From Alphaproteobacteria bacterium MedPE-SWcel (GTDB lineage Bacteria; Pseudomonadota; Alphaproteobacteria; Rhodobacterales; Rhodobacteraceae): a DNA stretch of 64,000 nt. Where the stretch lies: contig MPDC01000001.1 in the NCBI GenBank assembly GCA_001874255.1, positions 186,001-250,000 on the forward strand, in the 5' to 3' direction. Below, piece after piece: positions 1-64,000 of the stretch. The translations under genes were made by a program, and so were the position numbers. How positions within the stretch are numbered: position 1 is the stretch's first letter; the number at the start of each line of letters is the position of its first letter. The notes below the pieces were generated by a model. It was not told the DNA's origin, ran no database searches, and worked only from the letters and a program-made list of their open reading frames with translations.

Positions 1-498
1 CGTCACGGAACCGGGGTTCGGGGAGGTCGCAGGCGCGCGGGCAATGGCGTCGCCTGCCAGAGATGCGATATCGACGCCGCCGGGGCTGCTGCTGTTGCTG
101 TTGCTGTCGCGCGGGGAGGTTTCTGGCGCGCGTCGGGGCAAGACCAGAACCTCGCCGTTGCGCAGGGCGTCTTCGGTTTCGACCCCGTTGAAGCGCGCAA
201 CCTCATTGGCAGGCAGCCCGATGCGCGCTGCAAGGTCTGACACGCTGTCGCCGCGTTGAGCCACCGCCACCTGATAGGAGGGATATGTGATCAAACCACG
301 GGCGTCGGGTGCGGGGCGCGCCTCGGTCGCGGACTGGGCTGCGGTGGTGGTGTTGAAGGCACCGATCTGGCCACGCAGATCATAATCCAGCGGTGCGCTG
401 CAGGCAGCCGCCAGCAGCACCAGGGGCACAAGGGCGGCGATTTTGCGGCGCGCAGGCCGAAAGCCAATGGGGCGAAGGACCGTACGGGGGCGGGTCAT
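1..498 (-). CDS. LysM-domain lipoprotein, NlpD-like (partial, 3' end off the window)
   Basis: The visible 166 codons begin with a basic N-terminus, a hydrophobic stretch and a lipobox-like LAAAC around residues 30-34, so this is a predicted lipoprotein. Residues of about 75-125 form a LysM peptidoglycan-binding domain (YQVAVAQRGDSVSDLAARIG, then NGVETEDALRNGEVLVLP). A Ser/Asn/Pro-rich linker follows. The part that would hold an M23 (LytM) peptidase lies beyond the window edge, so the NlpD assignment rests on the LysM domain and on the order surE-pcm-this gene, which is the usual surE-pcm-nlpD order of proteobacteria. It lies 143 bp downstream of pcm on the same strand. The start ATG is at 496-498. 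Confidence 0.8.
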   Translation of the reverse strand, partial: MTRPRTVLRPIGFRPARRKIAALVPLVLLAAACSAPLDYDLRGQIGAFNTTTAAQSATEARPAPDARGLITYPSYQVAVAQRGDSVSDLAARIGLPANEVARFNGVETEDALRNGEVLVLPRRAPETSPRDSNSNSSSPGGVDIASLAGDAIARAPATSPNPGSVT

Positions 499-641
499 GT
501 CTTTGCTCTCCTCGAATTATGTCTCCTGTCAGGCGGAGACTTGGTCGGCAGCGATATCCAGCGTCCCGCACAGGGCGCCGGAGCGGACCGGCAGATCGCT
601 CTGGCGCGACAACAACGGGGCTGTTCCCGGCATAGGACAGC

Positions 642-1289
642 TCAGGTGTCTTTTCCAAGCCCTTCCAGCAAAGGAACAAAGCGAACCGGGCGCAATTCGT
701 CGTATTCAAGCCCGATTTCGGTCTTTCGCACACGAATGAGGGTTTGGACGGCATCGGACTGCCCCACTGGGACGACCATGATGCCGCCCACCTTGAGCTG
801 GCTCAGCAGCGGGCCCGGCGGATCCTCGGCAGCGGCAGTGACGATGATTCGATCAAAAGGGGCCTGATCCGGCAGGCCATAGCTGCCGTCGCCCACCAGC
901 GAGGTGATATTGGCAAGGCGCAGCGACTGGAAAACCTGCCGCGCCTCGCGGACCAGCCGGTTGTGACGGTCGATCGTATAGACCCTACGGGCCAGTTTGG
1001 CGAGGATAGCGGCCTGGTAGCCGGAGCCGGTTCCCACCTCAAGGACGGTATCACGGGGCGAGACCTGCAGGGCCTGTGTCATCAAGCCGACCACCGAGGG
1101 TTGCGAGATCGTCTGGCCGCAGGCAATCGGCAGCGGCACATCTTCATAGGCCCGGCTGGAAAAGATGCCCCGCAGGAACATCCCTCTGTCCACGGCTTCC
1201 ATAGCCTCGAGCACAGAAGCGTCGGTCACCCCGCGCGAGCGCAGGGCGAAGAGGAATTGCATCTGTGTTTCTGCGTCAGGGGCTGTCAT
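642..1289 (-). CDS. pcm: Protein-L-isoaspartate O-methyltransferase
   Basis: A 215-residue SAM-dependent methyltransferase that methylates isoaspartyl residues in damaged proteins to start their repair. The SAM-binding glycine motif [19 protein letters not shown] is near residue 80. The PCMT signature before it ([20 protein letters not shown]) and the later VGDGSYG and VTAAAEDPP segments match the family. The length is usual. Its ATG overlaps the surE stop codon by 4 bp (ATGA), which indicates translational coupling in a surE-pcm-nlpD type operon. Confidence 0.95.
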
Positions 1290-2068
1290 TCGATTGATTT
1301 CAGAGCGTCCAGCGCATCGTGAGCGGTCAGATCGGCCCGCATCGGGGTCACGGAGATATAGCCGTCGAGGTTGGCGTGGGCGTCGCTTCCGGGCGCCGTG
1401 GCGATCTGCTGATCGCCGCCGCGGATCCAGACAAAGCGGCGCCCATTGGGGGAGAGTTGCTCCTCGGCGGAAAACCCGGTCCCGGGACGCTGGCCCTGCC
1501 GCGTGACCCGCAGGCCTTTCACCTCTGCTGCGGCAACGGGCGGGAAGTTGATATTGTAGAACAGTCCGTAGTCCTCGGCGTTCTCGGGCTGGGAGGCCAA
1601 GAGTTTCTGCAGGACCGGGGCGCCATGGTTGCGGGCGGCTTCGAACGGGTCGTGAAGGTCGCGGTTCCCGGCGCCATAATACTGCGACAGGGCCATTGCC
1701 GGCAGGCCCTGCAGGGCGCCTTCCATGGCGCCACCAAGCGTGCCGGAATAGAGCGCGTTCTCCGCCGAGTTATTGCCCCTGTTGACGCCGGACAAGACCA
1801 GATCGGGGCGATGGTCCCGCATCACCACATGCAGGGCCGCCAGCACACAATCGGCGGGAGATCCTTCGGCGGCGAACCGGCGCGGGCCGAGTTCGGAGAT
1901 CATCGAGGGGTGCGTGTAGCTGATGCAATGGCCAACCCCGGATTGTTCAAAGGCGGGGGCCACGGTCCAGACTTCGCCGATGGGGCCGGCCAGGGCTGTG
2001 GCGATATGTTCCAGAACCCTGAGGCCCGGGGCGCTGATGCCGTCGTCATTGGTGACCAGAATGCGCAT
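1286..2068 (-). CDS. surE: 5'/3'-nucleotidase SurE
   Basis: A 260-residue metal-dependent nucleoside monophosphate phosphatase linked to stationary-phase survival. The N-terminal [15 protein letters not shown] carries the DD metal-binding pair. SGVNRGNN and the Tyr-Ser-Gly-Thr segment ([13 protein letters not shown]) are typical. The reading frame is open for another 33 codons upstream, but the ATG at 2066-2068 directly precedes the conserved [10 protein letters not shown] and gives the usual family length, so it was chosen. It is first of the surE-pcm-lipoprotein group and overlaps pcm by 4 bp. Confidence 0.95.
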
Positions 2069-2240
2069 ATGGACCCCTTGCATCGTTGCCGCATTTGACT
2101 GTTGGGGGGCGCATTCCACGCCCTGCCGAATGCGATCCTGAATAGGCTTCGGGGTGCGGCAGGGCAAGGTTTTTGCCGTCTGAAGTCGTGTGCATATGGC
2201 CGTGGTGTGACCAATTCACCCGCAACCGGGCCTTCGGGCA

Positions 2241-2292
2241 GGGGAGCCGGGGCGCTGCCCCGGACCCCGAGGTATTTTTGAAAAGATGAAAG
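2241..2292 (+). repeat. REP-like dispersed element, copy 1
   Basis: A GC-rich hairpin (CCGGGGC, GCT, GCCCCGG) is followed by CCCCGAGGTATTT, TTGA, then AAAGATGAAAG. The same layout recurs at about 12893, 15487 and 30850. This copy lies just after the stop codon of the short-chain dehydrogenase, in antisense to the flanking minus-strand genes. It has no coding content. Confidence 0.7.
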
Positions 2293-2296
2293 ACGG

Positions 2297-2944
2297 TCAG
2301 TCGGCGAGGATCTGGGGCAACAGCGCCGATGCGGCTTCGGCAAGCGGGGTCAGTCCGGTGCGGTCTTCTCCGGGGAAGAACCGGGCGCGCAGGGCCGTTG
2401 GCATGGCGGGCGGTGTCAGGAGGCGAACCCGGGGGCCGGTGCGCGCGGTCTCGGCCTGCCAGCTGCGGACCAGCGCCAATTGGGCGGCCTTGGTTGCGCC
2501 ATAGGCACCGAAGAATTTCTCGCCGGCGCGTGGGTCGTCAAAGAAGACTGCGGTTCCGGTCTGGCCCAGCAGCGGGGCCACATAGGGAATGAGGACCGAG
2601 GTGGCCGTCGCGTTGATGGCGACCGATTTGGTCCAGTCCTTTGGCGCCACATGATGTGCGGGGCTGAGCGGGGCCGCGTGGATGGCGCTGTGAACCCAGA
2701 GATCCAGCTTGCCCCAGCGATCGTAGATTCCTCGGCAGAGGGTTGCCATGGCCTCGGGAACCGTGATGTCCATGGGCGCCAAGGTAGCGGAGCCGCCGCG
2801 GGCCTTGACCCGATCATCAAGCTCTTCGAGCGCGCCGGTGGTCCGGGCGACGGCGACGATGTGATGGGTGGGCGCGAGCGCTTCGGCCAAAGCGGCGCCA
2901 AGGCCCCGCGAGGCCCCGGTGATGAGGGCGAGTCTGTCGGTCAT
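2297..2944 (-). CDS. Short-chain dehydrogenase/reductase (SDR)
   Basis: A 215-residue classical SDR. The Rossmann cofactor motif is TGASRGLG at residues 10-17, a catalytic-type YGATKAAQ lies near residue 160, and a PMDITVP segment sits at the usual adenine-contact position. The presence of the Arg after Ser in TGASRG is compatible with NADP preference. The substrate cannot be told from the sequence. A REP-like element separates it from surE downstream. Confidence 0.85.
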   Translation of the reverse strand: MTDRLALITGASRGLGAALAEALAPTHHIVAVARTTGALEELDDRVKARGGSATLAPMDITVPEAMATLCRGIYDRWGKLDLWVHSAIHAAPLSPAHHVAPKDWTKSVAINATATSVLIPYVAPLLGQTGTAVFFDDPRAGEKFFGAYGATKAAQLALVRSWQAETARTGPRVRLLTPPAMPTALRARFFPGEDRTGLTPLAEAASALLPQILAD

Positions 2945-2988
2945 GGACGCCTACATGCGGTGCTGTCGCGCCGGGGTCAAGCCCCGGT

Positions 2989-3021
2989 CGCCTTCGGCCC
3001 GCCTTCGGCCCGCCTTCGGCC
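2989..3021 (+). repeat. Three tandem copies of an 11-bp unit
   Basis: The unit CGCCTTCGGCC is repeated three times without mismatch between two minus-strand genes, just upstream of the SDR start. It is one of several short-period arrays at gene borders in this window, and the only one seen here with an 11-bp period. Confidence 0.85.
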
Positions 3022-3079
3022 TGTCCGGCCGCATTGCATCGATGCCCACACAGGTCGGGCGGGCCGCAGGGCGGGGTGT

Positions 3080-3337
3080 TCAGTCGGAGAGGATCGGCAG
3101 GCGAGCGACGGTGCCTGCGCGTTCGACCAGCAGGCCTTCGGCATCGATGCCGACGATGCGGCCGATGGTCAGGCGTTCGCCCGGCTTTACGGTCTTGATC
3201 CGTCCGGAAGAGAGACGGACCAGCCCCTGCAGCGCATCCTGCGGCCCGAACAGGCCGATCAGGGCAAGGCCGCGATCGGGCAGGGCGTTTGCCTCTGTGG
3301 CGAGCGCTTCGGCGGTGGCGGTTTGGGAATTGGTCAT
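3080..3337 (-). CDS. Small protein with PilP/GspC-like segment
   Basis: An 85-residue protein that is not firmly recognised. From about residue 23 it reads LALIGLFGPQDALQGLVRLS, followed by a GxxxxVxxGxRL-type turn (IKTVKPGERLTIGRIVGID). That pattern resembles the small beta domain of GspC/PilP-like proteins and of C-terminal segments in larger roseobacter hypothetical proteins. No signal peptide or membrane segment is seen. The frame is open upstream to 3508, but the Met at 3337 starts the part with ordinary composition. The function is unknown. Confidence 0.6.
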   Translation of the reverse strand: MTNSQTATAEALATEANALPDRGLALIGLFGPQDALQGLVRLSSGRIKTVKPGERLTIGRIVGIDAEGLLVERAGTVARLPILSD

Positions 3338-3514
3338 TCGCAGTCCGGACTTGGCACCGCCGATCCGGTTGCCGGAGGAGGTGAGAACATATGGGGAGGC
3401 AGCTTGCTGGCGGGCTGCTATCAGGATGGGCGCACGGGGCCAAGAGCGGGGTCGGGCCCGATAGCGGAGATCTGCCGACCTCGATGCCGGAGATGTCGGG
3501 GCAGGCACTCTGCG

Positions 3515-4057
3515 TCAGGAATCATAGACCAGGGAGGCGAGGTCGTGTCCATAGGCGTGCAGGAACCCCAACAGATCGTCGAGGTCGACGCCCAGTTCCT
3601 GCATGCGGGCGAGGTCGTGGTTGACCTCGGACACCTGGAGCTCCGGGTATTCGCCTTCGGGCCGCATATGCAGCATGCAGGCCAAGGGGCCGCCGCTTTC
3701 GGGGGGGATTTGGTTGGAGAGCCAGGCGGGGCGGCTGCCCATGCTTTCGATCTCGCGCATCTCGAAGAGGTCGAGATAGTCGTCGAAGACATCCTCGCTG
3801 ACGCCGGCCCAGGTGCCCAGAATGAACTCTTCGCCACCGGTATCGGCCAGCGGAATCGCGAGGACCGCACGCAGGAAGCGCAAGGATCCGAACCGGCAGA
3901 AATCTTCGGTCAGAACATCTCCGTCGGTGGCGAACACGGCGGTATTGTCCTGCACCGGCATATCCGCCGGGCAGATGTCTGGCCGATCACAGGACAGACT
4001 GAGAAGCTGGGCAAAGGTCGCACCGCAACAGCGGCATTGACGCGAAGAGCTCAGCAT
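3515..4057 (-). CDS. DUF2199 family protein
   Basis: A 180-residue protein matching the DUF2199 pattern. An N-terminal Cys pair (CRCCGATF) is followed by a second cysteine cluster region, FRFGSLRFLRAVLAIPLADT-like strands and the FILGTWAGVSEDVFDDY segment typical of the family. The N-terminal cysteines suggest metal binding, which is an inference. The open frame extends to a TTG at 4078. The ATG at 4055-4057 was preferred. It is followed downstream by the small PilP-like gene on the same strand. No function is known. Confidence 0.75.
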   Translation of the reverse strand: MLSSSRQCRCCGATFAQLLSLSCDRPDICPADMPVQDNTAVFATDGDVLTEDFCRFGSLRFLRAVLAIPLADTGGEEFILGTWAGVSEDVFDDYLDLFEMREIESMGSRPAWLSNQIPPESGGPLACMLHMRPEGEYPELQVSEVNHDLARMQELGVDLDDLLGFLHAYGHDLASLVYDS

Positions 4058-4111
4058 GCGGGCAAGATGCGCGTCCAAGAGGGCGCCCCTTTCGAAAGTG
4101 AAATAGAGAAA

Positions 4112-4136
4112 GGCGCTGACCGGTTGGGTCAGCGCC
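4112..4136 (-). terminator. Probable rho-independent terminator after purF
   Basis: A perfect 10-bp stem GGCGCTGACC / GGTCAGCGCC with a 5-nt loop. Read on the minus strand it is followed by TTTCTCTATTTC. It lies about 160 bp past the purF stop and before the DUF2199 start. Confidence 0.6.
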
Positions 4137-4295
4137 GATTGGTATGCGTCCGCGCTCCCTTACGCCGGTTGGTCAAAAAGTGCAATCACCGGGACAGGGG
4201 GCGGCGAAACACCGGCGGGGCGACGCGCGGGGCAGACGGGCAGGGGGGCCATTTTCTGCCGTGCCTGGTTCCCGTCGGCCGCCGCTTTGTGGGCG

Positions 4296-5816
4296 TCAAG
4301 AGGCCAGAGTTGCGCCATTCCAGGACGTGCCTGTCTCCGGCATGTCATTGATTTTCTTGCTGACGCGACTGCTGCTTTCGAGCGAGTTCAGGTAATCTGC
4401 GCTGACGCTGCCGGTGATGTATTTGCCGTCAAAACAGGAGCAGTCGAAATTCTCGATCTCGGAGTTGCCTTCTTTTGCCGCCCAGACCAGATCCTCGAGG
4501 TTTTGATAAAACAGCGCGTCCGCGCCGAGTTCCTGGCGAATCTCTTCGAGGCTCAGCCCATTGGCAATCAATTCATGCTTGGTGGGCATGTCGATGCCGT
4601 AGACATTGGGGTATTTCACCGGCGGCGAGGCGGAGGCGATATAGACCTTTTTGGCACCGGCCTCGCGACACATCTGGACGATCTTCTTGATGGTATTGCC
4701 GCGCACGATGCTGTCGTCGATCAGCAGGATATTGCGGTCCTTCATCTCCAGCGGGATGGCGTTCAGCTTGCGGCGCACGGATTTCTGCCGTTCCTGCTGA
4801 CCGGGCATGATGAACGTGCGGCCGACATAGCGGTTTTTCACCAGTGCCTCGCGGTAGCGGATGCCGGTGGCATTGGCGACTTCGAGCGCCACGGGGCGGG
4901 CGCTGTCGGGCACCGGGATGACCGAGTCGATTTCCAGACCCGAGGCGGCTATCTGCTTGGCCAGAGCTTCGCCCATCCGCAGCTGGGTCTTGTAGACCGA
5001 AATGCCGTCCAGCATGGAATCGGGCCGCGCCAGATAGACATACTCGAAGATACAGGGCGTCAGCTTGCCCTCGACGGCCTGAAACTCATGCATATTGCCC
5101 TCAAGATCGACCAGGATCGCCTCGCCGGGTTTGAGGTCGCGCAGCTTTTCAAACCCGTTGATGCCAAAGGCCACGTCCTCGGAGGCAAAGGCGTAATCGA
5201 ACGCACCGTCTTCGGCGTCGCGCCGGGCCACTGACAGCGGGCGGATGCCATGCGGATCGCGGAAGGCCAGCATGCCGATGCCTGCGATCAGGCAGATCAC
5301 AGAATAGGCCCCCTGCACCCGCTCCATGGTCATTTTCACGCCAGCCTGAATATTGCGGATCGGATCGGCGTTGCCGTTGACCTTGATCGCATCGGCGACC
5401 TTGTCCGCCAGCACGTTCAGCAGGATTTCCGAATCCGAAGTGGTGCGCAGGTGGCGGCTGTATTTGCCGGTGACCTTCTCGCGCTGCTGCTCGGTATTGG
5501 TGATGTTGCCGTTGTGGACGAGATAGATCCCGTAGGGCGCATTGACGAAGAACGGCTGGGCCTCGGCGGCGGAGAGGGACCCTGCGGTGGGGTAGCGCAC
5601 ATGCCCCATGCCGATCGACCCCGTCAGCGTGTCGGCATCCTTGGCGTTGAAGACGTCCTTGACCAGACCGTTGGCCTTGCGTTCGCGAAAGAATCCGTCG
5701 CTATAGGTGACGATGCCGGATGCATCCTGGCCGCGATGCTGTAGCATCAAGAGGCCGTCATAGAGTTCCGCAAATACGTGTTCGGTTCTGCTTGCGATGC
5801 CCAAGATGCCGCACAT
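4296..5816 (-). CDS. purF: Amidophosphoribosyltransferase
   Basis: A 506-residue glutamine-PRPP amidotransferase, the first committed step of purine synthesis. The start is set by MCGILGIAS, where Cys2 is the N-terminal nucleophile of the glutaminase domain after Met removal, so no propeptide is present. The glutaminase half runs to about residue 230. The PRTase half has the PRPP-binding motif ILLIDDSIVRGNT near residue 360. The frame stays open 71 codons upstream of the ATG, through a 15-bp tandem repeat, which would add a Pro-rich PPADL repeat if translated. That extension is rejected because it would bury the catalytic Cys. Confidence 0.96.
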   Translation of the reverse strand: MCGILGIASRTEHVFAELYDGLLMLQHRGQDASGIVTYSDGFFRERKANGLVKDVFNAKDADTLTGSIGMGHVRYPTAGSLSAAEAQPFFVNAPYGIYLVHNGNITNTEQQREKVTGKYSRHLRTTSDSEILLNVLADKVADAIKVNGNADPIRNIQAGVKMTMERVQGAYSVICLIAGIGMLAFRDPHGIRPLSVARRDAEDGAFDYAFASEDVAFGINGFEKLRDLKPGEAILVDLEGNMHEFQAVEGKLTPCIFEYVYLARPDSMLDGISVYKTQLRMGEALAKQIAASGLEIDSVIPVPDSARPVALEVANATGIRYREALVKNRYVGRTFIMPGQQERQKSVRRKLNAIPLEMKDRNILLIDDSIVRGNTIKKIVQMCREAGAKKVYIASASPPVKYPNVYGIDMPTKHELIANGLSLEEIRQELGADALFYQNLEDLVWAAKEGNSEIENFDCSCFDGKYITGSVSADYLNSLESSSRVSKKINDMPETGTSWNGATLAS

Positions 5817-5918
5817 GGCGTGGCTCCAATATTTCAGTCGGGTTGGCGGGCAACCCGGAGGTTGCTGCGAAAGAGGCGAGGCCGCCGCGTTCGGCACAGG
5901 CAGCCGAGCTGCGGGACC

Positions 5919-5963
5919 GAGGTCAGCGGGCGGGAGGTCCGCGGGCGGGAGGTCCGCGGGCGG
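5919..5963 (+). repeat. 15-bp tandem array upstream of purF (3 copies)
   Basis: Three copies of GAGGTCCGCGGGCGG (first copy GAGGTCAGCGGGCGG) lie about 100-150 bp upstream of the purF ATG. On the minus strand the array is open in the purF frame and would encode PPADL repeats. Confidence 0.85.
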
Positions 5964-6389
5964 GGAAGATGTCCGATAGGGCCCAAGACAGAGGCTCTGG
6001 ATCTGTGGATCTGATGGTGGGCGCCACATGGGACTGGCAAGTCCACGGCAGCTGTGGAGACGCTATGACATGCCGCAAGGGCATTTCGTGCAACCAGAGT
6101 CTGGTTGGGCAGGTCGTCGGCGTGGTGCTGGGTCAACACAGGGGCGTCGGCTCCGAATCCGGTCGAACATGGACGGCCCTCACATAGGCGCTCTGGCGCT
6201 GATTGTCATCAAAGGATCACAATACAGACGACGATATGCAGCGGATTTTAGGAAGGGAGCAGGTGACGCCGTCAAAAGGGGCGCAATTTGCCGTCACATC
6301 CCGGAAACGGGCAGCGGCGCAGTCGGCAGGCTGGGGGTCGGTGGATTGATGGCCAGCCGGATAAATTGATGGCCAGCCGGATAAGCAGA

Positions 6390-6449
6390 GGCCAGTGGAT
6401 CAGAGTTCAGTGGATCAGGGGCCAGTGGATCAGGGGCCGGTGGATCAGG
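6390..6449 (+). repeat. 15-bp tandem array overlapping a stop codon (4 copies)
   Basis: Four units of GGCCAGTGGATCAGG with a few mismatches at exact 15-bp spacing. The last unit contains the TGA stop (6445-6447, minus strand) of the Hint-like gene, so the array starts at the gene's end and runs downstream. Two 20-bp-spaced copies of TTGATGGCCAGCCGGATA lie immediately beyond it, at 6346-6383. Confidence 0.9.
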
Positions 6450-7155
6450 CGGCGTAGCGCCCGAAGAGTAGGTCAAGGGGATCAAAAGCCGGGGCCGTGG
6501 TCGCGGTCAGATCCAGAAACGCCTCATCGGCCTCATCTTCGTCCAATTCGGCAAGGCGCATTGCGGTGGCGCGGCCCGCTTCGACGATCAGACGCGCCTC
6601 GGTGAGGGACAGGATGTCGTAGAACCCGTTCGGATTGGTTTCGCCCGCGTTGATCAGCAGGCCGCCTTCTGCCCAGAGCAGTTCTTCTTCTTCGCAATCG
6701 ATGTGAAGACGGGCCAGTCGCTGCGGCAGGGCGGTGGAGATCCCGTTGTGACCCACGATGGCAATCAGCTTGACCGACACCACCGGCAGATCGAACAGAT
6801 CAAGCGCCAGATCGCCTTCCAAGGCCACGATCGTGTCAGAGGGCAGGTCGAGCGCAGAGTCGTTGCCCAGGGCACCGGCCGGGATATGGACCATGGCGGT
6901 CAGGCGCGGAACCGAGTGGCGGATATTGAGAACTTCACGCAGCCCGCCATCGAAGGTCTGCACCATATCGCCGGGACGCAGGTTGCGGGCCTGGGTGAAC
7001 CCGGTCGATGTTTCGATCAGGGTGCCTGGAAGAACACCGCCGTGCTGTGGACGGGCGCGCGTTTCACCGGCGTCTTCTGCCTCATTTGAACGCAGCTCCA
7101 AAAGCAGGTCTACCGGCTGATAATCTGTAAACGCAGTGGTGTGATCCAGCAGCAT
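6445..7155 (-). CDS. Hint-domain (Hedgehog/intein-like) protein
   Basis: A 236-residue protein with a Hint_2-type module. GGVLPGTLIETSTGF near residue 40 is followed by ARNLRPGDMVQTFDGG, and later by LPVVSVKLIAIVGHNGI and LLINAGETNPNGFYD. Many roseobacter proteins carry this module. The nucleophilic Cys expected before xPGTLI is replaced by Val/Gly here, so autoprocessing looks unlikely, which is an inference. The ATG at 7153-7155 was chosen over an upstream extension because of AGAAGGGA upstream and because MLLDHTTAF begins normal coding sequence. The C-terminus is acidic (DEDEADEAF). It sits between purF and cvpA. Confidence 0.75.
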   Translation of the reverse strand: MLLDHTTAFTDYQPVDLLLELRSNEAEDAGETRARPQHGGVLPGTLIETSTGFTQARNLRPGDMVQTFDGGLREVLNIRHSVPRLTAMVHIPAGALGNDSALDLPSDTIVALEGDLALDLFDLPVVSVKLIAIVGHNGISTALPQRLARLHIDCEEEELLWAEGGLLINAGETNPNGFYDILSLTEARLIVEAGRATAMRLAELDEDEADEAFLDLTATTAPAFDPLDLLFGRYAA

Positions 7156-7503
7156 ATCGTCGTGTCCCTTCTGAGAGCGGCGAGGCGTTTTGCCTTCGTT
7201 GAGCTCAATTGGCCCTCGAATTGGGCCGAAAATGGGGCAGGCTTGGGACGGTTTTCGCACCAACACGGCTTTTGGACCGGAAAAACACAGTATTTCCGAA
7301 AGGTTAATGGGGTGTCTGGGGGTAATTAAGACTTTATTAAGGAAATCCGTGGGGTGTTTGTGCTGCTTTTTTGCCCTTCAGGGTTGATTCTTTATTGTTA
7401 ACAAAAGGTTAATTCATGAGGGCCTGCGTTAACGATCGCGCGATCCCTGTGGGTAACTCTGTGAGTTGTTCAGGAGCCGATACCGTGCAATCTGCAGGAA
7501 AAC
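7156..7503. other. Gene-free stretch upstream of the Hint gene
   Basis: About 350 bp, AT-rich compared with its surroundings between 7290 and 7420 (several TTAA, TTTATT and GTTAAC blocks). No credible ORF was found on either strand. It probably holds the promoter of the Hint-like gene. No recognised RNA fold was seen. Confidence 0.5.
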
Positions 7504-7533
7504 AAAAAGGCACCCGAAATGAGGGTGCCTTTT
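7504..7533 (-). terminator. Rho-independent terminator of cvpA
   Basis: Perfect stem AAAAGGCACCC / GGGTGCCTTTT with loop GAAATGA, followed on the minus strand by a T-run. It lies 25 bp after the cvpA stop. Confidence 0.9.
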
Positions 7534-7557
7534 GCGAACGCGTCCCGGGGGCCTTTG

Positions 7558-8112
7558 TCAGCCGTCGCAGGAGGAGATCAGATCTTCGTATTTCTGGGTC
7601 ACCCAGCCAAGAGCCTGCTCTGGGTTTTGCTCTTCGACTTTGCCGATCACCCGGTTGAAGACAGCAGCCGAGCGGCTCTCGTCAACGATGGTGAAGCTCT
7701 GGCCGGTCATTATGACGTTATAGACGAAAAAGCCGATGACAACGAGCAGGATGCCGCGCAGCACACCAAAGAAGAACCCCGCACCCTGATCAATGCCGCC
7801 AAGGGCAGAGCGCTGGACCAGACCTGCCAGCAGCGGCGTGAAGAAAGACACGATGATCAGCGCGACTGCAAAGACCGCGAAGAAGGCGGCAATCAGGGAC
7901 AGTTCACAACTGTCGGCAATAAAATCGCCGATCACGGGGATCTCGGCCATCAAGGGTTCGGCCTGAGCTGCAAACATATAGGCAAGCACGCCCGCAGCGA
8001 CCCAGCCGATAATGGCCATGATCTCGCGCACAAAACCGCGTGCATAGGCAAGAAGCGCTGAAACTACGATCACTAGCGCCACTGCGCCGTCTAATATGGT
8101 GAAACCTTCCAT
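7558..8112 (-). CDS. cvpA: CvpA family membrane protein
   Basis: A 184-residue inner-membrane protein with four hydrophobic segments (about residues 5-25, 30-50, 65-90 and 103-125), as in the CvpA/colicin V production family. The GFVREIMAIIGWVAAG segment after the first helix is characteristic. It lies between radA upstream and the Hint gene downstream on the same strand. In many proteobacteria cvpA directly precedes purF. Here the Hint gene interrupts that pair. Confidence 0.9.
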   Translation of the reverse strand: MEGFTILDGAVALVIVVSALLAYARGFVREIMAIIGWVAAGVLAYMFAAQAEPLMAEIPVIGDFIADSCELSLIAAFFAVFAVALIIVSFFTPLLAGLVQRSALGGIDQGAGFFFGVLRGILLVVIGFFVYNVIMTGQSFTIVDESRSAAVFNRVIGKVEEQNPEQALGWVTQKYEDLISSCDG

Positions 8113-8153
8113 GGTCCTCGCCTGTTGCCCGCAAAATATTCGTTGGTGGCCTT

Positions 8154-9530
8154 TTAGCCTGCTCCGAAATATTCGCCAACAAATCCTGTGAGGTCAGAGG
8201 CCGGGCGCAGGGACAGGCCGGGGACGGAAACGGATTTGCCGCCACTCGGAGCGATCGCTGCCGTGAAACCAAGTTTTTGCGCTTCTTTCAACCGGTTTTC
8301 GGTCTGCGGAGCGGGCCGGAGCGCACTGGACAGGGATATTTCTCCAAAAATCACCGTGTCGGCCGGCAGGGCGGTGTCTTCGCGGGCACTCAGGAGCGCG
8401 GCGGCAACCGCCAGATCGGCGGCGGGCTCGGATATTTTCATGCCGCCTGCGACGTTGAGATAGACGTCAAGCCCGGCAAAGGGGATGCCGCAGCGCGCCT
8501 CCAGAACGGCGAGGATCATGGCGAGGCGCGAGCTGTCCCAGCCGACAACGGCGCGACGCGGTTGCGAATGCGGCGAGGGCGCGACGAGGGCCTGCATTTC
8601 GACCAGAACCGGGCGGGTGCCTTCGATGCCTGCAAAGACCACGGATCCGGGCGAGGGCTGGCCGCGTTCGGAGAGAAACAGCGCGGAAGGGTTGAGGACC
8701 TGCGCCAGCCCGGCGCCGGTCATCTCGAAGACGCCGATTTCGTCGGCCGGGCCGAAACGGTTCTTGACCGCGCGCAGGATGCGGAACTGATGGCCGCGCT
8801 CGCCTTCGAAGTAGAGCACGGTATCGACCATATGTTCGACCACCCGTGGGCCTGCGATCTGGCCTTCCTTGGTGACATGGCCGACCATGACGATGGAGAC
8901 GCCATTGGTCTTGGCAAAAGTGGTCAGCTCATGTGCGGCGGCGCGGACCTGGCTGACGGAGCCCGGCGCGCTGTCGACATTGTCGGCCCACATGGTCTGG
9001 ATGGAGTCGATGATGGCAAGCTGGGGTTTTTCCGCTTCCAGCGTGGTCAGGATGTCGCGCAGGTTGGTTTCCGCAGCGAGCTTCACCGGCGCATCGGCCA
9101 GCCCCAGGCGCTGCGCCCGCATCCGGACCTGGGCGGAGGCTTCTTCGCCCGAGACATAGATGGTCTTGAGGCCCGCGTTGGCGAATTGCGCGGCGGCCTG
9201 CAGCAGGAGGGTGGATTTGCCGATGCCGGGGTCGCCGCCGACCAGAATGGCCGAGGCTTCGACCAATCCGCCGCCCAGCACCCGGTCCAGTTCACCGACG
9301 CCGGACAGCGTGCGCGGCGGTGGTGCTTCCTGGGTGGCGAGATCGGTGAGCGGCAGGCGTTTGCCCCGCATCGCGCCGAGGGATTTCTTGGCCGGACCCG
9401 CGGAGGTGAGGCCCTTGTCCTCGGAAATCGTGTTCCAGTCGCCGCAGCCTTCGCAACGTCCGGACCATTTTGAATAGGACGCTCCGCAGGCGGAGCAGGA
9501 GAAGGAGGTTTTTGCCGATGATTTTGCCAT
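8154..9530 (-). CDS. radA: DNA repair protein RadA
   Basis: A 458-residue branch-migration ATPase. The N-terminal C4 zinc finger is CSACGASYSKWSGRCEGCG (residues 12-30). Walker A is GDPGIGKSTLLL near 99. The RadA signature KNRFGPADEIG is near 255. A C-terminal Lon-protease-like domain runs from about 285 (VEMQALV, later GGMKISEPAADLA). Length and order of domains are typical. The start ATG gives MAKSSAKTSFSCSACG. It lies 41 bp upstream of cvpA on the same strand. Confidence 0.96.
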   Translation of the reverse strand: MAKSSAKTSFSCSACGASYSKWSGRCEGCGDWNTISEDKGLTSAGPAKKSLGAMRGKRLPLTDLATQEAPPPRTLSGVGELDRVLGGGLVEASAILVGGDPGIGKSTLLLQAAAQFANAGLKTIYVSGEEASAQVRMRAQRLGLADAPVKLAAETNLRDILTTLEAEKPQLAIIDSIQTMWADNVDSAPGSVSQVRAAAHELTTFAKTNGVSIVMVGHVTKEGQIAGPRVVEHMVDTVLYFEGERGHQFRILRAVKNRFGPADEIGVFEMTGAGLAQVLNPSALFLSERGQPSPGSVVFAGIEGTRPVLVEMQALVAPSPHSQPRRAVVGWDSSRLAMILAVLEARCGIPFAGLDVYLNVAGGMKISEPAADLAVAAALLSAREDTALPADTVIFGEISLSSALRPAPQTENRLKEAQKLGFTAAIAPSGGKSVSVPGLSLRPASDLTGFVGEYFGAG

Positions 9531-9574
9531 GCTGGATCTGTGGCAGATGTTTATGGTTTGTTCAAGTGGGTGGT

Positions 9575-10180
9575 TTACTTTGCAGGGGGCGGCTCCCGCC
9601 CGTCGGTCGATCCTCTGCGAGGATCTCCTCCCGTTGGGCCGGGCGCCGCTGCGCGGCGCACGTCGGGCGCATCAGGGCTCTGCGACCGGGACCGGGGCAG
9701 GCCGGGGGCGGATTGGAAGCGGCGTTCTGTCAGCAGAGAAAGGATTAGCGACGCGAGGATGCAGCCAGTGAAGAGGTAGAGCCCCCATGCGATTTCGATC
9801 GTGGCATAGCCGATACCTTTGACCACTGTGATATAGAGCGCGATCAGAAAGATATCCGCCATTGCGAGTTTGCCAAGTATATGCAGCGTGGGCAGGGTGC
9901 GGTTGTCCAGCAGGTTGGATTGCACCAGCACAAGGCCGATGGTCTTCACGAAGGGGGCGATCAGGGCGAAGACGGTGACAATGAGGGCAAGGGCGATGTC
10001 GCTGGCCCAAAGCGACTGCAGGCCGGTCATGACCGAAATCTCCGACAGGCCGAAGATCGGCAGCAGCCCCGCGCGCATCAAGGGGGCAAACCACGCGATG
10101 GGGTAGAGGATCAGCAGGGAGAGCGTGGCAAGGCGGAGCAGCCAGCCCGCGGGGGAGTTTGAAGCAGGCGCCGCCTTCAC
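9575..10180 (-). CDS. Paraquat-inducible protein A-like membrane protein
   Basis: A 201-residue PqiA-domain inner-membrane protein with about four transmembrane helices (LLRLATLSLLILYPIAWFAP, then IALALIVTVFALIAP and GYATIEIAWGLYLFTGC). It starts at a GTG that overlaps the stop of the upstream ABC ATPase gene by 4 bp (GTGA), which decides the start. The C-terminal 35 residues are Pro/Arg-rich and probably disordered. In the operon alr-mlaE-mlaF-this gene it probably assists lipid transport between membranes, inferred from PqiA/Mla co-occurrence. Confidence 0.8.
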   Translation of the reverse strand: MKAAPASNSPAGWLLRLATLSLLILYPIAWFAPLMRAGLLPIFGLSEISVMTGLQSLWASDIALALIVTVFALIAPFVKTIGLVLVQSNLLDNRTLPTLHILGKLAMADIFLIALYITVVKGIGYATIEIAWGLYLFTGCILASLILSLLTERRFQSAPGLPRSRSQSPDAPDVRRAAAPGPTGGDPRRGSTDGREPPPAK

Positions 10181-10935
10181 CGCACCGCCTCGATCGGCCC
10201 CTCTGCGCTGCCGGAGATGAATTGCTCCACATAGGGGTCGCCGGACGCATCCAGGCTGCTGACCGGACCGCTCCACCGGATCTTGCCGCCATGCAACATG
10301 GCGACATTGTCGGCAATTGCGCGCACCGAGGTCATATCATGGGTGATCGTCATGGCCGTCGCCCCCATCTCGACCACGATCTCGCGGATCAGATCGTTGA
10401 TGACGCCGGCCATGATCGGGTCCAGACCGGTGGTGGGCTCGTCGAAGAAAATGATCTCCGGCTCGGCGGCGATTGCGCGGGCCAGGCCGACGCGCTTTTG
10501 CATGCCACCGGACAGTTCGGCGGGCAGGCGGTCCGCGACGTCAGACTTCAGCCCGACGCGGCGCAGTTTCTCGATGGCAACCTCGCGGGCTTCGTCCCGG
10601 GGGCGCTTGAGAGAGCCGCGCAGGAGCCGGAAGGCGACGTTTTGCCAGACCGGCAGGCTGTCAAAAAGCGCGCCGCCCTGAAACAACATGCCAAAACGGG
10701 CAAGAAAGGCGTCGTGGTCCCCAGCGGTGGCATCCTTGCCATCGACCACGATTTTTCCCGCATCCTGAGGGATCAGGCCCAGGATGGTCTTGAGCATCAC
10801 CGATTTCCCGGTCCCGGATCCGCCGATGATCACCATGGAGGTGCCCTTGTCTATGGCAAGGTCGACATCGCGCAGGACCTCATTGCTGCCAAAGGCTTTT
10901 TGGATGGAGCGCATCTCGATCATTGGCTGGGTCAT
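10177..10935 (-). CDS. mlaF: ABC transporter ATP-binding protein, MlaF-like
   Basis: A 252-residue ATPase of the phospholipid/toluene-tolerance ABC family. Walker A is GGSGTGKSVMLKT near residue 38, the signature is LSGGMQKRVGLARAIA, and Walker B is PEIIFFDEPTTGLDP. The Met-Gln-Lys-Arg after LSGG is typical of MlaF. Its ATG overlaps the permease stop by 4 bp, and its stop overlaps the pqiA-like GTG. No MlaD substrate-binding subunit is visible next to it. Confidence 0.9.
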   Translation of the reverse strand: MTQPMIEMRSIQKAFGSNEVLRDVDLAIDKGTSMVIIGGSGTGKSVMLKTILGLIPQDAGKIVVDGKDATAGDHDAFLARFGMLFQGGALFDSLPVWQNVAFRLLRGSLKRPRDEAREVAIEKLRRVGLKSDVADRLPAELSGGMQKRVGLARAIAAEPEIIFFDEPTTGLDPIMAGVINDLIREIVVEMGATAMTITHDMTSVRAIADNVAMLHGGKIRWSGPVSSLDASGDPYVEQFISGSAEGPIEAVR

Positions 10936-11714
10936 AGCGAGAAAAACACCCCTGTCAGCACGAAATTGGCCGCAAGCAGCAGGATTGCGGCGGCTTCGAC
11001 CGAGCCTTTGGTGGCCTTGCCGACGCCCTGTGCGCCGCGCCCCGACTGCATGCCGTAGTAGCAGCCCATCAGGGCGGCAATGGTGCCGAAGGCCGCGCCT
11101 TTGACCAGCGAGGAGACGATGTCGCGGGTCTCGAGAAAATCGACGGTGTTCTTCAGATAGGCGGCGGCATTGAAATCAAGCGTCTCGGTCGCCACCACAT
11201 AGCCGCCGAGGATGCCGATAATGTCTCCCACGCCCACCAGGAGCGGGACCGTCAGCAGAGCGGCCAGCACCCGCGGCGCCACCAGGTATTTCATCGGGTT
11301 TGTGGAGAGGGTGACCAGCGCATCGATCTGCTCGGTCACCTTCATCGTCGCGATTTCGGCAGCGATGGACGATGTCACCCGCGCTGCGATCATCAGGCCA
11401 ACAAGCACGGGCCCCAGTTCACGCACCATGCCGATGGCCACGATCTGCGGGACCACGGCCTCGGCGTTGAACCGGGCGCCACCTGCGTAGATCTGTAGGG
11501 CCAGCGCGCCGCCCGTGAAGATCGCCGTCAGCGCCACCACCGGCAGGCTCAACCAGCCGACCTGCAAAAGCGCCACGGCAAATTCCCGCGGGTAAAACGG
11601 TGGCCGGGCCATGTGACTGAAGGCGGAAGCCGCAAACCGGGAGATCCGCCCGAGGGCTGCGAGACGCCCCAGCGCAGTGCGCCCGATGATGCCGAGAGCA
11701 GAGGTCGGGGTCAT
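10932..11714 (-). CDS. mlaE: ABC transporter permease, MlaE family
   Basis: A 260-residue permease that moves phospholipid with the MlaF-type ATPase. It has the MlaE signature [23 protein letters not shown]-like core near residue 115, [21 protein letters not shown] after it, and five to six hydrophobic segments. Its start overlaps the alr stop (ATGA) and its stop overlaps the ATPase start, so alr, mlaE, mlaF and the pqiA-like gene appear to be translated as one coupled unit. Confidence 0.92.
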
Positions 11715-12748
11715 GCAGAATATGTCCGTGCGTAACGATGTCCGAGAGAGGTCAGAACCTCATAGCCGATGGTGCCTGCCGCCTCGGCGAGCTTGTCGAC
11801 CGTCTGCTGCTCGTTCATCAGAGTGAGCGTCGCGGGCACCTCTGGCAGGTCGGTGACGTCCACGGTGATCAGGTCCATCGAGATCCGGCCGACCACCGGG
11901 CAGGGCGTACCCTCTGCATAGGCCATGATGCCCTGACGCTGGAACGCCCGCTGGAGACCGTCGGCATAGCCGGCCGCGAGCGTGGCGATCCGGGTCTCGC
12001 GCTTGGCGATCCAGGTGTTGCCGTAGCCGACGCTTTCCCCTGGCGCGAGGTCGCGGGTCTGAATCACCGGAATCTCAAGCTCCACCACGGGCAGGGCGCC
12101 GTCGTAGGGCGCGCCGCCATAGAGGCCGATGCCCGGGCGGCAGAGGTCGAAGTGATATTCGCGCCCCAGCAACAGACCGCCGGTCGCAGCGAGCGAGCGG
12201 GGCAGGTTCAGGCCTTGCGTCATTTCGACGAAATTCTGCAGCTGATATTTGTTCATGCCGTGCCCCGGGTCGTCGGCGCAGGCAAGATGTGACATCAGCA
12301 GGACCGGGTTCTGCTGCAACGCGATGTCGCAGACCGCGGCCCATTCGGCCACTTCCATGCCAAGCCTGTTCATGCCGCTGTCGAGCTGCACGCCAAAGGG
12401 GTGACCGGGCAGGGCCTCGAAATGGCGCAGCATCTGGTCGAGCGAATTGAGCATCGGGGTCAGCTGGAAATCGCGCAGGAGTTTGGCGTCGCCCTCCATG
12501 TGCCCCGAAAAGACCGAGATGCCGGGGCCGGGGCCCAAGGCGCGCCGCAGCGCGATGCCCTCTTCTGCCACCGCGACAAAGAAATTGCGCGCACCCGCCT
12601 GGGCCAGCGCCTTGCCGACGCGACCGGCATCGAGACCATAGCCATTGGCCTTGACCACAGCCGCAGTTTCGCAGCCGGTCTTGGCATCCAGATTGCGCCA
12701 GTTGATCGCAAGCGCATCGAGGTTGATTTTCAAACGTGCCGTACTCAT
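11711..12748 (-). CDS. alr: Alanine racemase
   Basis: A 345-residue PLP enzyme that makes D-alanine for peptidoglycan. The PLP lysine sits in [13 protein letters not shown] near residue 33. The second-domain region has [14 protein letters not shown] with the catalytic Tyr, and [14 protein letters not shown] follows. Length and layout are normal. It is the first gene of a four-gene coupled group with the Mla-type transporter, a link between wall precursor and envelope lipid functions by position only. Confidence 0.95.
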
Positions 12749-12892
12749 GCGTTGTTCATGACATGGAGGCCACCGGGGTCAAGAGGGAAACCGCAAAAGA
12801 CGCGCTTTGAGCGGATGGGGCGCAGCGGCAGAGGCAGGAGGCCGCAGGGAGGCCTACAGTCCGGGGCCGGTCGCCGCTGGCAGAGGCTGTGT

Positions 12893-12918
12893 TCAGGTAT
12901 TTGTAAAAAGATGAAAAG
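12893..12918 (+). repeat. REP-like dispersed element, copy 2
   Basis: CAGGTATTTGTAAAAAGATG followed by AAAAGC matches the 3' half of the element seen at 2241 and 30850. The hairpin half is weak here. It lies in the 250-bp gap between dnaB and alr, which otherwise shows no coding sequence. Confidence 0.6.
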
Positions 12919-12999
12919 CACCGGGGATCCGGGTCGACTGTGGCGCTTGGCGGCGCCGGGCGGGAAACAATCCGCCCGGTGTTGCGGCTGCGGTGCCTC

Positions 13000-14517
13000 T
13001 CAGTAGCCCTCTGGCGGCTGTTGCCACGCTTTGGCCAGGTTTCCAAAGCGGGTGAACTGGGCCTCGAACGACAGTTCCACCGTGCCGATGGGGCCGTGAC
13101 GCTGCTTGCCAACGATCACTTCGGCCTTGGCGTGCAGGCGTTCCATCGCCTGTTTCCATTCTTCCATCTTGTCCAGTTCGTGATCGCCGGGTTTCTCGCG
13201 TTCCTTGTAGTATTCTTCGCGGAACACGAACATCACCACATCGGCATCCTGTTCGATCGAACCGGATTCCCGCAGATCCGAGAGCTGCGGGCGTTTGTCA
13301 TCGCGGCTTTCCACCTGACGCGACAGCTGCGACAGGGCGACCACGGGGATGTTCAGTTCTTTTGCAATGGCCTTCATCCCCATCGAGATCTCGGCGATTT
13401 CGTTGACGCGGTTTTCGGCCATGCCGCGGCAGAGCTGCAGATAGTCGATTACCAGCAGGTCCAGCCCGTGGGTGCGTTTCAGGCGGCGGGCGCGGGCGGC
13501 CAGCTGGGAGATCGGGATCGCGGGCGTGTCGTCGATAAACAGCGGGCAGCTTTCCAGATCCTTGGCGGCCTGAACAAAGCGGCGAAATTCCTCTTCGGTC
13601 ATGTCGCCCTGGCGGATCTTGTGCGACGAAATCTCCGAGGCTTCGGCCAGGATCCGACCGGCCAGCTGCTCGGCCGACATTTCCAGCGAGAAGAACCCCA
13701 CGACGCCGCCGTCGATGGCGCCCTCGGTCCCGTCGGGTTTGGCGCCGCGCTTGTAGGCCTTGGCGACGTTGAAGGCGATATTGGTGGCCAGCGAGGTTTT
13801 CCCCATCGAAGGACGGCCCGCAAGGATCAGCAGGTCGGAGGGGTGCAGGCCCCCGAGCTGCTTGTCGAGATCATCGAGCCCGGTGGAAATCCCGGCCATG
13901 CCGCCGCCGCGCTGGTAGGCCTCATTGGTGACATTGACGGCCTCGGTGACGGCGCGCAGGAAGGATTTGAAACCCTGTTCCGTCTGGCCCTGTTCCGCCA
14001 GCGAGTAGAGCTGTTGTTCCGCCTCGACGATCTGTTCCTTCGGCTCGGAGGCGACGTCAACGCGGCGGGCCTTGTCGGCGATGGTATGGCCAAGGGCGAT
14101 CAACTCCCGCCGGATCGCGAGATCATAGATCATCTGTGCGTAATCGCGCACAGCAAAGGCGGAGATCGACGCCGATGCCAGCTTTACCAGATAGGCGGGG
14201 CCGCCCAGTTCTTTCAATCCGGCGTCATCTTCCATGAACGCCTTGAGCGTGACGGGGGAGGCCAGGGCATTCTTGGAAATGCGCGCGGCGGCGACCTCGT
14301 AGATGCGGGCGTGGACCGGGTCGTAGAAATGCGAGACATTGATGATCGAGGCAACTTTGTCATAGACGTCGTTGTTGGTCAGAATGGCCCCCAGCAGCTG
14401 CTGTTCCGCTTCTACGGAGTGGGGCAGTTCTGATGCCTGGATATCGTCAGCCTGTCCGCCGACCGAATGCTGCGCCGGCGGTTGCGGATCGCCGTTGAAA
14501 GGGGTGATCTCGTTCAT
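13000..14517 (-). CDS. dnaB: Replicative DNA helicase DnaB
   Basis: A 505-residue hexameric helicase of the replication fork. The N-terminal primase-interaction domain starts near PHSVEAEQQLLGAILTNNDVYD (residues 31-52). The RecA-like domain has Walker A AGRPSMGKTSLATN near 228 and Walker B LLVIDYLQLCRG near 355. The LSQLSRQVESRDDKRPQLSDLRESG block is conserved. No intein is present. The long gap before pyrE (252 bp) carries its promoter and the pyrE terminator. Confidence 0.97.
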   Translation of the reverse strand: MNEITPFNGDPQPPAQHSVGGQADDIQASELPHSVEAEQQLLGAILTNNDVYDKVASIINVSHFYDPVHARIYEVAAARISKNALASPVTLKAFMEDDAGLKELGGPAYLVKLASASISAFAVRDYAQMIYDLAIRRELIALGHTIADKARRVDVASEPKEQIVEAEQQLYSLAEQGQTEQGFKSFLRAVTEAVNVTNEAYQRGGGMAGISTGLDDLDKQLGGLHPSDLLILAGRPSMGKTSLATNIAFNVAKAYKRGAKPDGTEGAIDGGVVGFFSLEMSAEQLAGRILAEASEISSHKIRQGDMTEEEFRRFVQAAKDLESCPLFIDDTPAIPISQLAARARRLKRTHGLDLLVIDYLQLCRGMAENRVNEIAEISMGMKAIAKELNIPVVALSQLSRQVESRDDKRPQLSDLRESGSIEQDADVVMFVFREEYYKEREKPGDHELDKMEEWKQAMERLHAKAEVIVGKQRHGPIGTVELSFEAQFTRFGNLAKAWQQPPEGY

Positions 14518-14704
14518 CTCTGCTCTCTTTCGTTAGGCTCGATGTGTACGCCGGAACCGGGTTTGATTGCCATCTGGAAATCCCTGTGGATGGTCTGAGG
14601 ATAACTGCTGGCGCGCATGTGGGCAATTTTGGGCATCCCGGGCGGTTTCTGCGTTGTGCTGCATATTTTGTGTGCTCGATGCGCGTCACCCACATAATAT
14701 AGAT

Positions 14705-14731
14705 AAGACCGCTCCGATTCGGGGCGGTCTT
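14705..14731 (-). terminator. Probable terminator of pyrE
   Basis: Inverted repeat AAGACCGCTCC / GGGGCGGTCTT with a 5-nt loop and one wobble pair, 39 bp past the pyrE stop. On the minus strand it is followed by ATCTATATTATG, a weak T-rich tail. Confidence 0.6.
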
Positions 14732-14769
14732 GTCCACATGATACAGCTCGGCTGGGGAAGGTTTTACCC

Positions 14770-15450
14770 TCAGGTGATCTTGTTGGCCTCCTGCCAGGCC
14801 CGCGGCGCGCGCAAGAAGTTCTCCACCTCGTCAAGTGTTTCCGGGGAGAACGCGTCTTGTGAGCGGGCTTCGGCGAGGACGTCCCACCATGTGCAGAGAT
14901 GGTGCAGCGTCACGCCATGATCGCCGAGTGTCTTGGTGGTTTCGGGGAAGATGTCGTAGTAGAAGATCACGGCCGTATGGGCGCAAGTGGCGCCGGTTTC
15001 GCGGATGGCATCGACGAAGGAGAGTTTGGAGCCGCCGTCGGTGGTCAGATCCTCGACCAGCAGCACCCGTTCGCCGGCGCTCATGGCGCCTTCGATGCGG
15101 GCGTTCTTGCCGTAGCCCTTGGGCTTCTTGCGCACATAGGTCATCGGCAGCGCCAGCCGTTCGGCAACCAGCGCGGCAAAGGGGATGCCTGCCGTTTCGC
15201 CACCGGCGATATTGTCAAAGGCCTCGAAGCCTGCGTTGCGCATGACCGTGACGGTCATGAAATCCATCAGGGTGGAGCGGATGCGGGGGAAGGAAATCAG
15301 CTTGCGGCAGTCGATATAGCTGGGGCTCGGCAGGCCCGAGGCCAGGGTGTAGGGGTCCTTGACGTTGAAATTCACCGCGCCGATTTCCAGCAGCATGCGG
15401 GCCGACAGGCGGGCGATCTCTTCGGCCGAGGGGTAGGAGGAGGGGATCAT
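14770..15450 (-). CDS. pyrE: Orotate phosphoribosyltransferase
   Basis: A 226-residue enzyme joining orotate and PRPP to OMP in pyrimidine synthesis. The PRPP-binding motif [20 protein letters not shown] is near residue 128, and the flexible-loop [19 protein letters not shown] lies before it. The C-terminal tail ([15 protein letters not shown]) matches the longer alphaproteobacterial form. It follows pyrC by 75 bp on the same strand, with a REP-like element in the gap. Confidence 0.95.
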
Positions 15451-15486
15451 GGCGTATCCTTCGTGACGGTGGGCGCGGATGGCGGC

Positions 15487-15524
15487 GGGGGAGCCTCCGG
15501 CGGAGGTATTTTCAAAAAGGTGAG
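15487..15524 (+). repeat. REP-like dispersed element, copy 3
   Basis: GGGGGAGCCTCCGGCGGAGG forms a short hairpin and is followed by TATTTTCAAAAAGGTGAGA, a variant of the element at 2241. It fills most of the pyrC-pyrE gap. Confidence 0.6.
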
Positions 15525-15525
15525 A

Positions 15526-16578
15526 TCAGGCGACCGTCCAATGGACCGGGAAACCTGGGTCGAAAACGGTCACCGGGCCATCCGGCGTGGCGATGCTCTG
15601 GGGGATGTGGACCGGGGCGTCTGATTTGACCAGAGTGAGTGTCGCCTTGTTTTCCGGCAGGCGGTAGAATGCGGGGCCATGTTTCGAGGCAAAGCCTTCG
15701 AGATGGTCGAGGGCGCCGTCTTCTTCGAACACATGCGCCAGAAGGGCCATGGTGTTGGTTGCGGTAAAGCAGCCCGCACAGCCGCAGGCGCTGAGTTTGT
15801 TGGCGTCGGTATGGGGGGCCGAGTCGGTGCCAAGGAAGAAGCGCTTGTCGCCGGAGGTGGCAGCTGCGCGCAGGGCGAGGCGGTGTTCTTCGCGTTTGGC
15901 GACGGGCAGGCAGTAGTAATGCGGTTTGATGCCGCCCACGAGAATGGCGTTGCGATTGATAATGAGGTGATGGGTGGTGATTGTCGCACCGAGATCGCCG
16001 CCGTCGACCGTCCCTTGGCTGCGCACATAGTCGGCGGCATTGGCGGTGGTGATATGTTCCATCACCACGCGCAGTCCGGGGGTGGCCCGGCGGATGGGAT
16101 CGAGGACCCGGTCGATGAAGACGGCTTCGCGGTCGAAGATGTCGATGTCGGGGTCGGTGACCTCGCCATGGGTGCAGAGCGGCAAGCCGATCTCGGCCAT
16201 CTTTTCGAGCACCGGGCGGACCTTGTCGAAATTGGTGACGCCGGAGGCCGAGTTGGTCGTGGCGCCTGCGGGATAGAGCTTGACCGCGGTCACGAGGCCC
16301 GAGGCATGCGCGGCCGCCACGTCTTCGGGGTCGGTGTCTTCGGTGAGGTAGAGCGTCATGAGCGGGGCGAAGGACATGCCCTGCGGCAGCGCGGCGAGGA
16401 TCCGGTCGCGATAAGCTGCGGCCTGATCCCCGGTCACCACGGGCGGCACCAGATTTGGCATGATGATGGCGCGGCCGAAATGGCGGGCGGTCTCTGGCAG
16501 CACCGCGCGCAGCATGTCGCCATCGCGCAGATGCAGGTGCCAGTCGTCGGGGCGGGTGATCGTGAGGCTGTCGGTCAT
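15526..16578 (-). CDS. pyrC: Dihydroorotase
   Basis: A 350-residue zinc amidohydrolase of pyrimidine synthesis. The metal-binding [10 protein letters not shown] is at residues 15-24, and the bridging, normally carboxylated Lys is in [14 protein letters not shown] near residue 98. The HGE, HHL and LGTDSAPH motifs follow in order. This is the short E. coli-type enzyme rather than the longer class I form. It is upstream of pyrE in a pyrC-pyrE pair. Confidence 0.96.
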
Positions 16579-16644
16579 AGGCAGGCGTTAGCATACCGTT
16601 TTTGACTTGGGAAGTCGCTCGCAGCCGGAGTGCTTGTGTTCTGA

Positions 16645-17604
16645 TCAGCTCCGGGGTGGCGGCGCGCGGAATTCCCCGCCGTCGGCGCGCGCTTCGAGAT
16701 TTTGCATGCGGCGCCGAAACCGGGGCATCCGGAGGCGCTCGTTGACATTGCGGCACAGCAGCATGGTCAGATAGGGGCGGTCCTGGAATTCCAGCCGGAT
16801 GAGAACATTGCGCAGGTAGACAGGATTGTGCCGCCGCGCCCGTGCCAGTCTGTGAAAGGCATGCGGCGTCAGACGCCTGCTGCCTGCAAGCGAAATGAAC
16901 CGGTAGAGGAGGTCCATTTCGATCAGACGTGTCTGGATTGCCTCGCCCATACAGGGCAGGCGCAGGCGGGTCACATTCTCGCGTGCAAAAAGGGCCGCAT
17001 GCATCGCATCGAGCTGTTGGTGGGGATCATAGAGAATATAGGCGTGTTCTGCCGCGTCGATCATGTCCGGCGCATAGCCGTAGCGGTCGGTAAATGACAC
17101 CCGGCGCATCTCGGTGAAGCGGTCATCCCATTCTGTCATCCTTGGATCCAGCGTGGCCTGTGGCTGGATCGCGACGACAATGGCGCCCGGCGCCGCAACC
17201 GAGAACGTGGCCGCCGCATAGCCACAGGGGCCCGCACCGTAGAACACGACCGTGTCGAATTCTTCAAAGAAACCATCGTCGATCAATTGGTCAAAGAAAC
17301 CGTAGATGCGGTTTTCCCGAAACCAGGTGTCGCCGTCGGAAATAAGGCACATATGGGACCACCCGAGGTTCTTGACCAGGTCAAAACCAAGCGGCTGTGC
17401 CGTGTCAGAAAAGCTCTGGATGCCCTGGCGGCTTTCGAATGTGACCAGCAAGGTGTTGCCCTGATCGATGAAGGTCGCGAAATGACGCTCACCCAATGGC
17501 TGGTACATGCCATTGTCTTCGGCCATTTCAGCCAGACGCGCCTGCCATTCGGCAGGTTGCAGGCCAGAGAGGTCCTGTTCGAGGATATCCGTGTCGTCTT
17601 GCAT
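16645..17604 (-). CDS. Conserved hypothetical protein, possible alpha/beta-hydrolase-like fold
   Basis: A 319-residue protein not assigned to a pathway. Its centre has FDTVVFYGAGPCGYAAATFS, a hydrolase-elbow-like GxGxxG segment after a beta strand, then a second strand IVVAIQPQATLDP. An Arg-rich C-terminus follows. No signal peptide or membrane segment is seen. The ATG at 17602-17604 (MQDDTDIL) was preferred over a GTG two codons upstream. It lies 157 bp downstream of the glycosyltransferase operon's neighbouring strand unit and may belong to the same surface-polysaccharide group. That link is by proximity only. Confidence 0.6.
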   Translation of the reverse strand: MQDDTDILEQDLSGLQPAEWQARLAEMAEDNGMYQPLGERHFATFIDQGNTLLVTFESRQGIQSFSDTAQPLGFDLVKNLGWSHMCLISDGDTWFRENRIYGFFDQLIDDGFFEEFDTVVFYGAGPCGYAAATFSVAAPGAIVVAIQPQATLDPRMTEWDDRFTEMRRVSFTDRYGYAPDMIDAAEHAYILYDPHQQLDAMHAALFARENVTRLRLPCMGEAIQTRLIEMDLLYRFISLAGSRRLTPHAFHRLARARRHNPVYLRNVLIRLEFQDRPYLTMLLCRNVNERLRMPRFRRRMQNLEARADGGEFRAPPPRS

Positions 17605-17760
17605 GCGCACTATCCGCCACCCGTTTGTCGGCCGTTGTTTGACGTCACCTTGTCAGACAAACACCAAGTCCCGATCAAGCTAGGCCATGATTAAGGCCAA
17701 ATTTAGAAAATGATTAGCCTAATTGTCGGCTACTGTTGCCAGAACAGGGATAACCGCGGC

Positions 17761-18858
17761 TCAACCCGGATCGTCGGAGGGGCCGGAGCCTGCCTCGGTT
17801 GCCCGAGTCTCCCTTTGGTCCCTGTGGCCAAGGGTGGCAAACCCCGCCAGCGTGCGGCCGGTGACTTCGCTGACGGGCCGTGAGGGCGGTGTCATCATCA
17901 GGCGGCCGAACAACGCCCGGAAGGGCTCCTCGCGCATCAGCTCCATGAACCGGTCCTTGCGCCATTGCACCGCGCGTTCATGGAGCTTTGCCAGCTGCGC
18001 GTCTTCGAAAAACATCGCCATGATCGCATCCCGCGCCGGACGGTAGCGGGTGATCGTGGTGTCGTCTTCCGTATTGAAGTTGCGCTCCACCCAATAGTCG
18101 ATGTCCAGCAGCTGGTCGGAATGCACCGCACGGCCCCGGTCGGCCTTCAGAATATAGCTCTCCATCGCGCCGAGCGGATAATGGTTCAGCTGTGCGAGCG
18201 CGTAATTGTCCTGACCGTAGTTGGAAAACACCCGTTTGGTCTTGAAGTCCCCCATCAACTCGCGGCCGACACAGTCAAACCACCGAAAATCATCGAGTGG
18301 CGCGTCATCGCGCAGGTTCCGAGGGCGGTGGATGCCGATTTTCCGGTAGACGCCGGAATTGCGGTAGAGCGTCTTGAACATCGATGCGCGCCACGGCCAA
18401 TGCATGATCGAAGGGGCCGCCCGCGTGAAGCGGTCGGTGATCACTTCGCCCTGGTATCTGACCTTGTCGGCATTGCCGAACAACCGCCAGGTCAGGGTAA
18501 TCGCATCGGCCTCGGGCAGGGCTGCAAACAGGTCGGCCAACTGGCCCTGACCGGCGTGGATATTGACGAACTCGTCGATATCCAGCGCCAGGATCCAGTC
18601 GGCGCGCTTTGCCAACCGATGTTTGTCGGCCCGCTTCATCGCCGAAAACTGGATGCCCCCCTTGTCGTGGGGGGCGTTGTTTGCCACATGGGCCAGATGC
18701 CCCAAGGCGTCCAACCGGTTCAGGACTTCCACCGTGTTGTCGTTGCAATCATTTGAAAAAACGAGAAAATCCGTGAAGCCGACCGCCTTGTGATGGGCCA
18801 GCCACTCCAACAGGAAGGCGGCTTCGTTGCGGACGGTCAGGACGGCCAATGTGCGCAT
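17761..18858 (-). CDS. Glycosyltransferase family 2 protein
   Basis: A 365-residue GT2-like protein (Glyco_tranf_2_4 type). The N-terminus MRTLAVLTVRNEAAFLLEWL is the nucleotide-sugar strand-loop with the family's RNE/KNE and LEW signature, FSNDCNDNT follows, and the metal-binding DxD is in ALDIDEFVNIH near residue 100. No membrane helix is seen, so it is predicted cytosolic. It is last in a four-gene operon, with 1 bp between it and the upstream gene. It is a clear paralogue of the C-terminal half of that gene and of the operon's first gene. The acceptor sugar is unknown. Confidence 0.85.
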   Translation of the reverse strand: MRTLAVLTVRNEAAFLLEWLAHHKAVGFTDFLVFSNDCNDNTVEVLNRLDALGHLAHVANNAPHDKGGIQFSAMKRADKHRLAKRADWILALDIDEFVNIHAGQGQLADLFAALPEADAITLTWRLFGNADKVRYQGEVITDRFTRAAPSIMHWPWRASMFKTLYRNSGVYRKIGIHRPRNLRDDAPLDDFRWFDCVGRELMGDFKTKRVFSNYGQDNYALAQLNHYPLGAMESYILKADRGRAVHSDQLLDIDYWVERNFNTEDDTTITRYRPARDAIMAMFFEDAQLAKLHERAVQWRKDRFMELMREEPFRALFGRLMMTPPSRPVSEVTGRTLAGFATLGHRDQRETRATEAGSGPSDDPG

Positions 18859-18859
18859 G

Positions 18860-21295
18860 TCAGCTTTCCATATCCAGCGCGAGCGACCAGGCAACGCGCT
18901 CTGTTGCGCTCAGTTTGATCTGCAGCGCTTGCGAATAAAGGGACTCGAACTCCGGTATCTGCTGCAATTCCCGCGCCTTGGCACGGTGCCAGCGCAGACC
19001 GTTGTCCTGCAGGCGCCGCAGGACCGGATCCCCAAGCAGACGGGCCATTTCGGCCTCAAGCCGTGGGAGGTTGCGCTGGATCGTGACATCCTTGTGGTCG
19101 TTCCAGTCCATCCGGATCCAGTAGTTGAGCCCGATGGAGCGATCCACATGCAACGCCCGTCCGCGCTGCCGTTTGACCAGAAAACTCTCGGCGGAGCGCA
19201 GGGCGTAGTGATTGAGCTGCAGCAGGTCATAGCCGAACGACTTCCTGGAATTGCGCCAGCCATTGTCCACGGCCTCGGAGGTCATGTCCCGACCCGATCC
19301 ATTGACCCATTTCACCCGGCCCCGTCTGTCTTCCTCGAGCTTGTTCGGCCGGTGACAGGAGATCTTTTTGTAGGCGCCGATGTTTTTGAACATGGTCTTG
19401 AAGCCCCAGACCGTATGCGGTTTGGGGCAGAATTGCGGGGCGCAGTGGTCAAATTGGGCGATCACCGGCTGATCTGATAGCGCAGAGACGCCGTTGTGTC
19501 CGAACAGCCGCCACGTCATGGCGACATTCGTGGCGTCCGGGGCATGGGAAAAGAAATCGTCCAGAGTCCCGTTGCCGCAGCGCACGTTGATGAATTCATC
19601 AACGTCGATGTGGATCACCCAGTCGGCGTTTCGGATCACCGGTTCCCGGAGCGACTGGTTCAGCGCGTATTGCTGAGGGGAGTTGCCCTTCCAGTTGTCA
19701 TTGTTACGGTGTTGCAGCAAGCCAAGATCCTGCAGCCGGTCGAGAATTTCCGCCGTCCCGTCCGTGCAGCCATTGGTGTAGATCAGGAAACTGTCGACGC
19801 CGATCATGCGATGATAGGCGACCCATTCCAGAATATAGGGCGCCTCGTTTTTCATGCAGCCCACGATCACATTGCCACTCTGACCCTCGGGAAGGCTCCG
19901 GGGCAGGACCTCCGTATAGGGGGGCGCCTGCGTTTTTTCGTCAACGGTGCCGACCCTGTTGTGCGGCTTGAGCGAAGAGGTTTGCAGCTGCGCGAAATTT
20001 TCAATGGCACGGGGCGGCATCATGTCGCGGGCGAGCTCGGACAGGGGGGCCTCGGACAGGGTGGTCTCAGGTCGGGCGGTTTCCGACAAGCGGGTTTCTG
20101 CCCCTGCGCCATGATGCCTGCGCTGATGCGCCGCGCCAGAGTGACGCTGCGCCTGCAGGTCGACCTCGCGCGCGGCGCGCTCCTCCTGAGTTGCCTTCTC
20201 GATCCGGTGCAGGAAGGCCGTCAGGTATTGCGAGGCGCGAAACCCCATCTGCGGATCCGCTTCGCGCCAGGCACCCGGCGTCGCCTCAAGATCGAAAAGC
20301 GCGGGCGACAGGGCCGGATGGCGCTCACAGAGCCGCGCATTGTCCTCGGCAAAGAAACTGGTGATCTCACCCAGATCGGCCGGATCGATGGCGGCCCCGT
20401 CCACCTGCAGGTCCTGGATCATCTGTCGCCACAGTTTGCGCGGCAGGATATGATCGCCCCGCGCCAGCAGTTTCAGCAGCAGCGTGTTGAACTGCCGTCC
20501 CCGCGTCAGCCAGGCCGCAGAGGCAGGAAAAGAAGCAGGCGCAGGGTGGCTGATCGGGGTGGCCTTGCCGATCGGGACTGCCAGGTCAAAGGCCGCTTCG
20601 ATCTCATCCGTCACATCGGCGCTCGCAAAGAGCGGGGCGTCATAGGCCCGGTAGCTGAAACATTCGGTTCCAAAGACCTCTTCCCAAAATTGCTGCAACC
20701 CATTGAAATCCAGCCAGAACGGCGCGCCTTGGCTGTCCTCGAACTGGCCCGCGCGCGGATCGATCTTCGGGAATGTATCCAATGCCGCCTGCCACCAGCT
20801 GTCCTGCCGGGTCAGATCGAGATCCCGGGCGAGATCCGCCGTTCGCCCCTCCAAAATCTGTTCCGCAAAGATCTCCGGCAGGAGCCGTGCCTGCGCGTCC
20901 ACATGGGCGATAATACGGATGTCGCTGGACAGGGGCAGCAGCAGGGCCTGCAGCCGCTGCAGCTCGCTCCGCCGGGATATCCGGGTACCGAGTTGATGCG
21001 CGGAGAGGATCAGGCTGTGAGGCCGATGTGCCGCAATGTCCCGGTTCAGATCCGCCATCAGCCTGTCACGCAGCTGAGCCTGTTTCTCGGCGGTGATATA
21101 GCCGCGGTTGTAGCGAAGCGTGTCGATGTGGTCGGGGTCGGTCACCGCCATGAACAACCGGGTATGGTTCTGCGCCCCGGCGGCCCGTGGCACCAGAACA
21201 CCGTTCGCCAACAGCTGGTCCCGCTTGGCGCGCAGGACCGATTGCAGGCGGTCCGCGCCCACATGCTGCAGGCCAATGTGAAGGTAAATACGCAT
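18860..21295 (-). CDS. Two-domain protein: degenerate sulfotransferase-like domain fused to family 2 glycosyltransferase
   Basis: An 811-residue fusion. Residues 1-230 resemble a sulfotransferase: MRIYLHIGLQHVGADRLQ mirrors the PAPS-loop pattern HIGxxKTGTTxLQ but lacks the Lys, the Gly-Thr-Thr and thus the likely 5'-phosphosulfate loop. Residues 390-440 are a charged, His/Arg/Glu-rich linker that includes a 15-bp in-frame repeat. From about residue 505 there is a GT2 domain: NVIVGCMKNEAPYILEWVAY, YTNGCTDGT, and the DxD in HIDVDEFINVRCG. The ATG overlaps the stop of the sulfotransferase gene by 1 bp. The frame is open upstream in an alternative Arg/Pro repeat, which was rejected as a start because it lies inside that neighbour. 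Confidence 0.8.
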   Translation of the reverse strand: MRIYLHIGLQHVGADRLQSVLRAKRDQLLANGVLVPRAAGAQNHTRLFMAVTDPDHIDTLRYNRGYITAEKQAQLRDRLMADLNRDIAAHRPHSLILSAHQLGTRISRRSELQRLQALLLPLSSDIRIIAHVDAQARLLPEIFAEQILEGRTADLARDLDLTRQDSWWQAALDTFPKIDPRAGQFEDSQGAPFWLDFNGLQQFWEEVFGTECFSYRAYDAPLFASADVTDEIEAAFDLAVPIGKATPISHPAPASFPASAAWLTRGRQFNTLLLKLLARGDHILPRKLWRQMIQDLQVDGAAIDPADLGEITSFFAEDNARLCERHPALSPALFDLEATPGAWREADPQMGFRASQYLTAFLHRIEKATQEERAAREVDLQAQRHSGAAHQRRHHGAGAETRLSETARPETTLSEAPLSELARDMMPPRAIENFAQLQTSSLKPHNRVGTVDEKTQAPPYTEVLPRSLPEGQSGNVIVGCMKNEAPYILEWVAYHRMIGVDSFLIYTNGCTDGTAEILDRLQDLGLLQHRNNDNWKGNSPQQYALNQSLREPVIRNADWVIHIDVDEFINVRCGNGTLDDFFSHAPDATNVAMTWRLFGHNGVSALSDQPVIAQFDHCAPQFCPKPHTVWGFKTMFKNIGAYKKISCHRPNKLEEDRRGRVKWVNGSGRDMTSEAVDNGWRNSRKSFGYDLLQLNHYALRSAESFLVKRQRGRALHVDRSIGLNYWIRMDWNDHKDVTIQRNLPRLEAEMARLLGDPVLRRLQDNGLRWHRAKARELQQIPEFESLYSQALQIKLSATERVAWSLALDMES
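20033..20107 (+). repeat. 15-bp tandem array inside the fusion gene (5 copies)
   Basis: Five imperfect units around GGTCTCGGACAGGGT at exact 15-bp spacing, in the linker between the sulfotransferase-like and glycosyltransferase domains. In the coding frame it gives pentapeptide repeats such as SETxx / SEAPL. Confidence 0.85.
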
Positions 21296-21999
21296 CAGAG
21301 CGGCTCTTCCGGATCGGCTGGCTGGACTTTCGGGTCTCGGTCTTTCGGCTCGCGGTCTTGCGGCTCTCGGTCTATCGGCTCTCGGTCTATCGGGTTGATG
21401 TTGGCCTGCCCCCACCAGGGCATGTCCCGCCCGAGGAATTGCGCCAGCTGACCGGCGGCGTCGGGCGCGGCCACGTCCAGCTCCAGATAGAGCGGGTCGT
21501 CGCGAAACCAATGGGCCAGCGCCTCATAGTGACCGTCGATCCAGATCATCTGTTCGTCGATCTCATGGCCATAGCCGGGGGGCAGCCCGGGCACCGTCGA
21601 GCGCGGGATACGCTGCGTACCAAGGTTGCTCCAGCGCATGATCGAATGTGCCAGCGCTTCGGTATTGCGCCGGGTCGCGATGAACCGCAGCTTGGGATGC
21701 AATTTGCGCAGCGCCAGCAGCATGGCATGATCGCATTGCGGCCAGATCGAATGGCCGCCGTAGATAGAGCTGATTTCCGACAGCGCCTGAACCCCTTCGA
21801 ACAGCGCGGCCGGGTCGCCGTATTTATAAAGCCCTTCATACATCAGGGCCCCGACGAATACGCGATCGGCCGGGTTGGTCTTGTCCTCCATCGCCTTCAC
21901 ACGGTGGTCGGCCACGGAGTAGCCTGCTTCGGTCAGTGCCCGCTTCAGCGTTGTGGTGCCGGATTTGGGCAGGCCCAGATTGATGACTTCAAGGCTCAT
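21295..21999 (-). CDS. Sulfotransferase family protein
   Basis: A 234-residue protein with an intact PAPS-binding 5' loop at the N-terminus, MSLEVINLGLPKSGTTTLKR, where Lys-Ser-Gly-Thr-Thr is the catalytic/phosphate-binding signature. A second segment FIATRRNTEALAHSIMRW corresponds to the 3'-phosphate-binding region with Arg and Ser. The C-terminal 25 residues are a charged repeat (REPID, REPQD, REPKD) encoded by a 15-bp tandem array. The start overlaps the stop of the upstream glycosyltransferase by 4 bp. Its probable job is to sulfate a glycan built by the operon's transferases, inferred from context. Confidence 0.85.
   Translation of the reverse strand: MSLEVINLGLPKSGTTTLKRALTEAGYSVADHRVKAMEDKTNPADRVFVGALMYEGLYKYGDPAALFEGVQALSEISSIYGGHSIWPQCDHAMLLALRKLHPKLRFIATRRNTEALAHSIMRWSNLGTQRIPRSTVPGLPPGYGHEIDEQMIWIDGHYEALAHWFRDDPLYLELDVAAPDAAGQLAQFLGRDMPWWGQANINPIDREPIDREPQDREPKDRDPKVQPADPEEPL
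21325..21399 (+). repeat. 15-bp tandem array at the 3' end of the sulfotransferase gene (5 copies)
   Basis: Five units around GTCTATCGGCTCTCG at exact 15-bp spacing, 30 bp before the stop codon. On the minus strand they encode the pentapeptides RDREP/IDREP. The period keeps the frame, so copy-number change would only lengthen or shorten the tail. Confidence 0.9.
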
Positions 22000-23027
22000 G
22001 CCATCAACCCCAGCCGCAGGAGCATGGCCTCTTCTGCCGGTGGCAGGGGCGATGCGGTCTCCAGTTGCCGCCGCATGTCCTGATAGTCCTTGCGGGCCAG
22101 CAACTGATCCCGGCGCTGCCGGTGCCGTGCGACACAGGTCTCATGCAGGCGGGCGATCTCGGGGTCGGATTTCAACCGTGCCAGCTCTGCCGTCAGGGCC
22201 GGCAACAGGCGGTGAATGGAGCGGTCCTCCCAGGCGGGGTCATTGCGCTCGCGCCAATAGGTGTCATCAAAGGCGCGATGCTCGCGATTGACATCGCCCC
22301 GGTCGTTCTTGACCAGATAGCTGTCGAGGGACCGCAGCGCATAGTGGTTGAGCGTGGCAAGCTGGCGCGCCCCTTTGGCGGGGAATTTGCGGATGCGCCG
22401 CTCTGTGGCGGCGATCAGAAACCGGTGCGGGACCGCCCGACCGCTGCCATCGGTCCAAACGGGGCGTTTGTCTGCCGGGATATTTTTCCGCAGGAACGGG
22501 CGGTGGGCGCCGTAATACCCAAGCGGGAAATCTGACCGCACCAGGGTCTTTACCTCGATCGCGGTCTCGCCGCACCAGATGTCCGGATTATGACAGCGGG
22601 TAAACTGTTCGATGACGGGCCGATCCTCGAAGGCCGTGATCCCGCCGTTGGCGAAGAACTGAAACGTCACCGAAATCGCCTGCGGGGTCCCTGAGGCCTC
22701 GATCAGGGCGGGGATGGTGTGATCGCCGGTGTGGATGTTCAGGAATTCGTCGATGTCGGCGATCCACAGCCAGTCGGCCTGTTGTACCACCGGGCGATGG
22801 GCGCAATCCCTGAGCGCTTCCATCTGGTAGGCCCGTCCCTCCGCCGGATTGGGCAGATGAGTGACGCCGCCGCGGGCAGCCAGACAGTCCAGCAACGCGT
22901 CCGAGCCATCGCTGCAGTCGTTGGAATAGAACAGGAAATCGGTCACGCCGATCAGCCTGTTGTAGGCGATCCATTCCAAAAGGAACGGTCCCTCGTTTTT
23001 GACGCATGTCACCGCCGTGATGCGCAT
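21996..23027 (-). CDS. Glycosyltransferase family 2 protein
   Basis: A 343-residue GT2-like protein, first of the four-gene operon. MRITAVTCVKNEGPFLLEWI carries the KNE/LEW signature, then FYSNDCSDGSD, and the DxD in WIADIDEFLNIHTG near residue 95. The ATG at 23025-23027 was chosen because the homologous paralogues start at the same point (MR-[IL]-x-AV). Its stop overlaps the sulfotransferase ATG by 4 bp. The promoter should lie in the 238-bp divergent gap before the moxR-like gene. Confidence 0.85.
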   Translation of the reverse strand: MRITAVTCVKNEGPFLLEWIAYNRLIGVTDFLFYSNDCSDGSDALLDCLAARGGVTHLPNPAEGRAYQMEALRDCAHRPVVQQADWLWIADIDEFLNIHTGDHTIPALIEASGTPQAISVTFQFFANGGITAFEDRPVIEQFTRCHNPDIWCGETAIEVKTLVRSDFPLGYYGAHRPFLRKNIPADKRPVWTDGSGRAVPHRFLIAATERRIRKFPAKGARQLATLNHYALRSLDSYLVKNDRGDVNREHRAFDDTYWRERNDPAWEDRSIHRLLPALTAELARLKSDPEIARLHETCVARHRQRRDQLLARKDYQDMRRQLETASPLPPAEEAMLLRLGLMA

Positions 23028-23265
23028 GGCCGCTGTTCCTTCCTTTCGTCCGCCGATCACCCGAGCCGCGCGCCGCCGGTCATGGGGGCGGGCGCCGCTC
23101 CGATCGGCCTCCGGGCGCGCCCGTCTTGTCGCATCCGGGCCGGCCCGACGTCAATCTATGGCGCGCGGATGGCTGCGATCTGTTGCTGTCGCTCCGCTTG
23201 ACGGCAGGGGGCTGCACGTGGCCTGTTACCAGCAGACAGAGAGAGCCGGGGGGAGGCAGAAGATT

Positions 23266-24213
23266 ATGGCGAGTGATACGGGGGGGCAGGGGCCGGGATT
23301 TTCGTCCATCGATGAGGTGCAATCGGCGCTGTCGGAGGTCGGATATGTCTGTGGTCGCGCCCTTGCGACGGTGGTGTATCTGTCGCTGCGGCTCGGTCGC
23401 CCGTTGTTTCTCGAGGGAGAGGCCGGCGTCGGCAAGACCGAGATTGCAAAGGCCATGGCGGCGGTGACAGGGCGTCGTCTGATACGGCTGCAGTGCTACG
23501 AAGGTCTGGATGCCGCCAGCGCGGTATATGAGTGGAACTTTGCGGCGCAGATGGTGGCGATCCGCACGGCCGAGGTGTCCGGGCAGGCCGACCGGGAGGG
23601 TTTGCAGGCGGAGTTGTTCTCCCGCGAGTATCTGATCGAGCGCCCCTTGTTGCAGGCGATGCGGCCGGATGCGGCGGGGGCTCCGATCTTGCTGATCGAC
23701 GAAATCGACCGCACGGATGAGCCGTTCGAGGCCTTCCTGCTGGAGGCTCTGTCGGACTTTCAGGTGACGATTCCGGAGTTGGGCCCGATCAAGGCGCCGG
23801 AGCCGCCGATGGTGATTTTGACCTCCAATCGCACCCGCGAGGTGCATGATGCGCTGAAACGGCGTTGCCTGTACCACTGGGTGGACTATCCGGAGTTTGA
23901 TCGCGAACTGGACATTTTGAACGCGCGGGTGCCTGAGGCGGCCACCGCGCTGAGCCGGGAGGTTGTCGCCTATGTTCAGGCGCTGCGCACGGAGGATCTG
24001 TTCAAGAAGCCCGGCGTCGCTGAAACCATCGACTGGGCAAACTGTCTTCTTGCACTGGATGTGGTCACGCTGAGCCCCGAGGTGATCGCCGACACGCTGG
24101 GCGCGATCCTGAAGTACCAAGATGACATCGCCAAACTGCAGGGATCGGAGGCGAAACGCATTCTCGATGCCGCCCGTGCATCGCTGCCGGATCAGGAAGG
24201 CAACACCCGATGA
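23266..24213 (+). CDS. MoxR-type AAA+ ATPase (CoxD-like)
   Basis: A 315-residue AAA+ ATPase. Walker A is FLEGEAGVGKTEIAKAMA near residue 46, Walker B is PILLIDEIDRTDEPFE near 143, and the LTSNRTREVHDALKRRCLYHW segment holds sensor 1 and an arginine finger. In CO-dehydrogenase clusters this ATPase works with the VWA protein CoxE to mature the Mo-Cu or Mo centre. The ATG at 23266-23268 follows GGGGGGAGGCAG at good spacing. An open N-terminal extension to 22999 is rejected because it overlaps the divergent gene. It is first of the cox cluster. Confidence 0.9.
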   Translation: MASDTGGQGPGFSSIDEVQSALSEVGYVCGRALATVVYLSLRLGRPLFLEGEAGVGKTEIAKAMAAVTGRRLIRLQCYEGLDAASAVYEWNFAAQMVAIRTAEVSGQADREGLQAELFSREYLIERPLLQAMRPDAAGAPILLIDEIDRTDEPFEAFLLEALSDFQVTIPELGPIKAPEPPMVILTSNRTREVHDALKRRCLYHWVDYPEFDRELDILNARVPEAATALSREVVAYVQALRTEDLFKKPGVAETIDWANCLLALDVVTLSPEVIADTLGAILKYQDDIAKLQGSEAKRILDAARASLPDQEGNTR

Positions 24214-24262
24214 AGGGCGGGCGCCAGACCCGTTCGGGGGCCTCGGATGCGGTGGGCCGTCA

Positions 24263-24307
24263 GGTGACCGTCGGCCCTGTGGTGACAGTCGGCCGTGTGG
24301 TGACATA
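24263..24307 (+). repeat. 18-bp tandem array upstream of the VWA gene
   Basis: Two and a third copies of GGTGACCGTCGGCCCTGT (second copy with A and G changes) ending at the start codon of the VWA gene. It is open in that gene's frame and has no stop between it and the ATG. Confidence 0.8.
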
Positions 24308-25564
24308 ATGCCCGAATATGCCCCGCTCAGCCTGCCGGACACTCCAAAACTGGTGAGCAATATCACGCATTTCGCACGGGCGCTGCGCAAGGCGGGTTTG
24401 CGCGTGGGAACGGGCCGGGTGATGGATGCGGTGGAGGCGATTTCTGCCGCAGGCTTCACCTCCCGGCGGGACTTTTACTGGGCCCTGCATGCGTGTTTCG
24501 TATCGCGGCCGGAAGACCGGGCAGTCTTTGCGCAGGTCTTTCGTCTGTATTGGCGCGATCCGAGATATCTTGAACATATGATGGCGGCAATGTTGCCTGC
24601 CATCCGGGGCGTACAGGAAGAGCGCGCGGCCAAACCGGCTGAAAAACGTGCGGCAGAGGCGCTGCTGGAGGGGCAACGCCCGGAGGAGCCTCAGGATGCC
24701 GCAGACACAGAGAGCGACGGGACGGAGATCGAGGTCGATGCCAGCCTGACCCTCTCGGCGCAGGAACGGCTTCGGACGCTGGATTTCGAGCAGATGAGCA
24801 CGGCGGAGGTGGCCGAGGCAAAACGCCTTCTGGCCCGGTTGAGTTTGCCGGTGAAGCCCCTGAGAACGCGCCGCCTTCGGGCGTCCTTGTTGGGCGCACG
24901 GGCGGATTGGCGGCGCACGTTGCGTAGCGCTGGGCGCAACGGCGGCGAAATTCACCGGTTCGCCCGGGTCGCACAGGCTGAGCGCTGGCCGAACCTTGTC
25001 GTGCTCTGCGATATTTCGGGTTCGATGAGCCAATACAGCCGCATGGTGCTGCATTTCCTGCATGCGGTCGCCAATGCCAAAGGTCAGGGCTGGTCGCGCG
25101 TACACGGTTTTACCTTCGGCACGCGGCTGACGAATATCACCCGCCATCTCGGGCAGCGTGACGTCGATGCGGCATTGGCGGCGGCTGGGGCCGAGGCGCA
25201 GGACTGGCAAGGGGGCACGCGAATTGGCGCCTGTCTGCATCACTTCAACCGGGATTGGTCCCGCAGGGTGATGGGGTCGGGGGCGGTGGTGCTGCTGGTC
25301 ACCGATGGGCTTGATCGGGAACAGCCAGAGGATCTCGCACGGGAGATGCAACGTCTGCAGCTTTCAGCCCGGCGCGTGATCTGGCTCAATCCGTTGATGC
25401 GTTGGGACGGCTTTGCGCCGCGCGCGCAGGGAATACGTGCTATGCTGCCCTATGTGGACAGCTTTCGGGCGGGGCATAATATCGCATCGCTCGCCGAGTT
25501 GGCCGAGGTGATTTCGCGGCCGGAAGATGCGGGCGACAAGGCTCGATTGATGGCCATGCTATGA
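24308..25564 (+). CDS. VWA domain protein, CoxE-like
   Basis: A 418-residue protein whose C-terminal von Willebrand A domain has the MIDAS motif LCDISGSMSQYSRM near residue 238 and later GTRIG and VTDGLDRE. The N-terminal half is predicted helical with an acidic stretch (about residues 120-155). CoxE-type proteins pair with MoxR/CoxD ATPases in maturation of molybdenum hydroxylases, and the gene order here fits. The ATG at 24308 was chosen because LPDTPKLVSNITHFARALRKAG follows directly, as in family members. Confidence 0.9.
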   Translation: MPEYAPLSLPDTPKLVSNITHFARALRKAGLRVGTGRVMDAVEAISAAGFTSRRDFYWALHACFVSRPEDRAVFAQVFRLYWRDPRYLEHMMAAMLPAIRGVQEERAAKPAEKRAAEALLEGQRPEEPQDAADTESDGTEIEVDASLTLSAQERLRTLDFEQMSTAEVAEAKRLLARLSLPVKPLRTRRLRASLLGARADWRRTLRSAGRNGGEIHRFARVAQAERWPNLVVLCDISGSMSQYSRMVLHFLHAVANAKGQGWSRVHGFTFGTRLTNITRHLGQRDVDAALAAAGAEAQDWQGGTRIGACLHHFNRDWSRRVMGSGAVVLLVTDGLDREQPEDLAREMQRLQLSARRVIWLNPLMRWDGFAPRAQGIRAMLPYVDSFRAGHNIASLAELAEVISRPEDAGDKARLMAML

Positions 25565-25675
25565 GGGCGCGACCTATCAGCACGGCTCTGCAGGGGCGAA
25601 TTGACCTTGAATTCCGTTGCGTTAGGCACAAGCTTTCACGCAACTCACATGAACAACAGGCACCGGGGGACCCTC

Positions 25676-26677
25676 ATGGAATCTGGCACTGAACAGGTTG
25701 ATATTTCTCGTTTTGACGCGGCGCCCGAGCGCGCGCTTGCCTGGCATCGCGAGGGAGCGGGAGCGGTGCTGGCCACCGTGGTGGACACCTGGGGCTCGGC
25801 CCCGCGCCGCACCGGGGCCCAGCTGGTAGTGGCCGGCGATGGCCGCATGGAGGGCTCGGTCTCGGGGGGCTGCGTGGAGGGCGCCGTCATCGTCGAAGCG
25901 CAGGAGGCGCTGCAGACCGGGCGTCACAAACTGTTGGAATTCGGGGTCAGCGACGAGGATGCATTTGCTGCGGGCCTTGCCTGTGGCGGCACCATACGGG
26001 TGTTATTGGAACCGGTCGGCAAAACTCTGCCGGAGGAGACGCTGGAGGCGCTGGTTCTGGCGCGCAGTGAACGGCGGGCGCTGGCCTATGAGGTCAATCT
26101 GCCGAGCGGCGAGGGCCGTCTGGTGAACCCGGCATCCTACCCCGAGCGCATGAAGACCGACCGCTCTGGCGTCGAGGAGGACGGCGAGACATTTGTCGCG
26201 GTCCACAATCCGCCGCTGCGATTGATCGTGGTGGGCGCCGTTCATATCGCGCAGGCCCTGGTGCCGATGGCGCGGCTCGCGGGGTATGACCCGGTGCTGA
26301 TCGAGCCGCGCGCGGCCTTTGGCTCGGCCGAGCGGTTTCCCGGCGAGACGATTGTTGATGACTGGCCCGATGAGGCGGTGGAACAGCTCGGCCTGGACGG
26401 CCGCACGGCGCTGGTGTTGCTGACCCACGATCCGAAACTGGACGATCCCGCACTGGAGGCCGGGCTGCGCGGCGATTGCTTTTATATCGGGGCGCTGGGC
26501 TCCTCCCGCACCCATGGCCAGCGACGGCAAAGAATGATCGGGGCGGGCTTCTCGCAGGAGGACATCGCGCGCATTCACGGACCAGTCGGGCTGGACATCG
26601 GCGCCGCCAGCCCGTCGGAAATCGCCGTGTCGATTCTGGCGGAAATGACGGCGGTGCTGCGGGGCAAAGCCGCATGA
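25676..26677 (+). CDS. XdhC family protein (CoxF/XdhC-like)
   Basis: A 333-residue member of the XdhC/CoxI family, which handles molybdenum cofactor for xanthine dehydrogenase-type enzymes. The N-terminal domain has AVLATVVDTWGSAPRRTGAQ and SVSGGCVEGAVI, with the Gly-Gly-Cys-Val loop. ACGGT-like ACGGTIRVLLEP follows. The C-terminal Rossmann part has RLIVVGAVHIAQALVPMARL and YIGALGSSRTH. The ATG at 25676 sits 7 bp after a GGGGGA. Its stop overlaps the next gene's ATG by 4 bp. Confidence 0.9.
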   Translation: MESGTEQVDISRFDAAPERALAWHREGAGAVLATVVDTWGSAPRRTGAQLVVAGDGRMEGSVSGGCVEGAVIVEAQEALQTGRHKLLEFGVSDEDAFAAGLACGGTIRVLLEPVGKTLPEETLEALVLARSERRALAYEVNLPSGEGRLVNPASYPERMKTDRSGVEEDGETFVAVHNPPLRLIVVGAVHIAQALVPMARLAGYDPVLIEPRAAFGSAERFPGETIVDDWPDEAVEQLGLDGRTALVLLTHDPKLDDPALEAGLRGDCFYIGALGSSRTHGQRRQRMIGAGFSQEDIARIHGPVGLDIGAASPSEIAVSILAEMTAVLRGKAA

Positions 26678-27675
26678 AATTCGGGCCGGTTTCGGTTCAG
26701 AATGCCGAGGGCTGTCTGCTCGCACATTCGTTGCAGGGGGCCGATAGGCGCATCGCCAAGGGCACCAGATTGGGGCTTGCGGATGTCACGTCCCTGCAGG
26801 CCGCAGGGTTCACAGAGGTTGTCGTCGCCCGGTTGGAACCGGGCGATCTGCACGAGGACCGCGCCGCGCAACTCCTGGCTGACGCCATCGCGCCCGAGCC
26901 ACAGACCCTGGGTCTGCGGATCTCGGGGGCGGGCGCCGGGCGGGTGAACCTCTATGCCACGACGCCCGGAGTGGTGCGGATCGAGAGCAGCCGAATCCTC
27001 GGCCTCAACAGCGTCGATCCGATGATCTCTGTCGCCACGGTGCCGGATTTTCACCGGGTGGACGCCGATGGCATGATCGCGACGATCAAGATCATCGCCT
27101 ATGCGGTGCCGCAAACGCATCTCGAGAGCGCGATGGCGGCGGCGGCCGGTGCGATCCATGTGCGGCCGCCGGCCTTTCGCACCGCGACATTGATCGAAAC
27201 CCGCGTCACTGCCGACACCCCGTCCGACAAGGGGCGCGCGGCCATGTCCGGACGGCTGGCGCGCATGGGCATCGACCTCAGCCGCCGCATCGTGGTGCGC
27301 CATCAGACCGGCGAGATTGCCACAGCCTTGCGGGAGGCACCGGGCGAGATCCTTTTGGTTCTGACCGGCTCTGCGACCTCCGATCCGATGGATGTCGCAC
27401 CCGAAGCGCTCCGCAAGGCCGGGGGCAGCATGACGCGTTTCGGGATGCCGGTCGATCCGGGCAACCTCTTGTTTTTAGGACATCTTGGAGAAAAGCCGGT
27501 GATCGGCCTGCCGGGATGTGCGCGATCGCCTGCCCTGAACGGCGCCGATTGGGTGCTGGAGCGGGTGGCCTGTGGCATCCCGGTGTCCTCCTTCGATATT
27601 GCCGCGATGGGGGTGGGGGGGCTTTTGAAGGAAATTCCCACGCGGCCACGTCCGCGTCGCGAAGACACCGCCTGA
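26674..27675 (+). CDS. Molybdopterin-binding domain protein
   Basis: A 333-residue protein related to the MoeA/MogA molybdopterin-binding fold. The first part (residues 1-150) is the N-terminal arm seen in alphaproteobacterial cox clusters ([28 protein letters not shown]). The second part has [21 protein letters not shown] and a [20 protein letters not shown] segment that matches MoCF-binding proteins. It probably prepares or inserts the cofactor for the CoxL-like subunit. It is translationally coupled to the XdhC gene. Confidence 0.8.
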
Positions 27676-27811
27676 GTGTGCCCGAGAGCCGCCAGGGCCG
27701 CTGATCTGGTCCGCAACCGACGGGCGGGTGCAAAAAGTCCTCGCGCCAACTCTTTACGCATGGTTAACTGAAACGAGCCAGACATTTTTGAATTCAGCTA
27801 GGGAGGAATTT

Positions 27812-28297
27812 ATGACGAAGGTCACGATGACCGTGAACGGCAAAGCCGCATCGGGTGAGGTTGAAGGCCGTACTCTGCTGGTGTCGTTCCTGAGAGAGAC
27901 ATTGGGCATGACCGGCACGCATGTGGGCTGTGACACCAGCCAATGTGGCGCCTGTGTGGTCCATGTGGATGGCAAGGCCGTGAAATCCTGCGCCATGCTG
28001 GCGCTCGAAGCCGAAGGGGCAGAGGTCGCAACCATCGAAGGCCAGGCTGCCGCAGACGGTACGCTCAATACCATTCAGGCCGCGTTTCAGGAACATCACG
28101 GGTTGCAGTGCGGGTTCTGTACGCCCGGCATGGTGATGTCTGCTGCGGCTCTGTTGAAAGACAACCCAAAGCCCTCGGAGGCTGAGATTCGGCACTACCT
28201 CGAAGGGAACCTGTGTCGATGCACGGGCTACCACAACATTGTGAAGGCGATCATGGCGGCTTCGGGGCAGGATGTGTCTGCCATAGCGGCCGAATAA
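27812..28297 (+). CDS. coxS: Molybdenum hydroxylase small subunit, 2Fe-2S (CoxS-like)
   Basis: A 161-residue iron-sulfur subunit. The N-terminal plant-type cluster site is [15 protein letters not shown] with a further Cys in KSCAM. The C-terminal four-helix cluster site has [11 protein letters not shown] and [12 protein letters not shown]. It passes electrons from the molybdenum site to FAD. The ATG at 27812 follows GGGAGGAATTT. The gap of 136 bp upstream may carry a second promoter of the cluster. Confidence 0.95.
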
Positions 28298-28405
28298 CGC
28301 CCGCAGGATTGAGCGTCGGGGCCTCGTATTTTCAGCAAGGGCCCCGTGTGACCCGAGACATTTGGACAGACCGATCGGTCAGGCCTTGCGGCCAGGGGAA
28401 GAGGA

Positions 28406-28435
28406 GCCCCTGACACCATGGCCCCTGACGCCGAG
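28406..28435 (+). repeat. 15-bp repeat pair upstream of coxL
   Basis: Two copies of GCCCCTGACRCCRWG in the 168-bp gap between coxS and coxL, about 30 bp before the coxL start. A 12-bp perfect palindrome GACCGATCGGTC lies just upstream at 28369-28380. Confidence 0.6.
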
Positions 28436-28465
28436 GTCTGAGATCCATTGGGAGGAGATTGGAAT

Positions 28466-30844
28466 ATGCCTAAGGATATTGACGCCAAGGAGAGCGGCAT
28501 CGGTGCTGCAAGCAAACGGCGCGAAGACATCAGGTTCCTGAGCGGGACCGGAAATTACACCGACGACATCAATCTGAATGGCCAGGCCTATGTGCATTTC
28601 CTGCGCTCGGATGTAGCGCATGGCCGGATCACCAGCATCGAGACCGCCGAGGCCGCCGCCATGCCGGGGGTGCTGCGGATCTTTACGGGCGCGGATTTCG
28701 AAGGCGTCGGCAGCATCCCCTGCGGCTGGCAGGTGACCGACCGTTTCGGCGAGGTGATGCAGGAGCCGGCGCATCCGGTGCTGGCGCAGGGCAAGGTCCG
28801 TCACGTCGGGGACCCGATTGCCGCCGTGGTCGCAGAGACAGCGGAGGCGGCCCGCGACGCGGCCGAAGCGATTGAACTCGACATCGAAGAGCTGCCTGCC
28901 GTCGTCGACATGAAAGCCGCGCTGGCGGAGGGCGCGCCGAAGGTGCATGACGACCTGACGTCGAACCTCTGTTATGACTGGGGGTTTGTCGAAGACAACA
29001 AGGCGGCGGTCAACGCGGCCTTTGAAGCGGCAGCGCATGTCACCTCGCTGGAGCTGGTCAACAACCGTCTGGTCGCCAATCCGATGGAACCGCGCGTTGC
29101 GGTCGGCGATTTCAATCGCGCCACAGGGGATTCGACGCTCTATACCACCAGCCAGAACCCGCATGTGATCCGTCTCTTGATGGGGGCCTTTGTCCTGGGC
29201 ATTCCTGAACACAAGCTGCGGGTGGTGGCGCCGGATGTCGGCGGTGGTTTCGGGTCAAAGATCTTTCACTACGCGGAAGAGGCGTTTTGCACCTTTGCCG
29301 CCAAGGCGTTGAACCGCGCGGTCAAATGGACATCGTCCCGGTCCGAGGCCTTCATGAGCGACGCCCATGGCCGCGATCATGTCACCAAGATTGAGCTGGC
29401 GCTGGATGCGGACAACAACTTTACCGCGCTGCGGACCGATACGCTTGCCAATATGGGGGCCTATCTGTCCACCTTTGCGCCCTCCGTGCCGACCTGGCTT
29501 CATGGCACGCTGATGGCCGGCAATTACAAGACGCCGCTGATCTATGTGAATGTGAAAGCCGTGTTCACAAATACAGTGCCGGTGGATGCCTACCGCGGCG
29601 CGGGACGGCCCGAGGCAACGTTCCAGCTGGAACGGGTCATTGACAAGGCGGCGCTGGAATTGGGAGTCGACCCAATCGCGTTGCGCCGCCAGAACTTCAT
29701 CACCGAATTTCCCTACGCCACGCCTGTGGCGGTGGAATATGACACCGGTGACTATGTCGCGACAATGGACAAGCTGGAAGAGATCGCCGACATTGCCGGA
29801 TTTGCCGCGCGCCGCGCCGAGAGTGAGCGCGCGGGGAAATTGAGAGGGCTTGGGGTCAACTGCTATATCGAGGCCTGCGGGATTGCGCCCTCAAACCTGG
29901 TCGGTCAGCTGGGGGCACGTGCAGGGCTTTATGAAAGCGCCACGGTACGGGTGAATGCCACCGGCGGGATCGTGGTGATGACCGGATCTCACAGTCACGG
30001 GCAGGGGCATGAGACGTCCTTTCCGCAGGTGATCGCCTCCATGATCGGTATCGACGAAAACATGGTGGAGATCGAGCATGGCGATACCAACAATGCGCCG
30101 ATGGGGATGGGGACCTACGGGTCTCGTTCGCTGGCGGTTGGGGGCTCTGCCATGGTGCGGGCCACCGAGAAGATCATTGCCAAGGCCAAGAAAATCGCTG
30201 CCCATCTGATGGAGGCCGCAGATGCGGATATCGAGCTCAAGGACGGTCAGTTTTCCGTTGCAGGGACGGATAAATCGGTGGCCTGGGGAGATGTGACCCT
30301 GGCCGCCTATGTGCCACACAACTACCCGCTGGAGGAGATCGAACCCGGTCTGGAGGAAACGGCTTTCTATGATCCGTCGAACTTCACCTATCCGTCAGGG
30401 GCCTATGCCTGCGAGGTTGAGGTGGATCCCGAAACCGGAAAAGTCAGCATTGCGCGCTTTGCTGCGGCGGATGATTTCGGCAATATCGTCAATCCGATGA
30501 TCGTTGATGGACAGGTGCACGGCGGTATTGGACAGGGCATCGGGCAAGCGCTTCTTGAAGGCTGCGTTTATGATGAAAACGGCCAGCTGCTATCAGCCTC
30601 CTTCATGGATTATGCGATGCCCCGGGCGGATGATGTGCCGTTCTACGAGGTTGACCATTCCTGTCAGACCCCCTGTACCCACAATCCGTTGGGGGTGAAG
30701 GGATGCGGCGAGGCCGGGGCAATCGGTTCACCGCCTGCGGTGGTCAATGCGGTGGTCAATGCGCTGCGGTCGGCGGGCAAGGATGTGACCCATATCGATA
30801 TGCCTCTGTCGCCCGCGCGCGTCTGGGCAGCAATGCAGGGCTGA
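28466..30844 (+). CDS. coxL: Molybdenum hydroxylase large subunit, form II CoxL
   Basis: A 792-residue molybdopterin subunit of the xanthine oxidase family. The active-site loop reads AYRGAGR at residues 375-381, the form II signature, rather than the AYXCSFR of form I CO dehydrogenase. GGGFGSK lies near residue 257. The catalytic Glu is E749 in [12 protein letters not shown]. Form II enzymes have uncertain substrates, so CO oxidation is not established here. The ATG follows GGGAGGAGATT. It is in the order coxS-coxL-coxM (S-L-M rather than M-S-L), common for form II. Confidence 0.93.
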
Positions 30845-30849
30845 TCACG

Positions 30850-30905
30850 GGAACGAGGGGCTCTGCCCCTCGCGCTCCCCGAGGTATTTATGGAAAGATG
30901 AAAGC
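30850..30905 (+). repeat. REP-like dispersed element, copy 4
   Basis: Stem CGAGGGGC / GCCCCTCG followed by CTCCCCGAGGTATTTATGGA and AAGATGAAAGC. It is the best-formed copy and lies between coxL and coxM, so it is inside the presumed transcript. Confidence 0.75.
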
Positions 30906-30934
30906 CGGAAGCCGGTTTTTGGAAAGGATATGCG

Positions 30935-31726
30935 ATGTATGAATTCGAGTTCACACGCCCGGCGAGTGTCGCCGAGGCCGTTGCCGCATTGAACGCGGAA
31001 GAAGCACAGGCGTTGGGGGGCGGGCAAACTCTGATTCCGACGCTGAAGCAACGTCTTGCAATGCCGACTACTCTGGTCAGCCTGAGCGGTGTGGCTGAGA
31101 TGCAGGGGATAGGTTTGCAGGACGACGGCCAGTTGGTGATCGGGGGGGCAACAACACATGCGGAGGTCGCTTCAGGCGCGGTGGGCACCTATCCCGCCCT
31201 GGCGGCTCTTGCGGGGCAGATCGGGGATCCGGCGGTTCGCAATCGGGGCACTCTTGGCGGATCATTGGCGAATAATGATCCTGCTGCCTGCTATCCGGCG
31301 GCGGCCTTGGGGTCCGGCGCGACCATTGTGACCAATACCCGGGAGATTCCTGCAGATGAGTATTTTCAAGGGATGTTTACCACTGCATTGGAGGAGGGCG
31401 AGATTGTCGTTTCGGTGAAGTTTCCAGTGCCGGAGGCGGCCAACTATCAAAAATTTGTGCAGCCGGCCTCGCGATTTGCCATGGTTGGGGTTTTTGCGGC
31501 GCGGTTTGCAGATGGTGTGCGAGTTGCCGTGACGGGAGCATCGGAAGAAGGAGTGTTTCGCTGGACAGATGCCGAAGCGGCGTTGGCGTCGAGTTTTACG
31601 CCGGATGCGATTAGCGCTCTCAGCGTCGATCCTGATGGTATGATCGGAGACATTCACGGCACCAAAGCCTACCGTGCCCATTTGGTGAATGTGATGACCC
31701 GCCGCGCGGTTGCCGCCGCCGTTTGA
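30935..31726 (+). CDS. coxM: Molybdenum hydroxylase FAD subunit (CoxM-like)
   Basis: A 263-residue FAD-binding subunit. ALGGGQTLIPTLKQR near residue 30 matches the AGGQSL-type pyrophosphate loop, and TLGGSLANNDPAACYP near 108 the second FAD motif TIGGxxxxxDPA. The GFAMVGVFAARF-type strand (SRFAMVGVFAARF) closes the domain. The start MYEFEFTRPAS is usual and has GGAAAGGA upstream. It completes the three-subunit enzyme with coxS and coxL. Confidence 0.93.
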   Translation: MYEFEFTRPASVAEAVAALNAEEAQALGGGQTLIPTLKQRLAMPTTLVSLSGVAEMQGIGLQDDGQLVIGGATTHAEVASGAVGTYPALAALAGQIGDPAVRNRGTLGGSLANNDPAACYPAAALGSGATIVTNTREIPADEYFQGMFTTALEEGEIVVSVKFPVPEAANYQKFVQPASRFAMVGVFAARFADGVRVAVTGASEEGVFRWTDAEAALASSFTPDAISALSVDPDGMIGDIHGTKAYRAHLVNVMTRRAVAAAV

Positions 31727-31755
31727 CGCAATTTTCGATCGATCATGAACAAGAC

Positions 31756-31788
31756 CAAGGCGCCACAGTGATGTTCTCTGGCGCCTTG
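31756..31788 (+). terminator. Terminator between coxM and the MCP-like gene
   Basis: Perfect stem CAAGGCGCCA / TGGCGCCTTG with a 13-nt loop, 30 bp after the coxM stop and 40 bp before the end of the converging minus-strand gene. It may serve both. Neither side has a long T-run. Confidence 0.55.
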
Positions 31789-31827
31789 CCCGAGGGGGCG
31801 TTGCTGTTCTTTGCGACCTCTGTGGTG

Positions 31828-32466
31828 TCAGGCGCGCAAGAAAGTGGCGATATTGTTCAACAGGGATTGTGTCCTGTCGGCAAGGGTCCGGATCTCGGTC
31901 GCGATAACCGCAAAGCCTTTACCCTGATCCCCGATACGGGCGGCTTCGATAGAGGCGTTGAAGGCAATCAGACGGATGTTTCGCCCGACCGCTTCGGCGT
32001 TTTTGACGGCCTCCAGCATTTCGCCGGATCGCTTTGCTTCGCGGTCGCGTTGGACCTTCGTGAGTTGCTCTACCAGTTCATCCAGAAACCGTGACGTCAT
32101 CGGCTCCAGTGAATGAAGGCACAATTCAGCAACCTTGGGGATCGCCGAGATACGGGCCATGATGGTGCCGTCATGGCTTTCGACCGCCTCGTGCAGGGGT
32201 TCCAGCGCCTCGACGCAGGCGAGACGCCGTGACTCCAGCTCTGGCGGCAATTCGTAATCATGTTCAGCCAATTGTTCAATGAGACCCGTGGTGAGCATGC
32301 GGTAGGCGTTTGCGATCCGGGAGGTCGACAGCTTTAACGCGCGCTCGCTGGGTTCATTGCCTGTGACATCGGCATCCTGATGCACCAGCGCCACCAAAGA
32401 AAGGGAAGCGATACGGCAGGGCCCAATAGCCATGATGGCTTTATTCTGGATGTCGATGAGGCTCAT
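31828..32466 (-). CDS. Soluble MCP-like signalling protein, C-terminally short
   Basis: A 212-residue protein with no membrane segment. Its C-terminal 50 residues match the hairpin tip of methyl-accepting chemotaxis proteins (IRLIAFNASIEAARIGDQGK, then GFAVIATEIRTLADRTQ), preceded by a helical region. The protein ends about 10 residues after the tip, so the returning arm of the usual antiparallel coiled coil is missing. It could still dimerise or touch CheA/CheW, or be a remnant. The ATG at 32464-32466 (MSLIDIQ) was preferred over an upstream extension. Converges with coxM. Confidence 0.65.
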   Translation of the reverse strand: MSLIDIQNKAIMAIGPCRIASLSLVALVHQDADVTGNEPSERALKLSTSRIANAYRMLTTGLIEQLAEHDYELPPELESRRLACVEALEPLHEAVESHDGTIMARISAIPKVAELCLHSLEPMTSRFLDELVEQLTKVQRDREAKRSGEMLEAVKNAEAVGRNIRLIAFNASIEAARIGDQGKGFAVIATEIRTLADRTQSLLNNIATFLRA

Positions 32467-32583
32467 GCGGATTCCGTTCTTGAGGATGATGAGCGATCCT
32501 AATCTGCATTGTCTTAAGGTTCCGATAACGAAAACAGACATTTAACGGATATAGGGGAAAGGAGATGTGAGAGCGTGAAACGC

Positions 32584-32611
32584 AAAAGCCCCGCATCGAA
32601 CTGCGGGGCCT
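32584..32611 (-). terminator. Rho-independent terminator of infC
   Basis: Perfect stem GCCCCGCA / TGCGGGGC with a 6-nt loop, followed on the minus strand by TTTTGCG. It lies 30 bp after the infC stop. Confidence 0.85.
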
Positions 32612-32641
32612 TGGTAGGAACTGTGGATATTCGGCGAGGAT

Positions 32642-33190
32642 CTATTTTGCCGGAAGCGGACCGATCATCATGATCATCTGACGGCCTTCCATCTTCGGCA
32701 TGTTCTCGATCTTGCCGATTTCCTTGACGTCAACAGCGACCCGTTCCAGCAGCTCGCGACCGAGGTTCTGGTGGGCCATTTCGCGACCACGAAAACGGAG
32801 CGTGATTTTGACTTTGTCTCCGTTTTCCAGAAACTTGAAGACATTTCGCATCTTCACGTCGTAGTCGTTCGTATCCGTATTCGGACGGAACTTGACCTCT
32901 TTGACCTCGATGATCTTTTGCTTTTTGCGCGCTTCGCTCTCGCGTTTCTGCTGCTCGTATTTGAACTTGCCATAGTCCATGATCTTGCAGACCGGCGGAG
33001 CGGCATTCGGCGAGATTTCCACCAGATCCAGCCCGGCTTCTTCGGCCATCTGCATGGCCTTCGCGGGATGCACGACACCGACGTTATCGCCGTCTGCACC
33101 AATCAGGCGAATTTCGGGAGAGCGAATTTTGTCGTTGACGCGCGGGCCGGTTTCACGGGTTGGCGGCGCGTTATGAGGTCTGCGAGCTAT
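32642..33190 (-). CDS. infC: Translation initiation factor IF-3, AUA start
   Basis: A 182-residue IF-3. The N-domain has [20 protein letters not shown] and [20 protein letters not shown]. The C-domain has [16 protein letters not shown] and ends [15 protein letters not shown]. No ATG, GTG or TTG occurs in frame between an upstream TAA (about 33232) and a GTG at 33073 that already lies inside the N-domain. The codon ATA at 33188-33190 follows AAAGGA by 8 nt and gives the normal N-terminus (M)[14 protein letters not shown]. Rare AUU/AUA/AUC starts are known to allow IF-3 to repress its own translation. The same control is inferred here. Confidence 0.93.
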
Positions 33191-33438
33191 GGGTTCTATC
33201 CTTTGATAATTGCAGAATTTCGAGTGCGGAATTTAAGCGGTGTGGGGCCGTCTTGCAAGGTGGAAACGCCGCGGTTTCCCGGTTTGGCGAGATAATTCGC
33301 CGATTCTTCGTCCACTGCGGCGGAACCTGGCCCAGGGGAGCGCTAGCATAGACTTCCCCCTTGTTGGATCGCACGTCAAGGTTGAAGAACAATTCCATAC
33401 AGTCCCTTGTCGGGACATTGCCATGGGAGAGCATTGCC

Positions 33439-34053
33439 ATGAAGATTGCAGGAGTGGGCGTCGCGGTCGCCCTGGTCGCCGTCGCGGGCGCCGTCTGGTA
33501 TCTCAGACAGACGGACGACACGAGCCTGACCGAGGCCCCCGAGGAGATCGCCAACGAAGAGACGGCCCCGTCGCAGCCGGCCCGTGTGGAGACCGAGGGT
33601 CAGGTCGAGACGGATGTCGAAGGTGCGGTCAGTGAAGCGGAAGAGGCGCTGCGGGAGGCTGGTGACGGGGCAGCAGCGGTGTTGGAAGACGCGCTTGGCG
33701 ACATCCAGGACCAGGCCACAGCGCTTGGCGAGGATGCCAGCGCGGTTGTCGAGTCAACACAGGAGGCCCTGTCGGAAGCCGTATCTGAGGCTCTGCCCGA
33801 GGGCGGCGCGGCCGCGAGCGCGGAGGCTGGCGCAAGCGTCTCTGCCGAGGGGGCGGAAACAGGGTCGGAAACGGCGGCGGCCTTCTTGACGCCAGAGGGG
33901 TTCAATTACGATAAGGTCATCGAGATGATCGACGGTTCGGCGCTGGATCCGCTCAAGAAGACGGCCGTGAAATCGGCAATCACGCAGGCGCGGGACAATC
34001 CCGAGCTTCTGAAGGTCGCACTGGAACAGGCCCGCAGCGCATTGGGGTTTTGA
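33439..34053 (+). CDS. Membrane-anchored acidic Ala/Glu-rich hypothetical protein
   Basis: A 204-residue protein not recognised. Residues 2-24 are one hydrophobic segment (KIAGVGVAVALVAVAGAVWY), a membrane anchor or uncleaved signal. Residues 30-150 are very rich in Ala, Glu and Asp and look like an extended or coiled region. The last 50 residues (GFNYDKVIEMIDGSALDPLK, then KTAVKSAITQARDNPELL) form a compact helical domain. The ATG at 33439 follows GGGAGAGC. It stands alone between divergent infC and converging fpr. Confidence 0.7.
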   Translation: MKIAGVGVAVALVAVAGAVWYLRQTDDTSLTEAPEEIANEETAPSQPARVETEGQVETDVEGAVSEAEEALREAGDGAAAVLEDALGDIQDQATALGEDASAVVESTQEALSEAVSEALPEGGAAASAEAGASVSAEGAETGSETAAAFLTPEGFNYDKVIEMIDGSALDPLKKTAVKSAITQARDNPELLKVALEQARSALGF

Positions 34054-34104
34054 GCTGATGTGATCAGGCCGACTGGCCGCGGTCCTGATCCATGCAACGG
34101 AATC

Positions 34105-34139
34105 GAAAACCGCCCTCGCGACCTTGGTCGTGAGGGCGG
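34105..34139 (-). terminator. Bidirectional hairpin, terminator of fpr
   Basis: Stem CCGCCCTCGCGACC / GGTCGTGAGGGCGG with a short loop and one mismatch. On the minus strand it is followed by TTTTCG, so it suits fpr. It also lies 56 bp past the plus-strand acidic-protein gene. Confidence 0.7.
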
Positions 34140-34209
34140 TGAATTCCAACCGGCCTATGCCGCCGCCAGACGGTCTTGCAAACACCGACCTGTACAAGGG
34201 GGCAAAGGA

Positions 34210-34280
34210 CATCCGGGAAGGGACATTCTGACATGAAGATCCAGGCCGGGATATCCGGGCAGGGATATCCAGACCGGGTC
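34210..34280 (+). repeat. 14-bp tandem array downstream of fpr
   Basis: Three clear units (ATCCAGGCCGGGAT, ATCCGGGCAGGGAT, ATCCAGACCGGGTC) at 14-bp spacing, with a weaker related unit ACATCCGGGAAGGG at 34210. It lies between the fpr stop (34303) and its terminator. Confidence 0.75.
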
Positions 34281-34302
34281 TCCGCGTGCGGCAGGCCGCT
34301 GT

Positions 34303-35199
34303 TTAGTCGAGAAAGGCCTTCTCCACCACAAAATGCGCCGGTTTGGAATTGGCACCTTCTTCCAGACCATATGTGTTTTCAAACAGGTCTTTCAGCTCAA
34401 GGTTGAACGCCAGATTGCCACAGATCATGGCGCGATCGCTTTCCGGATTGAGCGGCGGCACACCGAGGTCCTCGAAGGCCTCGCCAGAGCGCATCAAATC
34501 GGTGATCCGCCCCATCTTGGCGCTCTCTTCACGGGTGGTGGTCGGGTAGTATTTGATCTTCTTCCAGAACCCGTCGCCAATCAGCTCGTTGAGCAACTCG
34601 TCGGTTTTCAGGCTTTCGATCAGCTCCTGACCGTATTGCAGCTCGCCCGCCTCGCGGCAGGTATGGGTGATGATGACCTCGTCATAGTCCTCATAGGTCT
34701 GAGGTTCGCGCAGCAGCGAGGCGAAGGGCGCAAAGCCGGTGCCGGTGGCAAAGAACCAGATCCGTTTGCCGGGGATCAGCGCGTCATGCACCAGGGTCCC
34801 GACGGGTTTCGGACGCAGAATGATCTCGTCACCGACCTTGATGTGCTGCAGCTTCGAGGTCAGCGGGCCGTCCTGGACCTTGATCGAGTAGAATTCCATT
34901 TCCTCGTCCCAGCTGGGCGAGGCGATGGAATAGGCGCGCAGCAGCGGCTTGACCTTGCCGGTCTTGGGGTCGGGATCGTTCATCAACCCGATCATCACGA
35001 ACTCGCCCGAGCGGAAGCGCAGGCTGGCCGGACGGCTGACGCGGAAGGAAAACAGCCGGTCGGTCCAGTGTTTTACCTCTGTGACGGTCTGGGCGTCGGG
35101 CAGGGTCGGGGTCGCCTTTGGAGCAGGGGTCGTCTCTGCGGTCGGGGTCGCTTCGGGAGCGGGGGTGGCAGCATCTGTCACGGGTGCAATCTCGTTCAT
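34303..35199 (-). CDS. fpr: Ferredoxin-NADP+ reductase
   Basis: A 298-residue flavoprotein that moves electrons between NADPH and ferredoxin or flavodoxin. The FAD-binding RAYSIASPSWDEE is near residue 92, the NADP-binding GTGFAPFASLLR near 152, and the C-terminal HFVVEKAFLD ends in the typical short tail. The first 35 residues are a low-complexity Ala/Pro/Thr stretch encoded by an 18-bp repeat and absent from typical family members of about 260 residues. Its place at the end of the sulfite-reduction block suggests it supplies electrons to the CysI-like reductase. Confidence 0.93.
   Translation of the reverse strand: MNEIAPVTDAATPAPEATPTAETTPAPKATPTLPDAQTVTEVKHWTDRLFSFRVSRPASLRFRSGEFVMIGLMNDPDPKTGKVKPLLRAYSIASPSWDEEMEFYSIKVQDGPLTSKLQHIKVGDEIILRPKPVGTLVHDALIPGKRIWFFATGTGFAPFASLLREPQTYEDYDEVIITHTCREAGELQYGQELIESLKTDELLNELIGDGFWKKIKYYPTTTREESAKMGRITDLMRSGEAFEDLGVPPLNPESDRAMICGNLAFNLELKDLFENTYGLEEGANSKPAHFVVEKAFLD
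35108..35179 (+). repeat. 18-bp tandem array within the 5' end of fpr (4 copies)
   Basis: Four imperfect units beginning GGGGTCG at 18-bp spacing (for example GGGGTCGCCTTTGGAGCA). In the fpr frame they encode hexapeptides of the APEATP/AETTPAPKATP type at residues 10-33. Confidence 0.7.
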
Positions 35200-35316
35200 C
35201 TAGTTCTTGCCGACAGTCATAGGCCGACACCTCTGATTAAGCTTTGATCCAAGTCAGGTAAACCCTTCCTGCGCCGGGGCAGGCAGGGGCTGACGATTCC
35301 GGGGGCTGGGGCTGGC

Positions 35317-35721
35317 TTAGCGGGCGGCGTTGGACTGCGCGCGCAGGCGGGCCTGATAGTTGTGGCTCTGCCAGTTGGCACGGGAAAGCCAGTCGCCTTC
35401 GGGCTGACGGGTGGCGAGATCATCCGAAATCTCCACCTCGTCAAATCCGACACGGCGTGCCATGGCATATTGATCCGAGATCACATGACCCTTGGCCCGC
35501 AGACGCCCGCTGTATCCCATGAGACGCAGCATGCGCGCAATAGTGAACCCGCGACCGTCGGCAAAAGACGGGAAATCGACCCGGATCATTTCAATGCCGT
35601 CGAGTTGGTCCCTGAGGTTCGCCGGGTCAGTATCGGAGGCGAGATCGAGCACTGCTGCGCCCTCAAAACCGCCGGTCCAGTCGTCATGGGCAAAGCCCGC
35701 GTCAGTTACGATAACGCTCAT
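35317..35721 (-). CDS. DUF934 family protein
   Basis: A 134-residue protein of the DUF934 family, which is regularly found between cysH and fpr or cysI in proteobacteria. The core reads IRVDFPSFADGRGFTIARML followed by LRAKGHVISDQYAMARRVGF. It is thought to be an accessory protein of sulfite reduction, and the biochemical role is not established. It follows cysH by 3 bp. Confidence 0.9.
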   Translation of the reverse strand: MSVIVTDAGFAHDDWTGGFEGAAVLDLASDTDPANLRDQLDGIEMIRVDFPSFADGRGFTIARMLRLMGYSGRLRAKGHVISDQYAMARRVGFDEVEISDDLATRQPEGDWLSRANWQSHNYQARLRAQSNAAR

Positions 35722-35724
35722 CGT

Positions 35725-36486
35725 TCAAACTCCTGTACGGATGAATTTGCCATCCACCACGTGGATGCCGCATTCTTCCTTGTTCTGGTTGCGCCAGCGG
35801 CCGGCGCGGGGGTCTTCGCCGTCCTTGACCGGCGATGTGCAGGGGGCACAGCCGATCGACGGATAGCCCTTGGCCACCAGCGGGTGACGGGGCAGGCGGT
35901 TTTCATCCATATAGGCGCGCACATCCTCGGGGGCCCAATGGGCCAGCGGGTTGATCTTCATGCGGCCGGTTCCGTCTTCGACCTCAAAGAAATCGAGGGC
36001 AGCGCGGGTTCCGGACTGGAACCGCTTGCGGCCGGTGATCCAGCCGTCATAGCCCGCCAGCGCCTTTTGCAGCGGCACCGTCTTGCGCAGGCTGCAGCAG
36101 GCATCGGTGTCCGAAAACCGGAGCGCGCCATAGGGATCTTTTTCGGCGATGTCATCGGCCTTGATGACGCGGATATTGCGCAGCCCCAGACGCTCGCTCA
36201 CCTCTTGCTGGTAGACCAGCGTTTCAGTGAACAGCAGTTCGGTATCCACGAACAACACCGGCACCATCGGGTTGATGACGGCGGCCATATGCAGCAGCAC
36301 GACCGACTCCGCCCCAAAGGAAGAGACCAGAGCGACATTCCCGGCATCGCGCAGGGCACCCTCCATCACGGAGGTGGCCGAGTGATGCTTGAAACGCGCA
36401 TTCAGCGCCTTCACTTTCCCGGCCAGATCGTCCCCGACGCGGGCAGCGCCGGGAAGATCCTGTATATCCTGAACAATGCGGGCCAT
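35725..36486 (-). CDS. cysH: Adenylyl-sulfate (or PAPS) reductase
   Basis: A 253-residue assimilatory sulfonucleotide reductase. It has the paired cysteines of the iron-sulfur type: DACCSLRKT near residue 130 and GCAPC near 213, then the catalytic Cys in EECGIHVVDG. The 4Fe-4S cysteine pattern favours APS as substrate over PAPS, an inference from the family. The SFGAESVVLLHM P-loop-like segment is near residue 55. It is 4 bp downstream of cysI. Confidence 0.93.
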   Translation of the reverse strand: MARIVQDIQDLPGAARVGDDLAGKVKALNARFKHHSATSVMEGALRDAGNVALVSSFGAESVVLLHMAAVINPMVPVLFVDTELLFTETLVYQQEVSERLGLRNIRVIKADDIAEKDPYGALRFSDTDACCSLRKTVPLQKALAGYDGWITGRKRFQSGTRAALDFFEVEDGTGRMKINPLAHWAPEDVRAYMDENRLPRHPLVAKGYPSIGCAPCTSPVKDGEDPRAGRWRNQNKEECGIHVVDGKFIRTGV

Positions 36487-36489
36487 GGC

Positions 36490-38157
36490 TCAGGCCACCT
36501 TTTTCTCTGCCGCAGGATAGAGCGCGACTTTGAACGGCTCCATGCCGACCCGACGGTAGGTCTGCAGGAAGGTCTCCTCTTCGCTCTCCCGCAGCTCGAG
36601 GTAGGCGGTGATGATACGCTCGATCGCGGGCACGATCTCGTCATAGGCAAAGCCCGGGCCGGTGCGGGTGCCGATGGCGGCCGTTTCCGTGGCATCGCCG
36701 CCCAGGGTGATCTGGTAGTTCTCCACCCCTGCACGATCCAGCCCGAGGATGCCGATATGGCCCACATGGTGGTGGCCACAGGCGTTGATGCAGCCGGAGA
36801 TTTTGATCTGCAGATGGCCCACGTCATGTTCCAGCTTCAGATCCTCAAAGCGGGTGGCGATCTCCTGCGCGACCGGGATCGAGCGGGCCGTGGCCAGGGC
36901 GCAATAGTCCATGCCGGGGCAGGCGATGATGTCCGAGATCAGGCCAATATTGGCCGTCGCCAGATCCGCCGCCTTCAGGCGCGCGTGGATCGCGGGCAGG
37001 TCGTTCTTGTGCACATGCGGCAGGATCACGTTCTGCTCGTGGCTGATGCGCAGCTCGCCATAGGCGTAGGCCTCGGCAATATCAGCCATTTCGCGCATCT
37101 GTTCGGCCGTGGCGTCGCCCGGAGTCGCGCCGTGCTTCTTGATCGAAATCGTCGCGATCGCATGTCCCGGCGCCTTGTGCGCGGCAAGGTTGGTATCGGC
37201 CCAGGCGCGGAACACCGGGTCGGCTTCATAGGCGGCGTCATAGGCCTCGGTGCCACCCTCGCGGAAGGCGGGCGCCGCAAAGTGACGTTTGATGTCCTCA
37301 AACAGCGCCTGATCGGCACCACCGAAGGTCGGGCGCACCTGTGCAAAGCGGTCTTCGGTCAGCTCGCGGATCTTGTCGAGGCCGAGTTCGTGCACGGTGA
37401 TCTTGATGCGGGCCTTATATTTGTTGTCGCGGCGGCCAAGCTGGTTCCAGACCGAAATCACGCTCTCGATATAGGGCAGCAGATCGTCGGCCGCGACATA
37501 GTCGTTCAGCACCTTGCCGATCATCGGGGTGCGGCCAAGACCGCCGCCCACCAGCACCTGATAGCCGATCTCGCCCGCGTCATTGCGCACGATCTTCACC
37601 GCCAGGTCATGCGCCTTCAGAACCGCACGGTCGTTGGCAGCACCCGAGACGGCGATCTTGAACTTGCGACCCATGAACTGGAATTCCGGGTGGTCGGTGG
37701 ACCATTGGCGGATCAGCTCGGCAATCGGGCGGGGGTCCTCGATCTCATCCGCGGCGGCACCGGCAAAATGGTCGGCGGTCACGTTGCGGATGGTGTTGCC
37801 CGAGGTCTGGATGGCATGCAGGTTGACCTCTGCCAGCGCGTCCAGCATGTCCGGCACGTCTTTCAGCTTCGGCCAGTTGTACTGGATGTTCTGACGGGTG
37901 GTGAAATGGCCATAGCCCTTGTCCCATTTCTGTGCCAGCAGGGCCAGCGCTCGCATCTGATCGGGGTTCAGGGTCCCGTAGGGGATCGCCACCCGCAGCA
38001 TATAGGCGTGCAATTGCAGATAGAGACCGTTCATCAGACGCAGCGGCTTGAACTCGTCCTCGGTCAGGGCGCCATCGATGCGGCGTTCTACCTGGGCGCG
38101 GAACTGGCGGTTGCGTTCAGCCAGAAAGGCGCTGTCAAAGTCATTGTACTTATACAT
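36490..38157 (-). CDS. cysI: Sulfite/nitrite reductase, ferredoxin type (CysI)
   Basis: A 555-residue sirohaem 4Fe-4S reductase of sulfate assimilation. The cluster and sirohaem cysteines are in ACPGMDYCALATA near residue 420 and GCINACGHHHVGH near 460. Two ferrodoxin-like half-domains precede them (GYGHFTTRQNIQYNW near 75). The ATG at 38155-38157 (MYKYNDFD) overlaps the DUF2849 gene end by 8 bp and was chosen over a longer open frame upstream. No separate flavoprotein subunit is present, so ferredoxin with Fpr is the likely electron source. Confidence 0.93.
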   Translation of the reverse strand: MYKYNDFDSAFLAERNRQFRAQVERRIDGALTEDEFKPLRLMNGLYLQLHAYMLRVAIPYGTLNPDQMRALALLAQKWDKGYGHFTTRQNIQYNWPKLKDVPDMLDALAEVNLHAIQTSGNTIRNVTADHFAGAAADEIEDPRPIAELIRQWSTDHPEFQFMGRKFKIAVSGAANDRAVLKAHDLAVKIVRNDAGEIGYQVLVGGGLGRTPMIGKVLNDYVAADDLLPYIESVISVWNQLGRRDNKYKARIKITVHELGLDKIRELTEDRFAQVRPTFGGADQALFEDIKRHFAAPAFREGGTEAYDAAYEADPVFRAWADTNLAAHKAPGHAIATISIKKHGATPGDATAEQMREMADIAEAYAYGELRISHEQNVILPHVHKNDLPAIHARLKAADLATANIGLISDIIACPGMDYCALATARSIPVAQEIATRFEDLKLEHDVGHLQIKISGCINACGHHHVGHIGILGLDRAGVENYQITLGGDATETAAIGTRTGPGFAYDEIVPAIERIITAYLELRESEEETFLQTYRRVGMEPFKVALYPAAEKKVA

Positions 38158-38458
38158 TGGCTGCGGCCTCCTGTTTGCCGTGGCGATAGTTCGAGGGGCC
38201 GGTGCGGCGGAATTCCTCGCGGAAGTGGGTGGGCTCGGGGCCCTGCTCGCCTGCCTTGGCATCGGCCAGATAGGCGCCAACGGCAATCTTGGGCTGGCTC
38301 TGCGCATCCAGCAGGCGCAACTGCGCCTCGGCTTCGTCGGTGATCAGTTCGGCCTCTGACAGCTCGCGGGTCCAGCCACCGGCCGGCGTGAGGTAGATCA
38401 CATCGCCTTCCAGCAGATCGTTGGCGGTGACCACTTTGGGGGTGAAAGCGCGGGGCAT
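38150..38458 (-). CDS. DUF2849 family protein
   Basis: A 102-residue protein of the DUF2849 family, conserved in front of cysI in alphaproteobacteria. AFTPKVVTANDLLEGDVIYL and EAQLRLLDAQSQPKIAVGAY are the recognisable parts. It overlaps cysI by 8 bp and the methyltransferase stop by 1 bp. Its role is unknown, and by position an accessory to sulfite reductase. Confidence 0.88.
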   Translation of the reverse strand: MPRAFTPKVVTANDLLEGDVIYLTPAGGWTRELSEAELITDEAEAQLRLLDAQSQPKIAVGAYLADAKAGEQGPEPTHFREEFRRTGPSNYRHGKQEAAANV

Positions 38459-39291
38459 CAGGCAAGCTCCATCTGTGTTTGGTCCCGTGTATGGGGCAGG
38501 GCGGCGGCGGCGTGTTGGCGTGGTGCCAGCCCCAGAAAGGTGAGCGCCGGGCCGCCAAAGTCAGCTGCGGCCAGATCGGCGGGCAATTGGTCAAGGGTCG
38601 TGGACAGCACCCGCTGATCAGCGCGGGAGGCGTTTTCGACCACGGTCACGGGGGTGGCCCGGTCAGCGCCGTGCATCAGCATGCGGCCCTGAACGAAACG
38701 GGCGGATTTCTTGCCCATGTAGACGGCGGCGACTTCGCCCGGACGGGCCAGCTGAGCCCAGTCGTGATCGGCAAAGCCTTTCATGTCATGGCCGGTCAGG
38801 AACCGCACCGAGGAATTGCGCCCCCGTTGTGTCAGGCTCTGTCCGATGGCCGCAACGGCCGCCGAGGCGGCAGTGATCCCCGGCAGGATAACCGTGTCGA
38901 CATCTGCCGTCTCGCAGGCGGTCAGCTCTTCGTCGAGCCGGCCAAAAAGGCTGGGGTCCCCGGATTTCAGCCGCAGCACTTTGCGCCCCTTTCGGGCGTG
39001 GTGCACCAGGCGGGCGCAGATCTCCTCCTGCGCCATGGAGGGGCCAAACCCCTCCTTGCCGACGTCTTCGAGGAGCGCGCCCTGATGGGCCAGTGCCATG
39101 ATTTCGGCACTCACCAGCCGGTCGAAGAGAATGACATCGGCCTCTTGCAGCGCCTTCAGAACCTTGAGCGTGAGCAGATCGGGGTCGCCGGGGCCAGAGC
39201 CTGCAAAGGCGACGACACCGGGGCACATCACACCAGTCGCTCCCGGCAGGGGCGAAAGGGGGGCGGGTATATGGCGGGTGTCACGCGGCAT
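38458..39291 (-). CDS. cobA: Uroporphyrinogen-III C-methyltransferase
   Basis: A 277-residue SUMT that makes precorrin-2, the precursor of sirohaem used by the downstream sulfite reductase. AFAGSGPGDPDLLTLKVLKAL near residue 28 is the SUMT motif, with DVILFDRLVS and later LKSGDPSLFGR and PGITAASAAVA. The CysG N-terminal dehydrogenase/ferrochelatase half is absent. It is first of the minus-strand sulfite block and faces the Lrp-type gene across a 147-bp gap. Confidence 0.92.
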   Translation of the reverse strand: MPRDTRHIPAPLSPLPGATGVMCPGVVAFAGSGPGDPDLLTLKVLKALQEADVILFDRLVSAEIMALAHQGALLEDVGKEGFGPSMAQEEICARLVHHARKGRKVLRLKSGDPSLFGRLDEELTACETADVDTVILPGITAASAAVAAIGQSLTQRGRNSSVRFLTGHDMKGFADHDWAQLARPGEVAAVYMGKKSARFVQGRMLMHGADRATPVTVVENASRADQRVLSTTLDQLPADLAAADFGGPALTFLGLAPRQHAAAALPHTRDQTQMELA

Positions 39292-39437
39292 CAGCAGATC
39301 CGTTTCTGGTGTTTGACTTGAGCTTAGATATAGGAAATATTCCCACCTGATCGCTATATGCGTGGGGAAATAAGGACATGTGTTCCGCTCCTGAGAAGGG
39401 TGCAGTCCGGATGTCCTCGCCATGGGAGAAATTTGGA

Positions 39438-39917
39438 ATGACAGTGCGGATAGACGCCACCGACAAGAAAATTCTGGCGGAACTGCAGCGTGATGCAGGG
39501 CAATCGCTGGACGAAATCGCCAAGCAGGTGGGCAGTTCCAAGACCCCGGTCTGGAATCGCATTCGCAAATTACGCGAGGCGGGCGTGGTTGGAAACCAGA
39601 CCATGATCCTTGATGCCGAGGCATTGGGGTTTGAGGCCTGTTTCTTCGTTCTGATCCGCACGTCTGAACATGAGGCGGACTGGCAGGCGCGGTTCCTGCG
39701 GGCGCTGCAGGAACGCCCGGAGGTTCAGGAAGCGCATCGTCTGGCCGGCGACATCGACTATATCCTCAAGGTGCGGGTCAAGAATGCGCGCGCCTATGAC
39801 AAATTCTATCAGGCGCTGATTTCCGAGGTGCGCGTGCACAATGTGACCGCGCTTCTGTCGATGGAGGAGATCAAGTCCACCACCCACCTGCCGCTGGATC
39901 AGATCCGGGTCGATTGA
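39438..39917 (+). CDS. Lrp/AsnC family transcriptional regulator
   Basis: A 159-residue regulator. The N-terminal winged HTH is DATDKKILAELQRDAGQSLD, then EIAKQVGSSKTPVWNRIRKL. The C-terminal RAM domain (HRLAGDIDYILKVRVKNARA) follows. Two other in-frame Mets lie upstream. MTVRIDATDKK at 39438 follows GGGAGAAATTTGGA. It diverges from cobA and the sulfite block, so it is a candidate regulator of sulfur assimilation or of a cysteine/methionine response. Confidence 0.88.
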   Translation: MTVRIDATDKKILAELQRDAGQSLDEIAKQVGSSKTPVWNRIRKLREAGVVGNQTMILDAEALGFEACFFVLIRTSEHEADWQARFLRALQERPEVQEAHRLAGDIDYILKVRVKNARAYDKFYQALISEVRVHNVTALLSMEEIKSTTHLPLDQIRVD

Positions 39918-39951
39918 AGAGCGGGAGACTGACGGCGGCAGGCTCCGGGAG

Positions 39952-40021
39952 CTGATCGTGGCAGGATAATCAAGGCAGGCTGATCGTGGCGGGCTGATCG
40001 TGGCAGATTGATCGTGGCGGG
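39952..40021 (+). repeat. 14-bp tandem array between the Lrp and P450 genes (5 copies)
   Basis: Five units (CTGATCGTGGCAGG, ATAATCAAGGCAGG, CTGATCGTGGCGGG, CTGATCGTGGCAGA, TTGATCGTGGCGGG) at exact 14-bp spacing, filling the gap between two converging genes. Confidence 0.92.
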
Positions 40022-40072
40022 CAGGGCAAGGTCCTCCCCCGCCAAGGCCTGCCGGAAGTGGAAACCCGCCCG

Positions 40073-41257
40073 TCAGGTCTCGACCAGAAGCCGCGTGAGC
40101 CCGTGGAAATGGTAGGTGTTGGAGAACTGAGGGCGCTCTGCCAGCCTCAGGTTCGGGCAGCGATCAAACAGGATGGGCAATGCGATCTGCATCTCCATTC
40201 GTGCCAGCGGCGCGCCAACGCAGAAATGCAGCCCCCCGCCAAAGCTCTTGTTCACCTTGGGCGGTCTGCTGGGGTCAAACCTGTCTGCCGTCTCCAGCGC
40301 CTCCGGATCCCGATTGGCCGCGGCCAGCATCAGGGCAACCTGATCGCCGCGTTGAAAGCGGTGGCCCAGGACCTCGGCAGTTTCGTACGCATAGCGGGTG
40401 AACATGTGAAGCGGCGGATCAAATCGCAGGATCTCCTCGACCAGCCCGTCAATCCCCTCCGGCGACAGCCAGTCGGCATTCCAACCCTGCTGCAGCATCG
40501 TCTTCACCCCATTGCCAAGCGAATGCACCGTGGCCTCGTGGCCCGCATTGAGCAACAGGATGCAGGTGCCGATCAGCTCGTCCGTTGACAGGCTCTCGCC
40601 GTCCTCCTCGGCCTGGATCAGACGGGTGATCAGATCCTCGCCCGGCGTGGCCCGGCGTTCCTCGACATAGGCGGTGAGGAAATCGATGAAATCCTGGCTC
40701 GCCTTGGCGGCGGCGTGCTCGGTCTCGTTGGTCTTCGAGGCCTGATACATCGCCACCATCTTGTGCGACCAGTCCAGCAACTGGGGCGCCATGTCTTCCG
40801 GCACCCCCAGCAAGCGGCAGATGGCGATCACGGGCACCTGGGTGCAATAGGCGGTCAACAGGTCAAAGGGCGCGTCCTTGGGAAAGGCGTCCACCAATGT
40901 ATGACAGAGGTCCTCCAGCCCCGGCGCCAGCGCCTTGATCTCGCGGCTGGTGAAGGCCCGCAACACCAGTTTGCGCAGGCGCGTGTGGCGGGGCGGCTCG
41001 GCATCGAGCAAGGAATGCGCTTCTACCTGCAGAAACGGCGCCAGATGCGGCGGGCCCTCTGTCGCCATTTCCGGCGGCACCTCGCGGCCGAACCTGCGGT
41101 CCCGCAGCAGCATATGCACGGCGTCATGGCTGAAGGCGGCCACCATGTCATAGTCCCGCCAATAGCTGAGCGCTCCGGCCGCACGGGCCGCATCGTAGAA
41201 CGGGTAGGGGCTCTGGACAAAGTCCGGCTCGGTCGGGGATTGGATGAGCGTCTTCAT
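40073..41257 (-). CDS. Cytochrome P450
   Basis: A 394-residue soluble bacterial P450. The I-helix oxygen-activation motif is NAGHEATVHSLGN near residue 240, the K-helix ExxR is in EEILRFDPPLHMFTRY near 275, and the haem loop FGGGLHFCVGAPLARMEM holds the Cys ligand near 343. The MKTLIQSPTEPDF start gives usual length. A long open frame upstream runs into the dct pseudogenes and was rejected. No ferredoxin gene is adjacent. The substrate is unknown. Confidence 0.93.
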   Translation of the reverse strand: MKTLIQSPTEPDFVQSPYPFYDAARAAGALSYWRDYDMVAAFSHDAVHMLLRDRRFGREVPPEMATEGPPHLAPFLQVEAHSLLDAEPPRHTRLRKLVLRAFTSREIKALAPGLEDLCHTLVDAFPKDAPFDLLTAYCTQVPVIAICRLLGVPEDMAPQLLDWSHKMVAMYQASKTNETEHAAAKASQDFIDFLTAYVEERRATPGEDLITRLIQAEEDGESLSTDELIGTCILLLNAGHEATVHSLGNGVKTMLQQGWNADWLSPEGIDGLVEEILRFDPPLHMFTRYAYETAEVLGHRFQRGDQVALMLAAANRDPEALETADRFDPSRPPKVNKSFGGGLHFCVGAPLARMEMQIALPILFDRCPNLRLAERPQFSNTYHFHGLTRLLVET

Positions 41258-41318
41258 GGGACCAGCTTTTTGCCGAGGTGGCAGGTCTTGGCAAGGGGGG
41301 CTTTGCGACGGAGGCGCA

Positions 41319-41904
41319 ATGATAGAAACACGCCACCCCCGACTTGCCCTCGTTTTGGGCGTTGCGCTTGCCATCGTGGTGTTGTCCGTTGCCGTCTGGT
41401 CGTTGGCCCGCTGCCAGGCCCTGACCGCATTGGCAGAGCGCAGCGCGTCCGATCTGGCGCTGGCCCCGTGACCGGGACGGCACAGAATTGCAGGTCTACC
41501 GCGAACAGGCGGTGCTGACGGTCGACCACCCCGCCTTGCTGACGCTGGACAATCCGGCCGACCGGCGGATGGCCGCCGCTCTGCTGCGCAAGGCGGCCGA
41601 CAAAACCGGGGCGATGGATGTCGCTCCGGCGCGGCGCCTTGCCATGGTCCAGACGCTGGCAATGGCGTCTGTCTGTCCGGCCTTTGGCACCATCCTGTTT
41701 CTGGCCGCCAAACGGCGCCGCACGCTTTTCCAGGCCAATGCTGCAATGGAAGTACGGGGTGCGACGCGAACCCGGGACCTGCCGGAGGTGCTGCTGACCG
41801 GCGAGGGCGACATTCCGATGGCGGTGAAGGCGATCTCCCAAGGGGCCTTTGATTTCCTTGAAAAACCTTGTGCCAGTGGCTTGCTTTCCACGAGAGGTAT
41901 TTAA
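41319..41904 (+). pseudogene. dctB/dctD remnant (sensor kinase joined to response regulator)
   Basis: The first part (41319-41471) encodes a DctB-like N-terminal membrane segment (RLALVLGVALAIVVLSVAVW) and stops at a TGA. The frame then shifts, and 41474-41904 continues with DctB sensor-domain and linker pieces ([17 protein letters not shown], then [20 protein letters not shown]). It jumps, without any kinase domain, straight into a DctD receiver segment, [27 protein letters not shown]. Sensor, kinase and most of the regulator are therefore deleted. It sits upstream of the dctP remnant, the normal place for the C4-dicarboxylate two-component genes. Confidence 0.8.
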
Positions 41905-42049
41905 GTGATTGATAATATAAGATAATTTGGCTTCCGCGCGGTTTTGGAACCGCAGCTTGAGCGGATCGCTTCCTTTCCCAATTCTAGCGCCCAAGCCCGA
42001 GGCATTGCTTCGGCGTGGAGGAAAATTACAGATTTCCGGGAGGATCACC

Positions 42050-42813
42050 ATGAAGTTCCTGACTGCTGCCGCCGCTGAGCCGCCGCTGTGCTGGCGCTGA
42101 CCGTGACGGCTGGCACCGCTTCGGCCGATGCTTGCGATGAAGGTGAAATCGTTGTCAAATTCAGCCACGTCACCAATACCGACAAACACCTCAAAGGTAT
42201 CGATGCATCGCTGCTGGAACAGCGGATAAATGACGAGGTGAACGACACCATGTGCATGGTCGTCTATCCGAATTCCACCTTGTACGATCACAATAAGGTG
42301 CTCGAAGCCGTGCTGCAGGGCGATGTCCAGCTGGCCGCGCCGTCCCTGTCCAAGTTTGAGAAATTCACCAAACAATTCCGTCTTTTCGACCTGCCGTTCA
42401 TGTTCAAGAACATCAACGCCGTGGAGGCGTTTCAGGCGTCGGGCGACGGTCAGGCGATGCGCAACAGAATGCAGCGCCGTGGCCTGCAGGGGCTTGGATA
42501 CTGGCACGACGGCATGAAGCAGATGTCCGCCAACAAACCCCTGGTTCAACGCTCGGATGCTTCCGGTCTGAAGTTCCGGGAGCAGTTCATGACCATCATG
42601 CATGAGGTCACCAATACCCGGACCTTCGAAACCTCCAAGGTGAACACTGCAGCCAAAGAGGCGATCATCGCCGCAGGCGGCACCGTACGCCAGCTGACCT
42701 CGGAGCAGCGTCAGGCCGAGGTCGATGCGATGAAACCGGTTTGGGAGCAGTTCTCCGATAACGTGGGTCAGGACATGATCGACGCGGCTAAGGCTATCAA
42801 CGCAGGCCTGTGA
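42050..42813 (+). pseudogene. dctP remnant (TRAP solute-binding protein, frameshifted and internally deleted)
   Basis: An intact RBS (GGGAGGATCACC) and ATG open MKFLTAAAA, but a base missing in the signal peptide (GCTGAGCCG where GCTGCAGCC would be expected) puts a stop 17 codons in. The rest, readable in another frame from 42088, is clearly DctP: CDEGEIVVKFSHVTNTDKHL and RLFDLPFMFKNINAVEAFQA. About 90 residues of the ligand-binding core are missing between SGLKFR and EQFMTIMHEV. The usual length is about 330 residues. It is not expected to work as a binding protein. Confidence 0.82.
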
Positions 42814-42851
42814 TCTGACACGATGATCTGAATGCGGTGATCTGAACACTG
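42810..42851 (+). repeat. 14-bp tandem array at the dctP stop codon (3 copies)
   Basis: Units TGATCTGACACGA, TGATCTGAATGCGG and TGATCTGAACACTG follow one another, the first containing the dctP stop TGA (42811-42813). A degenerate fourth (TAATCGGGG) follows. Confidence 0.85.
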
Positions 42852-42940
42852 TAATCGGGGCGCGCATCATGTGCGCTCCGATACATCGGCGCCCCGTCCC
42901 GGGGTCACCACTTTCGGTCCTGAAAAACTGGGGAGATACA

Positions 42941-43405
42941 ATGTCGGGGGCCAAAGCCAACCCGCCGGGGTTTATCCGTAGGTTGGAAGAGACGCTGATC
43001 GTGTTCCTTCTGGGTGGTATGACGCTTTTGAAATTTGCCAATGTCATTGCGCGCTACGTCTTCAATTCCAATATTTTGTGGGCGCTGGAGTTGACGGTCT
43101 ACCTGTTCGCCTGGCTCGTGCTGCTGGGCGCCGCCTATGCCCTAGCCACGGCGTTCTTTCATGCCTACACGCACCGGACCCTGTCCGAGGCGGGAAAGCT
43201 GACGGTGACCCTGTTGTTCGGGGTCGCCAATGCCTTGATTATAAATCATGTTCTGATGGATGAACAGGTGCCGCTGCATATTGTCAATGCGATGCTCTCA
43301 GCGGGTTTTGATCCTGTGATGTTCCTGATCCTGATCACCTATATTCCCTGGTTGTCGACGGTTTTGCCAATCGTGATCATGGGGCCGGAGATCATGACAA
43401 GCTGA
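42941..43405 (+). pseudogene. dctQ-dctM deletion fusion (TRAP membrane subunits)
   Basis: An open frame of 154 residues that starts as DctQ (GFIRRLEETLIVFLLGGMTL, NIARYVFNSNILWALELTVY-like block) for about 66 residues. It then continues as DctM pieces: LSEAGKLTVTLLFGVANALI, EQVPLHIVNAMLSAGFDPVM, and directly LITYIPWLSTVLPIVIMGPE, which is the DctM C-terminus. The rest of DctQ and most of DctM are gone. The frame survived the deletions, so a short membrane protein could still be made, but transport is very unlikely. Confidence 0.8.
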
Positions 43406-43431
43406 TCTCGTGTTCAGAAGACTGGATAGAA

Positions 43432-43461
43432 AAACGCCCGTGGACCAGGGCCCCGGGCGTT
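43432..43461 (-). terminator. Rho-independent terminator of tpiA
   Basis: Stem AACGCCCG / CGGGCGTT with a GC-rich loop, followed on the minus strand by TTTTTCTATCC. It lies 105 bp past the tpiA stop. Confidence 0.8.
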
Positions 43462-43565
43462 CATTCCTTGTGTGACAGGCGGCGCTCGCGTGCGGCCAGT
43501 CCCCGTCGATTAGCGCACCCAGACCAGCGAGGGTCAGACCTGCGAGGGCCGCCGGAACCGGGGCC

Positions 43566-44324
43566 TCAGGCGATGGTGGCGTCCGTTGTCGCGGCGAGGG
43601 CTGCAACAATGGGGCGGAAATCGGCGGCTTTCAGGCTCGCGCCCCCGACCAGCGCTCCGTCCACATTGGGCACGGCAAAGATATCCGCCGCATTGCCCGC
43701 CTTTACGGAGCCGCCGTAGAGCAGCGGGATGTCTTGGCCTGCAGCCCCGAAGCGGGCGATCAGAGCCGCGCGCAGGGCGCTGTGGACTTCGGCAATTTGC
43801 TCGAGTGTTGGCACTTTGCCGGTCCCGATTGCCCAGACCGGCTCATAGGCGACCACTGTATCGCTGCCGGAGGCGGTGTCGGGCAGAGAGCCTGCGAGCT
43901 GCGATTCCACCACCTGCAGCGTTTGACCGGCCTCGCGCTGGTCCAGAGTTTCTCCAATGCAGACAACGGCTTGCAGGCCTGCGCCGGCAGCGGCCTCGGC
44001 CTTGGCCCGCACCACTGCGTCGCTCTCGCCATGGTCGGCGCGGCGTTCGGAATGGCCCAGGATGACATGCGTCGCGCCTGCATCCTTCAGCATCAGGGCG
44101 CTGACATCGCCGGTGTGGGCACCAGACACCGCCGCGTGACAATCCTGACCGCCGATGGCGATATCCTTGGCGATCGCTGCTGCGCGCGACAGCAGCGGGG
44201 CGGGCGGGCAAATCAGCACCTCGACACCTTGTGGAACGCCGTCTGATACCAGCGCCTCCAGTTCCCCGAGGCTTGCGCCGGTGCCATTCATTTTCCAGTT
44301 GCCTGCGGCCAGTTTACGAGCCAT
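43566..44324 (-). CDS. tpiA: Triose-phosphate isomerase
   Basis: A 252-residue glycolytic enzyme. The catalytic Lys is in AAGNWKMNG at the N-terminus, His in ILGHSERR near residue 92, and the catalytic Glu in [13 protein letters not shown] near 162, with loop 6 following. The [13 protein letters not shown] phosphate loop is present. The ATG at 44322-44324 starts [11 protein letters not shown]. It stands alone between the dct remnants and sufA. Confidence 0.96.
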
Positions 44325-44462
44325 TCTGCCCCCCTTGATATGCCATGCCTTGCTATCGGTGGTAGCATCGAGGCGGCGAGGGAGCAATCGCGCCAGACTT
44401 TCGGGCATAAAAAAGGGCGACGCCGGGCCACGCTTCGATGTTCCGACCCCTCAAGATGGTCG

Positions 44463-44819
44463 CTAGGTGTCGCCAACCTTGAAGCTGATGGATTCGCCGC
44501 ATCCGCAGGCTTCGGCAACATTCGGGTTGTTGAACTTGAAGCTCGCCTCAAGCAGGGAGACCTCATAGTCGATCTCGGTGCCAAACAGGAACATTTGCGC
44601 CATCGGCGCGATCAGCACCCGGGCGCCGTCCTGTTCCACCACCTCATCATTGGGGTCTGCCTCATCGACGTAGTCCATCGTGTATTCCATTCCGGCGCAG
44701 CCCCCTTTCTTGATGCCGATGCGCAGGCCTGCATGGCCCGCACGGTCCATCAGTTTCGAAATCTGGGTCGCTGCGCGCGGCGTCATCGTGACGGCTTGTT
44801 TTCCGGGGATGGCAAACAT
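44463..44819 (-). CDS. sufA: Iron-sulfur cluster assembly A-type protein
   Basis: A 118-residue HesB/IscA/SufA-family carrier. The three conserved cysteines are in KKGGCAGMEY near residue 43 and EACGCGESISF near 108. MTPRAATQISKLM begins the domain. The ATG at 44817-44819 gives the normal length. The frame is open for another 59 codons through a 15-bp repeat up to the preceding gene. That N-terminal extension is considered untranslated or rare. It is downstream of the sufT-like gene, with which it fits a SUF end-of-operon pair. Confidence 0.92.
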   Translation of the reverse strand: MFAIPGKQAVTMTPRAATQISKLMDRAGHAGLRIGIKKGGCAGMEYTMDYVDEADPNDEVVEQDGARVLIAPMAQMFLFGTEIDYEVSLLEASFKFNNPNVAEACGCGESISFKVGDT

Positions 44820-44880
44820 TGGAAGCTCCGTTTCGTTCTCATGAGGAACGTAGGGGTAGAGGTGAGCGCCCACAAGGGGG

Positions 44881-45000
44881 GAGGCGATCACAAGGGCGCC
44901 GGTGATTTGGACGCCGGTGATTGGGGCGGCGATCACTGTTGCGCTGATCACTGCTGCGCCAATCAAAGGTGCACCGATTACGGGTGCGCCGATCACTGGG
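44881..45000 (+). repeat. 15-bp tandem array between the sufT-like gene and sufA (8 copies)
   Basis: Eight imperfect units around GCGCCGATCACTGGG at exact 15-bp spacing, with no indels over 120 bp. On the minus strand it is free of stops, in frame with sufA, and encodes PVIGA-type pentapeptides. It begins 8 bp after the sufT-like stop codon. Confidence 0.95.
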
Positions 45001-45008
45001 GCGGTGCG

Positions 45009-45371
45009 TTACATGAAGCCGAGTTCTAGCCGGGCCTCGTCGGACATCATGTCCATGCCCCAGGGCGGCTCCCAGGTCAGCTCGACGTCCACTGATTTGA
45101 CCCCATCGACGGGAGACACCGCATCGACGATCCAGCCCGGCATTTCGCCGGCCACAGGACAGCCGGGAGCAGTCAGGGTCATGATGATTTTGACGTCATT
45201 CTCAGCAGTGATATCAACGGTGTAGATAAGTCCCAGCTCGTAGATGTTCACCGGGATTTCAGGGTCATAAACAGTCCGGCAGGCCTCTACCACCGGCTCA
45301 TAGAGCGGATGGGACACGGAGGACGGTGCGATCAGTGGCGCGCCTTCAAGCGGTTCGGATGCGTTGGTCAT
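45009..45371 (-). CDS. SUF system-associated DUF59/MIP18 protein (SufT-like)
   Basis: A 120-residue DUF59 protein. EACRTVYDPEIPVNIYELGL is the family's DPEIPVNIxxLGL motif. IIMTLTAPGCPVAGEMPGWI carries the conserved Cys, and VELTWEPPWGMDMMSDEARL closes the domain. Such proteins help iron-sulfur cluster maturation in the SUF pathway. It precedes sufA on the same strand, separated only by the 15-bp array. Confidence 0.9.
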   Translation of the reverse strand: MTNASEPLEGAPLIAPSSVSHPLYEPVVEACRTVYDPEIPVNIYELGLIYTVDITAENDVKIIMTLTAPGCPVAGEMPGWIVDAVSPVDGVKSVDVELTWEPPWGMDMMSDEARLELGFM

Positions 45372-45472
45372 GTGGCTCTCGGTCAGTTATCTGACGATTT
45401 ATATAGGTATTCTCGACGGTACAGTCCAGCCGTTGCGCATCGTCGGGGGGGTCTGATCTGTGCGGCAAGCGG

Positions 45473-45505
45473 AATGCCCCGCCGCGATGAACGCGGCGGG
45501 GCATT
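45473..45505 (-). terminator. Hairpin downstream of the solute-binding protein gene
   Basis: Perfect 13-bp stem AATGCCCCGCCGC / GCGGCGGGGCATT with a 7-nt loop, 58 bp past the stop of the minus-strand solute-binding gene. No long T-run on either strand. Confidence 0.6.
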
Positions 45506-45562
45506 GATGAAGAGCCTGGTTGACCGCGCATGGTCATTGATACCCTGCGTCGGTCTGTGTGG

Positions 45563-46336
45563 TCAGGACCCTGTACCGGTCGGTTTTTGGTCAGGCCGTG
45601 CGGGGGGAACGACTTCGAGGTCGCCAAAGTACTTGGCATAGAGCTTGGCATAGGTTCCATCGGCCTGAAGCGCCTGATTGGCGGCCTCGAACTTCTGGAT
45701 GATCTCGGCGTCATAGCCAGGGGTGGCACCGAGCCAGATATCCCCTTGGCGCAGGCTGGATCCGATGTGCAGATCGGCGGGATCCTGGCCCAGTTCCTCA
45801 ACCCAGATGAAGCGGCCCCGCTGGGAATTGGTGAAAACGGCCGAGACGCGCCCCGCTTTGAGCTTTTTGAAGTTGTTCAGCGTGTCTGATTCCTCGACAT
45901 TCTGAAGGCCTTCGCCCTCGAGGTAGCGCTTGTAGACAGAACGGCTTCCGATCCGTTCGAGGCCCTGGGCGGCATCGAGATCATTGACCGCTTCGTCGGT
46001 TGTGAGGAAGGTCCAGTCCACGGTGAGCAGACGTGTAACCCAATCATAGACCGGTTCCCGCGCCTCGGTGCGGGTCAGGTTAAAGATCATGATGCCATCA
46101 GAATCTTCCTGAGCCATCTTCTGGGCGCGTTTCCAGGGGAAATATTCAACTGAAACCTCGATGCCGGCATGGGCGGCCATCAGTTCCACATATTCGTGCG
46201 CAAACCCGGGCAGATCGAGATCTGCGCCACGGGAAAAGGGGGATGAGCTGGCAGCTGTAACCACACGCAGGGGTTCTGCATGGGCGGCAAAGCCAACAAA
46301 GGCGGCGAGACAGGCAGCAGTAATGGATCGTAACAT
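45563..46336 (-). CDS. Periplasmic solute-binding protein, family 3
   Basis: A 257-residue predicted secreted protein. Signal peptide MLRSITAACLAAFVGFAAHA with a probable AHA cleavage site at residue 20. The mature part is amino-acid-binding-protein-like (EPLRVVTAASSSPFSRGADL, DGIMIFNLTRTEAREPVYDW, GRVSAVFTNSQRGRFIW). It lacks neighbouring ABC permease or ATPase genes, so it may serve a distant transporter or act as a sensor protein. Confidence 0.82.
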   Translation of the reverse strand: MLRSITAACLAAFVGFAAHAEPLRVVTAASSSPFSRGADLDLPGFAHEYVELMAAHAGIEVSVEYFPWKRAQKMAQEDSDGIMIFNLTRTEAREPVYDWVTRLLTVDWTFLTTDEAVNDLDAAQGLERIGSRSVYKRYLEGEGLQNVEESDTLNNFKKLKAGRVSAVFTNSQRGRFIWVEELGQDPADLHIGSSLRQGDIWLGATPGYDAEIIQKFEAANQALQADGTYAKLYAKYFGDLEVVPPARPDQKPTGTGS

Positions 46337-46476
46337 TCAAAAACCTCCAGATGTTTCGAGAGGCACACTGGCAGCAGCCGGTAAACCAGGAATTAAGCAA
46401 TCCGCAAAAGTACCGCAACTTTTACGCTAATTGCGCGTGAGTGCGGCCTGCCGAACGCGGGCCGTGGGGGGCAGCT

Positions 46477-46749
46477 TCAGTCGTTGATGTCGGTCTCGAA
46501 AGTCTTCACCTGTCCGCGCGGCAGGGAGAACAGGCGTTTCAACCCGAGCCACGCCACCAGCGACAGCGCCGCAAACAGCAGCAGCATCAGCGGCAGCCCC
46601 GGTGTGAGCGACAAGAGCAATAACAGTGCCATGCCCGCCGCGCCAATGGCGAAGCCAAGAAAGATGAACCCCGGCAGCAGGATTTCCACGATCGCCAGCA
46701 GCAGGGCCAGCGTTCCCCAGATCCACCACAGTGTCCACAGCCCGCTCAT
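46477..46749 (-). CDS. NfeD-like membrane protein
   Basis: A 90-residue short NfeD-type protein. WWIWGTLALLLAIVEILLPG is the family's first helix with the conserved PGF, followed by two more hydrophobic segments. The C-terminal soluble part is very short. It overlaps the upstream Band 7 gene by 4 bp (ATGA). NfeD/Band 7 pairs work together in membrane organisation or quality control. Confidence 0.85.
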   Translation of the reverse strand: MSGLWTLWWIWGTLALLLAIVEILLPGFIFLGFAIGAAGMALLLLLSLTPGLPLMLLLFAALSLVAWLGLKRLFSLPRGQVKTFETDIND

Positions 46750-47639
46750 GATGCGCTGCCCTTCAGCATCTTGAACGCATCGCCAAAGGCTTCGATGGCC
46801 TGTGCCGGCACAAGGATGGTCTGCTTGCCCGCGCCATTGCCAAGCGCGTTCAGCGCCTCGACCTGTTTGAGCGCCACCTGATATTGCGCCGCTTCTATGC
46901 CGTTCTCGGCTATGGCGCGGGCCACGACCTCGGTGGCATAGGCTTCTGCATCGGCCTCGATGCGGCGCGCCTTGGCGGTCTGCTCGGCCGCGTATAATTC
47001 CGCATCCGCAGCCAGTTCGACGGATCGTTTCTTGCCCTCGGCCTCGGTGACCTGCGCGCGCCGCGCCCGTTCGGCATTGAGCTGCTGCAGCATGGCGTCC
47101 CGGGTGGCCTGATCCAGATTCACATCGAGGATCTCGGCCCGTGTCACCTCAATCCCCCAGTCATCGACGGCACTTTCGACACTGTGCTGGATCTGGCCAA
47201 TCAACTGCGAGCGATTGGACTGAACCTCGTCCAGATCCATCTTGCCGATTTCGGCGCGCACGATACCGGCGACGGTGGTGGCAATGGCGCCGTCAACGTC
47301 GCGGATCCGGTAGACCGTCTTTTCGGGTTCCAGAATGCGGTAAAAGACGGAGGTGTCGATCTGCACCAGCACGTTGTCGCGGGTGATGGCGTCCTGACTG
47401 GCATTGGGCAATTGGCGTTCGAGGATCGAAACCTTGTGGCGCACCACGTCGAGAAAGGGGACGATGAAATTGATGCCGGGTCCCAGCACCGCCAGCAGGC
47501 GGCCAAAACGCTCCACCACGAATTTTTCGGACTGTGGGACGATACGGACGCCCTTGAACACCACAATCACGAGAAGAACCGCGCCGACGATGTACAGGAG
47601 ACTGCCGGACAGGGAATTGATGATGTCTTGTTCGCTCAT
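46746..47639 (-). CDS. SPFH/Band 7 protein (QmcA/paraslipin type)
   Basis: A 297-residue protein with an N-terminal membrane helix (LLYIVGAVLLVIVVFKGVRI), then the stomatin-like SPFH domain (IVPQSEKFVVERFGRLLAVL, GPGINFIVPFLDVV, ILERQLPNASQDAITRDN). A Glu/Ala-rich coiled coil ends near QVALKQVEALNALGNGAGKQ. The ATG at 47637-47639 was chosen, as the upstream extension lacks family similarity. It is coupled to the NfeD-like gene. Confidence 0.93.
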   Translation of the reverse strand: MSEQDIINSLSGSLLYIVGAVLLVIVVFKGVRIVPQSEKFVVERFGRLLAVLGPGINFIVPFLDVVRHKVSILERQLPNASQDAITRDNVLVQIDTSVFYRILEPEKTVYRIRDVDGAIATTVAGIVRAEIGKMDLDEVQSNRSQLIGQIQHSVESAVDDWGIEVTRAEILDVNLDQATRDAMLQQLNAERARRAQVTEAEGKKRSVELAADAELYAAEQTAKARRIEADAEAYATEVVARAIAENGIEAAQYQVALKQVEALNALGNGAGKQTILVPAQAIEAFGDAFKMLKGSAS

Positions 47640-47772
47640 GGTTTGGAATCCGGTTATTTGAAATCTGGATGGGCCGAAGGTCCCCTCTGGCCGATCCCGG
47701 GTCAAGGGGAAAGCCATCTCGGTCCGGTGCACGCATGGGCCAAGGGGCAGGCGCCTCAGACGCCCGAGAGCA

Positions 47773-49188
47773 TTACTCCGACGCGGTGTCGAGCGCCTTG
47801 CGACTGCGCAGCGGAGTCGGGCGGACGTTGTCTTCGATCTCGTCGTGGATCAAGGCGGCGATATCTTTCTTCGATGTTTTCTCGATACCTTCCAGCCCCG
47901 GCGAGGAGTTCACTTCCAGCACCTTCGGACCGGTCTCCGAGCGCAACAGATCCACCCCGGCAACCCCGAGACCAAAACACCGGGCGGCCCGGATCGCCGT
48001 GGCGCGCTCCTCCTTGGTGATCCGCACGCTGACGGCGCTGCCCCCCAGATGGAGGTTGGAGCGGAAATCGCCCTCGGCACCGGAGCGTTTCATCGCGGCC
48101 ACCACCTTGGACCCGACGACAAGACAGCGAATATCGACGCCCGCCGCTTCCTTTACGAACTGCTGCACCAGAAAATTGGCCTTCAGCCCGCGAAAAGCGG
48201 TAATGACGCTCTCGGCCGCCTTTTTCGTTTCGGCCAGTACAACCCCTTTGCCCTGGGTGCTCTCCAGCAGCTTTACGATCAACGGCGCGCTGCCGACGAG
48301 GTCGATCAGGGCGTTGGTGTCCTTGGGAGAGGCGGCGAACGCGGTCATCGGCATGCCGATCTTGTGCCGCGCCAGCATCTGATGCGCATGCAGCTTGTCG
48401 CGGCTGGCCGTGATGCCGGCGCTGCCGTTGACGCAATAGGTGCCGATGGTTTCGAACTGGCGCAGGAGTGCGGTGCCATATTGGGTGATCGACGCCCCGA
48501 TCCGGGGGATCACCGCATCATAGCGCGGTAGCCGTTTTCCGTCATAGTGGATTTCAGGCGCCAGCGCATTGATCGACATGTAGCAGCGCGAGGTATCGAT
48601 CACCTCGACCGTGTGACCGCGCTTTTCGCCTTCTTCGACCAGCCGCCGCGTGGAGTAATTGTCCTCACGGCTGAGCACGGCAATGCGCAGGGACCGGTTC
48701 GGAGCCTTCTTGCGGATGGCGGGGGTTGCGTAAACGGAATAGTCCAGTTCCGGCTGGCAATACCGCTCGGAGGGCACGATCGAGATCTTCTCATTCAGCG
48801 CCTGACGCCCGAGCAGCATATGCAGCGCCATGCCGCGCCGGTCAGTCAGTGTCACCTCGACCGGCCAGAGCGCATCGCCGATCTCCAGGTTGGTCTCGAT
48901 CACATAGCGCAGCTCGCGCTCGCCATTTGACGAGGTGACCTCGCGTCGGTCCTTGATCAGCGCAGAGCAGGGGATCAGCAGATCGTCGCTGCCGGGAATG
49001 GGGTGCACGGTGAACCGCACCTTGGGCGCGGAAACCGAGCCGAAGGTCTCGATATCGGTGGCATGCAAGGCCGATGTCCGGGCGCCGGTGTCTACTTTTG
49101 CACGCAGGGCAGGCAGGCCGAGATCCGGTAGCCGTACCCATTCCTCCCATCCCAGACGCAAGTTCGTGTTCGGGTCATCGGTGGACAT
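47773..49188 (-). CDS. RimB-like retropepsin domain fused to RimK-like ATP-grasp ligase
   Basis: A 471-residue fusion. Residues 1-150 are a RimB/'Zn_protease' type aspartic-protease-like domain, with the retropepsin motif [20 protein letters not shown] and the second motif [11 protein letters not shown]. Residues 165-450 form a RimK ATP-grasp ligase ([60 protein letters not shown]). RimK adds glutamates to ribosomal protein S6, and RimB is thought to process that tail. The fusion puts both on one chain. It diverges from tgt. Confidence 0.9.
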
Positions 49189-49258
49189 GGGGACGTCTCC
49201 TTGGCATTAGGTGGGAATCATCGCGTATTCGGTGATCGCAGTGACGCAGGAACATGAG

Positions 49259-50389
49259 ATGGCAGAGCTTTTCAACTTTGAAATGACAGCGCAGGACGGC
49301 AAGGCCCGCACCGGTGTAATCCACACCCCGCGGGGCGACATCCGCACGCCGGCGTTTATGCCCGTGGGCACCGCGGCGACGGTAAAGGCGATGATGCCGG
49401 AAAGCGTGCGCGCCACCGGCGCCGACATATTGCTCGGCAATACCTATCATCTGATGCTGCGCCCCACTGCAGAGCGGATTGACCGCCTTGGCGGGCTGCA
49501 CAAGTTCATGAACTGGGAGCGCCCGATCCTCACGGATTCCGGCGGGTTTCAGGTGATGTCGCTGGCCGGTCTCAGAAAGCTGACCGAAAAAGGCGTCACG
49601 TTCAAATCCCATATCGATGGCTCCAAACATGAATTGACCCCCGAACGCTCGATGGAGATCCAGCGGCTTCTGGGCTCTGATATCGTGATGTGTTTCGACG
49701 AATGTCCGGCGCTGCCCGCCGACCGCGACCGCATCGCCGAGTCGATGCGCCTGTCGATGCGCTGGGCCGAGCGGTCGAAAGAGGCGTTTGGCGATCGCCC
49801 CGGCCATGCCTTGTTTGGCATTCAGCAGGGCGGGCTGGAGCGGGATCTGCGCGAAGAAAGCGCCGAGGCCCTGACAAAGACCGGATTTGATGGCTACGCC
49901 GTCGGCGGGCTGGCTGTCGGCGAGGGGCAGGAGGCCATGTTCGGCTGTCTTGATTATGCGCCCGACATGCTGCCTGTGGACAAGCCGCGCTATCTGATGG
50001 GTGTCGGCAAACCGGACGATATTGTCGGTGCGGTGGCCCGTGGGATCGACATGATGGATTGCGTCTTGCCCTCGCGGTCGGGACGCACGGGGCAGGCGTT
50101 TACACGCCACGGTGTCGTCAATATCAAGAATGCGCGCCACCAGGACGACCCCCGTCCGCTGGACGAAGGCTGCAAGTGTCCGGCGTGCAGCAATTATTCG
50201 CGCGCTTACCTGCACCACGTATTCCGGTCGAACGAAATGATCTCCGGTATGCTTCTGACATGGCACAACCTGCATTACTTTCAGGACATCATGGCGGCAA
50301 TGCGCGAGTCAATCGCTGCGGGCACCTTCGAGTCGTGGCAGCGGAATTTTCACGACACCCGGGCCCAGGGCGATATCGAACCGCTCTGA
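49259..50389 (+). CDS. tgt: tRNA-guanine transglycosylase
   Basis: A 376-residue enzyme that puts preQ1 into tRNA position 34. The catalytic and binding motifs are [18 protein letters not shown] near residue 88, [11 protein letters not shown] near 212 and the second Asp in [18 protein letters not shown] near 263. The zinc site is CKCPAC with a later Cys/His (SRAYLHHVF). The ATG at 49259 starts [11 protein letters not shown]. The in-frame extension to 49211 has no family similarity. Confidence 0.96.
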
Positions 50390-50707
50390 CGCCCGGGGAT
50401 GTGACCTCGGACATCGGTGGCGGTGTGGGCTGACCAGCCGCTGCTTCAGGAGATTTTACGGTGCCTGCCGCGTTTTTTCGCCTTTTTTGCAGTCATCTTC
50501 TGCGGCGCGACGGCGAATGTAATTTCCGGCAAAGTGAAGGCATTGTGCTCTTGTGGTCATGCGCGGCTAGGGGCATGCTCGGCACCAATAGCTGAGGCAG
50601 GCGGTTGAAAAAGACCAACCGCCAAACCAGATAAACAAATCAAATGTGGAGATGACCGTTGCCGCCGAATCCGGGGCTGGATCATCTTGCCAAGCAAAGG
50701 ACCGAGT
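50390..50707. other. Gene-free stretch upstream of lon
   Basis: About 320 bp without a credible ORF. A TTGAAA at 50604-50609 and CCAGATAA at 50626-50633, 16 bp apart, resemble a heat-shock (RpoH) promoter, which would suit lon. The match is weak and unconfirmed. The stretch between 50480 and 50570 shows nothing recognisable. Confidence 0.35.
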
Positions 50708-53116
50708 ATGCAAGAGCCTCTCAATTCCTCCTATCCTGTCCTGCCGCTGCGCGATATCGTTGTGTTCCCCCACATGATCGTGCCGCTGTTCGTCGGGCGG
50801 GAAAAATCCGTACACGCCCTCGAAGAGGTCATGGCCGATGACAAGCAGATCCTGCTGTCCAGCCAGATCGACCCTTCCGAGGACGATCCGGACATGGAGG
50901 GTATCTATCGCACAGGTGTTCTGGCCAATGTGCTGCAATTGCTGAAACTGCCCGATGGTACCGTCAAGGTGCTCGTCGAGGGGCAGGCGCGCGTCAAGAT
51001 CACGGAATTCCTCGACAATGACACGTTTTTCGAGGCCCGCGCCGAGGCGTTGCTGGAGATGCCGGGCGACGTCACCACGACCGAGGCCCTGCTGCGCGCC
51101 GTCGGGGACGAATTCGAGCGTTATGCAAAAGTGCGCAAGAACATCCCCGAAGAAGCGCTGACAGCCGTTGGCGAAACCACCGAGCCTGCCAAACTGGCGG
51201 ATCTTGTGGCCGGTCACCTCGGGATCGAGGTGGACCGCAAGCAGGAGCTGCTTGAAACCCTGCCGGTCAGCGAGCGTCTGGAGAAAGTCTATGCGCTGAT
51301 GCAGTCCGAACTCTCGGTCCTGCAGGTCGAGAAAAAGATCAAGACCCGCGTCAAGACCCAGATGGAGAAAACCCAGCGCGAATACTACCTGAATGAGCAG
51401 ATGAAGGCCATTCAGAAGGAGCTGGGCGACGGCGAGGACGGGGCTGGCGAAATCGCCGAGCTGGAAGAAAAGATCGAGGCGACAAAGCTGTCGAAAGAGG
51501 CCCGTGAAAAGGCCGATGCCGAGATCAAGAAGCTGAAGAACATGTCGCCGATGTCGGCCGAGGCCACGGTCGTGCGCAACTATCTCGACTGGATGCTGTC
51601 GATCCCATGGGGCACCAAATCCCGCGTCAAGAAGGATCTGACCCGGGCGCAGGACATCCTGGACAAGGACCACTACGGTCTTGAGAAGGTCAAGGAGCGC
51701 ATCGTCGAATATCTCGCGGTGCAGCAGCGCTCGGCCAAGCTGAAGGGGCCGATCCTCTGCCTCGTCGGACCTCCGGGCGTGGGGAAAACCTCGCTGGGCA
51801 AGTCGGTCGCAAAGGCCACGGGGCGCGAATTCATTCGCATCTCGCTCGGCGGCGTGCGCGACGAGAGCGAAATTCGCGGCCACCGCCGGACCTATATTGG
51901 CTCCATGCCGGGCAAGATCATCCAGGCGCTGAAAAAAGCCAAGACCACCAACCCGCTGATCCTGCTCGACGAGATCGACAAGATGGGCCAGGATTTCCGC
52001 GGGGACCCGGCGTCTGCCATGCTCGAAGTGCTGGATCCGGAACAGAACTCCACCTTCGTGGATCACTATCTCGAGGTCGAATATGACCTCTCCAACGTGA
52101 TGTTCCTGACCACCTCGAACAGCTACAACATGCCTGGCCCGCTGCTGGACCGGATGGAGATCATCCCGTTGTCCGGCTATACCGAAGACGAAAAGCGCGA
52201 AATCGCCAAGCAGCACCTGATCAGCAAGCAGATCAAGAACCATGGTCTCAAGGCCAAGGAATTCGAACTGACCGATGAGGCGCTGACCGAGATCATCCGC
52301 ACCTACACCCGTGAGGCGGGCGTGCGGAATCTGGAGCGTGAAATTGCCAAGGTGGCGCGGAAGTCGCTGACCTCCATCGTCAAGAAAGAGACCGAGAGCG
52401 TGACGGTCACGTCGGACAATCTCGATGATTTCCTCGGCGTGGCGAAGTATCGCTATGGGCTGGCCGAGATGGAAGATCAGGTCGGTGTCGTGACCGGTCT
52501 GGCCTACACGTCGGTCGGCGGAGAGCTGTTGTCCATCGAGGCGCTGCGCCTGCCTGGCAAGGGGCGTATGAAAACCACGGGCAAGCTCGGCGATGTGATG
52601 AAGGAATCGATCGAGGCGGCCTCGTCCTATGTGCGTTCGGTCTCGCCCAAGCTGGGCATCAAGCCGCCGCGCTTTGACAAATGGGACATTCACGTGCACG
52701 TCCCCGAAGGCGCAACGCCAAAGGATGGCCCTTCGGCGGGGCTTGCCATGGTGACCTCCATCGTGTCGGTTCTGACGGGCATCCCGGTGCGCAAAGACAT
52801 TGCCATGACCGGCGAAGTCACCCTGCGCGGGAATGCGCTGGCGATCGGCGGCCTGAAGGAAAAACTGCTGGCGGCGCTGCGCGGCGGGATCAAGACCGTT
52901 CTCATTCCAAAGGAGAACGAGAAGGACCTGCCGGATATTCCCGACAACGTCAAAGCGGGCCTCGACATCATTCCGGTCGACAATGTGTCCGAGGTTCTGA
53001 AGATCGCATTGGTGCGCCAGCCCGATCCGGTTGAATGGGATGAGGAAGCCGAAGAAGCGGCGGCGGCAGCGGCGGCTCTCAAGAGCGGCGATGCCAGTGG
53101 CGCAACCGCGCATTGA
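50708..53116 (+). CDS. lon: ATP-dependent protease Lon
   Basis: An 802-residue Lon protease. The N-terminal substrate domain starts [20 protein letters not shown]. Walker A is [17 protein letters not shown] near residue 358, and Walker B follows as [14 protein letters not shown]. The catalytic Ser is in [14 protein letters not shown] near 678, with the catalytic Lys in the next helix. The ATG at 50708 is the last of two in-frame candidates and fits [15 protein letters not shown]. Strong terminator at its end. Confidence 0.97.
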
Positions 53117-53162
53117 ACACGCCTGATCCAACCAGGAGCGATATCCTGTCGATATGAATGCG

Positions 53163-53198
53163 AACGAGCGACCCGGTCCGGGCCGCTCGTTTTCTTTT
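53163..53198 (+). terminator. Rho-independent terminator of lon
   Basis: Stem AACGAGCG / CGCTCGTT with a GC-rich loop, followed by TTTCTTTT on the plus strand, 47 bp after the lon stop. Confidence 0.92.
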
Positions 53199-53311
53199 GG
53201 GAGGTCCTGCGGCATGGTCCCGATGCCCGGCGCGGCGACAGAAGCTCAGGCGGCGGTATTCACCGGCCGGTGGTGGCCCTCTGCACCGCGCTGATCAGTG
53301 TCAGCAGGGGC

Positions 53312-54364
53312 TCAGCTGGCCGCACGCGCGGCAATGATGCGGTTCACCGTGTCGATGGCCACCGTGTCCGGGCTGACGTTCTGGGATTTTGCCTCGGTCA
53401 GGATCCGTCGCAGCGTCTGATCCAACGCATGGAGCTTTTGATCCACAAAGCCCGCCCGGTCTTCGATCTTCAGGATTTCGGTCGCAACATTGATGATGCC
53501 GCCGCCATTTGCGACGAAATCCGGCGCATAAAGGATGCCGCGCTCGTGCAGCCTCTGGGCGTCTGATGGCGTCGCCAGTTGATTATTTGCGCCGCCTACC
53601 ACCATGGAAACATTCAATTGGGCAATCGTTTCCGGGTTGAGGATGCCGCCAATCGCGCAGGGGGCAAAAATATCTGAAGGGGCGGCGTAGATCTCGTCTG
53701 GCGCCACGGCCGTGGCCCCCAATTCGCGCTGGGCCGCGTTGATCCGATCGGGGTCTGTGTCGGTGACAATCAAGTCTGCACCGGCCCCGTGCAGCAGACA
53801 GGCGAGATGCCAGCCCACATGGCCGAGACCCTGCAAACTGACCACGCGGCCCGAGATGTCCCGCGTCCGCTGACAGCTTTCATGCGCCGTCAGGATCGCA
53901 TTGAAAATACCGCGGGCGGTAACGGGCGAGGGGTCTCCACTGGCAAATGCCCCATCGGGCAATCCGGCGACGAAAGTGGTTTCCTCGTGAATGAGCGCCA
54001 TGTCTTCGGGCGACATCCCCATGTCTTCGGCGGTGTAATACCGCCCCTCAAGCGTCTGCAGCGCGCGACCGAAGGCCCGCAGGAGCTCTGGCGTTTTCTG
54101 TGTCGCAGGATCGGCAAGGAGCACGGCCTTGCCTCCCCCCAGCGGCAAGCCTGCAGCCGCGTTCTTATAGGTCATGCCGGCGCTCAGCCGCGAGACATCC
54201 TCCAGCGCCTCGGCAAAGCTGCTGTAGGGCCGCATGCGCAGCCCGCCCGCCGCCGGGCCAAGCTGCGTGGAATGAAGGGCAATAATCCCCAGCAAACCAC
54301 TGTCGGGGTCCTCGACGCGATAGATGGCCTCATGGGTTGGGGATGGGATCAAAGTGGTGAACAT
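53312..54364 (-). CDS. Leucine/Glu/Phe/Val dehydrogenase family protein
   Basis: A 350-residue NAD-dependent amino acid dehydrogenase, closest in pattern to leucine dehydrogenase. The glycine-rich substrate region is MTYKNAAAGLPLGGGKAVLL with catalytic Lys residues, the catalytic Asp is in AEDMGMSPEDMALI, and the NAD fold begins VVSLQGLGHVGWHLACLL near residue 170. Members deaminate branched-chain or aromatic amino acids. It diverges from an Lrp-type regulator gene 129 bp away, which supports amino-acid-dependent control. Confidence 0.9.
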   Translation of the reverse strand: MFTTLIPSPTHEAIYRVEDPDSGLLGIIALHSTQLGPAAGGLRMRPYSSFAEALEDVSRLSAGMTYKNAAAGLPLGGGKAVLLADPATQKTPELLRAFGRALQTLEGRYYTAEDMGMSPEDMALIHEETTFVAGLPDGAFASGDPSPVTARGIFNAILTAHESCQRTRDISGRVVSLQGLGHVGWHLACLLHGAGADLIVTDTDPDRINAAQRELGATAVAPDEIYAAPSDIFAPCAIGGILNPETIAQLNVSMVVGGANNQLATPSDAQRLHERGILYAPDFVANGGGIINVATEILKIEDRAGFVDQKLHALDQTLRRILTEAKSQNVSPDTVAIDTVNRIIAARAAS

Positions 54365-54492
54365 GGCGTCTGCTCCTGCTGGCTGGGCCAGAGATTACTC
54401 CGGGCAGGATGCGGAAAGTCCCCAATTTCAACTGGTTTTGAGGTAGCTTTTGGAGGATATCTCCAGTTTGGGGGTTGTATGTGGTGAATAAT

Positions 54493-54960
54493 ATGGATGC
54501 ACTGGACCGAAAGATCATTTCCGCGCTGCAGCGTGATGGCCGGATGACCATGGCGGATTTGTCCGACAAGGTCGGCTTGTCCCCGACCCCCTGCGCCCGA
54601 CGCGTTGCCAATCTGGAGAAAACGGGCGTCATTACGGGCTACGGCGCCCGCGTTGACCAGACCCGGCTTGGCCTGTCTGTGACCATCTTTGTCGCCGTCG
54701 AACTGGAGGCGCAGTCTCGCGACGCGCTGTTGAAGTTCGAGGCTTCCGTGCGCCGTTTCGATCAGGTGATGGAATGCTATCTGATGACCGGCACCCGCGA
54801 TATTCTGCTGCGGGTCGTCGCGGCCAGCCTGGCGGATTTCGACGATTTCCTTGAGAACCGGCTGATGTGTGTGCCGGGCATCCGAAATACGCGCTCCAGC
54901 TTCACGCTCCGGACCATGGTGCAGCGCAGTGCCCTGCCGGACCCCCCCGCTGGGGACTGA
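54493..54960 (+). CDS. Lrp/AsnC family transcriptional regulator
   Basis: A 155-residue Lrp-family protein. The HTH reads MDALDRKIISALQRDGRMTM, ADLSDKVGLSPTPCARRVAN. The RAM ligand domain contains VMECYLMTGTRDILLRVVAA. The ATG at 54493 was chosen; TTG at 54475 and GTG at 54481 are alternatives. It is divergent from the leucine-dehydrogenase-like gene and most likely regulates it, as in the common Lrp-type/amino-acid-dehydrogenase pairs. Confidence 0.88.
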   Translation: MDALDRKIISALQRDGRMTMADLSDKVGLSPTPCARRVANLEKTGVITGYGARVDQTRLGLSVTIFVAVELEAQSRDALLKFEASVRRFDQVMECYLMTGTRDILLRVVAASLADFDDFLENRLMCVPGIRNTRSSFTLRTMVQRSALPDPPAGD

Positions 54961-55069
54961 ACAGAGGGACAGCGGCTCGCGCACCGGCAGATCGCGCGCG
55001 TTTTAACAGGCCTTTTCCCGCCGAGAGGGGTGAACCGCGCCGGGTTTTCCGGAGGCTGATTTCAGTTCG

Positions 55070-55949
55070 TTACGCGGCAATGTCCTCAGTTTCCAGAGCG
55101 GCGTAGAAATTGGCCTCTGCTTCTGTCGGCGGAATGCTCCCAATAGGGTCAAGCAGACGGCGGTTGTTGCACCAGTCCACCCATTTGAGTGTTGCGTATT
55201 CCACTGCCTCGAAGGTGCGCCAAGGGCCGCGGCGGTGAATGATCGTCTCGGCCAAGGCAGTGTCGTAACTGTCTCCGACGCTGCCGACAGAGGGCTCGAT
55301 ACCAGCTTCTCCCAACCGCGCTGTGCATTTGATCGACAGGTATTGGCTGCCGCGGTCTCAGTGGTAAACAAGCCCCATCGCCTTTGTCGGCCGCCGCTCG
55401 TGAACAGCCTGTTCCAGAGCATCGAGAACATTCCGGCATGCGCCGAGGTGCTGAACGCCAACCAAGGATCTTGCGGGCATAGGCATCGATAACGAAGGCG
55501 ACATAGTTGAACCCCTTCCAGGTGGCAACATAGGTGAAATCGCTGACCCAGAGCATGTTGGGCGCGGGCACACGGAACTGCCGGTTCACCTTGTCGAGCG
55601 GGCATGGGGCCTTCTTGTCCGCGATGGTCGTCCGGTGCGGCTTGCCCCGGATAATGCCTTGAATACCCATGTCCTTCATCAGCCCTGCCACCGTGCAGCG
55701 GGCGACGTCAAAACCTTCCCGTTGCAATTGCCGCCAGACCTTACGAACGCCGTAGACCCGCCAGTTCTCTTCGAAGACCCGCCGGATCTCGGGCCGCAAT
55801 GCCTGGTCACGCCGGGCACGGTCCAACAACCGGGCCGGATCAGCCCGCTTCGCCAGGTGTTCATAATTCGTGGAAGGGGCAATCAGCAGCACCGCGCAGA
55901 TCGGCTCGACCCCGTGCGCATCACGATGCGCTTCAATGAAATCCACCAT
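55070..55949 (-). pseudogene. IS3 transposase orfB, broken
   Basis: The integrase-type transposase can be followed in three frames. The N-part (EAHRDAHGVEPICAVL, VYGVRKVWRQLQREGFDVAR, NMLWVSDFTYVATWKGF) runs in one frame to ARKILGWR. The frame then shifts for VLDALEQAVHERRPTKAMGL, where a TGA replaces the Ser before DRGSQYL. The end (GSVGDSYDTALAETI then IHRRGPW) lacks about 8 codons compared with relatives. The DDE residues can be traced, but no single intact protein is possible. Confidence 0.88.
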
Positions 55950-56270
55950 CGCTTCGACCGGCGGTCGAACTCCGCCATCGCAAAATACGCCGAGGCTTTA
56001 CGACGTATCTCGTTGGCCTGGCGTAGCTCCCGGCTCTCCCTCTCAAGCGCCTTCATCTTCTCAGCCATGTCGCTGGGGATGCCTGCGCGCCTGCCACTGT
56101 CGACCTCGGCCTTCTTGACCCAGTCGTTCAGCGTGTTCGCCGCGCAGCCGATCTTCGCGGCAAGCGACGTGATCGACTGCCAGCGAGAACCGTGCTGGCC
56201 TTCGCCGTCGAGAACCATCCGCATAGCGCGCTCGCACTTCAGGGGAAAACGTGTTCGTGGTCTTGCTCAT
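55883..56270 (-). pseudogene. IS3 transposase orfA, frameshifted
   Basis: The gene begins MSKTTNTFSPEVR in one frame, then continues with MRMVLDGEGQHGSRWQSITS in another, a loss of about 2 bp (or gain of 1) near 56230. The HTH (SLAAKIGCAANTLNDWVKKA) and leucine zipper (EKMKALERESRELRQANEI) regions are intact. The orfA/orfB overlap where a programmed shift would occur lies near 55949. Confidence 0.85.
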
Positions 56271-56473
56271 GATGCTCCATCCTACTCAGGAGTTGGAGCC
56301 TCCGGCAAACCCGGGGCGGTTCAGGGGCAAGGCTGAAAAATGCGATATGCGATGGAAAGCACTGCGATCAGAAGGCAGGAGAGGGGAGGGCAGACCGAAA
56401 ACGGCTGAAGTGGAAAAAATTGCCGACCGCCCTCTTGCACCGGAGGAGGTGGAGCGATAATAACCGCCCTCAC

Positions 56474-56548
56474 GGGTGATTAGCTCAGTGGTAGAGCGCT
56501 TCGTTCACATCGAAGATGTCAGGAGTTCAAATCTCTTATCACCCACCA
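56474..56548 (+). tRNA. tRNA-Val (anticodon CAC)
   Basis: A complete 75-nt cloverleaf with encoded CCA. Acceptor GGGTGAT / ATCACCC, D arm GCTC/GAGC, anticodon stem CTTCG/CGAAG with loop TTCACAT (anticodon CAC), T arm AGGAG/CTCTT. It is the insertion site of the downstream genomic island. Confidence 0.97.
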
Positions 56549-56550
56549 TC
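56503..56550 (+). repeat. attL: 3' part of tRNA-Val
   Basis: 48 bp, from the anticodon stem to two bases past CCA, repeated at 62115-62162 with one mismatch (A to T in the T-loop region). Direct repeats of a tRNA 3' end next to an integrase gene are the standard mark of a tRNA-targeted integrative element. Confidence 0.92.
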
Positions 56551-56612
56551 TTTCCAATAGCTTAGTACTGTTTTACAAAGCGCCCATCGGTTCAGTGAAC
56601 CTGAGGGCCTGA

Positions 56613-57353
56613 TCAACGCGCCTCCCGAATCCGGACGAAGTCTAGGATCTCAGCCGCATCCTGCAAGTGATCCGGCGCGAAACGGGCATAGGTCTGATAG
56701 GTGATCGCAACGTTTGAGTGTCCGAGGTACTGAGCCACTTTCTCCAGCGGCACGCCATTTGACACCATGGCGACCGCGCTGGAATGGCGGATCGTGTGCA
56801 GCGTTACATTGTCAAGCTTGGCCCGGCGGCAGGCGGCCTCGAACCCTTTGCGAATGTTCTTCACCTTGCCCCCGGCATATTCGATCACATAGTCACTGAG
56901 AGCGGCGTCATGCGCAGTTTTAAGCGCGGCCCGGATCCCGGCATTCATCGGGACGATGGCGCGGCCCTTTCGGGTCTTGGCGTTATCAAGGCGCAGATTG
57001 ATGATCCCGCGCTGGAACTCCACCCGATCCCAGGTCAGATCCAGAACAGCCCCGATCCGCCCGGCTGTGGCGAACAGCAAGTGAATGGCCAGCGCAATGT
57101 GCGGAGATGCAGCAGCGTCGATCAGGGCCGCGATCTCTTCCTTTTCCAAGTACCGCTCTTTGGGCGTGGGTTTTGCCGGTCGCTCAATCGATGGCGCCCT
57201 GTCGATGATCCGCTCCTTCACGGCAAACCGTGGTTCCTCTTGCCGCCCACCGCTGCAGCGTAGAAAGCCTGATATGCTTCCCAAGGAGGCTGCGTTCTTT
57301 GGTTCGCTCTGGTCAGGCTTTGGTTCTCTACTGACCGTTGATGTTACTGCCAA
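56613..57353 (-). CDS. Tyrosine-type site-specific integrase, N-terminally shortened
   Basis: A 246-residue protein. The catalytic domain is complete: first Arg in ATAGRIGAVLDLTWDRV, HTIRHSSAVAM with the HxxR pair, HSNVAITYQTY with the nucleophilic Tyr. The usual N-terminal arm- and core-binding domains are mostly missing, since phage-type integrases are about 350-400 residues. The first 45 residues look unrelated and Ser/Pro/Glu-rich. It lies 65 bp from tRNA-Val and reads toward it. It probably no longer integrates efficiently, which is an inference. Confidence 0.85.
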   Translation of the reverse strand: MAVTSTVSREPKPDQSEPKNAASLGSISGFLRCSGGRQEEPRFAVKERIIDRAPSIERPAKPTPKERYLEKEEIAALIDAAASPHIALAIHLLFATAGRIGAVLDLTWDRVEFQRGIINLRLDNAKTRKGRAIVPMNAGIRAALKTAHDAALSDYVIEYAGGKVKNIRKGFEAACRRAKLDNVTLHTIRHSSAVAMVSNGVPLEKVAQYLGHSNVAITYQTYARFAPDHLQDAAEILDFVRIREAR

Positions 57354-57394
57354 GGGGTGAGGCTGTTGTGGCTCCTATTTAGGCGATAGTGATT

Positions 57395-57579
57395 GTGATC
57401 GTCGCGCCTGAGTACGCGACACTGGAATGGGGTGACTGGTTCAAAACCTCCGTCTTCTCGAGCGCGTCGGGTACATTCCGCCAGTCGAATCTGAAGCGAA
57501 CTTCTACGCGGCTTTGGAACCTCAAGACATGGCCGCGAAACTAGTCGAAATCTGCCTCGGGCAAGCCGGTCGCGGTTCA
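57395..57579 (+). pseudogene. IS3-family transposase 3' fragment
   Basis: A short fragment of orfB from a different IS3 copy: EYATLEWGDWF, then after a frame change LLERVGYIPPVESEANFYAA and LEPQDMAAKLVE. It ends with GCCGGTCGCGGTTCA, similar to the IS3 terminal repeat. No other end is seen. Confidence 0.75.
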
Positions 57580-57686
57580 GTTAGACTGCATGGATGCTGT
57601 GGATCGGGTAAGCAAATGCGAAGGGTAGGGTGAAAGGGTTGCGACCCTTTACAATCTTGTCGAAAGACAGGCATTCAGCTAAGCGA

Positions 57687-57710
57687 GGCGGGCACCTGAC
57701 GATGCCCGCC
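57687..57710 (-). terminator. Terminator-like hairpin after the RTX gene
   Basis: Perfect stem GGCGGGCA / TGCCCGCC with an 8-nt loop, 24 bp past the stop of the RTX-type gene. T-run weak. Confidence 0.55.
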
Positions 57711-57733
57711 CAAGTTTCGAAGTGTGGTTTGCC

Positions 57734-60700
57734 CTAACCCCAGAGCATGAAGGTTTCGCCGCTCAGGCTCCAGTCTCTGGTCGACACCAGGACATCCTGC
57801 AGCAGGATGCTGCTTTCGTGGCCGGTACCCGCCTCGGCAGTGATCAGGGTATCTGTTCCGATTTGCGTAACGCTGACCGACAGGCTGCCTAGACCCCACC
57901 CCATGATTTCGAGCGTGTCGCCAACCTCCAAATCAGTCACCAGATCAGAGCCAAAATCAAAGGTATCACTTCCATCGGTGTAGATCTCGAACTGGAAATG
58001 ATCGGCGCCTGTGCCGCCGGTCAGCAGATCATCCCCTTCTCCGCCCACGAGATGGTCTGAGCCGTCCCCTCCTGTGAGACTATCGTTCCCTTGATCGCCA
58101 AATAGCCAGTTGCCTCCGTCCCCGATGGCCACGTCATCGGCGCTCAGCACATCATCGCCTGTGCCGCCATAAAGGTCGTCGCCGCCGCCAAAGCCGGTGA
58201 GCGTATCGTTGCCGGCTCCGCCATCAAGGACATCTGCCACCCCGGCCGAACCGGTCAGCAGGTCATCAGAGTAGATGTTGTAGCTATAGCCCATGACGCT
58301 CAGATCTGAAGATAGATCATGCGACGGCAGATCCCACGGCATCATGTGGTAGTTCTGCAGGGTGATTGTGCTTTCGTGGTCGGTGCCCGCGCCGAAGGTC
58401 AGGATAGTGTCGCTGCCGGTGATGACCAGATCGATAGAAACAGGGCTGCCGAGGTAGTTCTCAAGCTCCAGCACGTCGCCATCGGCAAAATCCGTCACGG
58501 TGTCATGGCCGAACCCGACCCCAGCACCTGTGAGGTAGTCAGAGTGGAGGTCGAAGTGGACCCGGTCCAGTCCTGCGCCGCCGGTGATCAGGTCATTGTC
58601 CGCCTCAAGGCTGGCATAGATGGTGTCATCACCATCGCCCCCCAGGATCGTATCATCCCCAAAATCACCATAGATCTGGTCCGAACCGATGCCGCCAACC
58701 AGGCTGTCATCGCCAAGCCCACCGAACAGGTAATCCCCCATGTCACCTGCGATCAGCGTGTCGTTTCCGGCATACCCATCGAGGTGGTTCATCATTCCGG
58801 CGGCCCCGACCACATAGTCATCGGTGGCAACGCCATAAGCATAGCCATAGATGCCAAGCCCGCCACTGAAGCTGCCAGAGGGCGGCAAGTCCCAGCTGTC
58901 CATCACGTAGTTCTGCAGGGTGATGGTGCTTTCATGGTCGGTGCCCGCGCCGAAGGTCAGGATAGTGTCGCTGCCGCTGATGACCAGATCGATAGAAACA
59001 GGGCTGCCGAGGTAGGTCTCAAGCTCCAGCACGTCGCCATCGGCAAAATCCGTCACGGTGTCATGGCCGAACCCGATCCCAGCACCTGTGAGGTAGTCAG
59101 AGTGGAGCTCGAAGTGGACCCGGTCCAGTCCTGCGCCGCCGGTGATCAGGTCACTGTCCGCCTCAAGGCTGGCATAGATGGTGTCATCACCATCGCCACC
59201 CAGGATCGTATCATCCCCAAAATCTCCATGGATCTGGTCCGAACCGATACCGCCAACCAGACTGTCATCGCCAAGCCCACCGAACAGGTAATCCCCCATG
59301 TCACCTGCGATCAGCGTGTCGTTTCCGGCATACCCATCGAGGTGGTTCATCATTCCGGCGGCCCCGACCACATAGTCATCGGTGGCAACGCCATAAGCAT
59401 AGCCATAGATGCCAAGCCCGCCACTGAAGCTGCCAGAGGGCGGCAAGTCCCAGCTGTCCATCACGTAGTTCTGCAGGGTGATGGTGCTTTCGTGGTCGGT
59501 GCCCGCGCCGAAGGTCAGGATAGTGTCGCTGCCGACGTGGTTCAGTGAAATTGTGGTATCAGTCGCACCAAAAGAGGACAGTTGCAGCCAATCGCCATCA
59601 CCGAAGTCGGTCACGGTGTCGTTGCCAAATCCCACCGCCTCGCCGGGGGCATAACCGGTGAATACATCAAAGCCGAACTGGTCGAAACCGGCACCGCCAG
59701 TCAGCACATCGTCGCCGTCTTCTCCGTACAGAACGTCCGAGCCGTCACCGCCCTCAAGACTGTCAGCGCCGGTTCCGCCATAGAGCCAGTCGTTCATGTC
59801 TTCGCCAAACAGGGTGTCGTTGCCACCTTCGCCGTACAGCCAGGAACTGAGACCGGGACCATCCACAATCAGATCGTCGCTCACCTGTGCAAACCCGTAG
59901 CCCCAAAGCGTCCAGTCCCCTGCCAGGATGATCCCGTCGCTAGGTAGCTCCGCGGGATCCACAAAGTAGTTTTGGAGCGTCACCGTGCTTTCCTGAGACG
60001 TTCCTGCCCAGAACGTCAAAACAGTATCGGTTCCGACATGGCTGGCCGAAACAGTGGCCCCGCTCCAGGCCGACAGAGAGAGCGTATCACCTTCGCCAAA
60101 ATCGGTGATTGTGTCATTGCCAAAGCCGACGTCCATTCCGCTAACGGGATCATAGACGGCGCCAAGTTCAAAACGGTCCATGCCACTGCCACCGCTCAGG
60201 ACCTCATCACCGAGATCGGCAAAAAGCGTGTCATTGCCTGCGCCGCCCTCCAGCGTGTCGGCGTCCTCAAAGGCATAGAGATGATCATCGCCCTCGCCAC
60301 CCAGAATCAAATCGTCACCGGCATCTCCGTACAGCGAGTCATTGCCGCTGAGACCTTCCAGCGTGTCGTTGCCCGCGCCGCCGGACAGAATGTCATCTAC
60401 ACCGGCCAAGCCGATGATATGGTCGTCCGAGACGATGCCGCCGATGGAGCCGTGGAGCATCAGGCTGCCGGTGACCTGGCCGTCAAAGGGCAGGTCCCAC
60501 TCGGGCACGATGTAGTTCTGCAGGGTCAGCGAGCTTTCGTAAGGCGTGCCCGCGCCGAAGGTCAGCACCGTGTCGGTGGCGGTGTAGCTGACCGAAAGAG
60601 TCACGGCGGGGCCGCCAAAGCTGATCACCTCCAGCATGTCGCCCTCGGAGAAATCCGTCACCACATCGGCGCCGAAGCCCTCGTAGTCGGTGCCGTTCCA

Positions 60701-60931
60701 GACCAGCTCGGCGCGGAAGCTGTCATAGCCTGCGCCGCCCGTCATCTGGTCGTTGTCCGCGCCATAGCCGCCGCTCAGCTGGTCATCCCCGTCACCGCCA
60801 TCCAGCGTGTCATTTCCCCCGGCGCCGTCCAGCGTATCGGCAAACAATGAGCCAAGGACCACGTTGTCATCGGCATCTCCAAGAGCCGTTCCGCCATTGG
60901 ATGGTGCGTTTACCGTAATGGGTGATGTCAT
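57734..60931 (-). CDS. RTX-type calcium-binding repeat protein
   Basis: A 1065-residue acidic protein built from hemolysin-type nonapeptides (GGAGNDTLDGGDGDDQLSGG and many GDDTIxGGxGDD), arranged in about five modules. Each module has Ca-binding nonapeptides, then a VTDFxxGDxLEL block and a GSDTILTFGAGT-HESTITLQNY beta block. No N-terminal signal peptide is seen, in line with type I secretion by a C-terminal signal, though no T1SS gene is in this window. No enzymatic domain was recognised. Two modules are near-identical copies (58397-59512). It is the main cargo of the tRNA-Val island. Confidence 0.9.
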   Translation of the reverse strand: MTSPITVNAPSNGGTALGDADDNVVLGSLFADTLDGAGGNDTLDGGDGDDQLSGGYGADNDQMTGGAGYDSFRAELVWNGTDYEGFGADVVTDFSEGDMLEVISFGGPAVTLSVSYTATDTVLTFGAGTPYESSLTLQNYIVPEWDLPFDGQVTGSLMLHGSIGGIVSDDHIIGLAGVDDILSGGAGNDTLEGLSGNDSLYGDAGDDLILGGEGDDHLYAFEDADTLEGGAGNDTLFADLGDEVLSGGSGMDRFELGAVYDPVSGMDVGFGNDTITDFGEGDTLSLSAWSGATVSASHVGTDTVLTFWAGTSQESTVTLQNYFVDPAELPSDGIILAGDWTLWGYGFAQVSDDLIVDGPGLSSWLYGEGGNDTLFGEDMNDWLYGGTGADSLEGGDGSDVLYGEDGDDVLTGGAGFDQFGFDVFTGYAPGEAVGFGNDTVTDFGDGDWLQLSSFGATDTTISLNHVGSDTILTFGAGTDHESTITLQNYVMDSWDLPPSGSFSGGLGIYGYAYGVATDDYVVGAAGMMNHLDGYAGNDTLIAGDMGDYLFGGLGDDSLVGGIGSDQIHGDFGDDTILGGDGDDTIYASLEADSDLITGGAGLDRVHFELHSDYLTGAGIGFGHDTVTDFADGDVLELETYLGSPVSIDLVISGSDTILTFGAGTDHESTITLQNYVMDSWDLPPSGSFSGGLGIYGYAYGVATDDYVVGAAGMMNHLDGYAGNDTLIAGDMGDYLFGGLGDDSLVGGIGSDQIYGDFGDDTILGGDGDDTIYASLEADNDLITGGAGLDRVHFDLHSDYLTGAGVGFGHDTVTDFADGDVLELENYLGSPVSIDLVITGSDTILTFGAGTDHESTITLQNYHMMPWDLPSHDLSSDLSVMGYSYNIYSDDLLTGSAGVADVLDGGAGNDTLTGFGGGDDLYGGTGDDVLSADDVAIGDGGNWLFGDQGNDSLTGGDGSDHLVGGEGDDLLTGGTGADHFQFEIYTDGSDTFDFGSDLVTDLEVGDTLEIMGWGLGSLSVSVTQIGTDTLITAEAGTGHESSILLQDVLVSTRDWSLSGETFMLWG
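58397..59512 (-). repeat. 558-bp tandem duplication inside the RTX gene
   Basis: Two adjacent 558-bp units (58397-58954 and 58955-59512), nearly identical at the DNA level and exactly 186 codons each. A few substitutions (for example Asp/Glu and Ile/Val changes) separate them. A third, older copy of the module begins at 59513 and diverges soon after. Confidence 0.9.
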
Positions 60932-61569
60932 GAGGGCCTCCTGAACCTGCGGTAGTGCAACGAAAGGTTGGAAATCTTAATGAAAGGTAAACATTTTGAT
61001 TCGAATTCATGAGAAATTGGCGCTGCAGCCAGGGTGGGGAAGTCCTGTGTGAGTGCCTGAAGCCAACTCAATCCCCTGTATTCTCGCACCTTGGCAAACG
61101 CTGAGTAGGCAACTTGGAGCGCGGCAGAAGACCACATCTCCCTTTCGCGCCGAGTGCAAAACAGGGGGAGAAAATTCGTTCCTGGCCTAGCAAGGATGGC
61201 CCTCAAACAGGAGGACCAAGCCTGCTCAATCCAGAGATGAGGGTGCTGGGGCAACATGCCCCGGAGATTCGCATCACGGGAGGCTGTAGTCGCGCCAAGC
61301 AGCTGAAGGGTTGGCATCGGGGCAAAAGCAAGTCCACGGGGCGCCACAGGGCAAGTCCACTATCCGTCCCGCACTTTATCTCCGCCATGAATCAGGAGGC
61401 GTTCATCAGCCAGGATGCCCGACAGTTGCAGCGCCTGACCTGCCGCCTGCCTGGTGGGGCACTCTTGCCTCTCGATCCAGCGACGGAGAAAGGAAGACGC
61501 ATTCGGATGTGCAATCTACGATCATTGCGGTCGCAATTGGGACAGGGGCACACTGTTCGAGTCACATGG
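60932..61569. other. Gene-free stretch upstream of the RTX gene
   Basis: About 640 bp inside the island. It probably contains the RTX gene's promoter (AT-rich near 60960-61010). No supported ORF, no matching family recognised on either strand. Confidence 0.5.
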
Positions 61570-61840
61570 TGCCCTTTATGGCGTCCGGGTGCGAGATGTG
61601 GAAACGATCGCCGTAGATGGGGCACCTGTGCGTCTGCGGGGCGTTGATGCTCCCAAATTGAATACGCGGGGTGGGGCTGCGAGGCGTTGGGTGCTCAGTT
61701 TTCTTGGAGGGAAGGAGGCCGAATGCAGGCAAAGCAGCGTGATCTCTTTAGATCGCTAATTTGGTGATTGCTACACCGAGGGCAAAGACAATGGGCGTGC
61801 CGTGGTCAAGGCAGGCTTTGTGTCGGATTGTCTCCGGTAG
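61570..61840 (+). pseudogene. Thermonuclease-like (SNase) gene remnant
   Basis: Reads VRVRDVETIAVDGAPVRLRG, VDAPKLNTRGGAARRWV and KEAECR, the SNase pattern with RLRGVDAP, then a TAA at 61757-61759. Beyond it, in the same frame, FGDCYTEGKDNGRAVVKAGF VSDCLR continues the family. The usual DGDT is DVET here. A stop in the middle and an unclear start make it a pseudogene. Confidence 0.65.
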
Positions 61841-62114
61841 TCGTGGCGGCGATATCGCCGCCTGGAGACACCGGTGGCCCGATCCCGGATCTAACGGGCG
61901 CCGCATTGCGGATGACCCTTCTCACGTTCGGCGAGAATTCGGGGTTCCTGAAGCCGACCAAGAACAAAGACGGGGAACACTTCGTTACCCTAACGAAGTG
62001 TTCATCAGTTCCGTGAACTGGCTTGAACTGGTTTTGCTTTCTCAGATGGTGGAGAATCACCAAAAAAAAGCGTTCCTTACCCGGAAAATCAGTAGCTTGC
62101 GTATGGGTCGGGTT
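61841..62114. other. Island end segment before attR
   Basis: About 270 bp, with no supported gene. A perfect 12-bp inverted repeat GAACACTTCGTT / AACGAAGTGTTC with a 5-nt spacer lies at 61975-62003. No T-run follows, so it is not clearly a terminator. Confidence 0.5.
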
Positions 62115-62162
62115 GTTCACATCGAAGATGTCAGGAGTTCAATTCTCTTATCACCCACCATC
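62115..62162 (+). repeat. attR: tRNA-Val 3' repeat
   Basis: 48-bp direct repeat of 56503-56550, differing at one base. It lacks the 5' half of the tRNA, so it is the far end of the island, and the intact tRNA is at the attL side. Confidence 0.92.
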
Positions 62163-62281
62163 CTACCCTTTTCTTTCCAAAGAAAACCCTCCCAAATAGG
62201 GTGCTAAGTCCGTTTCAAGAGTACAGCTTTGGTTCCAAACAGGTTGCGCATGGCTGGCACGATCGAGGGGGACCGGCATGC

Positions 62282-62872
62282 CTATGCGAGCGGTGGGTTT
62301 GATAACGCACTGAGGCCCCGTGCGATCTCGGCTGCAATCGCCGCTGCGTCAACGCCGTTGCGCTCCGCTGAAACCCGTAAACCCAAAAGGTCAGACTGAT
62401 ATCTGCGGGCCAGGATGCGTGAGTCATAGGATTTATCAATTTCCCCAGAGGATTGCGCCTGCTCGAACAGCTCTGAAAACTGCCCCTCCATCTTCAGAAG
62501 GTGCAGGTTTGCCGTCTCCGCCAGTGGATGGTTGTGCGCCTGCAACTCCAGCAGTGTCTTTGACAGCATGCAGGCCTTCGCGGGGGCCTCTTTGTTTCCG
62601 ATCACCAGCGCCGGGAACTGTTGCAATGCAGCGAGAGGGCCGTGGTCGCGGGCCAACCTGCGCAGCCGCTCGCGGCCATCCAACGCATATCTTTCCAACG
62701 CCAGCTCAAACAGCGCATCCTTGGACCCGAAGGCGGCGTAGAAACTGCCTGGCTTCATCTGCAACCCGGCCTCCAGGTCCTTCAAGGACGTGCCTGCCCA
62801 GCCGCTTCGCCAAAACAGATCGCGCGCGCGTTCGATAAGGTCATCACGGTCATAATTGGGCTTGCGGGGCAT
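62282..62872 (-). CDS. TetR family transcriptional regulator
   Basis: A 196-residue repressor. The HTH is at residues 8-52 (RDDLIERARDLFWRSGWAGT, SLKDLEAGLQMKPGSFYAAF). A larger helical ligand domain with a Cys in KACMLSKTLLELQAHNHPLA follows. The ATG at 62870-62872 gives MPRKPNYDRDDL. It diverges from the AhpD-like gene, with two palindromic sites in the 100-bp gap, and so is expected to repress both itself and that gene. Confidence 0.92.
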   Translation of the reverse strand: MPRKPNYDRDDLIERARDLFWRSGWAGTSLKDLEAGLQMKPGSFYAAFGSKDALFELALERYALDGRERLRRLARDHGPLAALQQFPALVIGNKEAPAKACMLSKTLLELQAHNHPLAETANLHLLKMEGQFSELFEQAQSSGEIDKSYDSRILARRYQSDLLGLRVSAERNGVDAAAIAAEIARGLSALSNPPLA

Positions 62873-62886
62873 TGGATCACCGGTAG

Positions 62887-62927
62887 TTGAATGATTGCTC
62901 AAATATATACTTGAGTGATCACTCAAG
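62887..62927. promoter_or_regulatory. Two TetR-type operator sites
   Basis: A perfect 18-bp palindrome CTTGAGTGATCACTCAAG at 62910-62927 and a related imperfect one, TTGAATGATTGCTCAA, at 62887-62902. Their starts are 24 bp apart on either side of AATATATAC, which may hold a -10 box. The position between a TetR gene and its divergent partner is the classic one. Confidence 0.8.
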
Positions 62928-62973
62928 AAACCCTAGATGTTCCTCACATTCGCTTTTTTCAAGGAACTCCCAC

Positions 62974-63540
62974 ATGACCTTCCCTTCGCATGATCTGAAC
63001 TCGGCGCCAGATGCGTCCAAGCCTTTGCTGGAAAAATCGCAAGAGGCCTTTGGCCGTCTGCCCGGCCTGCACAAGGTTCTGGCAGAAAGCCCGCAAGCCT
63101 TTGAAGGATATCAACTGCTTCACAAGCTGTTCACGGAGACTGAATTTGACGCCGAGGAACTGACCGTCGTGTGGCAGTCGATCAATGTTGAGCATGAGTG
63201 CCACTATTGCGTTCCGGCCCACACAGGCATCGCCAAAATGATGAAAGTGCCGGATGAAATCACCGACGCACTGCGCAACGAAACGGCGCTGCCGTCAGAC
63301 AAGCTCGAAGCGTTGCGCACCTTCACAGTCCAAATGGTTCGTGCGCGCGGGTATGTGTCAGAGGCTCAGATGAACGCCTTTTTCGCAGCAGGATATGGCC
63401 ACCGTGCGGTGCTGGATGTCATCCTTGGTCTGGCTCAGAAAACAATGTCCAACTACGTCAATCACGTAGCTGAAACACCCGTCGATCAAGTGTTCCAGTC
63501 CCTGGTCTGGACACGTGGCGAGACCCCTTTGAAAGCTTGA
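62974..63540 (+). CDS. Carboxymuconolactone decarboxylase/AhpD-like protein
   Basis: A 188-residue all-alpha protein of the CMD/AhpD superfamily. The redox-type motif ECHYCVPAHTGIAKMM (CxxC, then His) is near residue 73. The LGLAQKTMSNYVNHVAETPV segment is typical of the peroxidase-related branch. It is probably a disulfide-based peroxidase or reductase. The ATG at 62974 follows AAGGAACT. Controlled by the divergent TetR gene. Confidence 0.88.
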   Translation: MTFPSHDLNSAPDASKPLLEKSQEAFGRLPGLHKVLAESPQAFEGYQLLHKLFTETEFDAEELTVVWQSINVEHECHYCVPAHTGIAKMMKVPDEITDALRNETALPSDKLEALRTFTVQMVRARGYVSEAQMNAFFAAGYGHRAVLDVILGLAQKTMSNYVNHVAETPVDQVFQSLVWTRGETPLKA

Positions 63541-63548
63541 TGCTGGCA

Positions 63549-63586
63549 GAGGACACGCGGAGGCAGAAGTGTCGCGGCGTGTCCTC
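63549..63586 (+). terminator. Hairpin downstream of the AhpD-like gene
   Basis: Perfect 10-bp stem GAGGACACGC / GCGTGTCCTC with an 18-nt loop, 9 bp after the stop. No T-run. Confidence 0.55.
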
Positions 63587-64000
63587 ACCTCCTGCGACGC
63601 GCGTTGCCGTCACCGCAACAAGCGCCCAGAGCAGGGCCGCCCGCAATACCCCGCCAGACAGGAATGGACCCAAAGGAACCGCTCTGGCGGATCAATCTGT
63701 TTGGGCAAACGTCTTGATTGAGACACGCTTGCTTTCCAAGTCCACAGTTCAGACTATTGTAATAATTAGTAACGTTCAGTGGCAAGTGAAGTGGCAAGTA
63801 TTGAGGGTTATTTTGTCCCAATGGCCATTTTGAATTACAAATATTGACACATTGTACCGGCGCGCGTTAATGGTGGGTCAAAGCTCCTGGAGGGGTGGGG
63901 GGACATCTTGCGATGGTCCGGGGCGGTGGCGGCATCGCTGCGACGGGCCGGAAGAGAGATTATCAGAACCCGCCTTTTCCTAGGCTGCAAAACGCCAGGC
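63587..64000. other. Window end, no supported gene
   Basis: About 410 bp. An AT-rich block lies between 63720 and 63850. On the minus strand a frame open from the window edge to about 63839 could be the end of a gene outside the window, but it matches nothing recognised. A short plus-strand ORF from 63913 runs off the edge and is not supported either. Confidence 0.4.

Follow-up and report, generated by a model that had tools for sequence, protein, structure and literature searches.

Excess of short adjacent duplications in two sister Rhodobacteraceae genomes, consistent with a lineage-specific duplication mutator

Short tandem arrays lie at gene borders and inside genes of the 64,000-nucleotide stretch of DNA analysed here (the window; contig MPDC01000001.1, positions 186,001 to 250,000, of Alphaproteobacteria bacterium MedPE-SWcel), and they raise the question of whether such arrays exceed chance and, if so, whether they stem from a replication- or repair-linked process peculiar to this lineage, as the original prediction proposed. 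Ten of the twelve arrays that it named are supported, while those at 20033 and 28406 are not. At a score of at least 50, TRF recovers nine of the twelve; those at 20033, 28406 and 42810 are absent from its list even at score 30, and the array at 42810 is backed by a homologous array at the same place (6632-6699, 14 bp x4.9) in L033, the sister-genome sequence aligned to the window. TRF also adds arrays that had not been named, among them one of 12 bp x2.3 at 30736-30763 and, at 6345-6384, a 20-bp duplication whose copies are identical. The claimed borders match the calls of our own gene caller, trained on the genome holding the window (G000) and applied also to that of the sister species (stops 6445, 42813 and 45009; start 24308), and the units run head to tail with no spacer-separated repeats, as expected if this is not CRISPR (Table 1).

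Table 1. Short tandem arrays and duplications in the window (dot, no strand assigned)
Feature	Position	Strand	Remarks
Array, 11 bp x3.0	2989..3021	.	Intergenic, between genes 2297-2944 and 3080-3337; TRF 66
Array, 15 bp x3.1	5919..5964	.	Upstream of called start, minus-strand gene 4296-5816; TRF 85
Exact 20-bp duplication	6345..6384	.	No microhomology; adjoins array 6386..6449
Array, 15 bp x4.3	6386..6449	.	Crosses stop (6445) of minus-strand Hint-domain gene; TRF 93
Array, 15/30 bp	21313..21393	.	Lies in a minus-strand gene called at 21295-21999, sulfotransferase-like; period divisible by 3; TRF 99 and 101 (15-bp row: 21327-21393, x4.5, score 99)
Array, 18 bp x2.4	24263..24305	.	Stops 2 bases short of start 24308; TRF 72
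12-bp duplication	30736..30763	+	Within molybdopterin dehydrogenase gene; found in sister genome too, hence not recent
Array, 14 bp x4.6	34207..34270	.	Convergent intergenic; no counterpart at L033 site; TRF 51
Array, 18 bp x2.7	35104..35151	-	Close to start of gene 34303-35199; missing in L033 (either gain in G000 or loss in L033); TRF 54
Array, 14 bp x5.1	39951..40022	.	Convergent intergenic; L033 ~2 units; TRF 88
Weak 14-bp array	42809..42864	+	Begins at stop (42813) of TRAP dctP gene; L033 has same kind of array, different but internally uniform unit; TRF <30
15-bp duplication, x1.9	43520..43548	.	Convergent intergenic; TRF 51
15-bp array	44885..45003	.	5.5 units over 44922-45003, ~8 by eye; L033 3.3 units; ends 6 bases from stop (45009) of minus-strand FeS-assembly gene; TRF 80

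The array at 5919..5964 sits within the longest open reading frame (to 6029) of the minus-strand gene 4296-5816.

Arrays were counted by TRF at period 10-20 and score of at least 50 with overlapping rows merged, thresholds that are biased toward longer arrays. Counted in this way, the window contains 11 arrays against 0, 0, 1, 0, 2, 2, 0, 0, 2 and 0 in ten sequences with shuffled codon order and shuffled intergenic bases, and a 601,594-bp sample of G000 contains 79 against 0-7 in ten shuffles of the same kind, both far above the control. With the period left unrestricted, the sample yields 106 arrays and a single dinucleotide shuffle of it 8; the group of sequences used beside this shuffle (L033-L063) contains the high-density L033.

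Across genomes, the counts draw on 681,594 of the 4,076,435 bases of G000 and on 6.6-260 kb of each other genome, including the sister species (G010, matching Phaeobacter sp. B1627) and the next branch (G015, 64,947 bp); in a mutS tree G000 and G010 are grouped at 100/100, with G015 next, also at 100/100. The supposition that the process is peculiar to the lineage is supported by these counts, since among the genomes sampled the excess is found in G000 and G010 only and is not seen in G015 or 16 other relatives. Arrays of period 10-20 reach 12.6 per 100 kb in G000 and 15.0 in G010, whereas the 16 remaining genomes sampled over at least 34 kb range from 0 to 4.0, G015 having one array in its 64,947 bp. 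Exact adjacent duplications of 13-20 bp number 38 in 941,594 bp of G000 and G010 and 1 in 1,448,745 bp of 17 relatives (ratio 58, p 1e-14), and those of 11-20 bp 58 and 6 (ratio 14.9, p 1e-17), both p values assuming that duplications are independent; in G015 no exact duplication of 11-20 bp was found in 64,947 bp, and seven congeners with a G+C of at least 0.59 have 1 exact duplication in 500,762 bp. When one mismatch is allowed, duplications of at least 12 bp occur at 11.6 (G000) and 14.6 (G010) versus 3.7 per 100 kb in the others, and several congeners have up to 6-8.8 per 100 kb at 12-20 bp. Because the contrast for these one-mismatch copies is only 3-4-fold our confidence is held down, and a lineage-specific duplication mutator, of whatever kind, is considered probable in G000 and G010. 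By parsimony the trait was gained by their common ancestor, two independent gains being possible.

A preferred step of 14-15 bp, as first described, is not what the lengths indicate: they occupy a window of 9-20 bp with a mode of 12-15. Per 100 kb of G000, G010 and the others respectively, exact copies of 7 bp stand at 5.6, 5.4 and 5.5 and those of 8 bp at 1.5, 1.5 and 1.7, in the first two genomes at or under the Markov level, while copies of 9 bp stand at 3.5, 5.0 and 2.2 and those of 13-20 bp at 3.7, 5.0 and 0.07. Copies of 21-30 bp are nearly absent (2, 0 and 1 in total), making the upper limit sharp; the lower one is poorly defined, since copies of 7-8 bp also appear by chance. At period 1-9, TRF finds 5 arrays in G000 and 2 in G010 versus 4 in the others (0.7, 0.8 and 0.3 per 100 kb). 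Of the 181 gaps measuring 6-80 bp in pairwise BLAST alignment, 12 are duplication-like, with no clear peak, and this flat spectrum perhaps reflects alignments that break at arrays.

These sizes bear directly on the simplest alternative, namely that replication slippage at an ordinary rate was retained under relaxed selection in the lineage. Arrays are mostly intergenic and in frame within genes, as drift with purifying selection predicts, a called coding fraction of 84% leaves room for them, and arrays of period 1-9 as well as homopolymers of 8 or more (3.1 and 3.5 versus 2.1 per 100 kb) are somewhat raised. Relaxed selection should, however, lift every size, whereas period 10-20 arrays are up 8-9-fold (12.6 and 15.0 versus 1.6), exact 7-8 bp copies are not raised, and shorter and longer periods are up 1.5-4-fold at most, on small counts; furthermore, array density is 0-3.3 per 100 kb in eight relatives whose called coding fraction lies at 0.83-0.88. 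We regard this explanation as unlikely.

Repeated local births, as originally predicted, are supported by comparison with the sister genome. The aligned segments include 23 arrays of G000 and 14 of G010/L033, and at five borders TRF finds an array in both sisters; at four of these five the unit or the period differs, which argues against any conserved repeat with a regulatory role, be it REP, iteron or direct-repeat regulon. Copy number also differs between the sisters (39951, 5.1 versus ~2 units; 44922, 5.5 versus 3.3). Thirteen of 51 exact pairs have no degraded flanking copies and were taken as births, one of them being common to the sister; flanking microhomology at these is 0-4 bp, with a mean of 1.31 versus 0.70 by chance, a soft figure given the few births, and is zero in five. 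Exact copies in coding sequences are multiples of 3 in nine of nine cases (22 of 49 outside them), in line with the in-frame placement described earlier, and this frame keeping suggests that the copies have been screened by selection in living cells rather than introduced by assembly. Placement at gene borders, by contrast, stands only in part, being mostly intergenic tolerance (57 arrays per 100 kb of intergenic DNA versus 4.8 in coding sequence, the border arrays being equally divided) plus a modest preference for 3' ends: 15 of 65 arrays lie no more than 10 bp from a 3' end (random 8.2, sd 2.6) and the nearest gene end is a 3' one in 36 of 60 (random 27.8, sd 4.0). Intergenic autocorrelation was very noisy, the caller giving zero genes in G006 and G013 in that run, and showed multiples of 3, so that part of the DNA called intergenic probably codes for protein.

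The 3' bias might be expected of functional cis elements (binding sites, terminators, RNA features) selected as arrays at gene ends, and unit composition offers this possibility some further material. The intergenic units share a CCAG/CAGG/CCAGT motif family, CCAGT being found in 16 of 102 (2.5 expected) and CAG/CTG in 80 of 102 (50.3 expected), and CTGA is on the sense strand in 13 of 55 co-directional units and antisense in 1. Across loci, units otherwise differ and have only this loose CAG/CTG-type motif in common. The GATC core emphasised at the outset is indeed above expectation in intergenic units (18 of 102 versus 8.1) but weak when compared with flanking segments (15% versus 10% in G000, 8% versus 9% in G010), and was overstated. 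Against cis elements are the differing units or periods at four of the five shared borders, the lack of G/C skew when units are oriented by their genes (mean sense skew 0.007, n=55) and units less foldable than shuffled ones, and the CTGA bias may represent copied stop codons only; we hold selected elements to be very improbable. Three more specific ideas were dropped: DnaG starts at CTG, as the CTG/CAG motif has no leading/lagging bias (52:59), a strand-skewed RNA element, for which no skew was found, and hairpin-stabilised loops, since units fold less (-0.73) than shuffled units (-1.09) and intergenic DNA (-1.30). For the CAG/CTG enrichment, flaps (see below) give no explanation.

Variable target duplications of 9-20 bp occur with some mobile elements, and scars of mobile elements or integrases, left when a staggered cut is filled in and the insert is lost, would resemble the births, which are clean two-copy duplications, five of 13 with zero microhomology. 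Their lengths vary continuously, however, and no boundary motif is evident by eye among the 13; of the two gene families looked at here, reverse transcriptase is present in G000 but missing from G010, and the absence of Ku from all 18 genomes of the genus makes a nick followed by end joining unlikely. Such scars seem to us a poor candidate.

Defects in mismatch repair or single-strand exonucleases raise repeat instability in bacteria, and a defect of this known kind was therefore weighed also. MutS and RecJ were found in 18 of 18 genomes and MutL and XseA in 17, the one without a match (G014) being 67% complete, so that both MutS and MutL are present in G000 and G010; PF02739 and RNase HI are each found in 17 of 18. 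TRF arrays of period 1-4 number 0 in G000, 0 in G010 and 1 in the others, and mono- to tetranucleotide tracts are not expanded in either sister, homopolymers of 8 or more rising only as given above. For PolA, Ku, MutS, RecJ, reverse transcriptase, Y-family polymerases, RNase HI, MutL and the 5' nuclease, no presence pattern separates G000 and G010 from the rest. Residues were compared for PolA only, whose 5' nuclease, 3' exonuclease and polymerase domains are all present in G000: among 12 proteins (G000, G010, six congeners and four other alphas, several with an incomplete N-terminus) and beyond the first ~80 residues, no fixed-site change is shared by G000 and G010, exclusive changes being 1 and 2 respectively. 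We consider a known repair defect quite unlikely. Exonuclease VII was a lead for a time, the xseA open frames being 974 aa in G000 and 915 aa in G010 versus 498-552 in 14 of 15 other matched genomes (660 in G004), and was dropped because the long frames are an open frame extending upstream, by eye antisense to a purD-like neighbour, with the XseA match spanning the whole family model in both.

The proposed mutator would then have worked as follows. The ancestor of G000 and G010 would have acquired a state yielding adjacent duplications of ~9-20 bp; at each birth one stretch would be copied once, with 0-4 bases of flanking microhomology, and the new pair would grow and become uniform through in-register slippage and then drift, while selection would purge genic duplications unless frame is kept, leaving survivors to accumulate between genes and slightly more at 3' ends. 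The likeliest origin may be of flap type: where a nick or an Okazaki junction leaves 10-20 nt of a strand end displaced, this end would be re-joined rather than trimmed. Mismatch repair would miss loops over about 8 nt, and the lower size limit would follow from this, the upper one from the length of the flap. We lean slightly toward this account as a whole (ancestral gain, births, slippage, selection and flap-type origin), and infer that the process is still ongoing; the flap route itself is put forward tentatively. Absence of leading/lagging bias and of G/C skew argues against a pure lagging-strand model, which might predict both. The link to replication or repair fits the pattern, with no gene difference found among the ten families checked. 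A more doubtful variant is that the clade, rather than simply losing a known repair gene, gained an undescribed DNA-processing activity copying 9-20 nt adjacently and preferring CAG/CTG-type (CCAG, CAGG, CCAGT) stretches.

Several known systems share features with this one. Bacterial minisatellites (VNTR) are tandem arrays, mostly intergenic, with copy number varying between relatives, and the arrays described here have the same head-to-tail units, mostly intergenic location and copy-number differences between close relatives; they differ in being far denser than in the sampled relatives, with few arrays shared by the sisters and differing units at the same borders. Nick-induced fill-in in plants likewise gives short tandem duplications with little homology and requires end joining, of which the component searched for, Ku, was found in 0 of 18 genomes of the genus. 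Yeast rad27/FEN1 flap-processing mutants are short-duplication mutators; such a mutator needs loss of or damage to the flap endonuclease, whose domain is, judging by sequence, present here, and its duplications are flanked by short direct repeats, compared with 0-4 bp (mean 1.31 versus 0.70) at our 13 births. These mutants and the flap-derived internal tandem duplications of PMC12633238 show, as here, adjacent short duplications with little flanking homology and no sequence-specific site seen; the present case differs in its natural bacterial lineage, its narrow 9-20 bp window and its predicted flap nuclease domain. Beggiatoaceae (PMC4679880) also have many intergenic direct repeats within a single bacterial lineage, built from one fixed 7-bp unit (TAACTGA), while here the unit differs per locus and measures 9-20 bp. 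Among the literature matches listed, none was seen to describe a short-duplication excess in this lineage.

In conclusion, the density of exact short duplications in the sister pair, 15-fold (at 11-20 bp) to 58-fold (at 13-20 bp) the level of sampled relatives, looks like that of a lineage which began stuttering in DNA copying or repair. Exact short tandem duplications are rare in the sampled relatives, making their origin hard to study, and here one branch divides duplicator from non-duplicator, a natural experiment in which the responsible gene could be mapped. The case shows how bacterial minisatellites and in-frame protein repeats may arise, and if a DNA-processing activity was indeed gained, it would be a bacterial generator of short duplications with a built-in ruler.

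With periods of 10–20 bp, 11 arrays were found by TRF in the window as against 0–2 in ten shuffled controls (codon order shuffled within genes, bases between genes), and 79 in a 601,594-bp sample of the source genome (G000, a 4.08 Mb assembly in 54 contigs) as against 0–7 in ten shuffles. The window corresponds to positions 186001–250000 of contig C1 in G000. Ten of the 12 individual arrays named in the original prediction stand, and nine of the 12 are listed by TRF with a score of at least 50. Among ten contig starts of G000 sampled (C1–C10), two carry an array in their opening 90 bases, and the ends of contigs C1 and C2 show none; longer arrays may be the cause of assembly breaks.

The named relatives of the window's P450 gene belong to Phaeobacter and Tritonibacter (Rhodobacteraceae), the closest being Phaeobacter sp. 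B1627, 92% identical at the protein level over the best segment. Since an 800-bp stretch of L033, the P450 locus of that strain, has a 100% match in genome G010, the latter was taken as Phaeobacter sp. B1627 or its species. In the mutS tree G000 and G010 are sisters (100/100) and G015 branches next (100/100). Arrays with periods of 10–20 bp reach 12.6 per 100 kb in G000 (86 in 681,594 bp) and 15.0 in G010 (39 in 260,000 bp), as against 1.5 in G015 (1 in 64,947 bp) and 0–4.0 in the other 15 genomes with at least 34 kb sampled; the G014 sample (6,573 bp) is too small for a density, and early values of 7.0 and 20.2 for G004 and G015, each resting on one array in 14 and 5 kb, dropped to 2.9 and 1.5 once further sequence was added. 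The 20-kb named loci L037 and L041 hold three and four such arrays, part of them in coding sequences. Judging by the 16-bp arrays with ACTGG-type units in L040 and L041, arrays of this kind may also originate, with low frequency, in other members of the family.

Exact adjacent duplications of 11–20 bp, counted independently of TRF, number 58 in 941,594 bp of G000 and G010 as against 6 in 1,448,745 bp of their relatives (ratio 14.9), and at 13–20 bp the counts are 38 and 1 (ratio 58). When one mismatch per 12 bp is allowed in duplications of at least 12 bp, the contrast is 3–4-fold (11.6 in G000 and 14.6 in G010 vs 3.7 per 100 kb), with single congeners ranging from 0 to 8.8 per 100 kb at 12–20 bp, mostly 12-mers. 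G+C content does not account for the excess: in seven congeners with G+C of at least 0.59, the 500,762 bp sampled contain a single exact copy. Exact copies of 11–20 bp number 2 in 606,609 bp of loci L034–L063 (which include congeners), 2 in 459,050 bp of other alphaproteobacteria and 7 in 367,184 bp of Actinobacteria, where the raw TRF density over all periods is equally high (18.5 per 100 kb), with main periods of 21 and 24.

The excess over relatives begins at 9 bp, peaks at 12–15 bp and ends near 20 bp. At 7 and 8 bp exact copies are equally frequent across all groups, at 6 bp they exceed the Markov level in every group (59, 54 and 50 vs 31, 26 and 23), and at 21–30 bp they number 2 in G000, 0 in G010 and 1 in the others. 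TRF periods of 21–30 are somewhat raised (2.8 in G000 and 5.4 in G010 vs 1.7 per 100 kb), partly, we infer, as multiples of short units; periods of 1–9, with 5, 2 and 4 arrays in G000, G010 and the others (0.7, 0.8 and 0.3 per 100 kb), have counts too low to judge.

Among 51 exact pairs with a run length below 1.9 units, 38 have degraded copies next to them and are read as growth, and 13 have none and are read as births, microhomology at the latter being 0–4 bp (mean 1.31 vs 0.70 by chance); one of the 13 is not recent, because it is also present in L033. CAG/CTG occurs in 80 of 102 intergenic units (50.3 expected), which are also rich in CCAG and CAGG, with CCAGT in 16 (2.5 expected). The CAG/CTG preference holds against the flanks in both genomes (74% vs 54% and 57%); its excess in 28 coding units is not significant (17 vs 14.2), and no replication-strand bias was found.

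Segments aligned between G000 and G010/L033 (86.7% identity, 165,655 columns) contain 23 comparable arrays from G000 and 14 from G010/L033, several other compared sites lying in segments too diverged for alignment. At five borders both sisters have a TRF array, with unit or period different at four and related at one. In the clean cases the length differences are whole units: an exact 15-bp copy in G010, free of microhomology, is single in G000; another copy of 15 bp, in L033, corresponds to a single-copy state with a 5–6 bp flanking repeat in G000; a G000 gene has two extra 12-bp units; and one window array is absent from L033.

Arrays and associated features by position
Sequence	Position	Feature	Observation
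Window	6345–6449	Stop of Hint-domain gene (PF13403)	Exact 20-bp pair adjoins 15 bp x 4.3 array
Window	20033	Named array	Without support
Window	28406	Named array	Without support
Window	30736	Birth shared with L033	Common to both sisters, below TRF threshold in one
Window	35104	Array	Absent from L033
Window	39951	Array	Common to both sisters, below TRF threshold in one
Window	42088–42813	TRAP dctP gene (241 aa)	About 250 bp present in L033, L034 and others apparently missing; resembles a deletion between short repeats
Window	42575–42586	Apparent gap in dctP	Flanking alignments overlap by about 10 bases; in the relatives some 240 additional bases separate them
Window	42809	Array	Common to both sisters, below TRF threshold in one; units differ between G000 and L033 and are alike within each, i.e. 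local homogenisation
Window	42810	Named array	Below TRF threshold; counterpart in L033 TRF-positive
Window	44885	Border array in both sisters	Related
G000 C3 (L025)	12–60	Array at contig start	
G000 C5 (L027)	46–86	Array at contig start	
G010 C1	139134–174564	35-kb stretch	Especially array-dense (17 intergenic arrays)
L040 (Phaeobacter italicus)	1859–1933	16-bp intergenic or border array	ACTGG-type units, matching the preferred motif of G000 and G010
L041 (a Phaeobacter MAG)	898–931	16-bp intergenic or border array	ACTGG-type units, as in L040

Of the arrays in the 601,594-bp sample, 47 fall between genes, 17 lie in coding sequences and 15 cross a border, giving, with border arrays split, 57 per 100 kb of intergenic vs 4.8 of coding sequence. 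The period is a multiple of 3 in 13 of the 17 coding arrays (remainders 0, 1 and 2 in 21, 12 and 14 intergenic ones), and exact copies inside called coding sequences keep the frame in nine of nine. The nearest gene end is 3' for 36 of 60 arrays (random 27.8, sd 4.0); 3' ends are at most 10 bp away in 15 of 65 cases (random 8.2, sd 2.6) and 5' ends in 5 of 55 (random 8.1, sd 2.6). We read this placement as tolerance combined with avoidance of upstream regions, not as targeting. The original prediction of lineage-specific, repeated births was right in kind, and its exact step, GATC core and strength of border bias were off.

In a family-level genome search of ten gene families (PolA, Ku, MutS, RecJ, reverse transcriptase, Y-family polymerases, RNase HI, XseA, MutL and 5' nuclease) no presence pattern separated G000 and G010 from the rest; residue-by-residue comparison covered PolA. 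The open frame of xseA in G000 C20 (L247) and G010 C1 (L248) runs far upstream, antisense to a purD-like neighbour, so that frame lengths taken automatically can mislead. A route by way of a flap or displaced strand might be the source of the copies; it fits their size, the low microhomology and the poor folding of the units, and no lesion for it was found in the families searched. Taken as a whole, the data are consistent with a mutator making adjacent copies of 9–20 bp.
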